This document shows, piece after piece, positions 1 through 40,844 of a stretch of DNA of 40,844 nucleotides (position 1 is its first letter; every line of letters begins with the position of its first letter). Made by a program: the position numbers and the translations under genes. Origin of the DNA: Loigolactobacillus jiayinensis (GTDB lineage Bacteria; Bacillota; Bacilli; Lactobacillales; Lactobacillaceae); NCBI RefSeq assembly GCF_003946445.1, contig NZ_RHOF01000036.1, forward strand, positions 1-40,844, read 5' to 3'. Below the pieces are notes generated by a model. That model was not told where the DNA came from. It saw only the letters and a program-made list of their open reading frames with translations, and searched no databases.

Positions 1-50
1 TATACCAATTTATAAGAATAGGTCGATACTGTTGCACTTGATTTGACAAT

Positions 51-941
51 TTGGGAAATAATAAAATCAAAGCAATCGTGATTGAAAAGCCAGTCGCAGA
101 TGCTTATATTGCGCAGAATAAAGATTTTGTCTTAACTAAGACCACTTTTGCTGAATCAACTAAGGAAACCGCCGTAGCCTTACCTAAGGACGCACCGGCG
201 TTAACTGCTGCCATTAACAAGTCAATTACTCAGATCAATAAGCAACATTTATTGAAGGGCTATCAAGCTAAGGCCAATAAATTAATGTTCCAGAAGAATA
301 GTTTCTTCAGCCAATATGGTAGTTATTTTGCTAAAGGAACCTTGTATACAGTTGAATTGGCCATTATTGGTGTTTTCTTCGGGGTTGTACTAGGGACCGT
401 ATTAGCGTTCATGAAGCGGTCGCGTCATTTTATTCTTAAGGCGATTGCAATGATCTACATTGAATTTATTCGTGGAACGCCTTTATTGATTCAAGTGTTC
501 ATTGCCTTCTTCGGCGCACAAATGCTTGGGCTAGGTTTATCGGCCTTACTGTCCAGTATGATCGCCGTTTCATTGAATTCAGCGGCGTATGTCGCCGAAA
601 TCATTCGCTCTGGGATCAATTCAGTTAAACCAGGGCAAATGGAAGCGGCGCGTTCATTGGGCTTAACTCAAGGCGCCAGCATGCGCTATGTCGTTTTACC
701 ACAGGCAATCAAAAATATTTTGCCTGCGCTGGGGAATGAATTTATCACGATCTTGAAAGATTCTTCCGTTGTTTCGGTCATCGGGGTTAGTGAATTAATG
801 TTTGAAACTGGTGTCGTCCAAGGTGCCAGCTTTAAACCGTTTTATCCATTGGTCATCGCGTCGTTGATCTACTTCGTTTTGACCTTCAGTATTTCGCGAG
901 TATTAGCTATTTTTGAAAAACGATTAGCTGCCTCAAATTAA
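51..941 (+). CDS. Amino-acid ABC transporter, C-terminal SBP part plus permease domain (5' fragment, possibly disrupted)
   Basis: The readable protein (296 aa from a TTG) begins inside what should be the periplasmic-binding domain: IEKPVADAYIAQNK is typical of the end of that domain in Gram-positive fused binding-protein/permease transporters of the GlnP type. A hydrophobic permease domain follows from about residue 85, with the EAA loop (EAARSLGLTQGASMRYVVLP, near residues 200-220) that contacts the ATPase. The likely role is import of polar amino acids. The start is not credible as a native start: there is no ribosome binding site. Just upstream, in another frame, bases 22-50 read VDTVALDLT, which would join the protein if one base were shifted, and that frame has two stops before it. 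I read this as a fragment or frameshifted gene whose 5' part is outside or destroyed. It is unrelated to the purine genes. Confidence 0.7.
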   Translation: MGNNKIKAIVIEKPVADAYIAQNKDFVLTKTTFAESTKETAVALPKDAPALTAAINKSITQINKQHLLKGYQAKANKLMFQKNSFFSQYGSYFAKGTLYTVELAIIGVFFGVVLGTVLAFMKRSRHFILKAIAMIYIEFIRGTPLLIQVFIAFFGAQMLGLGLSALLSSMIAVSLNSAAYVAEIIRSGINSVKPGQMEAARSLGLTQGASMRYVVLPQAIKNILPALGNEFITILKDSSVVSVIGVSELMFETGVVQGASFKPFYPLVIASLIYFVLTFSISRVLAIFEKRLAASN

Positions 942-947
942 AAAATA

Positions 948-997
948 ATGGTCACCGCTGATTTCCTCATTTGGAATAAGCTGGTGATCATTTTTTG
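948..997. terminator. Rho-independent terminator, probably bidirectional
   Basis: Stem ATGGTCACC (948-956) pairs with GGTGATCAT (983-991) with one G-U pair, a smaller inner TTCC/GGAA stem, and a T6 run after the right arm. On the minus strand the stem is followed by a T-rich stretch, so it can also stop the convergent M20 peptidase gene. Confidence 0.75.
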
Positions 998-1010
998 TTT
1001 AGCTACTAAA

Positions 1011-2171
1011 TTATGACAGCAGTAAGCGTTCAGCCAAGCGGTACATGACTTGATAACACCGCTGGATATCCTTAAGCTCAACGTATTCATCCGGTTTATG
1101 CGCCATTTCCAAGTCACCTGGGCCATAGGACATACAATTTAAATTGTGTAGTTTGCCAGCTATCACCGCGGTATCGGTATAACCAGTAAAGACACCAACT
1201 TCCGCTGGTTGTTGCGTGACCTCGGCAACTGTGGCTTTTAAATTTTGCAGTAAAAAGCTTTGTGGCTGCGCTTCAATTGGTGGCCGATCACCATCGATCA
1301 CTAAGTCAATTTTTAAGCCAGGATAGTTGTGCTTAACCGCAGTGATCACTTGCTCAAAAATAGTCAGCACGTGTTTTGTATTCAGTGGCGGGACCAACCG
1401 CATATCGATCCAGACTTCTGCTTGATCAGGGACCACATAAGGGCGGTAACCACCCTTGATCGTGCCGAAAGTGATCGTTGAACGGCCTAATGTGGGATGG
1501 GTTGGGAAGGTCACAAACTCAGCGCGCAGTTTGGTGATCAGTTCAGCAATTGCCGCGATGGCATCGATTCCTTTTTCTGGCGTGCTTGCATGTGCGGTGA
1601 CGCCATGGGTGCTGAGCTTGATCCAAGTACGGCCTTTATGGGCCATTCTGATTTGGCCATTAGTCGGTTCGCCATCTAAAATTAAATCTTCAGCGGTAAC
1701 CCATTTATCAGCGATGGCTTTTTCCACACCGCGCATGTAATCTTCTTCATCAACAGAAGCAATCAGCACCAAGTTATGTTGTAGTACTCGACCGGCAGCG
1801 ACTTGCTGCGCAATTGTTGCAAAAGCAGTCATGGCACAGGCCAGACCACTTTTCATATCACAGGCACCACGCCCATATAAACGTGTGCCTTGTACTTCAC
1901 CGGCAAGTGGGGTACTCTGCTGCCAAGCGGTGCCTAAAACGACAGTATCCATGTGGCAAATGTAGACTAATGCCGGCTGTGCCACTTTACCGGTTAGGAC
2001 TGCGCGTACGTTGTAACGGCCAGGTAAGACTTCAGATTTTGTGATTACGGCAGTCGGTGCATTAGCACGAAGCCACGCGCCGATAAAATCACCGATAGTG
2101 TCTTCATAAGCTCCCGGATCAGAACTATCGATTTTGACAAGTTGACTAGTTAGCTGTGTAACGGTATCCAT
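1011..2171 (-). CDS. M20 family metallopeptidase / amidohydrolase (ArgE/DapE-like)
   Basis: 386 aa protein of the zinc-dependent M20 family, cytosolic, hydrolysing an amide bond of a peptide, N-acyl or carbamoyl amino acid; the exact substrate cannot be read. Metal-ligand motifs are present in order: HMDTV (His73/Asp75), the bridging Asp in GRGACDMKSG, the catalytic/ligand acidic pair in DEED, DGEPTNG, and the C-terminal His in EMAHKPDEY. A longer reading frame exists up to 2228, but the ATG at 2171 is preceded by AGGAGG at ideal distance and starts with typical family sequence. It lies on the minus strand downstream of the regulator. A long inverted repeat sits between its promoter-side DNA and its ribosome binding site. 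Whether it belongs to purine/ureide breakdown, like the other M20 enzyme YgeY, is only a guess from position. Confidence 0.85.
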   Translation of the reverse strand: MDTVTQLTSQLVKIDSSDPGAYEDTIGDFIGAWLRANAPTAVITKSEVLPGRYNVRAVLTGKVAQPALVYICHMDTVVLGTAWQQSTPLAGEVQGTRLYGRGACDMKSGLACAMTAFATIAQQVAAGRVLQHNLVLIASVDEEDYMRGVEKAIADKWVTAEDLILDGEPTNGQIRMAHKGRTWIKLSTHGVTAHASTPEKGIDAIAAIAELITKLRAEFVTFPTHPTLGRSTITFGTIKGGYRPYVVPDQAEVWIDMRLVPPLNTKHVLTIFEQVITAVKHNYPGLKIDLVIDGDRPPIEAQPQSFLLQNLKATVAEVTQQPAEVGVFTGYTDTAVIAGKLHNLNCMSYGPGDLEMAHKPDEYVELKDIQRCYQVMYRLAERLLLS

Positions 2172-2199
2172 TTTGTTACTTCCTCCTAAATTAATATGT

Positions 2200-2253
2200 A
2201 AACACCCTTTAAATAATTGGCTGATCAAAAATCAGTCTATTTAAAGGGTGTTT
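2200..2253. repeat. 16-bp perfect inverted repeat with nested hairpin
   Basis: AAACACCCTTTAAATA (2200-2215) is the exact reverse complement of 2238-2253. The loop holds a second small stem CTGAT/ATCAG (2221-2225/2231-2235). On the minus strand it lies in the leader of the M20 peptidase gene, ending about 30 bases before its start codon. No U-run follows on either strand, so an operator or a leader mRNA structure is more likely than a terminator. Confidence 0.7.
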
Positions 2254-2298
2254 GTGTTTACGCATCAAAAAGGCTGGTGATCATTCGTGAATGGCACA

Positions 2299-2940
2299 CT
2301 ATTTTTTAGCATCAATATAACTATAAAGCGTGTACTTAGAGATATTAAAGTATTGTGACACCTTATCACCTGATTTAGTGACCAGAAAAGCACCTTTGCT
2401 ATTAAGAAATTGAATGCTCTTAACCTTGTCCTCTTTGGTCATTAATGATACTGGTTTGCCCACTAATTTAACGGATTCTTGAATCAAATCATCTAATAAT
2501 TCGTTTACATTTTGCGGGATAAAGTTAAGTTCATTAGGATCTGCCTTCGTTTTGACCGCAGTGAATGAATGGAGTACATTTTCTGCCATAATTAAGTTAG
2601 AAACATCATAGTTGATTGCAAAGATAGCTTCCAACTTACCTTGTTCATCCTTTAAGTACAGCGTGCTAGATTTAAGGACACGCCCGTCATGGGTATGCGT
2701 AATGTAGTTGATATGATCTTTCAATTCAGCAGGATCTTTTTTGAGTGTTTCTAAAACAATTTGTGAAGGGCCATCACCTAGCTGCCGTGAAGATACTTGG
2801 CCGTTCTCAATTGAAACAATGGTATGGTTCATATCGTTTCGATCGATACGATGGATCACAATTTCACAATTTTCACCAAACTGTCCAGCAAGCGCCTTAC
2901 CGATTTGACTAAGAAATTTAAGCTTTTCGTCCGTTAACAT
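2299..2940 (-). CDS. YheO/DauR-type PAS-HTH transcriptional regulator
   Basis: 213 aa. The N-terminal two-thirds (about residues 5-130) match the YheO-like PAS domain, with EIVIHRID, the THDGRVLKSST strand and the AIFAINYDVS strand. The C-terminal about 65 residues (LLDDLIQESV onward, ending KVSQYFNISKYTLYSYID) form the HTH_22 DNA-binding domain of this family. Known members (for example DauR for D-amino acid catabolism) are ligand-responsive regulators of a neighbouring catabolic operon. The start at 2940 is chosen over the longer frame because it has AAGAAGG upstream and the normal family N-terminus. It is divergent from ssnA with a shared 289-bp control region containing a palindrome over its own -35 area. 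The most economical inference is that it senses a purine or breakdown product and controls the island and itself. Confidence 0.88.
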   Translation of the reverse strand: MLTDEKLKFLSQIGKALAGQFGENCEIVIHRIDRNDMNHTIVSIENGQVSSRQLGDGPSQIVLETLKKDPAELKDHINYITHTHDGRVLKSSTLYLKDEQGKLEAIFAINYDVSNLIMAENVLHSFTAVKTKADPNELNFIPQNVNELLDDLIQESVKLVGKPVSLMTKEDKVKSIQFLNSKGAFLVTKSGDKVSQYFNISKYTLYSYIDAKK

Positions 2941-3030
2941 TGTGAATACCTTCTTTATTATGAGTGTAGGAGAATTTATAAAAATTGGATAAAAAAGCTG
3001 ACCAAAAAGATTTTGTTGTTTACAAATTCT

Positions 3031-3059
3031 ATTATAGCAATAATTTGAGCATCTCAAAA
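3031..3059 (-). promoter_or_regulatory. Candidate promoter of the PAS-HTH regulator gene
   Basis: On the minus strand: perfect TATAAT (3031-3036) preceded by an extended TGC, and a weak -35 TTTTGA (3054-3059) at 17 bp. It reads away from ssnA toward the regulator, leaving a leader of about 85 bases. Confidence 0.6.
3044..3058. promoter_or_regulatory. Palindromic candidate operator between divergent promoters
   Basis: TTTGAG-CAT-CTCAAA is a perfect 6+6 inverted repeat with a 3-base centre. It overlaps the -35 and spacer of the regulator's own promoter and lies about 35 bp upstream of the ssnA -35 position, the expected layout for an autoregulated activator/repressor. Confidence 0.45.
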
Positions 3060-3073
3060 GGTTTAGCAATAAA

Positions 3074-3104
3074 ATATTTTTTAGATGCACTATATTTTTT
3101 TTAG
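3074..3104. promoter_or_regulatory. Tandem A-tract boxes (CTAAAAAATAT type)
   Basis: Two copies of the same box on one strand: ATATTTTTTAG at 3074-3084 and ATATTTTTTTTAG at 3092-3104 (two extra T), about two helical turns apart and immediately upstream of the ssnA -10. The exact 11-mer also occurs at 17207-17217 and, inverted, at 25116-25126. It may be a regulator site or an A-tract/UP-like element. Confidence 0.4.
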
Positions 3105-3119
3105 GTGACGTGTTATACT
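3091..3119 (+). promoter_or_regulatory. Extended -10 promoter of the ssnA-ygfK operon
   Basis: TGT precedes the -10 TATACT (3114-3119). The -35 position (TATATT, 3091-3096) is poor, so the promoter probably relies on the extended -10 and an activator. The -10 context GTGTTATACT resembles those before the genes at 17304, 31877 and 37777. Confidence 0.6.
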
Positions 3120-3195
3120 CAGAGTGTGGTAAAAATAAGACATATTTTCTAAGTAAGGGTTAATCAGTTTTGGGCGTCGTTCAAGCTAAACTAAT

Positions 3196-3209
3196 TGTAA
3201 CCGCTTACC
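3196..3209 (+). promoter_or_regulatory. cre-like catabolite control site
   Basis: TGTAACCGCTTACC matches the cre consensus TGWAANCGNTNWCA at all fixed positions except the last. It lies in the ssnA leader, about 75 bp after the -10 and just before the ribosome binding site, where CcpA would act as a roadblock. Confidence 0.55.
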
Positions 3210-3229
3210 CAAATTTAGGAGGATCGCGC

Positions 3230-4564
3230 ATGTTATTGATTGGCAATGGGAACCTAATTACGCGGCAGCAGGAGAACGATTTTATCAAAGACGGGTGTGT
3301 GGCCATTGATGGCCAACTCATTAAAGAGGTTGGGACGACAGCAAGCTTAAAAGCTAAGTACCCAGAGGCAGAATTCATCGATGCTAAAGGCGGTTTGATC
3401 ATGCCTGGGCTAGTCAATATGCACAATCATATTTATAGCACTTTTGCTCGGGGCCTCAGCATTAATGGTTATCATCCAAAAGATTTTATGGATATTTTGG
3501 AAGGACAATGGTTCCGCTTAGATCGTGAACTGGATAACAAAGCCACATATGCTAGTGGTAAGGTAGCCTACTTAGATAGCATTAAAAATGGGGTAACGAC
3601 CATGTTTGATCATCATGCTAGTTATGGTGAGATCGATGGCAGTTTAGGTGAACTGTCTCGTGCCGCTGATGAACTTGGTATGCGTACATGCTTATGCTAC
3701 GAAGTTTCTGATCGCAACGGGGAAGCCCAAATGAAGGCAGCTGTTGCAGAGAATGTTTCTTTTATCAACGCCGTTAAGAAGCGTGATAACGATATGCAAC
3801 AAGCAATGATGGGCTTACACGCCGCATTTACGCTATCAGATCCAACTTTGGAATATGTGAAAGCACAGACACCAGCCGGTACTGGCTTCCATATTCATAT
3901 CGCAGAAGGCTTAGCTGACGTGCAGGATTCATTAGCTAAATATAATACGCCAATCGTTAATCGTTTGCTTAATATGGGTATTTTAGGTAAAAAAACGATG
4001 GCCGGACATTGTATTCATATCGGACCACATGAAATGGAGATTTTACGTGATACTGATACGATGGTGGTCACTAACCCTGAATCAAATATGGGTAATGCCG
4101 TTGGTACGCCAGCAGCTCTGAAGATGTTCAATGATTATGGCATTTTGATTGGTATGGGAACCGACGGCTACACTAATGATTTGTTGGAATCATATAAGTT
4201 TGGCAATTTGATTCACAAACATCATTTAGCAGATCCAAATGCCGGCTGGACGGAAATTCCGGCAATGATTTTTGGTAATAATCCCAAGATGGCGAATCGC
4301 TTATTCGATACAAAACTGGGTGTGCTTGAATCGGGTGCGGCAGCTGACGTCATTGTCGTTGATTACCAAGCACCAACGCCAATTACTGCAGCTAATTACA
4401 ATAGTCATATTTTGTTCGGCGTTAACGGTCGAATGGTCAATGATACTATCATTAATGGTCAAGTACGGATGCGCAATCGTGAAGTTGTTGGGGTTGATGA
4501 AGCTAAAATTTGGGCTGATGCGCAAGCGCAAGCTCAACTTCTGTGGCAACGGATCAACGGATAG
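3230..4564 (+). CDS. ssnA: SsnA, amidohydrolase of the selenium/purine catabolic cluster
   Basis: 444 aa cytosolic amidohydrolase of the SsnA subfamily (metal-dependent TIM-barrel deaminase/hydrolase). Metal ligands are visible as the HNH pair near residues 65-67 (MPGLVNMHNH), HIHIAEG, GHCIHIG and GTDGYTND. SsnA is consistently encoded with ygfK and Se-dependent molybdenum hydroxylases and is required, in published work on gut anaerobes, for anaerobic urate breakdown; its exact substrate there is a ring or ring-opened imidazole/purine intermediate and cannot be fixed from sequence. The ATG at 3230 follows AGGAGG with 8-base spacing; a longer upstream frame is not needed. It is the first gene of a nine-gene operon and is separated from ygfK by only 12 bases. 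The leader contains a cre-like site. Confidence 0.93.
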   Translation: MLLIGNGNLITRQQENDFIKDGCVAIDGQLIKEVGTTASLKAKYPEAEFIDAKGGLIMPGLVNMHNHIYSTFARGLSINGYHPKDFMDILEGQWFRLDRELDNKATYASGKVAYLDSIKNGVTTMFDHHASYGEIDGSLGELSRAADELGMRTCLCYEVSDRNGEAQMKAAVAENVSFINAVKKRDNDMQQAMMGLHAAFTLSDPTLEYVKAQTPAGTGFHIHIAEGLADVQDSLAKYNTPIVNRLLNMGILGKKTMAGHCIHIGPHEMEILRDTDTMVVTNPESNMGNAVGTPAALKMFNDYGILIGMGTDGYTNDLLESYKFGNLIHKHHLADPNAGWTEIPAMIFGNNPKMANRLFDTKLGVLESGAAADVIVVDYQAPTPITAANYNSHILFGVNGRMVNDTIINGQVRMRNREVVGVDEAKIWADAQAQAQLLWQRING

Positions 4565-4576
4565 GAGGTCTTTATA

Positions 4577-7500
4577 ATGAGTGATATTATGCGTCCCATT
4601 TCAATCGAAGCTTTATTGAATTGGATTTTAGAAGAATTTAAACGCAGCGGCACAATTTTCGGTGTGCGCCGCTTATATAAAGCTGATCCGAATAAAACAT
4701 TATCCTTATTCGGTGAGCAAATGGAAACACCAGTTGGGCCCGCTGCTGGACCACATACCCAATTAGCACAAAATATTATTGCTTCCTATCTGACTGGTTC
4801 ACGGTTCTTCGAATTAAAAACAGTACAAACTATCGATGGCGAAGATTTGCCAGTAGCTAAGCCATGTATTAGTGCACGCGATGAAGGCTATAACGTTGAA
4901 TGGTCAACGGAATTACGAGTACCAGATGCATACCAAGAATACGTTAAAGCTTGGTTCGTACTGAAACTATTAAGTCGTGAATTTGATCTTGGTAGTCCGG
5001 ATGGCTTTATTTTTAATATGAGTGTTGGTTACGATCTGAAAGGTATTAAAACACCAAAGATCCAAGCTTATATTGACCAGATGCAAGATGCTTCACAAAC
5101 GCCAATTTGGGCAGAATGTTTAGCCACTGCTAAGGAAATGTTGCCACGGTTCAAGCGGATCGATAGTGATTATCTAGCCAATATTGATCCCCATGTGTCA
5201 CGTTCAATTACTTTATCGACCTTACATGGCTGTCCACCAGCCGAAATTGAACGGATTGCCAATCATTTATTAACTGAAAAGCATTTAAATACGTTTATCA
5301 AATGTAATCCAACCTTATTAGGTTTTGATTACGCACGGCAAACAATGAATGAATTAGGTTTTGACTATATGGAATTTGACGATCATCACTTTGTTGATGA
5401 TCTGCAATTTGAAGATGCGGTACCAATGATTACACGGTTACGCGCAGAGGCAGCAACACAACGACTAAGCTTTGGCGTGAAGATCACTAACACCTTCCCC
5501 GTTGATATTGCGCAAAATGAATTACCTGGCGAAGAAATGTATATGTCTGGGCGGTCACTTTTTCCACTCAGTGTGGCAGTGGCTAAGAAATTATCTGATG
5601 CCTTTCACGGTGAATTACAAATTTCATATTCTGGTGGCGCAGATATTTTCAATATTAAGGATTTGTTTGAAGCTGGGATCTGGCCAATCACCGTTGCCAC
5701 AACGTTACTAAAACCAGGTAGCTATCAGCGCATTAGTCAAATTGCTAATGTATTGACTAGCCTATCATATCCAACACGTGTCCAACTTGATTTGCCTAAG
5801 CTTGATCAGCTAGTCACAAAAGCAAAGCATCAAGCTTTATATCAAAAATCAATTAAGTTGCCAATTTCACCAAAAATTGAAGAAAAATTACCATTGTTGG
5901 ATTGTTACACTGCACCTTGTCGTGGTACTGGTGGTTGTCCAATTGATCAGGATGTACCGGCGTATCTGCGGTATGTCAGTGAAGGCAAGTACTTGGATGC
6001 GTTAAAGGTTATTGTTGACCGTAATCCGTTACCTTTTATTACTGGTACGATTTGTGCTCATCCTTGTCAGACCAAGTGTACGCGCCAGTTCTACGAAGGT
6101 TCAATTGATATTCGTGGCGTCAAATTAGATGCTGCAGAACATGCTTATGATGAATTAATGGCAACGATGAAGAAACCAGAAAAGAAGCAAGATGCGGTTA
6201 AAACTGCCGTTGTTGGTGGTGGCCCAGCTGGCTTATCCGCTGGCTACCTATTAGCACGTGAGGGTATGCCGGTTACCATCTTTGAAAAAGATGAACAAAT
6301 GGGTGGTGTGTGTAGCCAGATCGTTCCTGAATTCCGAATCTCTATGGCCAGTGTTCAAAAAGATATTGATTTAACTAAATTTATGGGCGCTGAATTTAAA
6401 AACGGTCAAGCTGCGCCAAGCTTAGACGAACTCCATGCACAAGGCTTTACTAATGTAATCTATGCAATGGGTGCTTGGCATCATCGTAACTTGAAGTTAG
6501 CCAAGGGCAACGCAATCAACTCATTAGAATTCTTAAAAGCGACACGTCAAGATAAGATGGAACATAACCCATATGGCGAGCATATTGTCGTTGTTGGTGG
6601 TGGTAACACAGCTATGGATTGTGTTCGTGTTGCTAGTCGGTTACCAGGTGTTAAGAAAGCATCATTAGTTTATCGGCGGAATAAGCGCAATATGCCAGCA
6701 GATGAAGAAGAACTTTACTTGGCTTTAGATGATGGTGTTGAATTCTTAGAACTATTATCACCAACTTCATTGGAAGATAATCAATTAACCTGTGAAGTAA
6801 TGGAATTAGGTGAGCGCGATGCTTCTGGTCGGCGCAAACCAATGCCAACTGGTCGTTTCACGACGGTTCCAGCTGACACCGTTGTTTCTGCAGTTGGTGA
6901 AACAATCGATACACATTATTATCAACAAGTCGGTATCGAAACTGATGCCCGTGGGTTAGTTCTAAGTGAGCCAACAACTTTAGAAACTAATTTAAAAAAC
7001 GTTTATGTTATCGGTGATGGTAATCGTGGCCCCGCAACAATTGTTGAAGCAATTGCTGATGCGACTAAGGCTGCTAAGGATATCTGTGAGATCCACAATG
7101 AACGTTCCGAACAGACTAATTTGAACGTTGACCGTGCTGTTCCACGGAGCAAACGTGGCATTATGGTAACGCCTGAGAATGGTATTAGTCAATCCGCTCG
7201 TTGCCTTGAATGCTCAACTATTTGTGAATCATGTGTCGATGTTTGTCCTAACCGCGCTAATATCGTAGTTAATGTCAATGGTGATCCACAAATCATGCAT
7301 ATTGATCGGATGTGTAATGAATGTGGTAATTGTGAGACTTTCTGCCCATATTCAAGCGCACCATATAAGGATAAATTTACCTTATTCAATAGTGAACCTG
7401 ATTTTTACAATAGTACTAACCAAGGCTTTTACGTTGTTGATGCAGCCGCTAAAGAATGTTTAATTCGTGTTGGTGACATTGTTGAAACAATTAACTTGAA

Positions 7501-7585
7501 TGAGACTAATATGGATATTGCAAATGGTTTATTAGATATGATGGAAACAGTTATTGATGACTATAGCTACTGCTTAGCCGACTAG
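4577..7585 (+). CDS. ygfK: YgfK, multidomain iron-sulfur flavoprotein of urate catabolism
   Basis: 1002 aa, close to the E. coli YgfK length. The N-terminal about 420 residues form a dihydroorotate-dehydrogenase-like flavin barrel (TPVGPAAGPHTQ, STLHGCPPAEIE). Next comes a GltD-like module: a Cys-rich segment from about residue 442 (CYTAPCRGTGGCP, CAHPCQTKCTR), an FAD dinucleotide fold (VVGGGPAGLSAG, about 543) and an NAD(P) fold (VVGGGNTAMDCVR, about 672). Two ferredoxin-type clusters close the protein (CLECSTICESCVDVCP near 875; CNECGNCETFCP near 913). The 'selenate reductase' name in databases is historical. The architecture is that of a reductase passing electrons from NAD(P)H or a low-potential carrier through Fe-S centres to a flavin that reduces a pyrimidine/purine-like ring. 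Good AGGAGG site; second gene of the operon. Confidence 0.93.
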   Translation: MSDIMRPISIEALLNWILEEFKRSGTIFGVRRLYKADPNKTLSLFGEQMETPVGPAAGPHTQLAQNIIASYLTGSRFFELKTVQTIDGEDLPVAKPCISARDEGYNVEWSTELRVPDAYQEYVKAWFVLKLLSREFDLGSPDGFIFNMSVGYDLKGIKTPKIQAYIDQMQDASQTPIWAECLATAKEMLPRFKRIDSDYLANIDPHVSRSITLSTLHGCPPAEIERIANHLLTEKHLNTFIKCNPTLLGFDYARQTMNELGFDYMEFDDHHFVDDLQFEDAVPMITRLRAEAATQRLSFGVKITNTFPVDIAQNELPGEEMYMSGRSLFPLSVAVAKKLSDAFHGELQISYSGGADIFNIKDLFEAGIWPITVATTLLKPGSYQRISQIANVLTSLSYPTRVQLDLPKLDQLVTKAKHQALYQKSIKLPISPKIEEKLPLLDCYTAPCRGTGGCPIDQDVPAYLRYVSEGKYLDALKVIVDRNPLPFITGTICAHPCQTKCTRQFYEGSIDIRGVKLDAAEHAYDELMATMKKPEKKQDAVKTAVVGGGPAGLSAGYLLAREGMPVTIFEKDEQMGGVCSQIVPEFRISMASVQKDIDLTKFMGAEFKNGQAAPSLDELHAQGFTNVIYAMGAWHHRNLKLAKGNAINSLEFLKATRQDKMEHNPYGEHIVVVGGGNTAMDCVRVASRLPGVKKASLVYRRNKRNMPADEEELYLALDDGVEFLELLSPTSLEDNQLTCEVMELGERDASGRRKPMPTGRFTTVPADTVVSAVGETIDTHYYQQVGIETDARGLVLSEPTTLETNLKNVYVIGDGNRGPATIVEAIADATKAAKDICEIHNERSEQTNLNVDRAVPRSKRGIMVTPENGISQSARCLECSTICESCVDVCPNRANIVVNVNGDPQIMHIDRMCNECGNCETFCPYSSAPYKDKFTLFNSEPDFYNSTNQGFYVVDAAAKECLIRVGDIVETINLNETNMDIANGLLDMMETVIDDYSYCLAD

Positions 7586-7599
7586 ATGGAGGGGTTAAG

Positions 7600-8988
7600 G
7601 TGTCAATTGTAATTAAAGGTGCGACCGTTGTTTCAACACATGGTCAACGTCAATTAGATGTCAGGATTGTAGACGAAAAGGTGACTGAATTAGGTGTGAA
7701 TTTAGCGACTACAGCCGATACCGTGGTCGATGCCACTGGTTGTTATCTATTTCCGGGTTTTATTGATGCACATACGCATATGGAATTAAATAATGGACCT
7801 GGTACGGCTAGCACGGCAGATAATTTCACAACCGGCAGTTTGGCAGCGGTTGCTAAGGGTACCACTTCGGTGCTTGACATGGCAACGCCAGATCGTGGTC
7901 ATAGTTTACAAGACTGTTTGACGACTTGGAATAGTTTAGCAGCAGGGAAAAGTTCTTGTGACTACAGCTATCACATGTCAATAATTGAATGGAACCAGCA
8001 ATTGGCAGCCGAAGTTCCCAAGATGGCGGCACAAGGCATTACGTCGTTTAAGATGTACATGGCATATGATAATTTACGAACGAGCGATGCTGAGATTTAT
8101 GCAGCAATGTGTGAGATCAAGAAAGTTCATGGCATGTTAGGTATTCATTGTGAGAATGGTGATTTAGTTAATACTTTACAGACCGAATATTTAGCTAAAG
8201 GGTTAACAGCACCTAAATATCATCCGATGACTAGACCTAATATGGTGGAAGCTGAAGCAATTAATCGGTATTTAACAATTGCTGCTTTAGTTGGCTTGCC
8301 AGTTAACATTGTTCATTTAAGCACTCGCGAATCTTTGGCAGTCGTTCGTGCTGCACGAGCACGGGGCCAACAAGTCTATGTTGAAACTTGTCCACAATAT
8401 CTATTGTTGGACGACCATTATTATGATTTACCTGACTTTGAAGGAGCTAAATACATTTGCTCACCACCATTACGTAGTACAGCAGATGAAGCAGCTTTAT
8501 GGCAGGCACTAGAGCAAGGTGAAATCAATACTATTTCGACTGATCATTGTGATTTTAATTTTCATGATCAAAAATTTATTGGTAAGGACGATTTCACTAA
8601 AATTCCTGGTGGGATGCCTGGTGTTGAAACACGACCAGAATTAATTTATACCGCTGGTGTGGCAACTGGGAAAATTAGTTTGGAACAATTTGTTGGTTTG
8701 TTGTCTGAAAATATTGCTCGCCAATTTGGTATGTATCCGCAAAAAGGCGTTATCCAAATTGGCAGTGATGCTGACTTAGTTATCTGGGATCCACAACAAC
8801 AAGGTGTAATCTCAGCAGCGACACAACTACAAAATGTTGACTACACCGCTTACGAAGGCTTTAAAACACAAGGTGCAGCGCGCGCGGTTTATCTACGTGG
8901 TCAGCAAGCTGCAGCTAATGGCAAGGTTTTGGCGGGGCAACAAGGAAAATTTGTTTTCCGTCATGGTAGTGACTATAACTTAAAATAA
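7600..8988 (+). CDS. hyuA: Dihydropyrimidinase/D-hydantoinase family cyclic amidohydrolase
   Basis: 462 aa, GTG start preceded by GGAGGGG. Motifs of the cyclic amidohydrolase family are in order: DAHTHME (two metal His, near residue 58), the carboxylated-lysine segment SFKMYMAYDN, GIHCENGD, NIVHLST and the Asp-bearing STDHCDFN. Family members hydrolyse cyclic ureides (hydantoin, dihydropyrimidine) to N-carbamoyl amino acids. In this setting it most likely opens a five-membered ring left from urate to give a ureido-amino acid for YgeW/YgeY; that substrate assignment is inference. It sits between ygfK (14-base gap) and ygeX (20-base gap) in the same operon. The symbol follows the name used for the equivalent gene in urate clusters. 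Confidence 0.9.
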   Translation: MSIVIKGATVVSTHGQRQLDVRIVDEKVTELGVNLATTADTVVDATGCYLFPGFIDAHTHMELNNGPGTASTADNFTTGSLAAVAKGTTSVLDMATPDRGHSLQDCLTTWNSLAAGKSSCDYSYHMSIIEWNQQLAAEVPKMAAQGITSFKMYMAYDNLRTSDAEIYAAMCEIKKVHGMLGIHCENGDLVNTLQTEYLAKGLTAPKYHPMTRPNMVEAEAINRYLTIAALVGLPVNIVHLSTRESLAVVRAARARGQQVYVETCPQYLLLDDHYYDLPDFEGAKYICSPPLRSTADEAALWQALEQGEINTISTDHCDFNFHDQKFIGKDDFTKIPGGMPGVETRPELIYTAGVATGKISLEQFVGLLSENIARQFGMYPQKGVIQIGSDADLVIWDPQQQGVISAATQLQNVDYTAYEGFKTQGAARAVYLRGQQAAANGKVLAGQQGKFVFRHGSDYNLK

Positions 8989-9008
8989 TTGAATCGAGGG
9001 GTTAACTA

Positions 9009-10205
9009 TTGGCAGACAAAATTAAATGGATCAAAAACGAAATGCCTAAAACAAATGATCCGCATTTACCGTTAATGAACCAAGCAGCAGTGGAGAAAGC
9101 ACAAGCGTTCCACAAGAGTTTTCCACAATATACGGAAACACCATTAGCAAATTTAAAAGAAATGGCTAATTATCTAGGCCTAGAAAAGTTCTTTGTTAAA
9201 GATGAATCTTATCGCTTTGGTTTGAATGCATTTAAGGTCTTAGGCGGTTCATATGCGATGGCCAATTATATTGCTAAAAAAGTGGGTAAAGATATCTCTG
9301 AAATCACTTACGATGTAATGATCTCACCGAAATTGAAAAAAGAATTAGGTCAGGCGACTTTCTACACTGCAACTGATGGTAATCATGGTCGTGGCGTCGC
9401 TTGGGCAGCTAATAAATTGGGACAACGGGCAGTTGTTTTAATGCCTAAAGGCTCAACTAAAGCTCGTTTTGACAATATTCGTAAAGAAGGCGCCGAAGTA
9501 ACTATTGAAGACGTCAACTATGACGAATGTGTCCGCAAAGCGAATGCTTTAGCAGAACAAACTGAAAACGGTGTTATGGTGCAAGATACTGCTTGGGATG
9601 GTTACGAAGAAATTCCAACTTGGATCATGCAAGGCTACGGCACAATGGCCTTAGAAGCAGCTAAACAAATGAAGGCTGCTGGTGTTGAGCGCCCAACACA
9701 TGTCTTCATTCAAGCTGGTGTTGGTAGTTTGGCTGGGGCTGTGATTGGCTTTTTCGCCAATCTATTCCCAGAAAACCCACCAATTATGACGGTCATGGAA
9801 GCACAAGCTGCTGATTGTTTGTATAAATCTGCAGCTGCTAAAGATGGCAAGATTCGTTTTGCTACTGGCGATTTAAATACAATGATGGCCGGTTTAGCTT
9901 GTGGCGAACCGAATACAATTTCCTTTGATATCTTGAAGAATCATGTTGCTTATTTTGCTTCATGTCCTGATTGGGTATCGGCTAAAGGGATGCGCATGTT
10001 AGGTGCACCAATCAAAGGCGATCCGCAGGTCACTTCTGGTGAATCTGGGGCTGTCGGTATGGGCTTTATTGCTACGGCAATGCAAGATCCAGAATACGCC
10101 GACATGAAAGCGGCACTGCAGCTTGACGAAAATTCTAAGGTGATTATGTTCTCAACTGAAGGGGATACTGATCCAGAAAACTATAAGAAAATCATGTGGC
10201 AGTAA
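9009..10205 (+). CDS. ygeX: Diaminopropionate ammonia-lyase YgeX
   Basis: 398 aa PLP enzyme that splits 2,3-diaminopropionate into pyruvate and two ammonia via 2-aminoacrylate. The PLP lysine is Lys76 in FGLNAFKVLGGSYAM, and the cofactor phosphate/substrate loop TATDGNHGRGVAW is intact, as is the glycine-rich QAGVGSLAGAV. The start is TTG at 9009 with GAGGGG at proper spacing and no better ATG near the family N-terminus. Length matches E. coli YgeX. In the operon it is the step that turns the nitrogen-rich C3 product into central metabolism; ridA downstream and nifJ at 28027 deal with its aminoacrylate and pyruvate products respectively (inference). Confidence 0.95.
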   Translation: MADKIKWIKNEMPKTNDPHLPLMNQAAVEKAQAFHKSFPQYTETPLANLKEMANYLGLEKFFVKDESYRFGLNAFKVLGGSYAMANYIAKKVGKDISEITYDVMISPKLKKELGQATFYTATDGNHGRGVAWAANKLGQRAVVLMPKGSTKARFDNIRKEGAEVTIEDVNYDECVRKANALAEQTENGVMVQDTAWDGYEEIPTWIMQGYGTMALEAAKQMKAAGVERPTHVFIQAGVGSLAGAVIGFFANLFPENPPIMTVMEAQAADCLYKSAAAKDGKIRFATGDLNTMMAGLACGEPNTISFDILKNHVAYFASCPDWVSAKGMRMLGAPIKGDPQVTSGESGAVGMGFIATAMQDPEYADMKAALQLDENSKVIMFSTEGDTDPENYKKIMWQ

Positions 10206-10213
10206 GCAATATA

Positions 10214-10285
10214 AATTTTGATCAAAATTCCGAGGGTGCTCAAGTTCTCCATCGCAGGAGTTACAACTTTAGAGAATTACAGAAA
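10214..10285 (+). other. Structured ygeX-ygeY intergenic leader
   Basis: The 100-base gap is unusually ordered. A 16-bp perfect palindrome (AATTTTGATCAAAATT, 10214-10229) is followed by AAGTT CTCC ATCGCA GGAG TTAC AACTT, which folds into a 5+4 bp hairpin. The TTCTC of its left arm can instead pair with GAGAA at 10272-10276. No U-run follows. It could be an mRNA processing/stability element or an attenuator; I do not recognise a riboswitch class. Confidence 0.4.
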
Positions 10286-10305
10286 ATTATGTGGAGGTAT
10301 TTATT

Positions 10306-11622
10306 ATGGATTTAGATGCAATCAAACAACAAGGTAAAAAGTATGAGGCTGACATGACTAAATTCTTGCGGGATATGGTCAAAATTCCTGGTGAAAGCAC
10401 GGACGAAAAGGCTAAAATTCAGCGGGCTAAACAAGAAATGGAAAAAGTTGGTTTCGATAAAGTTGAAATCGATAAAATGGGTAATTTATTAGGTTATATG
10501 GGACATGGTGAGAAATTACTTGCATTCGATGGTCATATTGACACCGTTGGGATCGGCGAAAAGAAAAACTGGAAGTTTGATCCTTATGATGGTTACGAAA
10601 CTGACACTGAAATTGGTGGCCGTGGGACTTCTGACCAAGAAGGCGGGATTGTTTCTGCAGTTTATGGCGCTAAAATCATGAAGGACTTAGATTTATTAAA
10701 TGATAAATATACAGTTTTAGTTGTTGCTTCAGTCAATGAAGAAGATTGCGATGGCTTGAATTGGCAGTATATTATCAATGAAGATAAAATTCGTCCTGAA
10801 TTCGTTGTTTCAACTGAACCAACCGATGGTGGGATTTATCGTGGCCAACGTGGCCGTATGGAAATTCGGGTTGATGTCAAAGGTATTTCTTGCCACGGTT
10901 CTGCACCAGAACGTGGTGACAATGCAATTTACAAGATGGCCGATATTTTGCAAGATGTCCGTGATTTAAACAATAACGGCGAAAATGAAAGCACTGCCAT
11001 TCGTGGCTTGTCTAAAATGCTGAATGAAAAGAATAATCCAAAATGGCAAGAAGCACGTTTCTTAGGTCGTGGGAGTATTACCGCTTCACAAATTTTCTTC
11101 TCATCACCAAGTCGTTGCGCCGTTGCTGATGGTTGTTCAGTTTCATTAGATCGCCGGATGACTTCAGGCGAAACTTGGGAAAGTTGTTTAGAAGAAATTC
11201 GTCAATTACCAGCAGTTCAAAAGTATGGTGATGATGTCGAAGTTTCTATGTATGATTATGATCGGAAGAGCTATACCGGGTTATCTTACCCAATCGAATG
11301 CTTCTTCCCAACTTGGGTTATCCCAGAAAATCATCCAGTTACTGAGGCTTTAGTTGATGTTCACAAGCAAATGTTTGGTGATGTCCGTCAAGGGCCAGCT
11401 GATCAAATTGAAATGCGTAAACCACGGCCATTGTTAGACAAATGGACCTTCTCAACTAATGGCGTTACTATCATGGGCCGTAATAACATCCCTTGTATTG
11501 GTTACGGACCAGGTGCTGAAGACCAGGCTCATGCGCCAAACGAAAGAACTTGGAAAGAAGATTTAGTTCGTTGCGCAACAGTCTATGCTGCTTTGCCAAC
11601 TGTTTATACTGAAAACAATTAA
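10306..11622 (+). CDS. ygeY: YgeY family M20 hydrolase
   Basis: 438 aa member of the YgeY branch of M20 zinc amidohydrolases, always linked to selenium/urate clusters. Metal ligands: FDGHIDTVG (His77, Asp79), [10 protein letters not shown], the acidic pair in [17 protein letters not shown], and a late His in DQAHAPNE. It is thought to remove a carbamoyl/ureido group to yield 2,3-diaminopropionate for YgeX; the precise step is from family and context, not from sequence. The ATG at 10306 has GGAGG 8 bases upstream; an in-frame codon at 10291 is ignored because it precedes that site. It is followed by a strong hairpin lacking a U-run before ygeW. Confidence 0.94.
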
Positions 11623-11627
11623 TTAGT

Positions 11628-11654
11628 CAACTAGCCTCGTATTGAGGCTAGTTG
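11628..11654 (+). other. Strong intercistronic hairpin after ygeY
   Basis: CAACTAGCCTC (11628-11638) pairs perfectly with GAGGCTAGTTG (11644-11654) around a 5-base loop. There is no T-run after it, so it is probably a 3'-end stabiliser or processing signal that lets ygeW/arcC be expressed at a different level, rather than a terminator. Confidence 0.65.
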
Positions 11655-11742
11655 CATACATACTGAGTAGCAATTAGTTTATTTGATAATTGATCACATA
11701 ACCGCTGTTCAGAAATATAAAAACAGTAAAGGGGTAGTAAAA

Positions 11743-12942
11743 ATGACAGAATTTAACAATCTTGTTTCAGACATTAAAAATTTAGATACTAAGAAAATGT
11801 ATCAAGGGGACTTTTTCCAAACTTGGGAAAAGGATGATTCAGAAATTGCAGCAACATTGAAAACCGCTGATGCATTACGTAATTTACGTGAACGTAATAT
11901 TTCAACTAAAGTATTTGATTCCGGCTTAGGTATTTCAATTTTCCGTGATAACTCAACCCGGACTCGTTTCTCATTCAGTAGTGCGTGCAACATGTTAGGC
12001 TTAGAAATTCAAGATTTAGATGAATCAAAATCACAGATTGCTCATGGTGAAACTGTTCGTGAAACTGCAACAATGATCTCCTTTATGGCTGATGTTATCG
12101 GGATTCGTGACGATATGTATATTGGCAAAGGCAATGCGTATATGCACGAAGTTGTTGATGCAGTAAAAGAAAGCAATGAAGATGGCATTTTAGAACAACG
12201 ACCTAACTTAGTTGACTTGCAAGATGACATGGATCACCCAACGCAAGCTTTAGCTGATTTAAATTCAATTATCCATAAATTTGGTGGCGTTGAAAACTTA
12301 AAAGGTAAGAAAATCGTGATGTCATGGGCTTATTCACCATCATATGGTAAGCCATTATCAGTACCACAAGCAATTGTTGGTTTAATGACGCGCTTTGGCA
12401 TGGATGTTGTCTTAGCTCATCCAAAAGGCTATGAAATTATGCCAGAAGTTGAAAAAATTGCCGCTGACAATGCAGTAAAATCCGGTGGTACTTTCACTAA
12501 GACAGATGACATGAAGGCAGCCTTTGACGATGCTGATGTTATTTATTGTAAGAGCTGGGCACCATTTGAAGCAATGAAGAAGCGTAGTGATTTATACGGC
12601 GAAGGCGATTTCGACGGCATTGATCACTTAGAAAAAGAATTATTGGAACAAAATGCGCAACATAAAGATTGGGCTTGTACTGAAGATATGATGAAGTTGA
12701 CCCATGAAGGCAAAGCTTTATACATGCATCCACTACCAGCTGATATCACAGGTGTTTCAGCTGAAGAAGGTGAAGTTGACGCTTCTGTCTTTGATCGTTA
12801 TCGTAACGACTTATACGTACAAGCTAGCTTCAAACCATATGTGATTGCTGCCATGATTTTCTTAAGTAAATTCAAACAACCGGCTAAGGTCTTGCAAGAT
12901 TTAGAAACTCGTGGTCAAGAACGCAAATTAAGTGAAGATTAG
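11743..12942 (+). CDS. ygeW: YgeW, knotted carbamoyltransferase
   Basis: 399 aa, the YgeW subfamily of ornithine/aspartate carbamoyltransferase-like proteins. The carbamoyl-phosphate loop is clear (DNSTRTRFSF, Ser71-Thr72-Arg73-Thr74-Arg75), followed by DHPTQALADL and MHPLPADI. Run in the catabolic direction it would phosphorolyse a ureido-diaminopropionate to carbamoyl phosphate, which the following carbamate kinase turns into ATP. That direction is supported by the gene order ygeX-ygeY-ygeW-arcC and by lack of any biosynthetic partner gene. The ATG at 11743 has AAGGGG upstream; the frame starts earlier but without a binding site. Soluble, cytosolic, probably trimeric as for the family. Confidence 0.94.
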   Translation: MTEFNNLVSDIKNLDTKKMYQGDFFQTWEKDDSEIAATLKTADALRNLRERNISTKVFDSGLGISIFRDNSTRTRFSFSSACNMLGLEIQDLDESKSQIAHGETVRETATMISFMADVIGIRDDMYIGKGNAYMHEVVDAVKESNEDGILEQRPNLVDLQDDMDHPTQALADLNSIIHKFGGVENLKGKKIVMSWAYSPSYGKPLSVPQAIVGLMTRFGMDVVLAHPKGYEIMPEVEKIAADNAVKSGGTFTKTDDMKAAFDDADVIYCKSWAPFEAMKKRSDLYGEGDFDGIDHLEKELLEQNAQHKDWACTEDMMKLTHEGKALYMHPLPADITGVSAEEGEVDASVFDRYRNDLYVQASFKPYVIAAMIFLSKFKQPAKVLQDLETRGQERKLSED

Positions 12943-12972
12943 ACTTTATTATCTGGAGGAGATGACTAATTA

Positions 12973-13911
12973 ATGGAACGTGTTGTTGTCGCACTCGGTG
13001 GGAATGCACTGGGTAGTAATTTACATGAACAAATGACAGCGGTTAAAACGACTTCTAAAGCAATTGCGGACTTGATTGAAGCAGGCTACGAAGTAATTTT
13101 ATCACATGGTAATGGACCACAAGCAGGCATGATTCGTTTAGCAATGGATGAATTAAACCAAAAAGCACCGGATAAATATCCAGTGGTACCATTATCAGTC
13201 TGTGTTGCAATGAGCCAAAGCTATATTGGCTATGATCTACAAAATGCTTTACGTGAAGAATTATTAAGCCGCAATATTATTCAACCAGTGGCCACAGTTG
13301 CAACTCAAGTCGTTGTTGATCCAGATGATCCAGCATTTAATCATCCGACTAAGCCGATTGGCCGCTTTATGAGCCAAGCTGAAGCTGAAAAATTAGCAAC
13401 AGAAAAAGGAATTCAGGTAGCTGAAGATGCTGGCCGTGGATATCGACAAGTGGTTGCTTCACCAAAACCAAAAGAAATCATTGAAGTGGATACAATTAAA
13501 GCTTTAATTGATGCTAAACAAACTGTTATTGCTTGTGGCGGTGGTGGTATTCCGGTGATTAAGCAAGGTCAGCACCATTTGAAAGGCGCAGAAGCAGTTA
13601 TCGATAAAGATTACTGTAGCGCATTATTAGCAGACATTGTTGACGCTGATTTGCTGGTTATTTTGACCGCAGTTGAAAAGGTTGCCCTTAATTTCGGTAA
13701 ACCAGATCAGAAAGAATTAGGTATGGTCAGCGTTGCTGAAATGCAACAATATGCTGTCGCTGGTCACTTTGCGGCTGGCTCAATGTTACCTAAAGTTGAG
13801 GCTGGTATTCAATTTGCAGCTTCCAAACCAGGACGTAAAACATTAATTACATTACTGGAAAAAGCCAAAGATGGTCTAGCTGGTAAAACTGGTACGATTA
13901 TTCAAGGCTAA
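12973..13911 (+). CDS. arcC: Carbamate kinase
   Basis: 312 aa, full length. Signature segments are VVALGGNALG at the N-terminus, SHGNGPQAGM, ACGGGGIPV and the late AGSMLPKVEAG. It makes ATP, ammonia and CO2 from carbamoyl phosphate and ADP. Located 30 bases after ygeW, with no arginine deiminase gene nearby, so it is dedicated to YgeW-derived carbamoyl phosphate (equivalent to E. coli YqeA in the same neighbourhood); this makes the pathway energy-yielding. Start ATG with GGAGGAG upstream. The product is certain; the symbol may equally be yqeA. Confidence 0.95.
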   Translation: MERVVVALGGNALGSNLHEQMTAVKTTSKAIADLIEAGYEVILSHGNGPQAGMIRLAMDELNQKAPDKYPVVPLSVCVAMSQSYIGYDLQNALREELLSRNIIQPVATVATQVVVDPDDPAFNHPTKPIGRFMSQAEAEKLATEKGIQVAEDAGRGYRQVVASPKPKEIIEVDTIKALIDAKQTVIACGGGGIPVIKQGQHHLKGAEAVIDKDYCSALLADIVDADLLVILTAVEKVALNFGKPDQKELGMVSVAEMQQYAVAGHFAAGSMLPKVEAGIQFAASKPGRKTLITLLEKAKDGLAGKTGTIIQG

Positions 13912-13945
13912 AACAAGATTGATTGTAGATGAAGGAGGAATTTCT

Positions 13946-14320
13946 TTGAATCAAGCACTTAATGCGGACAACGCGCCCAAAGCTGTTGGTCCATACTCAC
14001 ATTCAGTTCTAGCTGGCAAAACGCTATATATTTCAGGTCAACTTGGCATTGATCCGGCAACGAGTCAATTACAAGATGGCGTTACTGCACAAGCTGAACA
14101 AGCAATGAAAAATCTTGGTGCTATCTTGAATAACGCTGATATGGATTATGCTAATGTGACTAAAACAACGATTTTTATTAAAAATATGGCTGATTTTGGT
14201 GCGATCAATGAAATCTATGGTCGTTATTTCACTAAATTATTGCCAGCTCGGTCGTGTATCGCAGTTGCGGAGTTACCGCTCCAAGGTCTTTTTGAAGTAG
14301 AAGCAGTTGCAGTAAAATAA
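13946..14320 (+). CDS. ridA: RidA family enamine/imine deaminase
   Basis: 124 aa, the normal length of the RidA/YjgF family. The active-site arginine is Arg102 in LPARSCIAVAELP, with the GPYSHSV and ISGQLGI strands. RidA hydrolyses reactive 2-aminoacrylate/2-iminopropionate to pyruvate and ammonia. YgeX four genes upstream releases exactly this intermediate, so co-transcription makes biochemical sense. The start is the TTG at 13946, which follows GGAGG by 7 bases and gives the canonical N-terminus; an earlier TTG frame would place the binding site inside the gene. Confidence 0.9.
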   Translation: MNQALNADNAPKAVGPYSHSVLAGKTLYISGQLGIDPATSQLQDGVTAQAEQAMKNLGAILNNADMDYANVTKTTIFIKNMADFGAINEIYGRYFTKLLPARSCIAVAELPLQGLFEVEAVAVK

Positions 14321-14367
14321 GTTAATCAACTGTGTCTGTTCACTGCCTGACGGAAAGGAACGTAATT

Positions 14368-15747
14368 ATGAGTGAAAATAAGTTAAGCGGATTGTTCGCT
14401 TATGATGGCCAGATCTCAGTTAGTGAGGTAGCACCACTTGGATTACAGCACGTTGTTGCTGCGGTTGCTGGTATCATTACACCAGGAATTATGATCGCAA
14501 AAGTGTGTAATTTAAGTGTAGCTAATACAACTATTATTATCCAAACCTCACTGATTTTTGCTGGTTTAGCAACCCTAATTCAACTTTTTCCAATATTCCA
14601 TCGCTTTGGCTCGCGTTTGCCAATGATGATGGGCGCCAGTTTTGCCTGTGTGCCAATATTACTAATGATTGGTGGTGATTTTGGTATTGCGGACATATTC
14701 GGTGCCCAATTAATTGGGAGTATCATAATTACGCTGATTGGATTTTTTATAAAGAAAATTCGAATTCTCTTCCCACCAATTGTAACCGGTACCGTTATCT
14801 TAAGTATTGGCCTCTCATTGTTTCCAACAGCAGTTAATTATATAGCTGGTGGCACTGGGAGTGCACATTTTGGCTCAGTTAAGAATTGGACCGTCGCTTT
14901 GATTACTTTCGCAGTGGTGTTCTACTTTTCATATTTTGCTAAGGGACTGCTGAGTTTATCTTCAATTTTAAATGGTATGGTTGTAGGTTACTTGGTTGCA
15001 TTAGTTCTAGGTATGGTTGATTTCTCGGCTGTGCATTCAGCAGCGTTTTTCCAAGTTATCAAGCCATTACATTTTGGCCTTAGTTTTAAAATTGTTCCAA
15101 TCATTACTTTGACGATTGTTTTCTTGGTTGATACAGTACAAACGATTGGTCAGTTTACGGCAACAACTGTTGGTGCTATGGAACGTCAACCGACTGATCG
15201 TGAGTTATCAGGAGCTGTTATGGGCAAAGGGCTAGTCAATATCATCGGCAGCTTTTTCGGTGGTGTACCTGTAGGAACTTTTGGTCAAAACGTTGGATTA
15301 GTGATTGCAACTAAAGCCATTAATAAATTTATCTTAGCCTTTTCTTGTGGCATTTTGTTAGTAGCAGGGTTTGTGCCTAAAGTAGCCTCAATTCTAACCA
15401 CAATTCCGTACGCAGTTATTGGTGGGGCAACGGTTTCGGTTTTTGCCACAATTGCAATGACTGGGATCAAGACAATCACTTCTGAGAAGATGACACCTGA
15501 AAATACAGCAGTTGTCGGTATTTCATTAGCCTTTGGTATTGGTGTTGCTTTAACTCAAAACAGTCTGGCTGGTTTTCCAGATTGGGTAACTACAGTTTTT
15601 GGTAATTCTGAAGTGATTTTAACAACCATTTTAGCAATTGTGTTAAACCTAGTGCTTAATCATTTGAAACAGCCGCAGGTAGCTGCAGCGCCACAAACTG
15701 ATGAAATATCTAGTATTACTAACGAGCGGACTAGCTTGACGAAATAA
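14368..15747 (+). CDS. NCS2/NAT family purine (xanthine/urate) permease
   Basis: 459 aa integral membrane protein with about a dozen hydrophobic helices, of the nucleobase:cation symporter-2 family. The entry motif PLGLQHVVAA and the NAT signature QNVGLVIATK are intact; the latter is the form seen in xanthine/urate transporters rather than uracil transporters. Last gene of the ssnA operon, followed by a terminator. Urate or xanthine is the likely substrate from motif plus context; the sequence alone cannot separate them. The ATG at 14368 follows GGAAAGGA; the 12-codon upstream extension is discarded. Confidence 0.9.
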   Translation: MSENKLSGLFAYDGQISVSEVAPLGLQHVVAAVAGIITPGIMIAKVCNLSVANTTIIIQTSLIFAGLATLIQLFPIFHRFGSRLPMMMGASFACVPILLMIGGDFGIADIFGAQLIGSIIITLIGFFIKKIRILFPPIVTGTVILSIGLSLFPTAVNYIAGGTGSAHFGSVKNWTVALITFAVVFYFSYFAKGLLSLSSILNGMVVGYLVALVLGMVDFSAVHSAAFFQVIKPLHFGLSFKIVPIITLTIVFLVDTVQTIGQFTATTVGAMERQPTDRELSGAVMGKGLVNIIGSFFGGVPVGTFGQNVGLVIATKAINKFILAFSCGILLVAGFVPKVASILTTIPYAVIGGATVSVFATIAMTGIKTITSEKMTPENTAVVGISLAFGIGVALTQNSLAGFPDWVTTVFGNSEVILTTILAIVLNLVLNHLKQPQVAAAPQTDEISSITNERTSLTK

Positions 15748-15754
15748 AAATAAG

Positions 15755-15784
15755 AAATTCATGGTGACATGAATTTTTTATTTG
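15755..15784 (+). terminator. Rho-independent terminator of the ssnA operon
   Basis: AAATTCATG (15755-15763), loop GTGA, CATGAATTT (15768-15776), then a T-rich tail. It starts 8 bases after the permease stop codon. Confidence 0.85.
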
Positions 15785-15824
15785 TTGGCGTTATCTATTT
15801 CAAATATAACGGAGTCTGATGTAA

Positions 15825-16169
15825 ATGAAAGAACGCTTAAATTATAGTTTGACACTGTATTTAACGAAGAAACAATCAGTTATGGGACCAGAAATTGTTC
15901 AGCTAATGCAGTTGATTCAAATTAAAGGTTCCTTAACTTTAGCCGCCGGTGCACTGGGGATTTCTTATAATAAAGCTTGGCGCTTGTTGCATCACGCTGA
16001 ACAAGCTTTAGCACAGCCACTGGTTGTTTCTAGTGCTGGTGGTGTTCATGGCGGTGGGTCAAATTTAACTACTGAAGGACAGAACTTAATGAATAAATAT
16101 TTGCGTCTACAAGAATTATCACAATCAGCAGTTGAACACTATTTTCAGATGATATTTGAAGAAAACTAA
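15825..16169 (+). CDS. ModE-like winged helix-turn-helix protein (LysR-type HTH only)
   Basis: 114 aa. It consists of the DNA-binding domain of ModE/LysR type only: IKGSLTLAAGALGISYNKAWRLLHHAEQ is the helix-turn-helix and TEGQNLMNKYLRLQEL the following helix/dimerisation segment. No molybdate-binding (MOP) domain follows, as in many short ModE-like proteins. A role in controlling molybdenum-enzyme genes is plausible because it is encoded 15 bases before an XdhC-like maturation gene and upstream of the Se-dependent xanthine dehydrogenase. ATG start with GGAG upstream. Function beyond DNA binding is inference. Confidence 0.82.
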   Translation: MKERLNYSLTLYLTKKQSVMGPEIVQLMQLIQIKGSLTLAAGALGISYNKAWRLLHHAEQALAQPLVVSSAGGVHGGGSNLTTEGQNLMNKYLRLQELSQSAVEHYFQMIFEEN

Positions 16170-16184
16170 AGGGTGGGTTTATTC

Positions 16185-17180
16185 ATGATAAAAATTCTAG
16201 AAACGCTATTGGCTAATTTGCAAGCTCAGCGTGATATTGTTTTGGTAACCGTCACATCTAGTGCTGGTTCAGCCCCACGTGGTGCTGGCGCCCATATGCT
16301 AGTTGGCACTGATGGGGCCTTATTAGGAACAATCGGTGGGGGCCGGGCCGAGTACGAAAGCGAAAAGTTAGCACAAAAATATTTACAACAACAACGTAAC
16401 GGCAGTAAAAAATTTATTTTGGCACCTAATGATGTAGAAGATCTTGGTATGATTTGTGGCGGTAGAATTGAAGTCTTGTTTACATACTTTGACCATACTG
16501 AAACAACAATTTGTACACTATTACAGCAGATCATCGAGCAAATGACGCAACATCATGCTGCTTGGTTATTACTTCAAAGTGATCAAACTGAAACTAAACT
16601 AGGTTTTTATAGCCGCGAAACTAAATTCGTTGGTTTTGAAGTAGCATTAGACAAAATTCAAAAAACACCACAATTTTGGCAGGAAAAGCAAACGACTTTG
16701 TATGCTGAACCAATTAGTCAAAGCGGTAAGGTTTATATTTTTGGTGGTGGACATGTTGCACAAGCTTTAGCACCGGTATTAAAGCCACTAGATTTTTATA
16801 CAATCATTTACGATAATCGGCCTAAATTCTTAACACCTGAAGTATTCCCAACGGCTGATGAATTAATTGTCGGTAATTTAGATCAAATTGAGGAGCATAT
16901 TAAATTAAATGTTGAAGATTACGCGATAGTGATGACGCGCGGCCATAAAAGTGATTTTAGCTTAGAGGTTCAATTATTGAATTCACCGATTACTTATTTG
17001 GGTGTAATTGGAAGTAAGCATAAAACAGCGCTGCATCACCGTTTACTTAAGGAAAAAGGATTTTCCGATGAAGACCTTAAACGTTTAACCATGCCAATTG
17101 GTATTGAAATTGCCGCAGAGACGCCAGCTGAAATTGCGGTTAGTATCGCGGCACAATTGATTCAGTCGCGTGCACATTGA
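16185..17180 (+). CDS. XdhC/CoxI family molybdenum hydroxylase maturation factor
   Basis: 331 aa. The N-terminal XdhC_CoxI domain has the characteristic GSAPRGAGAHMLV and GTIGGGRAEYE segments; the C-terminal half is a Rossmann fold (YIFGGGHVAQALAP) typical of XdhC_C. Family members bind the molybdenum cofactor and help install the terminal sulfido (here perhaps selenido) ligand before insertion into xanthine dehydrogenase. It is paired with the ModE-like gene and lies directly upstream of the xanthine dehydrogenase/selenium operon. A second maturation factor, YqeB, is encoded at 24208, so division of labour between the two xanthine dehydrogenases is possible. Start ATG at 16185 with GGGTGGG upstream. 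Confidence 0.88.
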   Translation: MIKILETLLANLQAQRDIVLVTVTSSAGSAPRGAGAHMLVGTDGALLGTIGGGRAEYESEKLAQKYLQQQRNGSKKFILAPNDVEDLGMICGGRIEVLFTYFDHTETTICTLLQQIIEQMTQHHAAWLLLQSDQTETKLGFYSRETKFVGFEVALDKIQKTPQFWQEKQTTLYAEPISQSGKVYIFGGGHVAQALAPVLKPLDFYTIIYDNRPKFLTPEVFPTADELIVGNLDQIEEHIKLNVEDYAIVMTRGHKSDFSLEVQLLNSPITYLGVIGSKHKTALHHRLLKEKGFSDEDLKRLTMPIGIEIAAETPAEIAVSIAAQLIQSRAH

Positions 17181-17197
17181 AAATATATAAAAATTAG

Positions 17198-17226
17198 TCC
17201 ACAAGAATATTTTTTAGTGTTATAAT
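17198..17226 (+). promoter_or_regulatory. Promoter of the Se-dependent xanthine dehydrogenase operon
   Basis: -35 TCCACA (17198-17203), 17-bp spacer, perfect -10 TATAAT (17221-17226) with the extended TGT just before it. The spacer contains the A-tract box ATATTTTTTAG at 17207-17217 found also upstream of ssnA and flavodoxin. Confidence 0.75.
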
Positions 17227-17303
17227 CAATGTGAAGAACGGAACAATATCGCAAATAATTTAATGGATAGAGCTTGTAAAACGATATCGAAAGAGGTGCA
17301 CTG

Positions 17304-19880
17304 ATGTATTCATTTACTGTAAATGGCCAACCAGTTTCTAGCGAAGAGGACAAGAAGTTGATGTATTTCTTACGCGATGATTTAGGTTTGACCGGAACTA
17401 AGGATGGCTGCGACTCAGGAGCGTGTGGGGCATGTTCTGTGTTAATAAATGGAAGGGCTTCCAATAGCTGCTTATTTACGCTGGCAAAGGTTGCGGGTAA
17501 GGACGTTACGACAATTGAGGGCCTGACGCAACGACAAAAAGATGTTTTCGCATATGCATTTGCTCAAACTGGCGCGGTTCAATGTGGGTATTGTATTCCT
17601 GGTATGTTGATCTCTGCTGTTAGTTTGCTAAAGAAAAAGCCAGATCCAAGCGATAAGGATGTACGCAAAGGAATTCGTGGTAATATTTGTCGTTGTACCG
17701 GTTATGTTAAAATTATTGAAGGCATTAAATTGGCGGCTAAAATGTTGCGTGAAGAAGCGCCAATTCCTGAGGTTAGTTTTGATGGGAAGCTCGGCCATGA
17801 TTTTCCACGGGTTGACTCAGTTGAAAAAACCTTAGGTACCGGTAAATATGTCGATGATATTGTTTTGCCTGGCATGTTGTATGCTTCAGCAATTCGCAGT
17901 GCTTATCCACGGGCGCGTTTGCTTAAAATTGATGCAACGGCAGCTTTAGCTCATCCAGATTGTGTTGCGGTATTGACTTCTAAGGATGTTCCCGGTAATA
18001 ATAAGATAGGTCACTTAGAGTTCATTTCCGATTGGGATGTTATGATTCCAGTTGGTGAGATTACGCGCTATGTGGGTGATGCAGTTGCACTCGTGGTTTC
18101 TAAAAAGAAAACTAGCTTAGATACCATTAAGACACTGGTCGAAGTTGATTATGAAGAATTAACACCGCTATTAAGTTGCGAAGCCGCATTAGCTGATGAT
18201 GCACCAAAAATTCATGAAAAGGGTAATTTATTGACCCATGAGCATTTAATTCGTGGTAATGCTGATGAAAAATTGGCGCAGTCTAAGTATGTGGTTAGTC
18301 AGCATTATTCAGTACCTATTAATGAACACGCTTTCATGGAACCGGAATGTGCAATTGCACTGCCTGAGGGTGATGGTATTTTGCTGCATACTGGTGGTCA
18401 AGGCATTTATGATGAGCAGCGTGAAGTTAGTCGCATGCTTGGCTTACCAAAGGAAAAAGTTCATGTTCATTCAGAATTAGTGGGTGGTGGTTTTGGTGGT
18501 AAGGAAGATATGAGTGTGCAACATCATGCTGCTCTAGCTGCCTGGTGCTTGAAACAGCCAGTTAAAGTTTTGTTTACCCGTCAAGAAAGCTTGATGGTTC
18601 ATCCTAAACGCCATGGTATGGAAATGGACTTTGTGACTGGCTGTGATGCAGAAGGTAATTTGACAGCAATGAAGGCTGTTGTTTATGCCGATAGTGGTGC
18701 TTATGCTTCCTTAGGTGGCCCAGTGCTACAACGGGCTTGTACTCACGCTGCTGGACCTTATAAATATCAAGATATTGATATTGAAGGTTTTGCTGTTTAT
18801 ACTAATAATCCACCATGCGGCGCATTTCGTGGCTTCGGTGTTTGTCAGACGGCTTTTGCGATTGAAAGTAATATTAATATTCTGGCCAAAAAAGTGGGCA
18901 TTAGTCCATGGGAGATTCGCTTCAAAAATGCGGTCGAACCTGGAGATTCACTACCAAATGGACAATTGGTAACACAAAATGCAGCGCTTAAAGAAAGTTT
19001 GTTAGCAGTTAAGCCGGCATATGATGAAGCTAAAGTGGCTGGGGTTACTTGTTTCTTTAAAAATAGTGGGATTGGTGTTGGGTTACCCGATGCTGGGCGT
19101 TGTATTGTTTCAGTAGAAGGCGGTAAAGTGCATGTACGGACCAGTGCTGCTGGTATTGGTCAAGGGGTTGCGACTGTTATGACCCAAATCGTTTGTGAAA
19201 CGCTAGATATTAGTCCTGCACTAGTCATTGCTGAAGCACCAGATACTCAGCGGACACCGGATACAGGAACAACAACGGCTTCTCGGCAATCATTGATCAC
19301 TGGTGAAGCAACGAAACGAGCAGCTCAACAATTGCGAGTTGAATTAGATATGGGGCGTTCATTAGTTGATTTGGAAGGTCGCAAATTTTTCGGCGAATTC
19401 TTACCTGAAACAGATCCGCTGAATTCAGATAAAAAGAATCCAGTTAGTCATGTTGGCTACGGCTATGCAGCCGAAGTGGTCACCTTAGATGATAGTAATA
19501 AGCTAGGTAAATTTGTTGCCGCATATGATATTGGTCAAGTAGTTAATCCGAAAGCAGCCGCTGGACAAATTGAAGGTGGTATTGTTATGGGGATGGGTTA
19601 TGCGCTAACTGAGAAATTTGAAGTTGATCATGGTTATGTGAAGGCACGTTATGCAACTTTAGGTTTATTAGATGCTACTAAAGTACCACCAATTGAAACC
19701 AGTTTTGTTCATGCTGGTAATAATCATGATGGTATGGCTTACGGTATTAAGGGTGTTGGCGAAATTGCAACAATTTTACCTGCACCAGCTATTGCGGGGG
19801 CGTACTATGCCTTAGATGGAGAATTACGACCAACGTTACCATTAGCTAATACACCGTATGAAAAGAAGAAGAAAAAGTAG
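17304..19880 (+). CDS. Selenium-dependent xanthine dehydrogenase, fused Fe-S and molybdenum subunits
   Basis: 858 aa. Residues 1-150 form the two [2Fe-2S] domains (GCDSGACGACS near 35; QCGYCIPGM near 93; ICRCTGY near 129). From about 165 to the end is the molybdopterin domain: GGQGIYDEQ (about 363), GGGFGGKED (about 393), AFRGFGVCQ (about 505), GIGQGVAT (about 616) and the catalytic glutamate in GIKGVGEIA (about 816). The fused two-domain layout without an FAD domain is that of the selenium-dependent xanthine dehydrogenase family. There is no Sec codon; selenium would be a labile ligand on Mo, consistent with mocA, selD, yedF, yqeC and yqeB directly downstream. It would oxidise xanthine-type purines or, with low-potential electrons, reduce urate. 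Electron acceptor/donor must be external. Confidence 0.92.
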   Translation: MYSFTVNGQPVSSEEDKKLMYFLRDDLGLTGTKDGCDSGACGACSVLINGRASNSCLFTLAKVAGKDVTTIEGLTQRQKDVFAYAFAQTGAVQCGYCIPGMLISAVSLLKKKPDPSDKDVRKGIRGNICRCTGYVKIIEGIKLAAKMLREEAPIPEVSFDGKLGHDFPRVDSVEKTLGTGKYVDDIVLPGMLYASAIRSAYPRARLLKIDATAALAHPDCVAVLTSKDVPGNNKIGHLEFISDWDVMIPVGEITRYVGDAVALVVSKKKTSLDTIKTLVEVDYEELTPLLSCEAALADDAPKIHEKGNLLTHEHLIRGNADEKLAQSKYVVSQHYSVPINEHAFMEPECAIALPEGDGILLHTGGQGIYDEQREVSRMLGLPKEKVHVHSELVGGGFGGKEDMSVQHHAALAAWCLKQPVKVLFTRQESLMVHPKRHGMEMDFVTGCDAEGNLTAMKAVVYADSGAYASLGGPVLQRACTHAAGPYKYQDIDIEGFAVYTNNPPCGAFRGFGVCQTAFAIESNINILAKKVGISPWEIRFKNAVEPGDSLPNGQLVTQNAALKESLLAVKPAYDEAKVAGVTCFFKNSGIGVGLPDAGRCIVSVEGGKVHVRTSAAGIGQGVATVMTQIVCETLDISPALVIAEAPDTQRTPDTGTTTASRQSLITGEATKRAAQQLRVELDMGRSLVDLEGRKFFGEFLPETDPLNSDKKNPVSHVGYGYAAEVVTLDDSNKLGKFVAAYDIGQVVNPKAAAGQIEGGIVMGMGYALTEKFEVDHGYVKARYATLGLLDATKVPPIETSFVHAGNNHDGMAYGIKGVGEIATILPAPAIAGAYYALDGELRPTLPLANTPYEKKKKK

Positions 19881-19888
19881 GGAAATTA

Positions 19889-20458
19889 ATGCTTGCACAA
19901 ACTAGTGTGGTCATTATGGCCAGTGGTTACTCGAAACGAATGGGGCGGAACAAACTTTTTTTACAATATCGTGGGCAAACGTTTCTGACACGTACATTAC
20001 AATTAATTCAGCAGGCACATTTTTTAAAAACAATATTGGTCATTAAACAAGAGGATGTAGCTAGACAAATATTTAGCACTGATATAACAGTAATTGTTAA
20101 TCCAATAAGTGATTATGGCCAAAGTACGAGTGTTCGTTTAGGCGCAGCAGCAGCTATCGGTCAAGGATGCTTATTTGTACCGATTGATCAGCCACTACTT
20201 GATATAGCGACGTTAACAAAAATAGTCAATTGCGGAAATGAACATAATATTGTGTTTCCTTCTGGTGATGGCAGTGCTGGTAGTCCCGTGTATTTTGGGT
20301 GTGATTTCTTTGCTGAACTCAAGCAAGTAACTGGTCAAACTGGTGGGCGTCAAGTTAAGCAGCAACATCGATCAGCTTGGCATCCGGTTGTAGTTGATCC
20401 ACAAAAGATACAGGACATTGATACGGCACAACAATATCAGAGATTATTAAAAGGATGA
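19889..20458 (+). CDS. mocA: MocA-type molybdenum cofactor cytidylyltransferase (YgfJ)
   Basis: 189 aa nucleotidyltransferase. The N-terminal signature IMASGYSKRMGRNKL is the NTP-binding loop with the conserved Arg and Lys, and FVPIDQPLL carries the metal-binding aspartate region. MocA converts molybdopterin cofactor to the cytosine dinucleotide form; the YgfJ branch is part of the selenium-dependent hydroxylase maturation set. It begins 8 bases after the xanthine dehydrogenase stop and ends overlapping the next gene's possible starts, so it is translated as part of a tight operon. Confidence 0.9.
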   Translation: MLAQTSVVIMASGYSKRMGRNKLFLQYRGQTFLTRTLQLIQQAHFLKTILVIKQEDVARQIFSTDITVIVNPISDYGQSTSVRLGAAAAIGQGCLFVPIDQPLLDIATLTKIVNCGNEHNIVFPSGDGSAGSPVYFGCDFFAELKQVTGQTGGRQVKQQHRSAWHPVVVDPQKIQDIDTAQQYQRLLKG

Positions 20459-20463
20459 TGCGT

Positions 20464-21630
20464 ATGGAACCTGTTTACCTAAATTGGGCCGCTACTTCTT
20501 ATCGTAAGCCAGCGGCAACATTACAGGCCGTGAATAACTATTTACAGACGAATCATTACCAGAATAGTAATCGCGCGTTGCCTGGAATGACTGAGAGTGG
20601 GATTGCATTACAAACACGGCAAATTTTGGCTGACTTTTTTGGTGTGACGAATCCAGCACAGGTTTTATTTACACAAAACGCAACAATGTCCTTAAACATG
20701 GTTCTAAACGGGCTGCTGTATTCAGGCGATCACGTTATTACGACCTCAATGGAACATAATGCGGTGACACGACCGTTGTATTTATTAGCACAACAGGGAG
20801 TGACAACGACTTATCTGCAGTGTGATCGGTTAGGCCAACTTGTACCTGAACAATTAGATGCCGCAATTAAACCAGCAACACGTGCTGTTGTTATGACTCA
20901 TGCGGCAAATGTTACTGGAACAATTATGCCAATTAAGGAATGTTTTGCCTTAGCCCACAAGCGGGGCTTGGTGACAATTTTGGACGCGTCCCAAACTGCG
21001 GGGCTGTTACCAATCAATATGGACGTACTGAATATTGATATCTTAGTATTTACTGGCCATAAAAGTTTACTTGGGTTACCAGGAACTGGCGGATTTTGCC
21101 TAGCAGATGGCGTGGCTGAGCAAATTAGGCCATGGCTAGTTGGTGGTACGGGTAATGCTTCAGCGGCGCCGCAACAACCAGATTTTTTGCCGGATAAATT
21201 TGAACCAGGAACTCCCAATACATTAGGAATTTTAAGCTTAGGTAGTTCAGTTAAAGCAATTACTGAGTTAGGTTTAACTAAGATTCAGCAACATGAGCAA
21301 GCCTTAACGCAACACTTTCTAACGGGCCTAGCTAATTTACCAGTGACCATTTTTGGGCCTAACCAAGCTGATCAAATGGTGCCGGTCGTTTCTTTAATTG
21401 CACCTGGTTACGATGTTGGTGAACTCGGTGGACAACTTTATCATCAATTTGGAATCATTACACGTTGTGGTCTACACTGTGCGCCATTAGCACATAAGAC
21501 AATTGGTACGTTTCCTAATGGGAGCATTCGCTTTAGTTTAGGCTATCAAACCACAGCGCAAGAATTAGATTATACGTTAGCTGCTTTAGCGCAGCTATTG
21601 GAGGGGCGAGCGGGATGGAAGGATTTTTAG
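20464..21630 (+). CDS. Cysteine desulfurase family protein of the SDMH locus
   Basis: 388 aa PLP-dependent class V aminotransferase-like enzyme (SufS/Csd fold). PLP lysine is Lys200 in FTGHKSLLG; the chalcogen-accepting cysteine is Cys339 in RCGLHCAPLAHK. It belongs to the desulfurase branch found beside orphan selD genes in Enterococcus, and would release sulfur, or selenium from selenocysteine, for the Mo ligand or for SelD. I chose ATG 20464 because AAAAGGA ends about 8 bases upstream; ATG codons at 20455 and 20458 overlap the mocA stop and have no spacing. Its 3' end overlaps selD by 16 bases. Confidence 0.88.
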   Translation: MEPVYLNWAATSYRKPAATLQAVNNYLQTNHYQNSNRALPGMTESGIALQTRQILADFFGVTNPAQVLFTQNATMSLNMVLNGLLYSGDHVITTSMEHNAVTRPLYLLAQQGVTTTYLQCDRLGQLVPEQLDAAIKPATRAVVMTHAANVTGTIMPIKECFALAHKRGLVTILDASQTAGLLPINMDVLNIDILVFTGHKSLLGLPGTGGFCLADGVAEQIRPWLVGGTGNASAAPQQPDFLPDKFEPGTPNTLGILSLGSSVKAITELGLTKIQQHEQALTQHFLTGLANLPVTIFGPNQADQMVPVVSLIAPGYDVGELGGQLYHQFGIITRCGLHCAPLAHKTIGTFPNGSIRFSLGYQTTAQELDYTLAALAQLLEGRAGWKDF

Positions 21631-22637
21631 CAAGTTGTACTTCAGGTGGTTGCGGCGCTAAAATTGGCGCTGCTGATTTACATGATTATTTACAAGCACT
21701 GCCACAGCAACATGAGCCCAATTTGTTGGTTGGGTTTAACGATGCTGATGATGCTGCAGTTTATAAAATCAGTCCGGAGCGCGCGTTGATCAGTACAATA
21801 GATTTTTTCTCGCCCATGGTCGATGATCCATATACTTTTGGGACAATTGCTGCTGCAAATGCGCTTAGTGACGTTTATAGTATGGGTGGCCAACCATTAT
21901 ATGCACTAAATATTGTTTGCTTTCCTGAGCGCTTGCCTAAAAAGGCATTGGCTGAGATGTTGTCTGGTGGTGCGGCTAAAGTACAAGAGGCAGGAATTGT
22001 TTTAGTTGGAGGACATTCAATTTATGATCATGAACCAAAGTATGGTTTAGCAGTTACTGGTGAGATAGCACCTGATCAACTGATTCAAAACCACACACCT
22101 GAAGCTGGGGATGTACTAATTTTAACCAAAGCATTGGGCGTCAGTATTGTATTGGCGGCGGCACGTGCTGATGTTGGGGATGAGCAGGCAACGGCGGCCG
22201 CAATTGCTTCCATGCAACGATTAAATAAATATGCAGCTGCTAAATTTAATGATTTTCAGGTGCATGCCTGTACTGATATCACGGGCTTTGGCCTATTAGC
22301 ACATAGCTTAGAGATGGCAGGTACTGAGCACACTTTGGTTATTGATACAGCTGAGCTACCAATTTTAGCTAAAGCTGCTGAATTTGCTGCTGAGTTTTTA
22401 GTAACTGCTGGTGGTGAGCGTAATCGGGAACACGTTGGTAATCAGGTTGATTTAACCGGGATTACACCAGCAATGCAAGAATTATTATTTGATCCACAAA
22501 CATCTGGCGGATTATTGATCAGTGTGGCGGAAAAAGACGCAGCATTATTGCTGGCAGCAATTCAAGAAGACGACCCCGTAGCTCGTATCATTGGTGTTGT
22601 TAATGCGCGTGAACAAGAACCGATCATTTTATTATGA
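21615..22637 (+). CDS. selD: Selenide, water dikinase (selenophosphate synthetase)
   Basis: 340 aa. It makes selenophosphate from selenide and ATP. The active-site motif reads GGCGAK (Cys13, Lys16): the catalytic Cys and Lys are kept while the second, dispensable Cys of E. coli SelD is Ala. ATP/metal motifs are intact (DADDAAVY, TIDFFSPMVDDPY, GGHSI, ACTDITGFGL). No selA, selB or selC appears in the window and every ORF ends without needing a Sec codon, so this looks like an orphan SelD serving the selenium-molybdenum cofactor only. Start ATG 21615 with GGAGGGG upstream, inside the end of the desulfurase gene, implying translational coupling. Confidence 0.94.
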   Translation: MEGFLASCTSGGCGAKIGAADLHDYLQALPQQHEPNLLVGFNDADDAAVYKISPERALISTIDFFSPMVDDPYTFGTIAAANALSDVYSMGGQPLYALNIVCFPERLPKKALAEMLSGGAAKVQEAGIVLVGGHSIYDHEPKYGLAVTGEIAPDQLIQNHTPEAGDVLILTKALGVSIVLAAARADVGDEQATAAAIASMQRLNKYAAAKFNDFQVHACTDITGFGLLAHSLEMAGTEHTLVIDTAELPILAKAAEFAAEFLVTAGGERNREHVGNQVDLTGITPAMQELLFDPQTSGGLLISVAEKDAALLLAAIQEDDPVARIIGVVNAREQEPIILL

Positions 22638-22649
22638 GGAGCGATTTTG

Positions 22650-23234
22650 ATGGAAAAAATAGAAGTTAATGCATTAGGCAAGCCCTGTCCGTTACCAGTA
22701 ATTGAAACAAAGAAAGCAATTCGACAATTAGGTGATACTGGCGGTCAAGTTACTGTATTAGTCGACAATGATGTTGCAGTAAAAAATGTGACTAAAATGG
22801 TGAATGCTAATCATTACCAAATTGATGCACAGCCAGTTGGTGAGAATTTTCAATTAGCAATCACGGTGACACAACCCATGGCAACACAAGAACCACATGC
22901 TGGGTTAGTTATTGCTTTTGGGCGTAATGTACTAGGTGAAGGCGATCCCAAACTAGGGCAGATTTTACTTAAAAGTTATATTTATTCCTTAACCGAATTG
23001 GATACACCACCAGAGCATCTATTGTTTTTTAATAGTGGCGCTCATTTAACTAGCCAAGATTCTGGTGTGTTAGACGATTTGCATACTTTGGAAGATAAAG
23101 GCAGCCAAATTAGTACTTGTGGTACATGTCTAGATTTTTATAATATTAAAGATCAGTTGGCAATTGGTGAAATTACAAATATGTACGCAATTGTTGAAGC
23201 AATGGATCAAGCCGGCAAGGTTGTTACAATCTAG
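22650..23234 (+). CDS. yedF: YedF, sulfurtransferase-like selenium metabolism protein
   Basis: 194 aa. The N-terminal TusA/SirA domain carries the conserved GKPCPLP motif (Cys13); the C-terminal half is DsrE-like, with a second Cys pair in STCGTCLDFY. This two-domain layout defines the YedF protein that accompanies selD in selenium-utilising bacteria; it is expected to carry selenium or sulfur as a persulfide/perselenide, probably delivering it to SelD. ATG at 22650 preceded by GAGGAGC, 12 bases after selD. Not catalytically characterised in detail. Confidence 0.9.
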   Translation: MEKIEVNALGKPCPLPVIETKKAIRQLGDTGGQVTVLVDNDVAVKNVTKMVNANHYQIDAQPVGENFQLAITVTQPMATQEPHAGLVIAFGRNVLGEGDPKLGQILLKSYIYSLTELDTPPEHLLFFNSGAHLTSQDSGVLDDLHTLEDKGSQISTCGTCLDFYNIKDQLAIGEITNMYAIVEAMDQAGKVVTI

Positions 23235-23249
23235 TCTGGAGTGGACGTG

Positions 23250-23504
23250 ATGGAATATCTATTTACTTTTGTGAATACTTTTGCTGCAATTCAAGCACAA
23301 GATCGGTTAGATGTACAAAAAATTCCGTTTAATGTGATGCCCTTACCTAGTAGTTTAGGTGATAGTTGTGGTATTTGTTTACGTGTGAAGAACAATGATC
23401 TTGCTGATGTACAAAATGAATTTAAACAAAGCAAGATCGCCTTGACTGGTTTTTATCAGATTCAAGTTATCAATGGAAAAAAGCGGTACCAATTATGTCA
23501 TTAG
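23250..23504 (+). CDS. Small DUF3343 putative Se/S carrier protein
   Basis: 84 aa. Short protein with two ferredoxin-like half strands and a Cys pair in GDSCGICLRV; matches the DUF3343 / putative Se-S carrier family. Encoded between yedF and yqeC and overlapping yqeC by 10 bases. Such proteins recur in selenium loci and are thought to shuttle the chalcogen; no enzymatic activity can be inferred. ATG 23250 chosen because GGAG lies 10 bases upstream; a GTG nine bases earlier overlaps that site. Confidence 0.82.
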   Translation: MEYLFTFVNTFAAIQAQDRLDVQKIPFNVMPLPSSLGDSCGICLRVKNNDLADVQNEFKQSKIALTGFYQIQVINGKKRYQLCH

Positions 23505-24241
23505 TGGACTGTTTTGCGTTGCACAAGTATGAAATTATCTCAATTGTCGGTAGCGGTGGTAAAACAACGTTACTAAACTATTTGGCACAGTGTTTTCGAA
23601 CCGAACGTGTTTTGATGACAACGACGACTAAGATATTTTTACCAGAGCGGTCGATATACGATCAATGTATCTCACCGCTGGAACCGTGTGTTAGTTTACA
23701 GACTGGTATTACTTTGTTAGGCAGACCAGTAACAGGACAACCTAAATTAGCTAGTCCTAGTCCGTTAACTTTGCGATCAGCTTTATTACATTGCGATAAA
23801 GCTTTTATTGAAGCTGACGGTGCTAAAAGGAGGCCGTTAAAGGGTTGGAATAGAACTGAGCCAGTAATTGTATCAGAAACGACGATGACAATTGGTGTGG
23901 TACCAGTAAATATATGCGGTTATCCGATGGATACAGCATATATTCATCGATTATCTAAGTTTTTAGCATTGGGCGACTTTTGTGAACAACAAATTATTAC
24001 GCCAGCAATATTGGCTCAAGTTATTAGTCACCCACAAGGATTGTTTCGTCTTAGTCGAGGTCGTAAAATATTATTTTTAAATCAAGTTGAGACAGCTACT
24101 ACAGTTGAGCAGGTAAAAAAAGTTATTGCGGCGCTACCGCAGCCTTTTTTAAATCAAATAGCATATATTGTTAGTGGTAGTGCTAGACAACAACAAGGGA
24201 TGATCGTATGGCAAAACAAACAATTGCAGAAACAATCGTAG
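23495..24241 (+). CDS. yqeC: YqeC, selenium cofactor biosynthesis protein
   Basis: 248 aa P-loop protein: VGSGGKTTLL (about residues 19-28) is a Walker A-like motif in the Mur-ligase-like style, and TTTTKIF, EADGAKRRPLKGW follow in the family pattern. YqeC is found only with selenium-dependent molybdenum hydroxylases and is presumed to act in making or inserting the Se-containing cofactor; the reaction is unknown. It overlaps the Se/S carrier gene at its start (10 bases) and yqeB at its end (34 bases), so the three are tightly coupled. Confidence 0.9.
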   Translation: MSLVDCFALHKYEIISIVGSGGKTTLLNYLAQCFRTERVLMTTTTKIFLPERSIYDQCISPLEPCVSLQTGITLLGRPVTGQPKLASPSPLTLRSALLHCDKAFIEADGAKRRPLKGWNRTEPVIVSETTMTIGVVPVNICGYPMDTAYIHRLSKFLALGDFCEQQIITPAILAQVISHPQGLFRLSRGRKILFLNQVETATTVEQVKKVIAALPQPFLNQIAYIVSGSARQQQGMIVWQNKQLQKQS

Positions 24242-25023
24242 CAGTACGTGGTGGTGGCGATTTAGCAACGGGTACGGTACAAAAATTGGTTCACGCAGGG
24301 TTTAAGGTCGTTATTTTTGAGACAGAAAAACCATTAATGATTCGGCGTACTGTATCTTTAGGTAGCGCAGTTTGGGATCAAACAACAACTGTCGAGGATA
24401 TTACGGCAGTTTTAACAACTGAAAAGAATCTCGAAAAGGTATGGGCAAGTGGCCGGGTTCCTGTTATAATTGATGCTGAAGGTGAAAGCCTTTCCAAAAT
24501 TGAACCAACAGTATTGGTTGATGCAATTTTGGCTAAACGCAATATAGGAACTCACCGTAAGATGGCCCCAATTACGGTTGCACTGGGTCCGGGTTTTGAG
24601 GCACCGACTGATGTTAATATTGTCGTAGAAACAATGCGCGGGCACAATCTTGGACGTCTAATTTCTTCCGGTAAACCGTTACCAAATACGGGGATTCCCG
24701 GTGTAATTGCAGGTAAAAGTGCTGAACGTGTTATCCATGCACCTGCAAGCGGCGTTGTACGTTATGTCCATCAAATTGGCGATCAAGTCAGTCAAGGTGA
24801 AACGTTGTTTTATATTGGTCAAACTTCGGTACCATCACCGTTATCTGGAACTTTACGGGGATTGATTGCTGAAGGCGCTAATGTAGAATTAGGACTTAAA
24901 ATAGCGGATGTTGATCCACGTGCTAATGTGGATTGTGGTTGTATTTCGGACAAAGCTCGTGCTATTGGTGGTGGTGTTTTAGAGGCAGTATTGATGCTTG
25001 GACACCAGCAATCATTATTTTAG
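24208..25023 (+). CDS. yqeB: YqeB, SDMH maturation protein
   Basis: 271 aa. N-terminal VAVRGGGDLATGTVQKL is a Rossmann-type nucleotide-binding start related to XdhC; the rest matches the YqeB selenium-dependent molybdenum hydroxylase system protein (IGTHRKMAPITVALGPGF, GVIAGKSAERVIHAPASG) with a late Cys segment DCGCISDKARAIGGG. Role: maturation/insertion of selenium or cofactor, reaction unproven. Start ATG 24208 follows AAGGGA and lies inside the end of yqeC. Last gene before a strong terminator. Confidence 0.9.
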   Translation: MAKQTIAETIVAVRGGGDLATGTVQKLVHAGFKVVIFETEKPLMIRRTVSLGSAVWDQTTTVEDITAVLTTEKNLEKVWASGRVPVIIDAEGESLSKIEPTVLVDAILAKRNIGTHRKMAPITVALGPGFEAPTDVNIVVETMRGHNLGRLISSGKPLPNTGIPGVIAGKSAERVIHAPASGVVRYVHQIGDQVSQGETLFYIGQTSVPSPLSGTLRGLIAEGANVELGLKIADVDPRANVDCGCISDKARAIGGGVLEAVLMLGHQQSLF

Positions 25024-25046
25024 CCGCACTGTCAATCTTGTCTAGA

Positions 25047-25087
25047 GGCTGGATCAAATTTAATTATTTGATTCAGTCATTTTTTTA
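25047..25087 (+). terminator. Rho-independent terminator of the xdh-selD operon
   Basis: GGCTGGATCAAA (25047-25058) pairs with TTTGATTCAGTC (25067-25078, G-U pairs included), followed by A then seven T. Confidence 0.87.
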
Positions 25088-25096
25088 GGGAAAACA

Positions 25097-25126
25097 CTAA
25101 AAAATTTATTGTTCGCTAAAAAATAT
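25097..25126. promoter_or_regulatory. Tandem A-tract boxes upstream of flavodoxin
   Basis: CTAAAAAATTT (25097-25107) and CTAAAAAATAT (25116-25126), 19 bp apart, sit just upstream of the flavodoxin -35. The second is the exact reverse complement of the boxes at 3074-3084 and 17207-17217. Confidence 0.4.
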
Positions 25127-25153
25127 TGAGTTTTCGTGAGAATATGCTATATT
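25126..25153 (+). promoter_or_regulatory. Promoter of the flavodoxin-nfn-nifJ operon
   Basis: TTGAGT (25126-25131), 16-bp spacer, TATATT (25148-25153) with extended TGC before it. It follows the terminator at 25087, so the electron-transfer genes can be transcribed on their own. Confidence 0.65.
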
Positions 25154-25157
25154 GTTA

Positions 25158-25172
25158 ATGTAAGCGTTACCT
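25158..25172 (+). promoter_or_regulatory. cre-like catabolite control site
   Basis: ATGTAAGCGTTACCT fits the relaxed cre consensus WTGNAANCGNWNNCW at every position. It starts 5 bases after the -10, covering the transcription start, a classic repression position for CcpA. Confidence 0.65.
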
Positions 25173-25211
25173 GTAATTACTAAAAATTGTGATTTAGAAA
25201 GGATGATAAAT

Positions 25212-25661
25212 ATGGCTTTAGCAAAAATTGTATACGCAACAATGACCGGTAATACAGAAGGTATCTCTGAAATCTTGGAGGCAGCCTTTCAAGATGAAGG
25301 TTTAGATGTTGAACGAGTCGAAGCAGATGATGCAGACGATGATTTCTTCGATGATGCAGATATTTGTGTTGTTGCCACTTACACTTATAATGATGGTGAA
25401 TTGCCATTTGACTTTGAAGACTTCCATGAAGAATTATCTGACCAAGACCTAGCTGGAAAAGTTTTTGGGGTTGCTGGAACTGGTGACAGTGAATTATATC
25501 CAGATTATTTCTGCCATGCTGCTGATCAATTTGAAGAAGCTTTTACAGCAACTGGTGCCAAAAAAGGTAGTGAAACAGTCAAAATTGAAAATGAAGCCGA
25601 CGACGAAGATACAGCTAAGTTAAAGGCCTTCGTTAAGGAATTAGTTGCTGCGCAGGAATAA
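25212..25661 (+). CDS. Flavodoxin
   Basis: 149 aa, strongly acidic. The FMN-phosphate loop is YATMTGNTEGIS near the N-terminus, and the isoalloxazine-flanking strands ATYTYNDGELP and GVAGTGDSELYPDYF are present, so this is a short-chain-type flavodoxin. It would carry single electrons at low potential in the cytosol between the pyruvate oxidoreductase encoded downstream (28027) and the Nfn-like flavoproteins, YgfK or the molybdenum hydroxylases. ATG 25212 with AAAGGATG upstream. First gene of the operon. Confidence 0.93.
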   Translation: MALAKIVYATMTGNTEGISEILEAAFQDEGLDVERVEADDADDDFFDDADICVVATYTYNDGELPFDFEDFHEELSDQDLAGKVFGVAGTGDSELYPDYFCHAADQFEEAFTATGAKKGSETVKIENEADDEDTAKLKAFVKELVAAQE

Positions 25662-25722
25662 ATCAGTGCTTGATTGCTCAATGATGAGCGGATGGGAACG
25701 TTGTGATTGAGGAGGCAGCAAC

Positions 25723-26553
25723 ATGTTTAAAATCACAGAACGAACAGCACTAACGGACAATGAATATCAGATTTGGCTTGAAGCACCAAGAATTGCGACA
25801 AAGGCACAACCTGGACAATTTATTATTTTAAGAATTGATGAGCAAGGTGAACGAATTCCACTGACTATTTGTGAGGCTGATGCATCAGCTGGTAAATTAC
25901 GAATTATTTTTCAAGTAATCGGTAAGTCGACCGCGCAGTTAGCACAAGTGAAGACTGGAATGTCACTACTAGATGTGGTTGGTCCATTAGGCAAGCCAAC
26001 TGAGATCAAAAATTATGGAACAGTGATGTTAGTTGGCGGTGGTGTCGGAATTGCAGCATTATTTCCAATTGTTAAAGGGTTAAAGCAAGCTGGAAACCGT
26101 GTTATCACAATTATTGGTGCTAAAAGTAAGAATCTGTTAATTTTACAAGAAGAATGTGCTAAGTATTCTGATGAATTGATTTTAGTCACTGACGATGGTT
26201 CTCTAGGCCGCAAGGGTTTAGTAACTGAGGCGATGGCTGATGTGTTACAACGGGAGCCAATTAATCAAGCTTGGGCAATCGGACCTAGTATTATGATGAA
26301 GTTTTGTACTAAGGTTGCAACTCAGTTTAACGTTCCAATTTACGTTTCATTAAATCCAATTATGGTTGACGGTACTGGAATGTGTGGTGGTTGTCGAGTA
26401 ACAATCGGTGAAAAAATAAAGTTTGCTTGCGTGGATGGTCCAGAATTCTTAGGTGCTGAAGTTGATTGGGATGGCTTTATTCAACGAATGCGTCAATATC
26501 ATCCAGAAGAAGTTACGGCCTATCAAGCTTATCAAGTAAAGCAGGTGCATTGA
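25723..26553 (+). CDS. NfnA-like FAD/NAD-binding electron transfer subunit
   Basis: 276 aa of the sulfide/dihydroorotate dehydrogenase-like ferredoxin-NADP reductase family. An FAD-binding barrel (about 1-95) with IPLTICEAD, the NAD(P) fold starting MLVGGGVGIAALFP (about 105), and a C-terminal [2Fe-2S] cysteine motif GTGMCGGCRV...FACVDGPEF. Together with the next gene (1-base gap) it forms the two-subunit arrangement of NfnAB, the electron-bifurcating ferredoxin:NADP oxidoreductase; the alternative, a GltA-type accessory reductase, is less likely because no glutamate synthase large subunit is present. GGAGG upstream of ATG 25723. Confidence 0.85.
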   Translation: MFKITERTALTDNEYQIWLEAPRIATKAQPGQFIILRIDEQGERIPLTICEADASAGKLRIIFQVIGKSTAQLAQVKTGMSLLDVVGPLGKPTEIKNYGTVMLVGGGVGIAALFPIVKGLKQAGNRVITIIGAKSKNLLILQEECAKYSDELILVTDDGSLGRKGLVTEAMADVLQREPINQAWAIGPSIMMKFCTKVATQFNVPIYVSLNPIMVDGTGMCGGCRVTIGEKIKFACVDGPEFLGAEVDWDGFIQRMRQYHPEEVTAYQAYQVKQVH

Positions 26554-26554
26554 A

Positions 26555-27964
26555 ATGCCAAAACGTAGTTATAATAAAACGCCGATGCGGGAACAAGCAC
26601 CCGAAGTACGCCAACATAATTTTAAAGAAGTTGCTTTAGGTTACAACTTACAGGAAGGCCAGTTGGAGGCTAGCCGTTGCTTACAATGTAAGGACGCACC
26701 ATGTATCTTACATTGTCCAGTAATGATCGACATACCTGGATTTATTAAACAAATCAAAGAAGACGATATGGAAGGCGCTCGTAAAGTCTTAAATCGTTAT
26801 ACTAATCTACCAGCAATCTGTGGTCGTGTTTGTCCACAAGAAAAGCAATGTGAAATGGTTTGTCGGTTGGGTCAATCTAAAAAATTTGAACCAGTTGCTA
26901 TTGGAAAGTTGGAAAGATTAGTTGCTGATTGGTCGCTGGAGCATCCTGAAGAATCAATTGAAATTACTCATGATAAGGGTAAGGTAGCTATCATCGGGTC
27001 AGGGCCATCTGGGCTGACTGCAGCTGGTGATTTAGCTAAGTTGGGGTATGAAGTTGTTGTTTTCGAGGCATTACAAACAGCAGGTGGGGTTCTAACGTAC
27101 GGGATTCCTGAATTTAGGTTACCGAAACAAATCGTTCAGAAAGAAATTGACCAGATTGTTGCTCAAGGTGTGAAGATTGAAACTGATATGGTTGTAGGTA
27201 AAACAATCACGATGGATGAGATTATGGAAGACTTTGATGCTTGTTATATTGGTGTTGGTGCTGGTACACCACATTTCATGGGTATACCAGGTACCGATTT
27301 AACGGGGGTTTATGCATCAAGCGAATACTTGACCCGAATTAATTTAATGCATGGCTATGAATTTCCACATTATGATACACCATTACAACCTGCCAAAAAT
27401 GTCGTTGTCATTGGTGGTGGTAATGTGGCAATGGATTCTGCCCGGTCAGCGAAACGGTTGGGTGCCGAAACTGTGACGGTACTTTATCGGCGTTCGCAAG
27501 AGGAGTTACCAGCTCGTGTTGAAGAGTACCATCATTCAGTTGAAGAAGATATTCAGTATAACTGGTTAACCAGTCCGGTTGAGTACATAGCCGGCGATCA
27601 CGGACAGTTGGTGGGTGTAAAGTGTATCAGAATGAAATTGGGTGAACCAGACGAGTCAGGTCGACGTCGCCCACTTCCAATTGCTGGTAGTGAGTTTGTT
27701 GTTCCAGCAGATACGGCCATTGAAGCGATTGGGCAAGGTGCTAATCGGGTCATGCTGGATACGTTCCCAGAGTTAGCAACTAATCGTTGGGGCTATGTTC
27801 AAGCCGATGAGAATACTTGTGCGACTTCAGTGCCAGGTATTTTTGCCGGTGGCGATATTGTAACTGGTGCCGCAACCGTTATTTTAGCAATGGGAGCGGG
27901 GAAAATTGCCGCTAAAGAAATTGATCAATATGTTCAAAATAAGCAAGTGACGACAACGGTCTAA
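26555..27964 (+). CDS. NfnB/GltA-like NADPH-dependent iron-sulfur flavoprotein
   Basis: 469 aa. N-terminal Cys clusters (CLQCKDAPCILHCP near 42; CGRVCPQEKQCEMVC near 90) bind two [4Fe-4S] centres; FAD fold IIGSGPSGLTAAGDL (about 148), NADPH fold VVIGGGNVAMDSARSAKRL (about 285) and the C-terminal FAGGDIVTGAATV flavin contact follow. Databases call such proteins homotetrameric NADPH-dependent glutamate synthase, but the partner gene immediately before it and the flavodoxin/PFOR neighbours fit NfnB, linking NADPH, NADH and reduced ferredoxin/flavodoxin. The bifurcating property cannot be shown from sequence. Confidence 0.87.
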   Translation: MPKRSYNKTPMREQAPEVRQHNFKEVALGYNLQEGQLEASRCLQCKDAPCILHCPVMIDIPGFIKQIKEDDMEGARKVLNRYTNLPAICGRVCPQEKQCEMVCRLGQSKKFEPVAIGKLERLVADWSLEHPEESIEITHDKGKVAIIGSGPSGLTAAGDLAKLGYEVVVFEALQTAGGVLTYGIPEFRLPKQIVQKEIDQIVAQGVKIETDMVVGKTITMDEIMEDFDACYIGVGAGTPHFMGIPGTDLTGVYASSEYLTRINLMHGYEFPHYDTPLQPAKNVVVIGGGNVAMDSARSAKRLGAETVTVLYRRSQEELPARVEEYHHSVEEDIQYNWLTSPVEYIAGDHGQLVGVKCIRMKLGEPDESGRRRPLPIAGSEFVVPADTAIEAIGQGANRVMLDTFPELATNRWGYVQADENTCATSVPGIFAGGDIVTGAATVILAMGAGKIAAKEIDQYVQNKQVTTTV

Positions 27965-28026
27965 TTTGTACTTAGTGAATTAGATTTTAGATAAAGATGT
28001 TATTTTCCGAAAAGGATGCGAAAATC

Positions 28027-31000
28027 ATGAAACACACGAAAACGATGGATGGGAATACGGCAGCCGCTTATATTTCCTATGCTTTTACTGAAGTAGCTGC
28101 TATTTATCCGATTACCCCAAGTTCTACTATGGCTGAGGTTGTTGATGAATGGGCAGAACAAGGAAAGAAAAATATTTTTGGCGAAACGGTCAATGTAGTT
28201 GAAATGCAGTCTGAGGCGGGAGCCTCAGGGACAGTTCACGGTTCATTAAAAACCGGTGCGTTAACAACAACTTATACAGCATCACAAGGTTTATTATTGA
28301 TGATTCCTAATATGTATAAAATTGCTGGTGAGTTATTACCTAGTGTTTTTCACGTTGCTGCACGCGCAGTTTCGACTAATGCGCTGAGTATTTTTGGCGA
28401 TCATAGTGACGTTATGGCTGCACGGCAAACGGGCTTTTGTATGTTAGCTGAAAGTGGCGTTCAAGAAGTCATGGATTTATCTGCCGTAGCACATTTAGCA
28501 AGTATCGAAGGCAGCTTGCCATTCATTAATTTCTTTGATGGTTTTCGTACGAGTCACGAGTTACAACGGATCGAAGTTATCGACTACGATGATCTGAAAA
28601 ATATGATGAATTGGCCAGCTTTACAAAAATTCCGGGATCGCGCGATGAATCCAAGTCATCCTTACGTTTCTGGGACAGCACAAAACCCTGATATTTATTT
28701 CCAATCACGTGAAACGGTCAATCAATACTATGATGCAATGCCAGCTATTGTGCGTAAGTATATGCAGAAAATCAATGCTTTACGGGGAACTAATTATGAT
28801 TTAACTAACTATTATGGTGATCCAGAAGCAACTGAAGTAATCATTTCAATGGGCTCAGTTTCACCAACAATTCAACAAACAGTTAAGTATCTTAATGCGC
28901 AAGGTCGTAAAGTTGGACATTTGAATATTCATATGTATCGGCCTTTCCCAGCTGAAGATATGTTAGCTAAGTTACCTAACACAGTTGAGCGGGTAGCGGT
29001 GTTAGATCGGACTAAGGAACCGGGGTCTGATGGTGAACCATTACTTCTAGACGTCCAAAGTGTGTTGTATCGTCATGAAAATCGCCCAATTGTTATTGGC
29101 GGGCGTTACGGTATTGCTTCTAAAGATGTCACACCAGATCAGATTGTTTCTGTTTATGATCATTTATTATTACCAGTTGCCCAAATGAAACAACGCTTTA
29201 CGATTGGGATCGTTGATGATGTGACCCATCTATCATTACCTAAACGTGAAATTTTAGATTTAACACCAGATTCAACTTTCCAAGCAAAGTTCTGGGGCTT
29301 TGGTTCTGATGGGACCGTTGGGGCTAATAAGCAAGCTATCAAGATTATTGGTGATCATACTGGTCGTTATGCACAAGCTTACTTTGCCTATGATTCGAAG
29401 AAATCTAGCGGCCTGACTGTTTCTCATTTACGGTTTGGGCATGAACCAATTACGTCAACTTATTATGTTGAGCGGCCTGATTTTGTCGGTTGTCATAATG
29501 CAGCTTATCTGCATAAATATGATTTAGTTAAAGGCTTAAAGGATGGCGGCACATTCTTACTAAATTCGATCTGGGATCCAGAAAAAGTTAAAGATGTGTT
29601 ACCAGCTAATTTAAAGCGCTATCTTGGCGAACATCATATTAAATTCTATACGATCAACGCGATGGCAATTGCCCAACGTTGTGGGTTAGGTCGCCGCATC
29701 AACACGGTTATGTCGACTGCTTTCTTTGAAGTCACTAATATGATGGAACGCGATGAGTTTGTTCCTTTATTAAAGGCTGAAGTTGATAAAACTTACGGTA
29801 AAAAATCACAGAAAATTGTTGAAAAGAACTGGCAGGCAATTGATGAGACTTTTGATGCATTATATCAAGTTGATGTGCCAGCTGACTGGGCAACGATCGA
29901 TCCTGAAGTTAAAACTGAGAAACGTGATGTGCCGGCATACGTGGCTAATATTCTTGAACCGATCAATCGTCAAGAAGGCGATAACTTATCAGTTAAAGAT
30001 TTAATTGATAACGGTATGTTAGCTGGTTCGGTACCAATGGGCACAGCAGCGTATGAAAAACGTGGCATTGCGTTACAGGTTCCAGAATGGATCTCAGAAC
30101 GTTGCACAATGTGTAATGAATGTGCTTTTGTTTGTCCACATGCTGCAATTCGACCATTCTTAGCGGACGATGATGAAATGGCCGAAGCCCCTGAAGGCTT
30201 TATCACGCGTGATATGAAAGGCCCAGATGGGTTGAAGTATCGTATCCAAGTTTCATTGGACGATTGTACTGGTTGTGGGTTATGTGTTGAGGCTTGCCCC
30301 GCAAAAGGTAAAGCCTTAGTCATGAAACCATACGAAGAACAAAAGAAACAGGCGTTGAATTGGGCTTTTGCAATGACCTTGCAACAAAAAGCTAATCCAG
30401 TTAAAAAAGTTTCTGTTAAGGGTTCACAATTTGAGAAACCATTAATGGAATTCTCTGGTGCTTGTTCTGGTTGTGGTGAAACACCTTATATTAAATTATT
30501 GACCCAATTATATGGTGATCATATGATGATCGCAAATACGACGGGTTGTTCATCAATTTGGGGTGCTTCTTCACCAGCAACACCATACACGGTTAATGAT
30601 CAAGGTCAGGGTCCTGCATGGAGTAATTCATTATTTGAAGATAACGCTGAATTTGGCTATGGTATGCATATTGCTAATAATGTTAAACGGCAACGGGTAG
30701 CTAATCAAGTTCGTGCAGCCTTAGCAGCTAAACTTGGTGCTGAAGATACACAAGCACTATTAGCTGATTGGTTAGATCACATGGAAGATGGCGAAGGAAC
30801 ACAACAACGGGCGGCTAAGTTATCAGCTGCGTTACACACTGAAACCGAGCCTGATTTACAAGCAATTCTCAAACATAAAGACCTCTTTGCTAAGATCAGC
30901 CAATGGATCATTGGTGGTGATGGTTGGGCTTATGATATTGGTTTTGGCGGTATTGACCATGTCTTGGCTAGTGGTGAAGATATCAATATTTTCGTTATGG

Positions 31001-31560
31001 ATAACGAATTGTATGCTAATACTGGGGGCCAAATGTCTAAAGCAACCCCAACTTCAGCAATTGCTAAATTTGCTGCGGGTGGTAAGCGGACAGCAAAGAA
31101 AGATCTTGGTATGATTGCCGCAACCTATGGCAATGTATACGTGGCACAAATTTCACTAGAAGCTAACCAAAATCAAGCATTGAAGGCTATTGCTGAAGCT
31201 GAAAGCTATCCAGGTCCATCATTGGTTATTGGTTATACACCATGTATCAATCATGGTCTAAAGGGTGGTATGAGTCATACAATTGAAGAAGCTAAGGAAG
31301 CTGTTGAATCCGGTTATTGGCAGTTATATCGTTACGATCCACGCTTGGCTGCTCGTGGTAAGGATCCAATGCGCTTAGACTTCAAGAAAGCTGAATTTGA
31401 CAAGATTCCAGCCTTTGTAGAAAAACAAACTCGTTTCTCCGCATTGCATAATATTAAGAAAAATGATGCAGAGGTTGCCGCAATGTTAGATCAAACAACG
31501 GAAGATATGAAGGAACGTTCAGAGACCTATACACGAATGGCAGCAATGAAGAAACAATAA
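28027..31560 (+). CDS. nifJ: Pyruvate:ferredoxin (flavodoxin) oxidoreductase
   Basis: 1177 aa single-chain PFOR. The N-terminal pyruvate-binding domain has YPITPSSTMAE; the central ferredoxin domain carries CTMCNECAFVCP (about 692) and CTGCGLCVEACP (about 748); ACSGCGETPY (about 812) holds further cluster cysteines; the TPP motif GDGWAYDIGFGG (about 964) ends in NELYANTGGQMSKATPT. It oxidises pyruvate with CoA to acetyl-CoA and CO2, reducing flavodoxin or ferredoxin. It is in an operon with flavodoxin and the Nfn-like pair and is uncommon in lactobacilli. Here it can consume YgeX-derived pyruvate and power reductive purine chemistry (inference). ATG 28027 has AAAGGATG upstream; the in-frame codon at 27997 is not used. 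Confidence 0.95.
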   Translation: MKHTKTMDGNTAAAYISYAFTEVAAIYPITPSSTMAEVVDEWAEQGKKNIFGETVNVVEMQSEAGASGTVHGSLKTGALTTTYTASQGLLLMIPNMYKIAGELLPSVFHVAARAVSTNALSIFGDHSDVMAARQTGFCMLAESGVQEVMDLSAVAHLASIEGSLPFINFFDGFRTSHELQRIEVIDYDDLKNMMNWPALQKFRDRAMNPSHPYVSGTAQNPDIYFQSRETVNQYYDAMPAIVRKYMQKINALRGTNYDLTNYYGDPEATEVIISMGSVSPTIQQTVKYLNAQGRKVGHLNIHMYRPFPAEDMLAKLPNTVERVAVLDRTKEPGSDGEPLLLDVQSVLYRHENRPIVIGGRYGIASKDVTPDQIVSVYDHLLLPVAQMKQRFTIGIVDDVTHLSLPKREILDLTPDSTFQAKFWGFGSDGTVGANKQAIKIIGDHTGRYAQAYFAYDSKKSSGLTVSHLRFGHEPITSTYYVERPDFVGCHNAAYLHKYDLVKGLKDGGTFLLNSIWDPEKVKDVLPANLKRYLGEHHIKFYTINAMAIAQRCGLGRRINTVMSTAFFEVTNMMERDEFVPLLKAEVDKTYGKKSQKIVEKNWQAIDETFDALYQVDVPADWATIDPEVKTEKRDVPAYVANILEPINRQEGDNLSVKDLIDNGMLAGSVPMGTAAYEKRGIALQVPEWISERCTMCNECAFVCPHAAIRPFLADDDEMAEAPEGFITRDMKGPDGLKYRIQVSLDDCTGCGLCVEACPAKGKALVMKPYEEQKKQALNWAFAMTLQQKANPVKKVSVKGSQFEKPLMEFSGACSGCGETPYIKLLTQLYGDHMMIANTTGCSSIWGASSPATPYTVNDQGQGPAWSNSLFEDNAEFGYGMHIANNVKRQRVANQVRAALAAKLGAEDTQALLADWLDHMEDGEGTQQRAAKLSAALHTETEPDLQAILKHKDLFAKISQWIIGGDGWAYDIGFGGIDHVLASGEDINIFVMDNELYANTGGQMSKATPTSAIAKFAAGGKRTAKKDLGMIAATYGNVYVAQISLEANQNQALKAIAEAESYPGPSLVIGYTPCINHGLKGGMSHTIEEAKEAVESGYWQLYRYDPRLAARGKDPMRLDFKKAEFDKIPAFVEKQTRFSALHNIKKNDAEVAAMLDQTTEDMKERSETYTRMAAMKKQ

Positions 31561-31572
31561 TTAACCTAAATT

Positions 31573-31607
31573 AAGTACATTCACTTTTGGTGAGTGTACT
31601 TTTTTAT
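31573..31607 (+). terminator. Rho-independent terminator after nifJ
   Basis: AAGTACATTCAC (31573-31584), loop TTTTG, GTGAGTGTACTT (31590-31601), then more T. One G-U pair. An AT-rich inverted repeat AAATGATA/TATCATTT (31613-31633) follows and may be a second, weaker stop. Confidence 0.85.
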
Positions 31608-31733
31608 TGGACAAATGATAGCCATTATCATTTTCAAAGCTTAATCACGGAAAATAGCTAATCATTTTTTGTTCGGGTTTAGCGTCTAATTGGGCTAAAT
31701 TGTTTATGGTAGGTCAATTAGTTAAAAACTACT

Positions 31734-31762
31734 TTGTGTTTAATATAACAGCGTGTTAGAAT
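31734..31762 (+). promoter_or_regulatory. Promoter of the xdhABC-guaD operon
   Basis: -35 TTGTGT (31734-31739), 17-bp spacer, -10 TAGAAT (31757-31762) with TGT extension. Sequence around the -10 (GTGTTAGAATTTAA) is closely related to that before the permease at 37777. Confidence 0.65.
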
Positions 31763-31774
31763 TTAATCGGATAC

Positions 31775-31789
31775 ATAAAGCGCTTACAA
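31775..31789 (-). promoter_or_regulatory. cre-like catabolite control site
   Basis: Read on the minus strand TTGTAAGCGCTTTAT fits the WTGNAANCGNWNNCW cre consensus except one position; the AAAGCGCTT core is palindromic. It starts 13 bases after the -10. Confidence 0.6.
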
Positions 31790-31876
31790 AAAAACGGTAG
31801 GCGCTTAATTTTCAGGCTAAGCTAACAATAATATTTTTTTTAAATTAAAAATATTAGCAAAAATGGAGGGAAAATA

Positions 31877-34183
31877 ATGGGCACTAATGAAGTTGTTGGA
31901 CATTCTGAGCAACGTTGGGATGCAATTGCTAAAGTAAAAGGCCAAGCTCAATTTACTGGTGATTTTCCGTTTAAGAATTTACTTTATGGGAAGATATTAC
32001 GTTCTACAATTGCGCATGGACGTGTTGAAAGCTACGATATTTCTGAGGCTGAGAAAGTACCTGGTGTCGTTAAGATTTTGCTACCGGAAGATTTACCGCA
32101 GAATAAATATTCTACTGCAGGACATCCATGGACCTTGATTCCGGAGAAGCAAGATATTCGGGATCGTACAATTTTAACACGTGATGTTCGCGTGTATGGT
32201 GATGATATTGGGGCGGTGATTGCTAAGTCTGAGTTAGCGGCAATTAAAGCTTTGGAAAAAATCAAGGTCACTTATAAGGAATATCCAGTTTATATAACGC
32301 CACAGCAAGCGATGGCGGATGATGCACGGCGAATTCATGAAGAACGGGATAATGTATTGGCAAGTAGCAAAGTTGGTTTTGGTGATGTTGATAAAAGTAT
32401 GGCTGAGGCTGATTATATCATTCGGGAAAATTTATCGACTTCAGTGCAACAACATGTTCATATGGAAAATCAGATTGCAGTTGCCTATCAAGATGCTGAT
32501 CAGCGCTGGACCTGTGTTAGTTCGACGCAGATTCCACATATTTGTCGGCGAATCATTGCCCAAGCAGTTGGTGTTTCTTGGTCGAAGATTCGGGTCAAAA
32601 AACCATTTATTGGCGGCGGCTTTGGTAACAAGCAAGATGCCGTGGTAGAACCATTAGTAGTGGCAATGAGTATGGCTTGTAATGGACAGCCAGTACAATT
32701 AGCATTGACGCGTGAAGAGTCGATTGCTTATACTCGAACTCGTCATGCAATCGATTATAATTTTGCGATTGGGGTAAAAAAAGACGGTACGATCACCGCT
32801 ATTGATTGTGATGTTATTTCTAATCAAGGCGGTTACGCTTCCCATGGTCATGCAATTGGTGGTAAGGGTGGCACGTTCATTAATGCAATTTACAAAATGG
32901 ATAGTTTACGCTATACAGCCAAAACAGTTTATACCAACATTGCCACAGCTGGCGCAATGCGGGCGTATGGCATGCCACAAGTTGTTTTTGCTTTAGAGAC
33001 TGTAATGGATGATGCGGCTGATAAAATCGGTATGGATCCAATTGATTTTCGAATGATGAATCGGCGACCAGACGGCTTCTATAACGCAATGAGTAACGTT
33101 AAGCAGATTAACTTTAAAGTTGGTGAATGTTTAGAAAAAGGGCGTAAGGAGTTTGAGTGGGATAAAAAGATGGCAGCAAGTAAGCAATACAAGACCGGTG
33201 TAAAGCGTCGTGGCTTAGGGGTTGCTGCCTTTTCCTTTGGTACCGCGGTTTATCCGTTTGGCTTAGAGGTTGCCGGCGCGCGCTTGATTTTAATGCCTGA
33301 TGGTTGTTTCAAGCTAATGTTAGGTTCGACTGAAATTGGACAAGGTGCTGATACTGCACTTAGCCAGATGGCTGCTGAAGCTATTGGTGTACCGTTTAAG
33401 AACATTATTCGTGATTCATTTACTGATACAGATATTGATCCGTATGATACTGGAGCGTACGCATCCCGGCAAAGTTATGTTACTGGTTTTGCTGTCAAAG
33501 AGGCAGCAGAAAAAATTAAGGCTAAAATTTTGACGCGCGCCGCGAAAATGTATGATGTGCGTACTGAATATATTGATATTATTGACGGGAATATTATTTA
33601 TATGCCTGATGGCGAACGCTTGGCCACCTTAGAAGATATTGCGATGTCCTCATACTTTGATATGAAAGATGGCAAAACAATTACTGCTTATTCATCGGTG
33701 AATATTCATCAAACCACCTATGCCTCTGGTTGCACCTTAGCGGAAGTCGAAGTTGATATGGAGACAGGCCGTGTTAAGTTACTTAGTATCATGAACGTCC
33801 ATGACTCTGGTAAAATTATTAATCCGCTGATTGCGAACGGTCAAGTTGAAGGCGGTATGGCAATGAGTATCGGCTATGGACTAAGTGAAGGTATTCGTTA
33901 CAGCAAGGAAGGACGGCCATTAAATAATAATTTGTTAGATTACAAGTTACCAACAACTATGGATCTGCCTAAATTGGAGCACGCTTTTGTTGAAACTGAT
34001 GATCCGCTGGGGCCTTTTGGTAATAAATCATTAGGTGAAAATCCAACCGTTTCTCCTGCTCCTGCAATTCGTAATGCAGTAAAAAATGCCATTGGTATCG
34101 GTATTAATACTTTGCCGCTATCACCGGAAAATGTTTATGAGCATATACAAGCGCAGCAAAAGGGGGACGTCCAAAATGTTTGA
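31877..34183 (+). CDS. xdhA: Xanthine dehydrogenase molybdenum-binding subunit XdhA
   Basis: 768 aa, similar in length to E. coli XdhA. Molybdopterin-domain motifs: STQIPHICRR, GGGFGNKQD, GAMRAYGMPQ, GSTEIGQGAD and the catalytic glutamate in GNKSLGENPTVSPAPAI. Compared with the fused enzyme at 17304 the cofactor loop has Gln where that one has Glu (GGGFGNKQD versus GGGFGGKED), suggesting a different substrate pocket. It forms a three-subunit enzyme with XdhB (FAD) and XdhC (2Fe-2S), hydroxylating hypoxanthine/xanthine or related purines with NAD. TGGAGGG upstream of ATG 31877. Overlaps xdhB by 8 bases. Confidence 0.93.
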   Translation: MGTNEVVGHSEQRWDAIAKVKGQAQFTGDFPFKNLLYGKILRSTIAHGRVESYDISEAEKVPGVVKILLPEDLPQNKYSTAGHPWTLIPEKQDIRDRTILTRDVRVYGDDIGAVIAKSELAAIKALEKIKVTYKEYPVYITPQQAMADDARRIHEERDNVLASSKVGFGDVDKSMAEADYIIRENLSTSVQQHVHMENQIAVAYQDADQRWTCVSSTQIPHICRRIIAQAVGVSWSKIRVKKPFIGGGFGNKQDAVVEPLVVAMSMACNGQPVQLALTREESIAYTRTRHAIDYNFAIGVKKDGTITAIDCDVISNQGGYASHGHAIGGKGGTFINAIYKMDSLRYTAKTVYTNIATAGAMRAYGMPQVVFALETVMDDAADKIGMDPIDFRMMNRRPDGFYNAMSNVKQINFKVGECLEKGRKEFEWDKKMAASKQYKTGVKRRGLGVAAFSFGTAVYPFGLEVAGARLILMPDGCFKLMLGSTEIGQGADTALSQMAAEAIGVPFKNIIRDSFTDTDIDPYDTGAYASRQSYVTGFAVKEAAEKIKAKILTRAAKMYDVRTEYIDIIDGNIIYMPDGERLATLEDIAMSSYFDMKDGKTITAYSSVNIHQTTYASGCTLAEVEVDMETGRVKLLSIMNVHDSGKIINPLIANGQVEGGMAMSIGYGLSEGIRYSKEGRPLNNNLLDYKLPTTMDLPKLEHAFVETDDPLGPFGNKSLGENPTVSPAPAIRNAVKNAIGIGINTLPLSPENVYEHIQAQQKGDVQNV

Positions 34184-35048
34184 TATTACGGGTTACTATG
34201 AAGCACATAGTTTAGCTAATGTTTTTGAATTACTAAAAGAACAACCAACAGCCAGAATTGTTGCTGGAGGAACCGATGTTTTAGTGAAATCGCGTGCGCG
34301 GGTTACCGGTTTTGTTGAAACGCCATTGATTGGGATTAGCCGAGTTGCAGAAATGAAAGGAGTCATCATGGCCGATGACGGTACTATTAATATCGGCGCG
34401 TTGACAACCTTTGACGAAATTGAGCACAATAAGATCATCAATCAGAATATGCCCCTACTCAGTCAAGCTGTTTCATTAGTTGGGGGCCCACAAACACGGC
34501 GTATGGGCACAATTGGCGGTAATGTCTGCAACGCTGGCCCAGCAGCTGATAGTGCACCAGCACTGTTTACGTACAATGCAGTTTGTGAAATTTGTTCGGC
34601 CACAACGACTAGAGAAGTGCCAATTACCGAATTTTATATTGGTGTTGGTAAAGTCAAACTTCAGCCAGGTGAAGTACTGGTCAAGTTTAAGATTACTAAG
34701 CAAAACTATCAAGGTTATCAGGGCTATTATATTAAGTTTGCGCAGCGTGCAGCGTTAGATATTGCTAATCTAAGTTGTGCAGCGTTAGTTAAGGTAACCG
34801 AAAATAAGATTCAGGATCTCCGCATTTGTTTTGGTGCTGCTGCTGCGACGCCAATTCGTATGCCAGCAGCGGAAGCATATGGTTTAGGCAAGGAAGTCTC
34901 AAATGATACTTTGACTACCATTGGTGATTATTGTCTTCAGGATACAAAAACAATCGCTGATTGGCGGGCTTCTAAAGAATACCGTGATCATTTAGTCACA
35001 GTGTTACCAGTACGGGCACTAGCATTAGCATTAAAGGATGGTGAATAG
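34176..35048 (+). CDS. xdhB: Xanthine dehydrogenase FAD-binding subunit XdhB
   Basis: 290 aa, CO-dehydrogenase/xanthine dehydrogenase FAD-subunit family. FAD contacts are VAGGTDVLVK (about 29-38) and MGTIGGNVCNAGPAADSAPAL (about 110-130). It transfers electrons from the Fe-S subunit to NAD. ATG 34176 follows AGGGGG and overlaps the end of xdhA; an earlier in-frame start lies within xdhA coding sequence and is rejected. Only 3 bases separate it from xdhC. Confidence 0.93.
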   Translation: MFDITGYYEAHSLANVFELLKEQPTARIVAGGTDVLVKSRARVTGFVETPLIGISRVAEMKGVIMADDGTINIGALTTFDEIEHNKIINQNMPLLSQAVSLVGGPQTRRMGTIGGNVCNAGPAADSAPALFTYNAVCEICSATTTREVPITEFYIGVGKVKLQPGEVLVKFKITKQNYQGYQGYYIKFAQRAALDIANLSCAALVKVTENKIQDLRICFGAAAATPIRMPAAEAYGLGKEVSNDTLTTIGDYCLQDTKTIADWRASKEYRDHLVTVLPVRALALALKDGE

Positions 35049-35051
35049 AAA

Positions 35052-35519
35052 ATGATTCAAGAAATAGAGTTCACATTAAATGGTGAAGCAGTGACCTGTG
35101 CTGTTGATGTACGTAAAAGTTTATTGGAAATGTTGCGGGAAGACTTTTCATTAATTGGCATGAAAGAAGGGTGTAGTGTTGGTGAATGTGGTGCTTGTTC
35201 AGTTCTCATTGATGAACAGGCGGTGGATTCTTGTATTTATTTAGCTGTCTGGGTGGACGGTAAAAGTATCACAACGATTGAGGGTATCACGCATACGGAT
35301 GGTTCGTTGGATAACGTTCAACAGGCGTTTATCGATGCTGGGGCAGTGCAATGTGGTTTCTGTATTCCGGGGATGATTATTTCTAGTAGCCAGTTTATCA
35401 AAGAAAATCCCCAACCGTCACGGGATGAAATTAGGCGCGCTTTGTCTGGTAATATGTGTCGTTGTACTGGGTATCAAAAAATCATTGATGCGGTTGAATT
35501 AGCGGTGGAAACAAAATAA
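35052..35519 (+). CDS. xdhC: Xanthine dehydrogenase 2Fe-2S subunit XdhC
   Basis: 155 aa with two [2Fe-2S] motifs: plant-ferredoxin type GCSVGECGACS (about 37-47) with a later Cys in DSCIY, and the helical type QCGFCIPGM with MCRCTGY. This is the small electron-transfer subunit of XdhABC, not the similarly named XdhC/CoxI maturation factor at 16185. AAAGGATGG lies before ATG 35052. Confidence 0.94.
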   Translation: MIQEIEFTLNGEAVTCAVDVRKSLLEMLREDFSLIGMKEGCSVGECGACSVLIDEQAVDSCIYLAVWVDGKSITTIEGITHTDGSLDNVQQAFIDAGAVQCGFCIPGMIISSSQFIKENPQPSRDEIRRALSGNMCRCTGYQKIIDAVELAVETK

Positions 35520-35556
35520 CCAAACTGAGTCTAAATTGACGAAAGTAGATGGGAAA

Positions 35557-36888
35557 ATGGCAAAAAAACCAATATCACAAGTTGATGAGCGGCTACCGTT
35601 GGGTCAAAATTTATCGTTGGGGTTTCAGCACACAGTCATTGCAATAATCGCGGCGATCCCTGTTCCTTTAATTGTTGCGACTAATACAGGTATGTCAATG
35701 GCACAGACACGATTCTTTATTAGTGCCGTTATTTTCACTACCGGTATTTCATCGTTGCTGGCGGCGCTGGATATCATTCCGCGGACTAGCCCCAAAGTAC
35801 CTATGATCATGGGCGCTAGTTTTGCAGTAGTACCGGTGGCGATTGCAACGCTAAAGGATGCAACTTCAATTCCAGTTGGCTTCCAGTTTATGGCTGGGGC
35901 AACTATGCTTTCGGGGTTACTATGTTTTTTAGCCGCACCATTTTGGGCGAAACTACAACGATTTTTTCCGCCAATCGTAGTGGGAACTAACTTGATGGTA
36001 CTAGGAACAGCGTTATTACCTAATACGTATCATTGGATGATGGATAAAAAGGCCTATCATTTAACCGCTAGTGTTGTACCAAAGGCTTTTTATCTGACGT
36101 TGGCTGTCTTTATTTTCCATATTATTATTAGCAAGTATTTAAAAGGTAAATTGGGTAATGTAACAATTCTAATTTCGCTTATTTTTGGGACGATCATTTC
36201 AATTTTTATGGGCATGATGGATTTTTCGTCAGTTAAATCAGCACCGTGGCTGGCAGCTAATATTCCATTCCATTATGGCTTGCCTAAATTTGGCCTTGAG
36301 TCGATCATTACTTTTCTAATTGTTATGGTATTAGGTATGGTGGAAGTATCTGGTACAGCGACAGGAATTCACGATATTGTTCATAAACCGATTGATCGGA
36401 CCCAGTTTGGTAAAATTTTGAAAACGTTGGGGATTGGGACTTTTCTTTCCGGATTATTTAATTCGGTTCAGCCAACTTCATTTGTACCTAGCGTTGGTGT
36501 ACTAGACCTTTCCAAGGTTCATAGTCGCTTTCCTATTGCAACAGCAGGCGGGATGTTGGTTTTGATTGGTTTTATACCAAAATTTTCGGCACTGATTTCA
36601 GTTATTCCTAAGCCTGTTCTAGGGGGGATTGGTTTTGCTATTTTTGGTGTTATTATTGGGAGTGCCGTTGATATTCTTAAGCAAGTTAATTTTAATGGAA
36701 ATCAAAATAAATTAATTATTGGTTTAAGCATGGGCGTTACAATGATTCCAGCTACTTATCCTAATTTTTATGCGCAATTTCCATCATTAATTCAGAATAT
36801 AATGGGTAGTGGTATCTTATCTGGTGCCTTAACTGCCATTTTATTGAATATTTTCTTTAACTTCAAGGATTTGCGACGCGCGGATTAA
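35557..36888 (+). CDS. NCS2/NAT family nucleobase permease with divergent signature
   Basis: 443 aa membrane protein of the nucleobase:cation symporter-2 family: LPLGQNLSLGFQH near the N-terminus, MIMGASFAVVP in the first repeat, and many hydrophobic helices. The NAT signature normally reading (Q/E/P)NxGxxxxT is PSVGVLDLSK here, with Asn to Ser and Thr to Ser changes, so substrate range may differ from the two other permeases in the window. It lies between xdhC and guaD, so guanine, hypoxanthine or another purine is likely. The start is uncertain: ATG 35557 is preferred for its family N-terminus, but the binding site is weak; TTG 35536 is the alternative. Confidence 0.82.
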   Translation: MAKKPISQVDERLPLGQNLSLGFQHTVIAIIAAIPVPLIVATNTGMSMAQTRFFISAVIFTTGISSLLAALDIIPRTSPKVPMIMGASFAVVPVAIATLKDATSIPVGFQFMAGATMLSGLLCFLAAPFWAKLQRFFPPIVVGTNLMVLGTALLPNTYHWMMDKKAYHLTASVVPKAFYLTLAVFIFHIIISKYLKGKLGNVTILISLIFGTIISIFMGMMDFSSVKSAPWLAANIPFHYGLPKFGLESIITFLIVMVLGMVEVSGTATGIHDIVHKPIDRTQFGKILKTLGIGTFLSGLFNSVQPTSFVPSVGVLDLSKVHSRFPIATAGGMLVLIGFIPKFSALISVIPKPVLGGIGFAIFGVIIGSAVDILKQVNFNGNQNKLIIGLSMGVTMIPATYPNFYAQFPSLIQNIMGSGILSGALTAILLNIFFNFKDLRRAD

Positions 36889-36910
36889 CTTCAAGAAAGG
36901 TTGTGGCAAC

Positions 36911-37381
36911 ATGGCAACAGATTTTATGGAAATTGCAGCAGCAGAAGCGACAGCTAATTTAACAACACAGGATGGCGGCCCGTTTGGTTGTGTGATTGTA
37001 CGGGATGGGGAAATTATTGCGCAAGCACATAATCAGGTCTTGGTTGACCATGATCCAACAGCTCATGGCGAAATTACTTGTATTCGTAAAGCAACGAAAA
37101 AATTAGGTACACATGATTTGAGCGGTTGCGTGTTGTATACATCATGCTATCCTTGTCCGATGTGCTTAGGCGCAATTATCTGGTCGAACATCACAAAAGT
37201 TTATTACGGTAATACAGCTAAAGATGCCGCTGAGATTGGCTTCCGCGATGACTTTATTTACGATTTTATCAAGCAAGGTGGGGCTAATAAAGACGTTCTT
37301 GACTTAGAACAAGAAGAACGAGAAAAAACACTGCCGAGCTTTAATGCTTTTGCCGCTCAACAAGATAAACAATTGTATTAG
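36911..37381 (+). CDS. guaD: Guanine deaminase (cytidine-deaminase fold)
   Basis: 156 aa, the length of Bacillus GuaD and highly similar in layout. Zinc-site motifs are TAHGEIT (His52, Glu54) and PCPMC (Cys82, Cys85), then GAIIWSNITKVYYG and AAEIGFRDDFIYD, a C-terminal pattern typical of GuaD rather than of tRNA adenosine deaminase. It converts guanine to xanthine and ammonia, feeding XdhABC. AGAAAGG is located upstream of ATG 36911; last gene of the xdhABC operon, followed by a terminator. Confidence 0.9.
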   Translation: MATDFMEIAAAEATANLTTQDGGPFGCVIVRDGEIIAQAHNQVLVDHDPTAHGEITCIRKATKKLGTHDLSGCVLYTSCYPCPMCLGAIIWSNITKVYYGNTAKDAAEIGFRDDFIYDFIKQGGANKDVLDLEQEEREKTLPSFNAFAAQQDKQLY

Positions 37382-37396
37382 GTTTAACGGATCATT

Positions 37397-37434
37397 AAAA
37401 ATGTATTCATTCTATTGAGTGCATTTTTGTTTTA
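37397..37434 (+). terminator. Rho-independent terminator after guaD
   Basis: AAAAATGTATTCA (37397-37409) pairs with TGAGTGCATTTTT (37416-37428) with two G-U pairs, then GTTTT. Confidence 0.82.
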
Positions 37435-37545
37435 GCTAACAGCAACTGGTGAAGGTTGCCAATTTTATGAGTAAAGTATAATGTTTAAGTAACATAGATT
37501 GTATAGGCCTTCACAGCCGGAGCAGCTAAATTACAAGGACAGGTA

Positions 37546-37574
37546 TTGTTTTTACTAGAATGACGTGCTAAAAT
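37546..37574 (+). promoter_or_regulatory. Promoter of the permease / 8-oxoguanine deaminase operon
   Basis: -35 TTGTTT (37546-37551), 17-bp spacer, -10 TAAAAT (37569-37574) with extended TGC. The context GACGTGCTAAAATCTAA parallels the xdhA promoter. Confidence 0.68.
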
Positions 37575-37589
37575 CTAACTATCAGCAAC

Positions 37590-37604
37590 AGAAAGCGCTT
37601 ACAA
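37590..37604 (-). promoter_or_regulatory. cre-like catabolite control site
   Basis: On the minus strand TTGTAAGCGCTTTCT fits WTGNAANCGNWNNCW at every position. It begins 16 bases after the -10, suited to blocking transcription. Confidence 0.65.
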
Positions 37605-37610
37605 TAATAA

Positions 37611-37626
37611 TGTGCATATTTGCACA
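37611..37626. promoter_or_regulatory. Palindrome in permease leader
   Basis: TGTGCA-TATT-TGCACA, perfect 6-bp arms, 8 bases after the cre. It may be an operator for a specific regulator or a short RNA hairpin; the following T-run is interrupted, so a terminator is unlikely. Confidence 0.45.
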
Positions 37627-37776
37627 TATTATTTTTAATGCTACTAAAAATAATAATTTTTTGTACGAAAAATATTTTTAACAAGGGAGGGGATATCCCG
37701 GCGTTATGCTCAGTGTGAAAGCAAATATCAGCTGTCTGTCGGTATAGTTCAAGTGCAAAGAAACGGAGGATTTTTC

Positions 37777-39162
37777 ATGAAGACTGTGAAAAATAAGAAT
37801 AACGGTGGCGTGTCGGATGCGGATATGGTTTTCCAATTAGAAGGTCGGCCTAAGTTTTCCATTGCTTTTCCTTTAGGATTACAGCACGTTTTAGCGATGT
37901 TTGCTGGTAATTTGGCACCAATGTTGATTATTGCTGCGGTCGCAAAAGCAACACCAGCTGAAACGATCGTCATGGTGCAGGCTGGTATGCTGATTTCTGG
38001 ATTAACGACATTCGTGCAATTATACCCAATTAAAATTGGCCGTTTCCAAATTGGATCCGGATTACCTATCGTTATGGGGACGAGTTTTGCGTTTGTGCCC
38101 ACTGCATCTGCAGCTGCCGCAATTGGTGGGATTCCAGCAGTGTTAGGTGGCGCCTTAGTTGGTAGTTTATCTGAAGGCTTTATTGGCCTATTTTATAAAT
38201 ACTTAAAACGGTTCTTTACGCCATTAGTGATCGGTAGCACTTTGATTGCAATCGGAATCAATTTATTAGGCGTTGGACGTGACTACTTTGCCGGTGGTGC
38301 TGGTGCTAAGGATTATGGTTCTTGGCAAAACTTAACGATAGCTTTTTCGACATTTCTTTTCGTCATTATTTTGCAACGTTTCGGTAAAGGGGTCATTAAT
38401 ACAGCCGCCTTGTTATTTGGTTTATTATTCGGCTATATTTTGGCATTCTTCTTTGGTAAAGTTGATTTGAGTTCAGTCAGCACTGCTTCGTGGGCGACTA
38501 TTCCACTACCATTACATTTTATGCCAACTTTTGATGCACAAACGATTATCAGCTTTGTGATCATTTATATAACGGTGGCTATGGAAACAATTGGGAACAC
38601 ATCGGGTATTACGATTGCTGCTTTTGATCGTCCCGCCACAGAAAAAGAAACTTCGGGTTCCGTTTTAGCTGATGCAATCGGTTGCGCGGTGGCATCAATT
38701 TTTGGTGCAATGCCAAATACAGCTTTTGGTCAGAACGTTGGGATCGTTTCAATGACTAAAGTTGTTAATAAGTGGTGTATCGCTTTAGGTGCCGGCGTTT
38801 TAGTGATATGTGGCTTCTTACCTAAATTAGGGTCAATTTTTGCTTCAATTCCTAATCCTGTCTTGGGTGGTGCGCTGATCTCAGTTTTTGCTATGATCAC
38901 ATTAAACGGAATCAAAATGCTTGCCCAAGCAGGCTTTAGTGGGCGTAATGTCACAGTATTAGGCATTACTTTTGCTTTAGGTATTGGGTTTGCCGGACAC
39001 GCTGATGCAATTGCTGGAATGCCAACTTGGTTGAAATTTATTTTTGAAGATAGTATTGCGGCAACAACATTGGTTGGAATCATCACTAATCTAGTTTTTC
39101 CGAATCCTAAAAAACATGAAGCTAGTACAACTGACAAAGTAGCAGGGACAACAGTTAAATAA
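37777..39162 (+). CDS. NCS2/NAT family xanthine/uracil-type permease
   Basis: 461 aa, multi-helix membrane transporter. Family motifs: FPLGLQHVLAMFAGN, GSGLPIVMGTSFAFVP and the NAT signature QNVGIVSMTK, intact and of the xanthine/urate type. It is the closest in signature to the permease at 14368. Paired with an 8-oxoguanine deaminase gene, so 8-oxoguanine, xanthine or urate are the likely cargoes; this is inference. GGAGGA precedes ATG 37777; an upstream start would include the binding site. Confidence 0.9.
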   Translation: MKTVKNKNNGGVSDADMVFQLEGRPKFSIAFPLGLQHVLAMFAGNLAPMLIIAAVAKATPAETIVMVQAGMLISGLTTFVQLYPIKIGRFQIGSGLPIVMGTSFAFVPTASAAAAIGGIPAVLGGALVGSLSEGFIGLFYKYLKRFFTPLVIGSTLIAIGINLLGVGRDYFAGGAGAKDYGSWQNLTIAFSTFLFVIILQRFGKGVINTAALLFGLLFGYILAFFFGKVDLSSVSTASWATIPLPLHFMPTFDAQTIISFVIIYITVAMETIGNTSGITIAAFDRPATEKETSGSVLADAIGCAVASIFGAMPNTAFGQNVGIVSMTKVVNKWCIALGAGVLVICGFLPKLGSIFASIPNPVLGGALISVFAMITLNGIKMLAQAGFSGRNVTVLGITFALGIGFAGHADAIAGMPTWLKFIFEDSIAATTLVGIITNLVFPNPKKHEASTTDKVAGTTVK

Positions 39163-39236
39163 TAGTTTAACGGTTAATTTACCTATTTAGACAAATTTCA
39201 CTGTGTTTCATTGTTTCTTTAGAGGAGGCTGTGATC

Positions 39237-40598
39237 TTGACTAGGTTACTGATTAAAAACGCCCAAACGATTGTGACTTGTAACAAACATGATGAGGTAT
39301 TAGAACATGTTAACTTATTGATTGAAAATGGTGTGATCACGTATATGGGTAAGAAAACCCCCAGTGCTGATCAGCAAATTGATGCTAGCCATCATATTGT
39401 TTATCCAGGATTGATCAATACGCACCATCACTTGTATCAAACATTTACGCGTAATCTACCAGCTGTTCAAAATATGGAATTATTTGATTGGTTGAACGCA
39501 TTGTATAAGATTTGGGCTAATTTAGATCAAAAGGTTGTTTATTACAGTTCAATAACTGGCTTAGGGGAACTATTGAAAAGTGGGTGTACTACAGCTTTTG
39601 ATCATCACTATGTTTTTCCACAAGGTGAGGAAACTGGGTTGATGGAGGCTCAGTTTCAAGCGGCTTCGGAGCTGGGCATTCGGTTGCATGCTTCACGAGG
39701 GAGTATGAGCTTAAGTCAAAAGGATGGTGGATTACCACCAGATAGTGTTGTTCAAAATGTTGATACGATTTTAAAAGATTCAGAACGAATTGTTGCTAAG
39801 TTTCACGATCCTAAGCCGTTTTCTATGCGTCAAGTTGTACTCGCGCCTTGCTCACCATTTAGTGTGACCAGTGAGTTGATGAAGGAAACAGCTAAATTAG
39901 CACGGCATTTAGGTGTGCGCTTGCATACACATTTGGCTGAGACTAAGGATGAAGAGCAATTCGTGTTAAAGAATTTTGGTATGCGACCATTGGCTTATAT
40001 GGAATCTTTGGGCTGGACAGGTAATGACGTTTGGTACGCGCATGGCATTCATTTTAACCATGAAGAATTGGAATTTTTGGCAAAAACGCAAACTGGGGTT
40101 GCCCATTGCCCAATTTCAAATATGAAGCTCTCTTCGGGAATTTGCCAAGTAGCAGAAATGCTAAAACTAGGCGTTCCAGTCGGATTAGGTGTTGATGGCA
40201 GTGCAAGTAATGACGCCTCTAATTTACTAGAAGATTTACGAGTTGGCTTTTTGTTGCAGCGTTTGAATTCAAGCAATCAAGCACCAACCGGTTATGATTT
40301 CTTAAAAATGGCTACTAACGGTAGTGCTAAGTTACTTGGTCGTGATGATATTGGTTCATTAGCAGTTGGCAAGGCCGGTGATTTATTCATGCTTGATACT
40401 CGTGATCTATCATTAGTGGGGACTTTACAAGATCCCAAAGCAGTACTGGGCACAGTCGGCTTTTCTGGGGCGGTAGCTTATACCGTTGTTAACGGTCAGA
40501 TTGTGGTTAAGCAAGGTAAATTGGTTAATTTAGATGAAGAAAAGTTTGTAGCCGATGCTAATCAATTGCAACGACAATTCATTGCACGTAGTGAGTGA
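39237..40598 (+). CDS. 8-oxoguanine deaminase (AtzB/TrzN-like amidohydrolase)
   Basis: 453 aa zinc amidohydrolase. Metal and family motifs: GLINTHHHLYQTFTRNLPAV, CTTAFDHHYVFP, LHTHLAET, AHGIHF and GVDGSASNDASN. The block 'NTHHHLYQT..RNLPAVQ..ELFDWL' is typical of 8-oxoguanine deaminases, which release ammonia to give urate. Thus a damaged purine enters the urate pathway directly. Start TTG 39237 lies 8 bases after AGGAGG; GTG at 39231 is too close to that site. Second gene of its operon; a terminator follows at 40765. A related cytosine/guanine or s-triazine deaminase function cannot be fully excluded. Confidence 0.85.
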   Translation: MTRLLIKNAQTIVTCNKHDEVLEHVNLLIENGVITYMGKKTPSADQQIDASHHIVYPGLINTHHHLYQTFTRNLPAVQNMELFDWLNALYKIWANLDQKVVYYSSITGLGELLKSGCTTAFDHHYVFPQGEETGLMEAQFQAASELGIRLHASRGSMSLSQKDGGLPPDSVVQNVDTILKDSERIVAKFHDPKPFSMRQVVLAPCSPFSVTSELMKETAKLARHLGVRLHTHLAETKDEEQFVLKNFGMRPLAYMESLGWTGNDVWYAHGIHFNHEELEFLAKTQTGVAHCPISNMKLSSGICQVAEMLKLGVPVGLGVDGSASNDASNLLEDLRVGFLLQRLNSSNQAPTGYDFLKMATNGSAKLLGRDDIGSLAVGKAGDLFMLDTRDLSLVGTLQDPKAVLGTVGFSGAVAYTVVNGQIVVKQGKLVNLDEEKFVADANQLQRQFIARSE

Positions 40599-40764
40599 GC
40601 TAAGTATATAAACAGTAACTTATGCGTTGGTTTGTATTGACACTATAATATGAAAAGCTGTTGTTGACTGGCAAGTGATATTATCGCCAAGGTTTTATTC
40701 AGTACGAAAATACGCTGATTTAGAGGCTGAACGTATCAAACAGGACAATAAATTTAATCAGAAG

Positions 40765-40796
40765 AAATGCATCCACGTAAAATGGACGCATTTTTT
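40765..40796 (+). terminator. Rho-independent terminator at the end of the island
   Basis: AAATGCATCCA (40765-40775) pairs with TGGACGCATTT (40783-40793) with one mismatch, followed by a run of T directly abutting the insertion-sequence-like end. Confidence 0.75.
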
Positions 40797-40844
40797 GGCT
40801 CTTTGTCAAATCCTGTTGATAGCTAATTTTGGACAGAACTGGAA
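40797..40844. mobile_element. Probable ISL3-family insertion sequence end (partial, cut by window edge)
   Basis: The bases beginning GGCTCTTTGTCAAATCCTG resemble the terminal inverted repeat of ISL3-family elements common in lactic acid bacteria. Only 48 bases are visible, with no transposase, so the identification rests on the terminus alone. Confidence 0.5.

Follow-up and report, generated by a model that had tools for sequence, protein, structure and literature searches.

A putative purine-fermenting island with flavodoxin and PFOR genes beside a selenium-dependent molybdenum hydroxylase in Loigolactobacillus jiayinensis

Gene content of the island

The window, i.e. the whole stretch of DNA that was analysed, is an entire contig of 40844 bases (NZ_RHOF01000036.1) from the lactic acid bacterium Loigolactobacillus jiayinensis. 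Its open frames delineate an island of 37.4 kb (3230-40598) with 29 genes, every one on the + strand; the last gene ends at 40598, and the extent is that counted within the contig. Genes were called with profile family models at curated NCBIfam cut-offs and, in some cases, by their relatives of solved structure. All 29 frames are open and, the ModE-like domain excepted, match their family models over nearly the full length. Judged by these matches, the island combines a reductive urate pathway, purine import and deamination, molybdenum and selenium cofactor genes and two Mo-hydroxylases, and it looks able to import purines (xanthine, urate) and ferment them anaerobically to acetate.

The island begins with ssnA for a dihydro-yanthine ring-opening amidohydrolase (3230-4564; TIGR03314, 669.9 bits against a cut-off of 455.5) and ygfK for an NAD(P)H-dependent yanthine reductase (4577-7585; TIGR03315, 1512.9 bits against 835.3). 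These are followed by hyuA for a D-hydantoinase (7600-8988; TIGR02033, 619.6 bits), ygeX for a 2,3-diaminopropionate ammonia-lyase yielding pyruvate (9009-10205; TIGR03528, 636.6 bits), ygeY for an M20-type ureido hydrolase (10306-11622; TIGR03526, 678.6 bits), ygeW for a knotted carbamoyltransferase (11743-12942; TIGR03316, 720.6 bits), a carbamate kinase forming ATP from carbamoyl phosphate (12973-13911; TIGR00746, 381.6 bits) and a RidA-family enamine/imine deaminase (13919-14320; TIGR00004, 152.6 bits). The YgfK-type reductive urate pathway is represented by linked YgfK, SsnA, HyuA, YgeY and YgeX; these score above their cut-offs, as do YgeW and carbamate kinase, which serve one ureido group.

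Further downstream lie a ModE-like DNA-binding domain (15825-16169; TIGR00637, E 5e-19, 68.3 bits, below the cut-off of 98.5) and an XdhC-type maturation factor for Mo-hydroxylases (16173-17180), which passes TIGR02964 (163.7 against 161.6) and falls below NF045664 (280 against 350). The next gene (17304-19880; TIGR03311, 1470.7 bits, above cut-off) encodes SeXDH, a single chain with [2Fe-2S] and Mo and no FAD, whose best solved relative is the FAD-less aldehyde oxidoreductase of Desulfovibrio (1sij); we propose that it is a putative urate dehydroxylase that also acts as a xanthine dehydrogenase. It is succeeded by mocA/ygfJ for a molybdenum cofactor cytidylyltransferase (19889-20458; TIGR03310, 154.9 bits, below the cut-off of 186.45). 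Then come genes, all above their cut-offs, for the selenocysteine lyase SclA of the EF2568 family (20455-21630; NF040779, 642 bits), the selenophosphate synthetase SelD (21615-22637; TIGR00476, 372.2 bits), the sulfurtransferase-like selenium protein YedF (22647-23234; TIGR03527, 203.2 bits), and YqeC (23495-24241; TIGR03172, 167.9 bits) and YqeB (24208-25023; TIGR03309, 340.4 bits), which belong to the biosynthesis of the selenium cofactor and the selenium-dependent Mo cofactor, respectively. The components of the third selenium trait (Se-dependent Mo-hydroxylase), namely SelD, YqeB, YqeC and the TIGR03311 XDH, are thus all together in the island. Neither SelA nor MnmH had a match in the host genome, making selD an orphan there; unlike in the host, SelA is present in L. 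rennini (G033) and L. bifermentans (G191). Seven enterococcal loci have neither selD nor yqeB near SeXDH (L051, L058, L059, L062, L063, L097, L098); an enzyme free of selenium was considered for them and rejected, as SelD scores above cut-off in all seven genomes.

The centre of the island is a redox block (25203-31560). It codes for a flavodoxin (25203-25661; NF005587, 159.9 bits), the putative electron donor of SeXDH; for NfnA (25723-26553; 4ylf chain A, E 5e-99) and NfnB (26555-27964; 4ylf chain B, E 1e-182), homologous to the solved Nfn subunits over almost their full length; and for PFOR, a pyruvate:ferredoxin (flavodoxin) oxidoreductase (27997-31560; TIGR02176, 1873.2 bits; 6cin, 1438.8 bits).

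The second Mo-hydroxylase is a three-subunit XDH, with xdhA for the Mo subunit (31877-34183; NF043082, 1144.7 bits), xdhB for the FAD subunit (34176-35048; NF043083, 388 bits; a longer frame starts at 34086) and xdhC for the [2Fe-2S] subunit (35052-35519; NF043084, 238.6 bits), each above cut-off. Two of the three NCS2 purine permeases pass the TIGR00801 superfamily cut-off (14332-15747, 319.1 bits; 37753-39162, 304.5 bits); the other one (35536-36888) scores 257.7 bits against 291.8 and passes NF037981 (82.4 bits against 40). The guanine deaminase GuaD (36911-37381), of cytidine-deaminase fold (PF00383), reaches no equivalog and is recognised by its best solved relatives, the guanine deaminases 1tiy and 1wkq (E 2e-37 for the latter), and the urate-forming 8-oxoguanine deaminase (39231-40598; NF006055, 600.3 bits; 7ww2, E 3e-128) exceeds its cut-off.

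On the left, the island is bordered by a - strand gene (2299-3090) whose family models identify a YheO-type PAS and HTH regulator (PAS_6, HTH_22), the probable regulator of the island; homologues flank the island on one side in five genomes (G033, G191, G050, G081, G108) and the island relics on one side in two (G123, G170). No sigma-54 regulator is found among the 29 genes and no tRNA gene in the window; a riboswitch of known family was rejected, as no Rfam family reached its gathering score there. Elsewhere the host genome has moaA, moeA-like and mobA-like genes, formate dehydrogenase and acetate kinase.

A preliminary description of this DNA had placed the ssnA-ygfK-hydantoinase-ygeX-ygeY-ygeW set, carbamate kinase, three NCS2 permeases, two entry deaminases, two xanthine dehydrogenases and selenium cofactor genes contiguously in a lactobacillus-like genome, all of which agrees with the assignments above, with their arrangement as one + strand block and with the genus of the host. 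Its term "complete" is apt for the pathway and too broad for the Mo cofactor genes, formate dehydrogenase and acetate kinase located elsewhere in the genome. That account made no mention of RidA, the ModE-like domain, flavodoxin, NfnA, NfnB, PFOR and the border PAS/HTH regulator; the Mo maturation genes were possibly counted among its cofactor genes.

Relationship to known systems

This type of island is already known: as far as the published tables show (PMC2276186, PMC2432076), the selenium/purine cluster EF2559-EF2582 of Enterococcus faecalis V583 has the same core, with PFOR, a GltD-like protein, a dihydroorotate dehydrogenase electron-transfer subunit, flavodoxin, YqeB, YqeC, a YedF/SirA-like protein, SelD, a class V aminotransferase, a MobA-like protein, XDH, XdhC, a permease, carbamate kinase, YgeW, YgeY, YgeX, hydantoinase, YgfK and SsnA. 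Beyond what these tables list, the window has XdhABC, two further NCS2 permeases, guaD and the 8-oxoguanine deaminase; E. faecalis is not among the best 80 of 355 SeXDH loci, and the comparison is with the published tables.

The reductive urate pathway of E. coli (xdhD-ygfM, ygfK, ssnA, hyuA, ygeWXY, yqeA) shares the YgfK, SsnA, HyuA, YgeW, YgeY, YgeX and carbamate kinase families with the island, and likewise has XdhABC, guanine deaminase and purine permeases nearby. The E. coli equivalents had been described as scattered; instead, the MG1655 homologues are contiguous at 3000345-3032815 on both strands (xdhABC-ygeVWXY-hyuA-yqeABC-mocA-ygfK-ssnA-ygfM-xdhD-xanQ-guaD-ghxQ-ygfST-uacT), with selD apart at b1764. 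The E. coli PFOR gene presumably also sits elsewhere than this set. Unlike E. coli, the island lacks XdhD and YgfM, has the FAD-less SeXDH instead, and links the flavodoxin-PFOR block and SelD without a sigma-54 regulator. SeXDH shows 27% identity to E. coli XdhD, and in the alignment Glu606 of XdhD, proposed for urate reduction, sits in an insertion missing from both Mo enzymes of the window. With this region absent and SeXDH devoid of FAD, the island departs from the XdhD-YgfM type of urate dehydroxylase (Glu606, FAD subunit), and we therefore class it as a variant.

Clostridioides difficile (XdhD without YgfM, UacX, UacY) likewise has a FAD-less Mo enzyme, for which a low-potential carrier has been proposed; where C. 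difficile has UacX, the window encodes YgfK, and in place of UacY it has YgeW with carbamate kinase. Like SeXDH, the aldehyde oxidoreductase of Desulfovibrio gigas lacks FAD and carries Mo and two [2Fe-2S] domains on one chain, and in the available text of PMC10223205 flavodoxin is a recognised partner of the Desulfovibrio enzyme, as proposed here for SeXDH. The D. gigas enzyme acts on aldehydes, whereas SeXDH would act on urate, in the proposed reductive direction and with a selenium-bearing cofactor.

Proposed pathway and redox balance

Taking the chemistry from reactions established in E. coli and clostridia (PMC12507026, PMC12990295), we consider it somewhat probable that the island encodes a Lactobacillales-type form of the reductive pathway for anaerobic purine breakdown, arranged as a fermentation that balances itself, with flavodoxin feeding SeXDH. 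Guanine would be deaminated to xanthine and 8-oxoguanine to urate; XdhABC, with its own FAD subunit, would oxidise xanthine to urate, presumably with NAD, and the FAD-less SeXDH would reduce urate to yanthine with electrons from flavodoxin. YgfK would break the aromatic ring with NAD(P)H, SsnA and HyuA would open both rings, the ureido groups would be removed by YgeW with carbamate kinase and by YgeY, and the YgeX step would yield pyruvate. PFOR would convert this to acetyl-CoA and re-reduce the flavodoxin, NfnAB would exchange electrons with NAD(P)H, and ATP would come from acetate kinase and carbamate kinase. That flavodoxin is the donor, that the two Mo enzymes divide the work in this way and that the host lives on this pathway are our inferences.

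The computed balance, xanthine + 6 H2O -> acetate + 3 CO2 + 4 NH3, requires zero external electrons, and the conversion of guanine to acetate is also redox-balanced; urate and 8-oxoguanine each need two electrons, which for urate would most simply come from formate via the host formate dehydrogenase. It is the redox block of flavodoxin, NfnAB and PFOR that makes a balanced fermentation possible. The earlier proposal of an energy-yielding urate/xanthine fermentation would balance for xanthine (and guanine) going to acetate and falls short for urate alone, which lacks two electrons. Lactate, listed earlier among the compounds to follow in an assay, was rejected as an energy-yielding end product: it requires six electrons per urate and four per xanthine and is balanced from neither.

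There is an appreciable, though lesser, chance that during sugar fermentation the island helps to scavenge nitrogen (and carbon) or to detoxify purines and is not an energy source, as might befit a pathway computed to release four or five ammonia per purine. The routes to ATP via carbamate kinase, PFOR and acetate kinase, however, together with the self-balanced use of xanthine and guanine, count against this.

Linkage and distribution among relatives

We compared the best 80 of 355 SeXDH loci, comprising 23 from Lactobacillales and 57 others (25 with less than 5 kb downstream, 32 with at least 5 kb). Within this set, flavodoxin lies near SeXDH in 23/23 Lactobacillales loci and PFOR in 22/23, the sole miss being L061, where the sequence may end; neither accompanies SeXDH in any of the 57 other loci, including the 32 with at least 5 kb downstream. 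NfnA/NfnB were not found in six of the 23. Full-length YgfK scores above cut-off in six of the 397 family genomes searched, and PFOR in ten, i.e. all six YgfK carriers and 4/391 others; such co-occurrence counts are uncorrected for shared ancestry, the lactobacillus carriers falling in two genera. We tentatively propose, at somewhat worse than even chances, that the FAD-less SeXDH of Lactobacillales reduces urate via a dedicated flavodoxin recharged by PFOR while XdhABC oxidises xanthine, with a net isomerisation of xanthine to yanthine and closed purine-to-acetate growth. E. coli XdhD-YgfM uses NADH, so that flavodoxin is not demanded by the chemistry.

The same block could be a general pyruvate-fermentation module sharing the operon, with SeXDH fed by ferredoxin or another carrier. 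The Loigolactobacillus congener G170 retains flavodoxin, NfnB and PFOR with the purine genes gone, and PFOR occurs without YgfK also in G147, G240 and G362; hence the block has other uses, and the G170 case counts against its exclusive coupling to purines. We nevertheless regard this explanation as rather unlikely, given that the flavodoxin linkage extends to the seven loci without selD and yqeB nearby, that PFOR is otherwise almost absent from the family, and that no frame of the window other than YgfK and PFOR has a CxxCxxCxxxC ferredoxin motif.

Twenty carrier genomes were further examined, namely the six YgfK-bearing lactobacilli and 14 Enterococcaceae that have a SeXDH locus (of the 18 Enterococcaceae loci, 14 served as co-occurrence handles, L054, L055, L057 and L066 being left out). 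XdhA scores above cut-off in 11/20, and a search of all 20 found the XDH-type FAD domain PF00941 in exactly those 11. SeXDH in the remaining nine is therefore without a known flavin subunit partner, although the 14 Enterococcaceae genomes are drafts and the absence may be an assembly gap in some. The nine include L. rennini, which has ssnA to PFOR and in which SeXDH would also have to oxidise xanthine, and the genomes of L063 and L065, where ygfK to carbamate kinase is visible within the flank; the other six offer a shorter view. This distribution bears on a swap of roles, whereby SeXDH would hydroxylate xanthine (and hypoxanthine) only and XdhABC would be the urate dehydroxylase. Such a swap would accord with E. 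faecalis EF2570, reported in the available text of PMC11448449 as a selenium-dependent xanthine dehydrogenase in the oxidative direction, and with the missing Glu606 region of SeXDH. Yet XdhABC is not found in 9/20 carriers, and the island XdhA, which lacks Glu606 as well, shares 46% identity with its E. coli namesake against 31% with XdhD, leaving the swap improbable.

Returning to the proposed flavodoxin-fed pathway, SelD is above cut-off in 20/20 carriers against 1/6 relatives without YgfK, and formate dehydrogenase in 17/20 against 1/6, being absent in three carriers. Formate dehydrogenase adjoins ssnA in two Agrilactobacillus-group genomes (annotated in one), and the host operon includes NuoE/NuoF-like subunits and a formate/nitrite-family transporter.

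L. rennini has the ssnA to PFOR order of the window, minus sclA, selD and yedF, and its SeXDH is 86% identical to that of the window. Among five congeners without YgfK, the border of the island was inspected in G123 and G170 and the surroundings of PFOR in G147, with G068 and G097 left out; G123 and G170 bear island relics, one scar with an IS30-type transposase (judged by eye). In a SeXDH tree of 34 rows (the window, 22/23 Lactobacillales loci, with L097 left out for its split match, and 11/57 others), the L. bifermentans enzyme clusters with that of Agrilactobacillus, and the clade of lactobacilli sits among Enterococcaceae. A strongly foreign composition was rejected: the G+C of the island is 40.7%, against 41.5% in the 5' flank and 41.2-45.3% in a small sample of loci from the same genome (L001, L002, and the overlapping L132 and L133). 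That the island was acquired horizontally and is now decaying or silent, as the relics, the transposase and the tree might suggest, is very improbable in view of the 29 open frames, the nearly end-to-end family matches, the unexceptional G+C and the conservation in L. rennini.

Significance

These observations add Lactobacillaceae (Loigolactobacillus, Agrilactobacillus), which are kin of food organisms, to the bacteria with genes for an anaerobic purine breakdown that depends on selenium; purine fermentation is known in enterococci and gut bacteria and is rare in lactobacilli. Which physiological electron donor serves the FAD-less Mo enzyme that reduces urate is named as open in the 2025 literature, and flavodoxin is a specific candidate: if our proposal is true, it would be this missing donor, and growth of a lactic acid bacterium would rest on a closed fermentation of purines to acetate. 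We predict that xanthine and guanine are fermentable alone, with urate and 8-oxoguanine needing formate or another reductant.

Among the papers listed in literature searches for purine, xanthine or uric acid in Loigolactobacillus or Agrilactobacillus, none deals with the reductive pathway, and a search on L. bifermentans and hydrogen found nothing useful. In the available text of two papers on urate-lowering lactobacilli, other genes or products are invoked, and the matches for Loigolactobacillus with xanthine concern, in the portions available, apple pomace and craft beer.

Organization of the purine-catabolism island

The complete contig C58 (40844 bases), one of 127 in the 3.04-Mb host genome, carries 29 genes at 3230-40598, all on the + strand. 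They are flanked on the left by genes for an ABC permease, an M20 peptidase and a YheO-type PAS/HTH regulator and limited on the right by the contig end. With the starts that we picked, the intergenic gaps are mostly short, with larger ones upstream of yqeC (260 bases), the flavodoxin gene (179), xdhA (316) and the third permease gene (371). Family searches of the window bore out every gene named in the preliminary description and added RidA, a ModE-like domain, flavodoxin, NfnA, NfnB and pyruvate:ferredoxin oxidoreductase (PFOR). The GuaD protein displays the cytidine-deaminase fold, with the guanine deaminases 1tiy and 1wkq as its nearest solved structures. The lone ModE-like DNA-binding domain (15825-16169; a 114-residue frame upstream of the Mo enzyme genes) is possibly a local regulator.

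The same core is found in published tables for E. faecalis V583 (Haft and Self 2008, PMC2276186; Zhang et al. 2008, PMC2432076), the latter also placing EF2559 (PFOR), EF2560 (GltD-like), EF2561 (electron-transfer subunit) and EF2562 (flavodoxin) next to the selenium genes. For the pathway chemistry we follow PMC12507026 and PMC12990295; the main text of the former, figures aside, contains no occurrence of flavodoxin, PFOR or Lactobac. The E. coli equivalents had been described as scattered, which is incorrect, as the MG1655 homologues form one contiguous region using both strands. Among the papers listed by searches combining Loigolactobacillus or Agrilactobacillus with purine terms, none reports the pathway in Lactobacillaceae, which is weak evidence given that subscription literature lies mostly outside their coverage. 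Claims of uric acid degradation by other lactobacilli, as far as these accounts go, are based on different genes or products, namely allantoin and urea (PMC8007157) or annotated hpxO, hiuH and allB (PMC12732358).

Within the family, YgfK exceeds its cut-off in 6 of 397 genomes: the host, its congeners Loigolactobacillus rennini DSM 20253 and L. bifermentans DSM 20003, and three of the Agrilactobacillus group (G050, G081, G108). Weaker matches occur in 396 of the 397, because portions of YgfK resemble common flavoproteins. PFOR exceeds its cut-off in ten, these six plus G147, G170, G240 and G362; the naive Fisher p for co-occurrence is 4e-11, with a small effective sample behind it as the six are confined to two genera.

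The flavodoxin-NfnAB-PFOR redox block and the two Mo enzymes

We fetched as loci the best 80 of 355 relatives of the selenium-dependent xanthine dehydrogenase-type enzyme (SeXDH) from the genome collection, 23 from Lactobacillales and 57 from elsewhere, and searched them with the window proteins (tblastn, E up to 1e-6). Among these best 80, the components of the redox block (25203-31560 in the window) recur in the Lactobacillales loci: flavodoxin in 23/23, PFOR in 22/23, and NfnA and NfnB in 17/23 each. In the other 57 loci, 32 of which have at least 5 kb downstream, flavodoxin, PFOR and NfnA were not found, and no NfnB match exceeded 300 bits; one locus, L075, gave a weak NfnB match. In 7 of the 23 Lactobacillales loci selD and yqeB are absent from the neighborhood, and SeXDH is still followed by mocA-flavodoxin(-NfnAB)-PFOR. 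A closely similar ssnA-to-yqeB cluster (39-78% identity; YheO-type regulator 64%) occurs in a Lachnospiraceae MAG (L068), where flavodoxin and PFOR were not found. In L. bifermentans a tandem flavodoxin pair precedes PFOR near a contig end (L145 18274-19333; G191:C94), which may be real or an assembly artefact.

The term carriers denotes 20 genomes, namely the 6 YgfK-positive lactobacilli and 14 from Enterococcaceae in which a SeXDH locus is present; in five of these 14 (L051, L062, L063, L065, L098) YgfK was seen in the fetched flank. Of 26 genomes tested, 11 have the three-subunit enzyme XdhABC above its cut-off, and each of these is a carrier (11/20); among the 20 carriers, its FAD domain (PF00941) is found in exactly the same 11. 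In the other 9, SeXDH therefore seems to depend on a soluble electron carrier. The best solved relative of SeXDH, Desulfovibrio aldehyde oxidoreductase, is likewise FAD-less and has flavodoxin as a recognised partner (PMC10223205). Apart from YgfK and PFOR, no reading frame in the window contains a ferredoxin-type CxxCxxCxxxC motif. Taken together with the gene linkage, these observations point to flavodoxin as the likeliest candidate for the electron partner of SeXDH.

SeXDH alone, without XdhABC, was found in 9 of the 20 carriers, including L. rennini, which has ssnA to PFOR. Hence, we posit that SeXDH, rather than XdhABC, is the likelier urate dehydroxylase; it is probably reversible, with XdhABC probably an added arm oxidising xanthine. 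The window SeXDH is 27% identical to E. coli XdhD, and the window XdhA 46% identical to E. coli XdhA; Glu606 of XdhD, proposed for urate reduction, lies within an insertion that both window proteins lack.

Possible transfer and relics of the island

In a midpoint-rooted SeXDH tree of 34 rows, the six lactobacillus rows form one clade (100/98) nested in a larger clade with Enterococcaceae (99/99). L. bifermentans joins Agrilactobacillus (100/98) rather than its own genus, which suggests horizontal transfer. Two congeners without YgfK retain relics beside the same regulator gene. In G123 the relic comprises xdhB, xdhC, two permease genes, guaD and an xdhA without its first part; the scar carries a transposase that by eye is of the IS30 type. 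Between the M20 gene and truncated xdhA of this closed genome (L148 9703-14198; G123:C1:901702-906197) lie genes resembling transposases, two of them IS30-type as judged by eye, one abutting xdhA. In G170 (L143 76-7866; G170:C48) what remains is the regulator, a fragment of yqeB, and the genes for flavodoxin, NfnB and PFOR, all three intact, the contig ending after PFOR; NfnA and purine genes were not found on this 8063-base contig. As the regulators are 95% (G123) and 88% (G170) identical to the host's, the two losses were probably independent. The redox block can outlive the purine genes, as in G170, which tells against its exclusive coupling to them.

Electron balance and formate

By our computation, available electrons number 8 in xanthine and guanine, exactly as in acetate; urate and 8-oxoguanine fall short of this by two, and hypoxanthine exceeds it by two. 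Reaching pyruvate requires two extra electrons from xanthine and four from urate, and reaching lactate four and six. The elements balance in xanthine + 6 H2O -> acetate + 3 CO2 + 4 NH3, a balance that PFOR would close, and in urate + formate + 5 H2O -> acetate + 4 CO2 + 4 NH3. The formate requirement reported for strain UAD-1 on urate (PMC4036019; PMC12507026) agrees with this computation. Formate dehydrogenase alpha exceeds its cut-off in 18 of the 26 genomes (17/20 carriers, 1/6 non-carriers; naive Fisher p 0.0045), the sole such non-carrier being G123, which has an island relic. In G081 and G108 one copy sits between ssnA and guaD, that of G081 being annotated FdhA and accompanied by NuoF- and NuoE-like subunits and a MoeA-like gene. 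Host contig C36 carries the same operon, its small subunits below their family cut-offs, together with a MobA-like gene and one for a transporter of the formate/nitrite family. Another link of formate dehydrogenase to purine genes is seen in Enterococcus sp. CSURQ0835 (G397:C10:54945-56957; the genome of L051), with XdhA and SeXDH on the same contig in a span of ~38 kb. The host also has four acetate kinase matches, and its MoaA gene adjoins a NarK-type gene.

Selenium

SelD exceeds its cut-off in 21 of the 26 genomes: all 20 carriers and one of six non-carriers (G068), which also has SelA. The host genome has no match to SelA or MnmH, making its SelD an orphan, as in E. faecalis, that likely serves the Mo enzyme. 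The SelD match in Vagococcus acidifermentans (G408:C39:119740-120639; the genome of L065) contains a single in-frame TGA, which may encode selenocysteine. The E. crotali draft (L057) yields split matches, each in two pieces, for ygeW, mocA, selD and yedF, a pattern that looks like sequencing indels.
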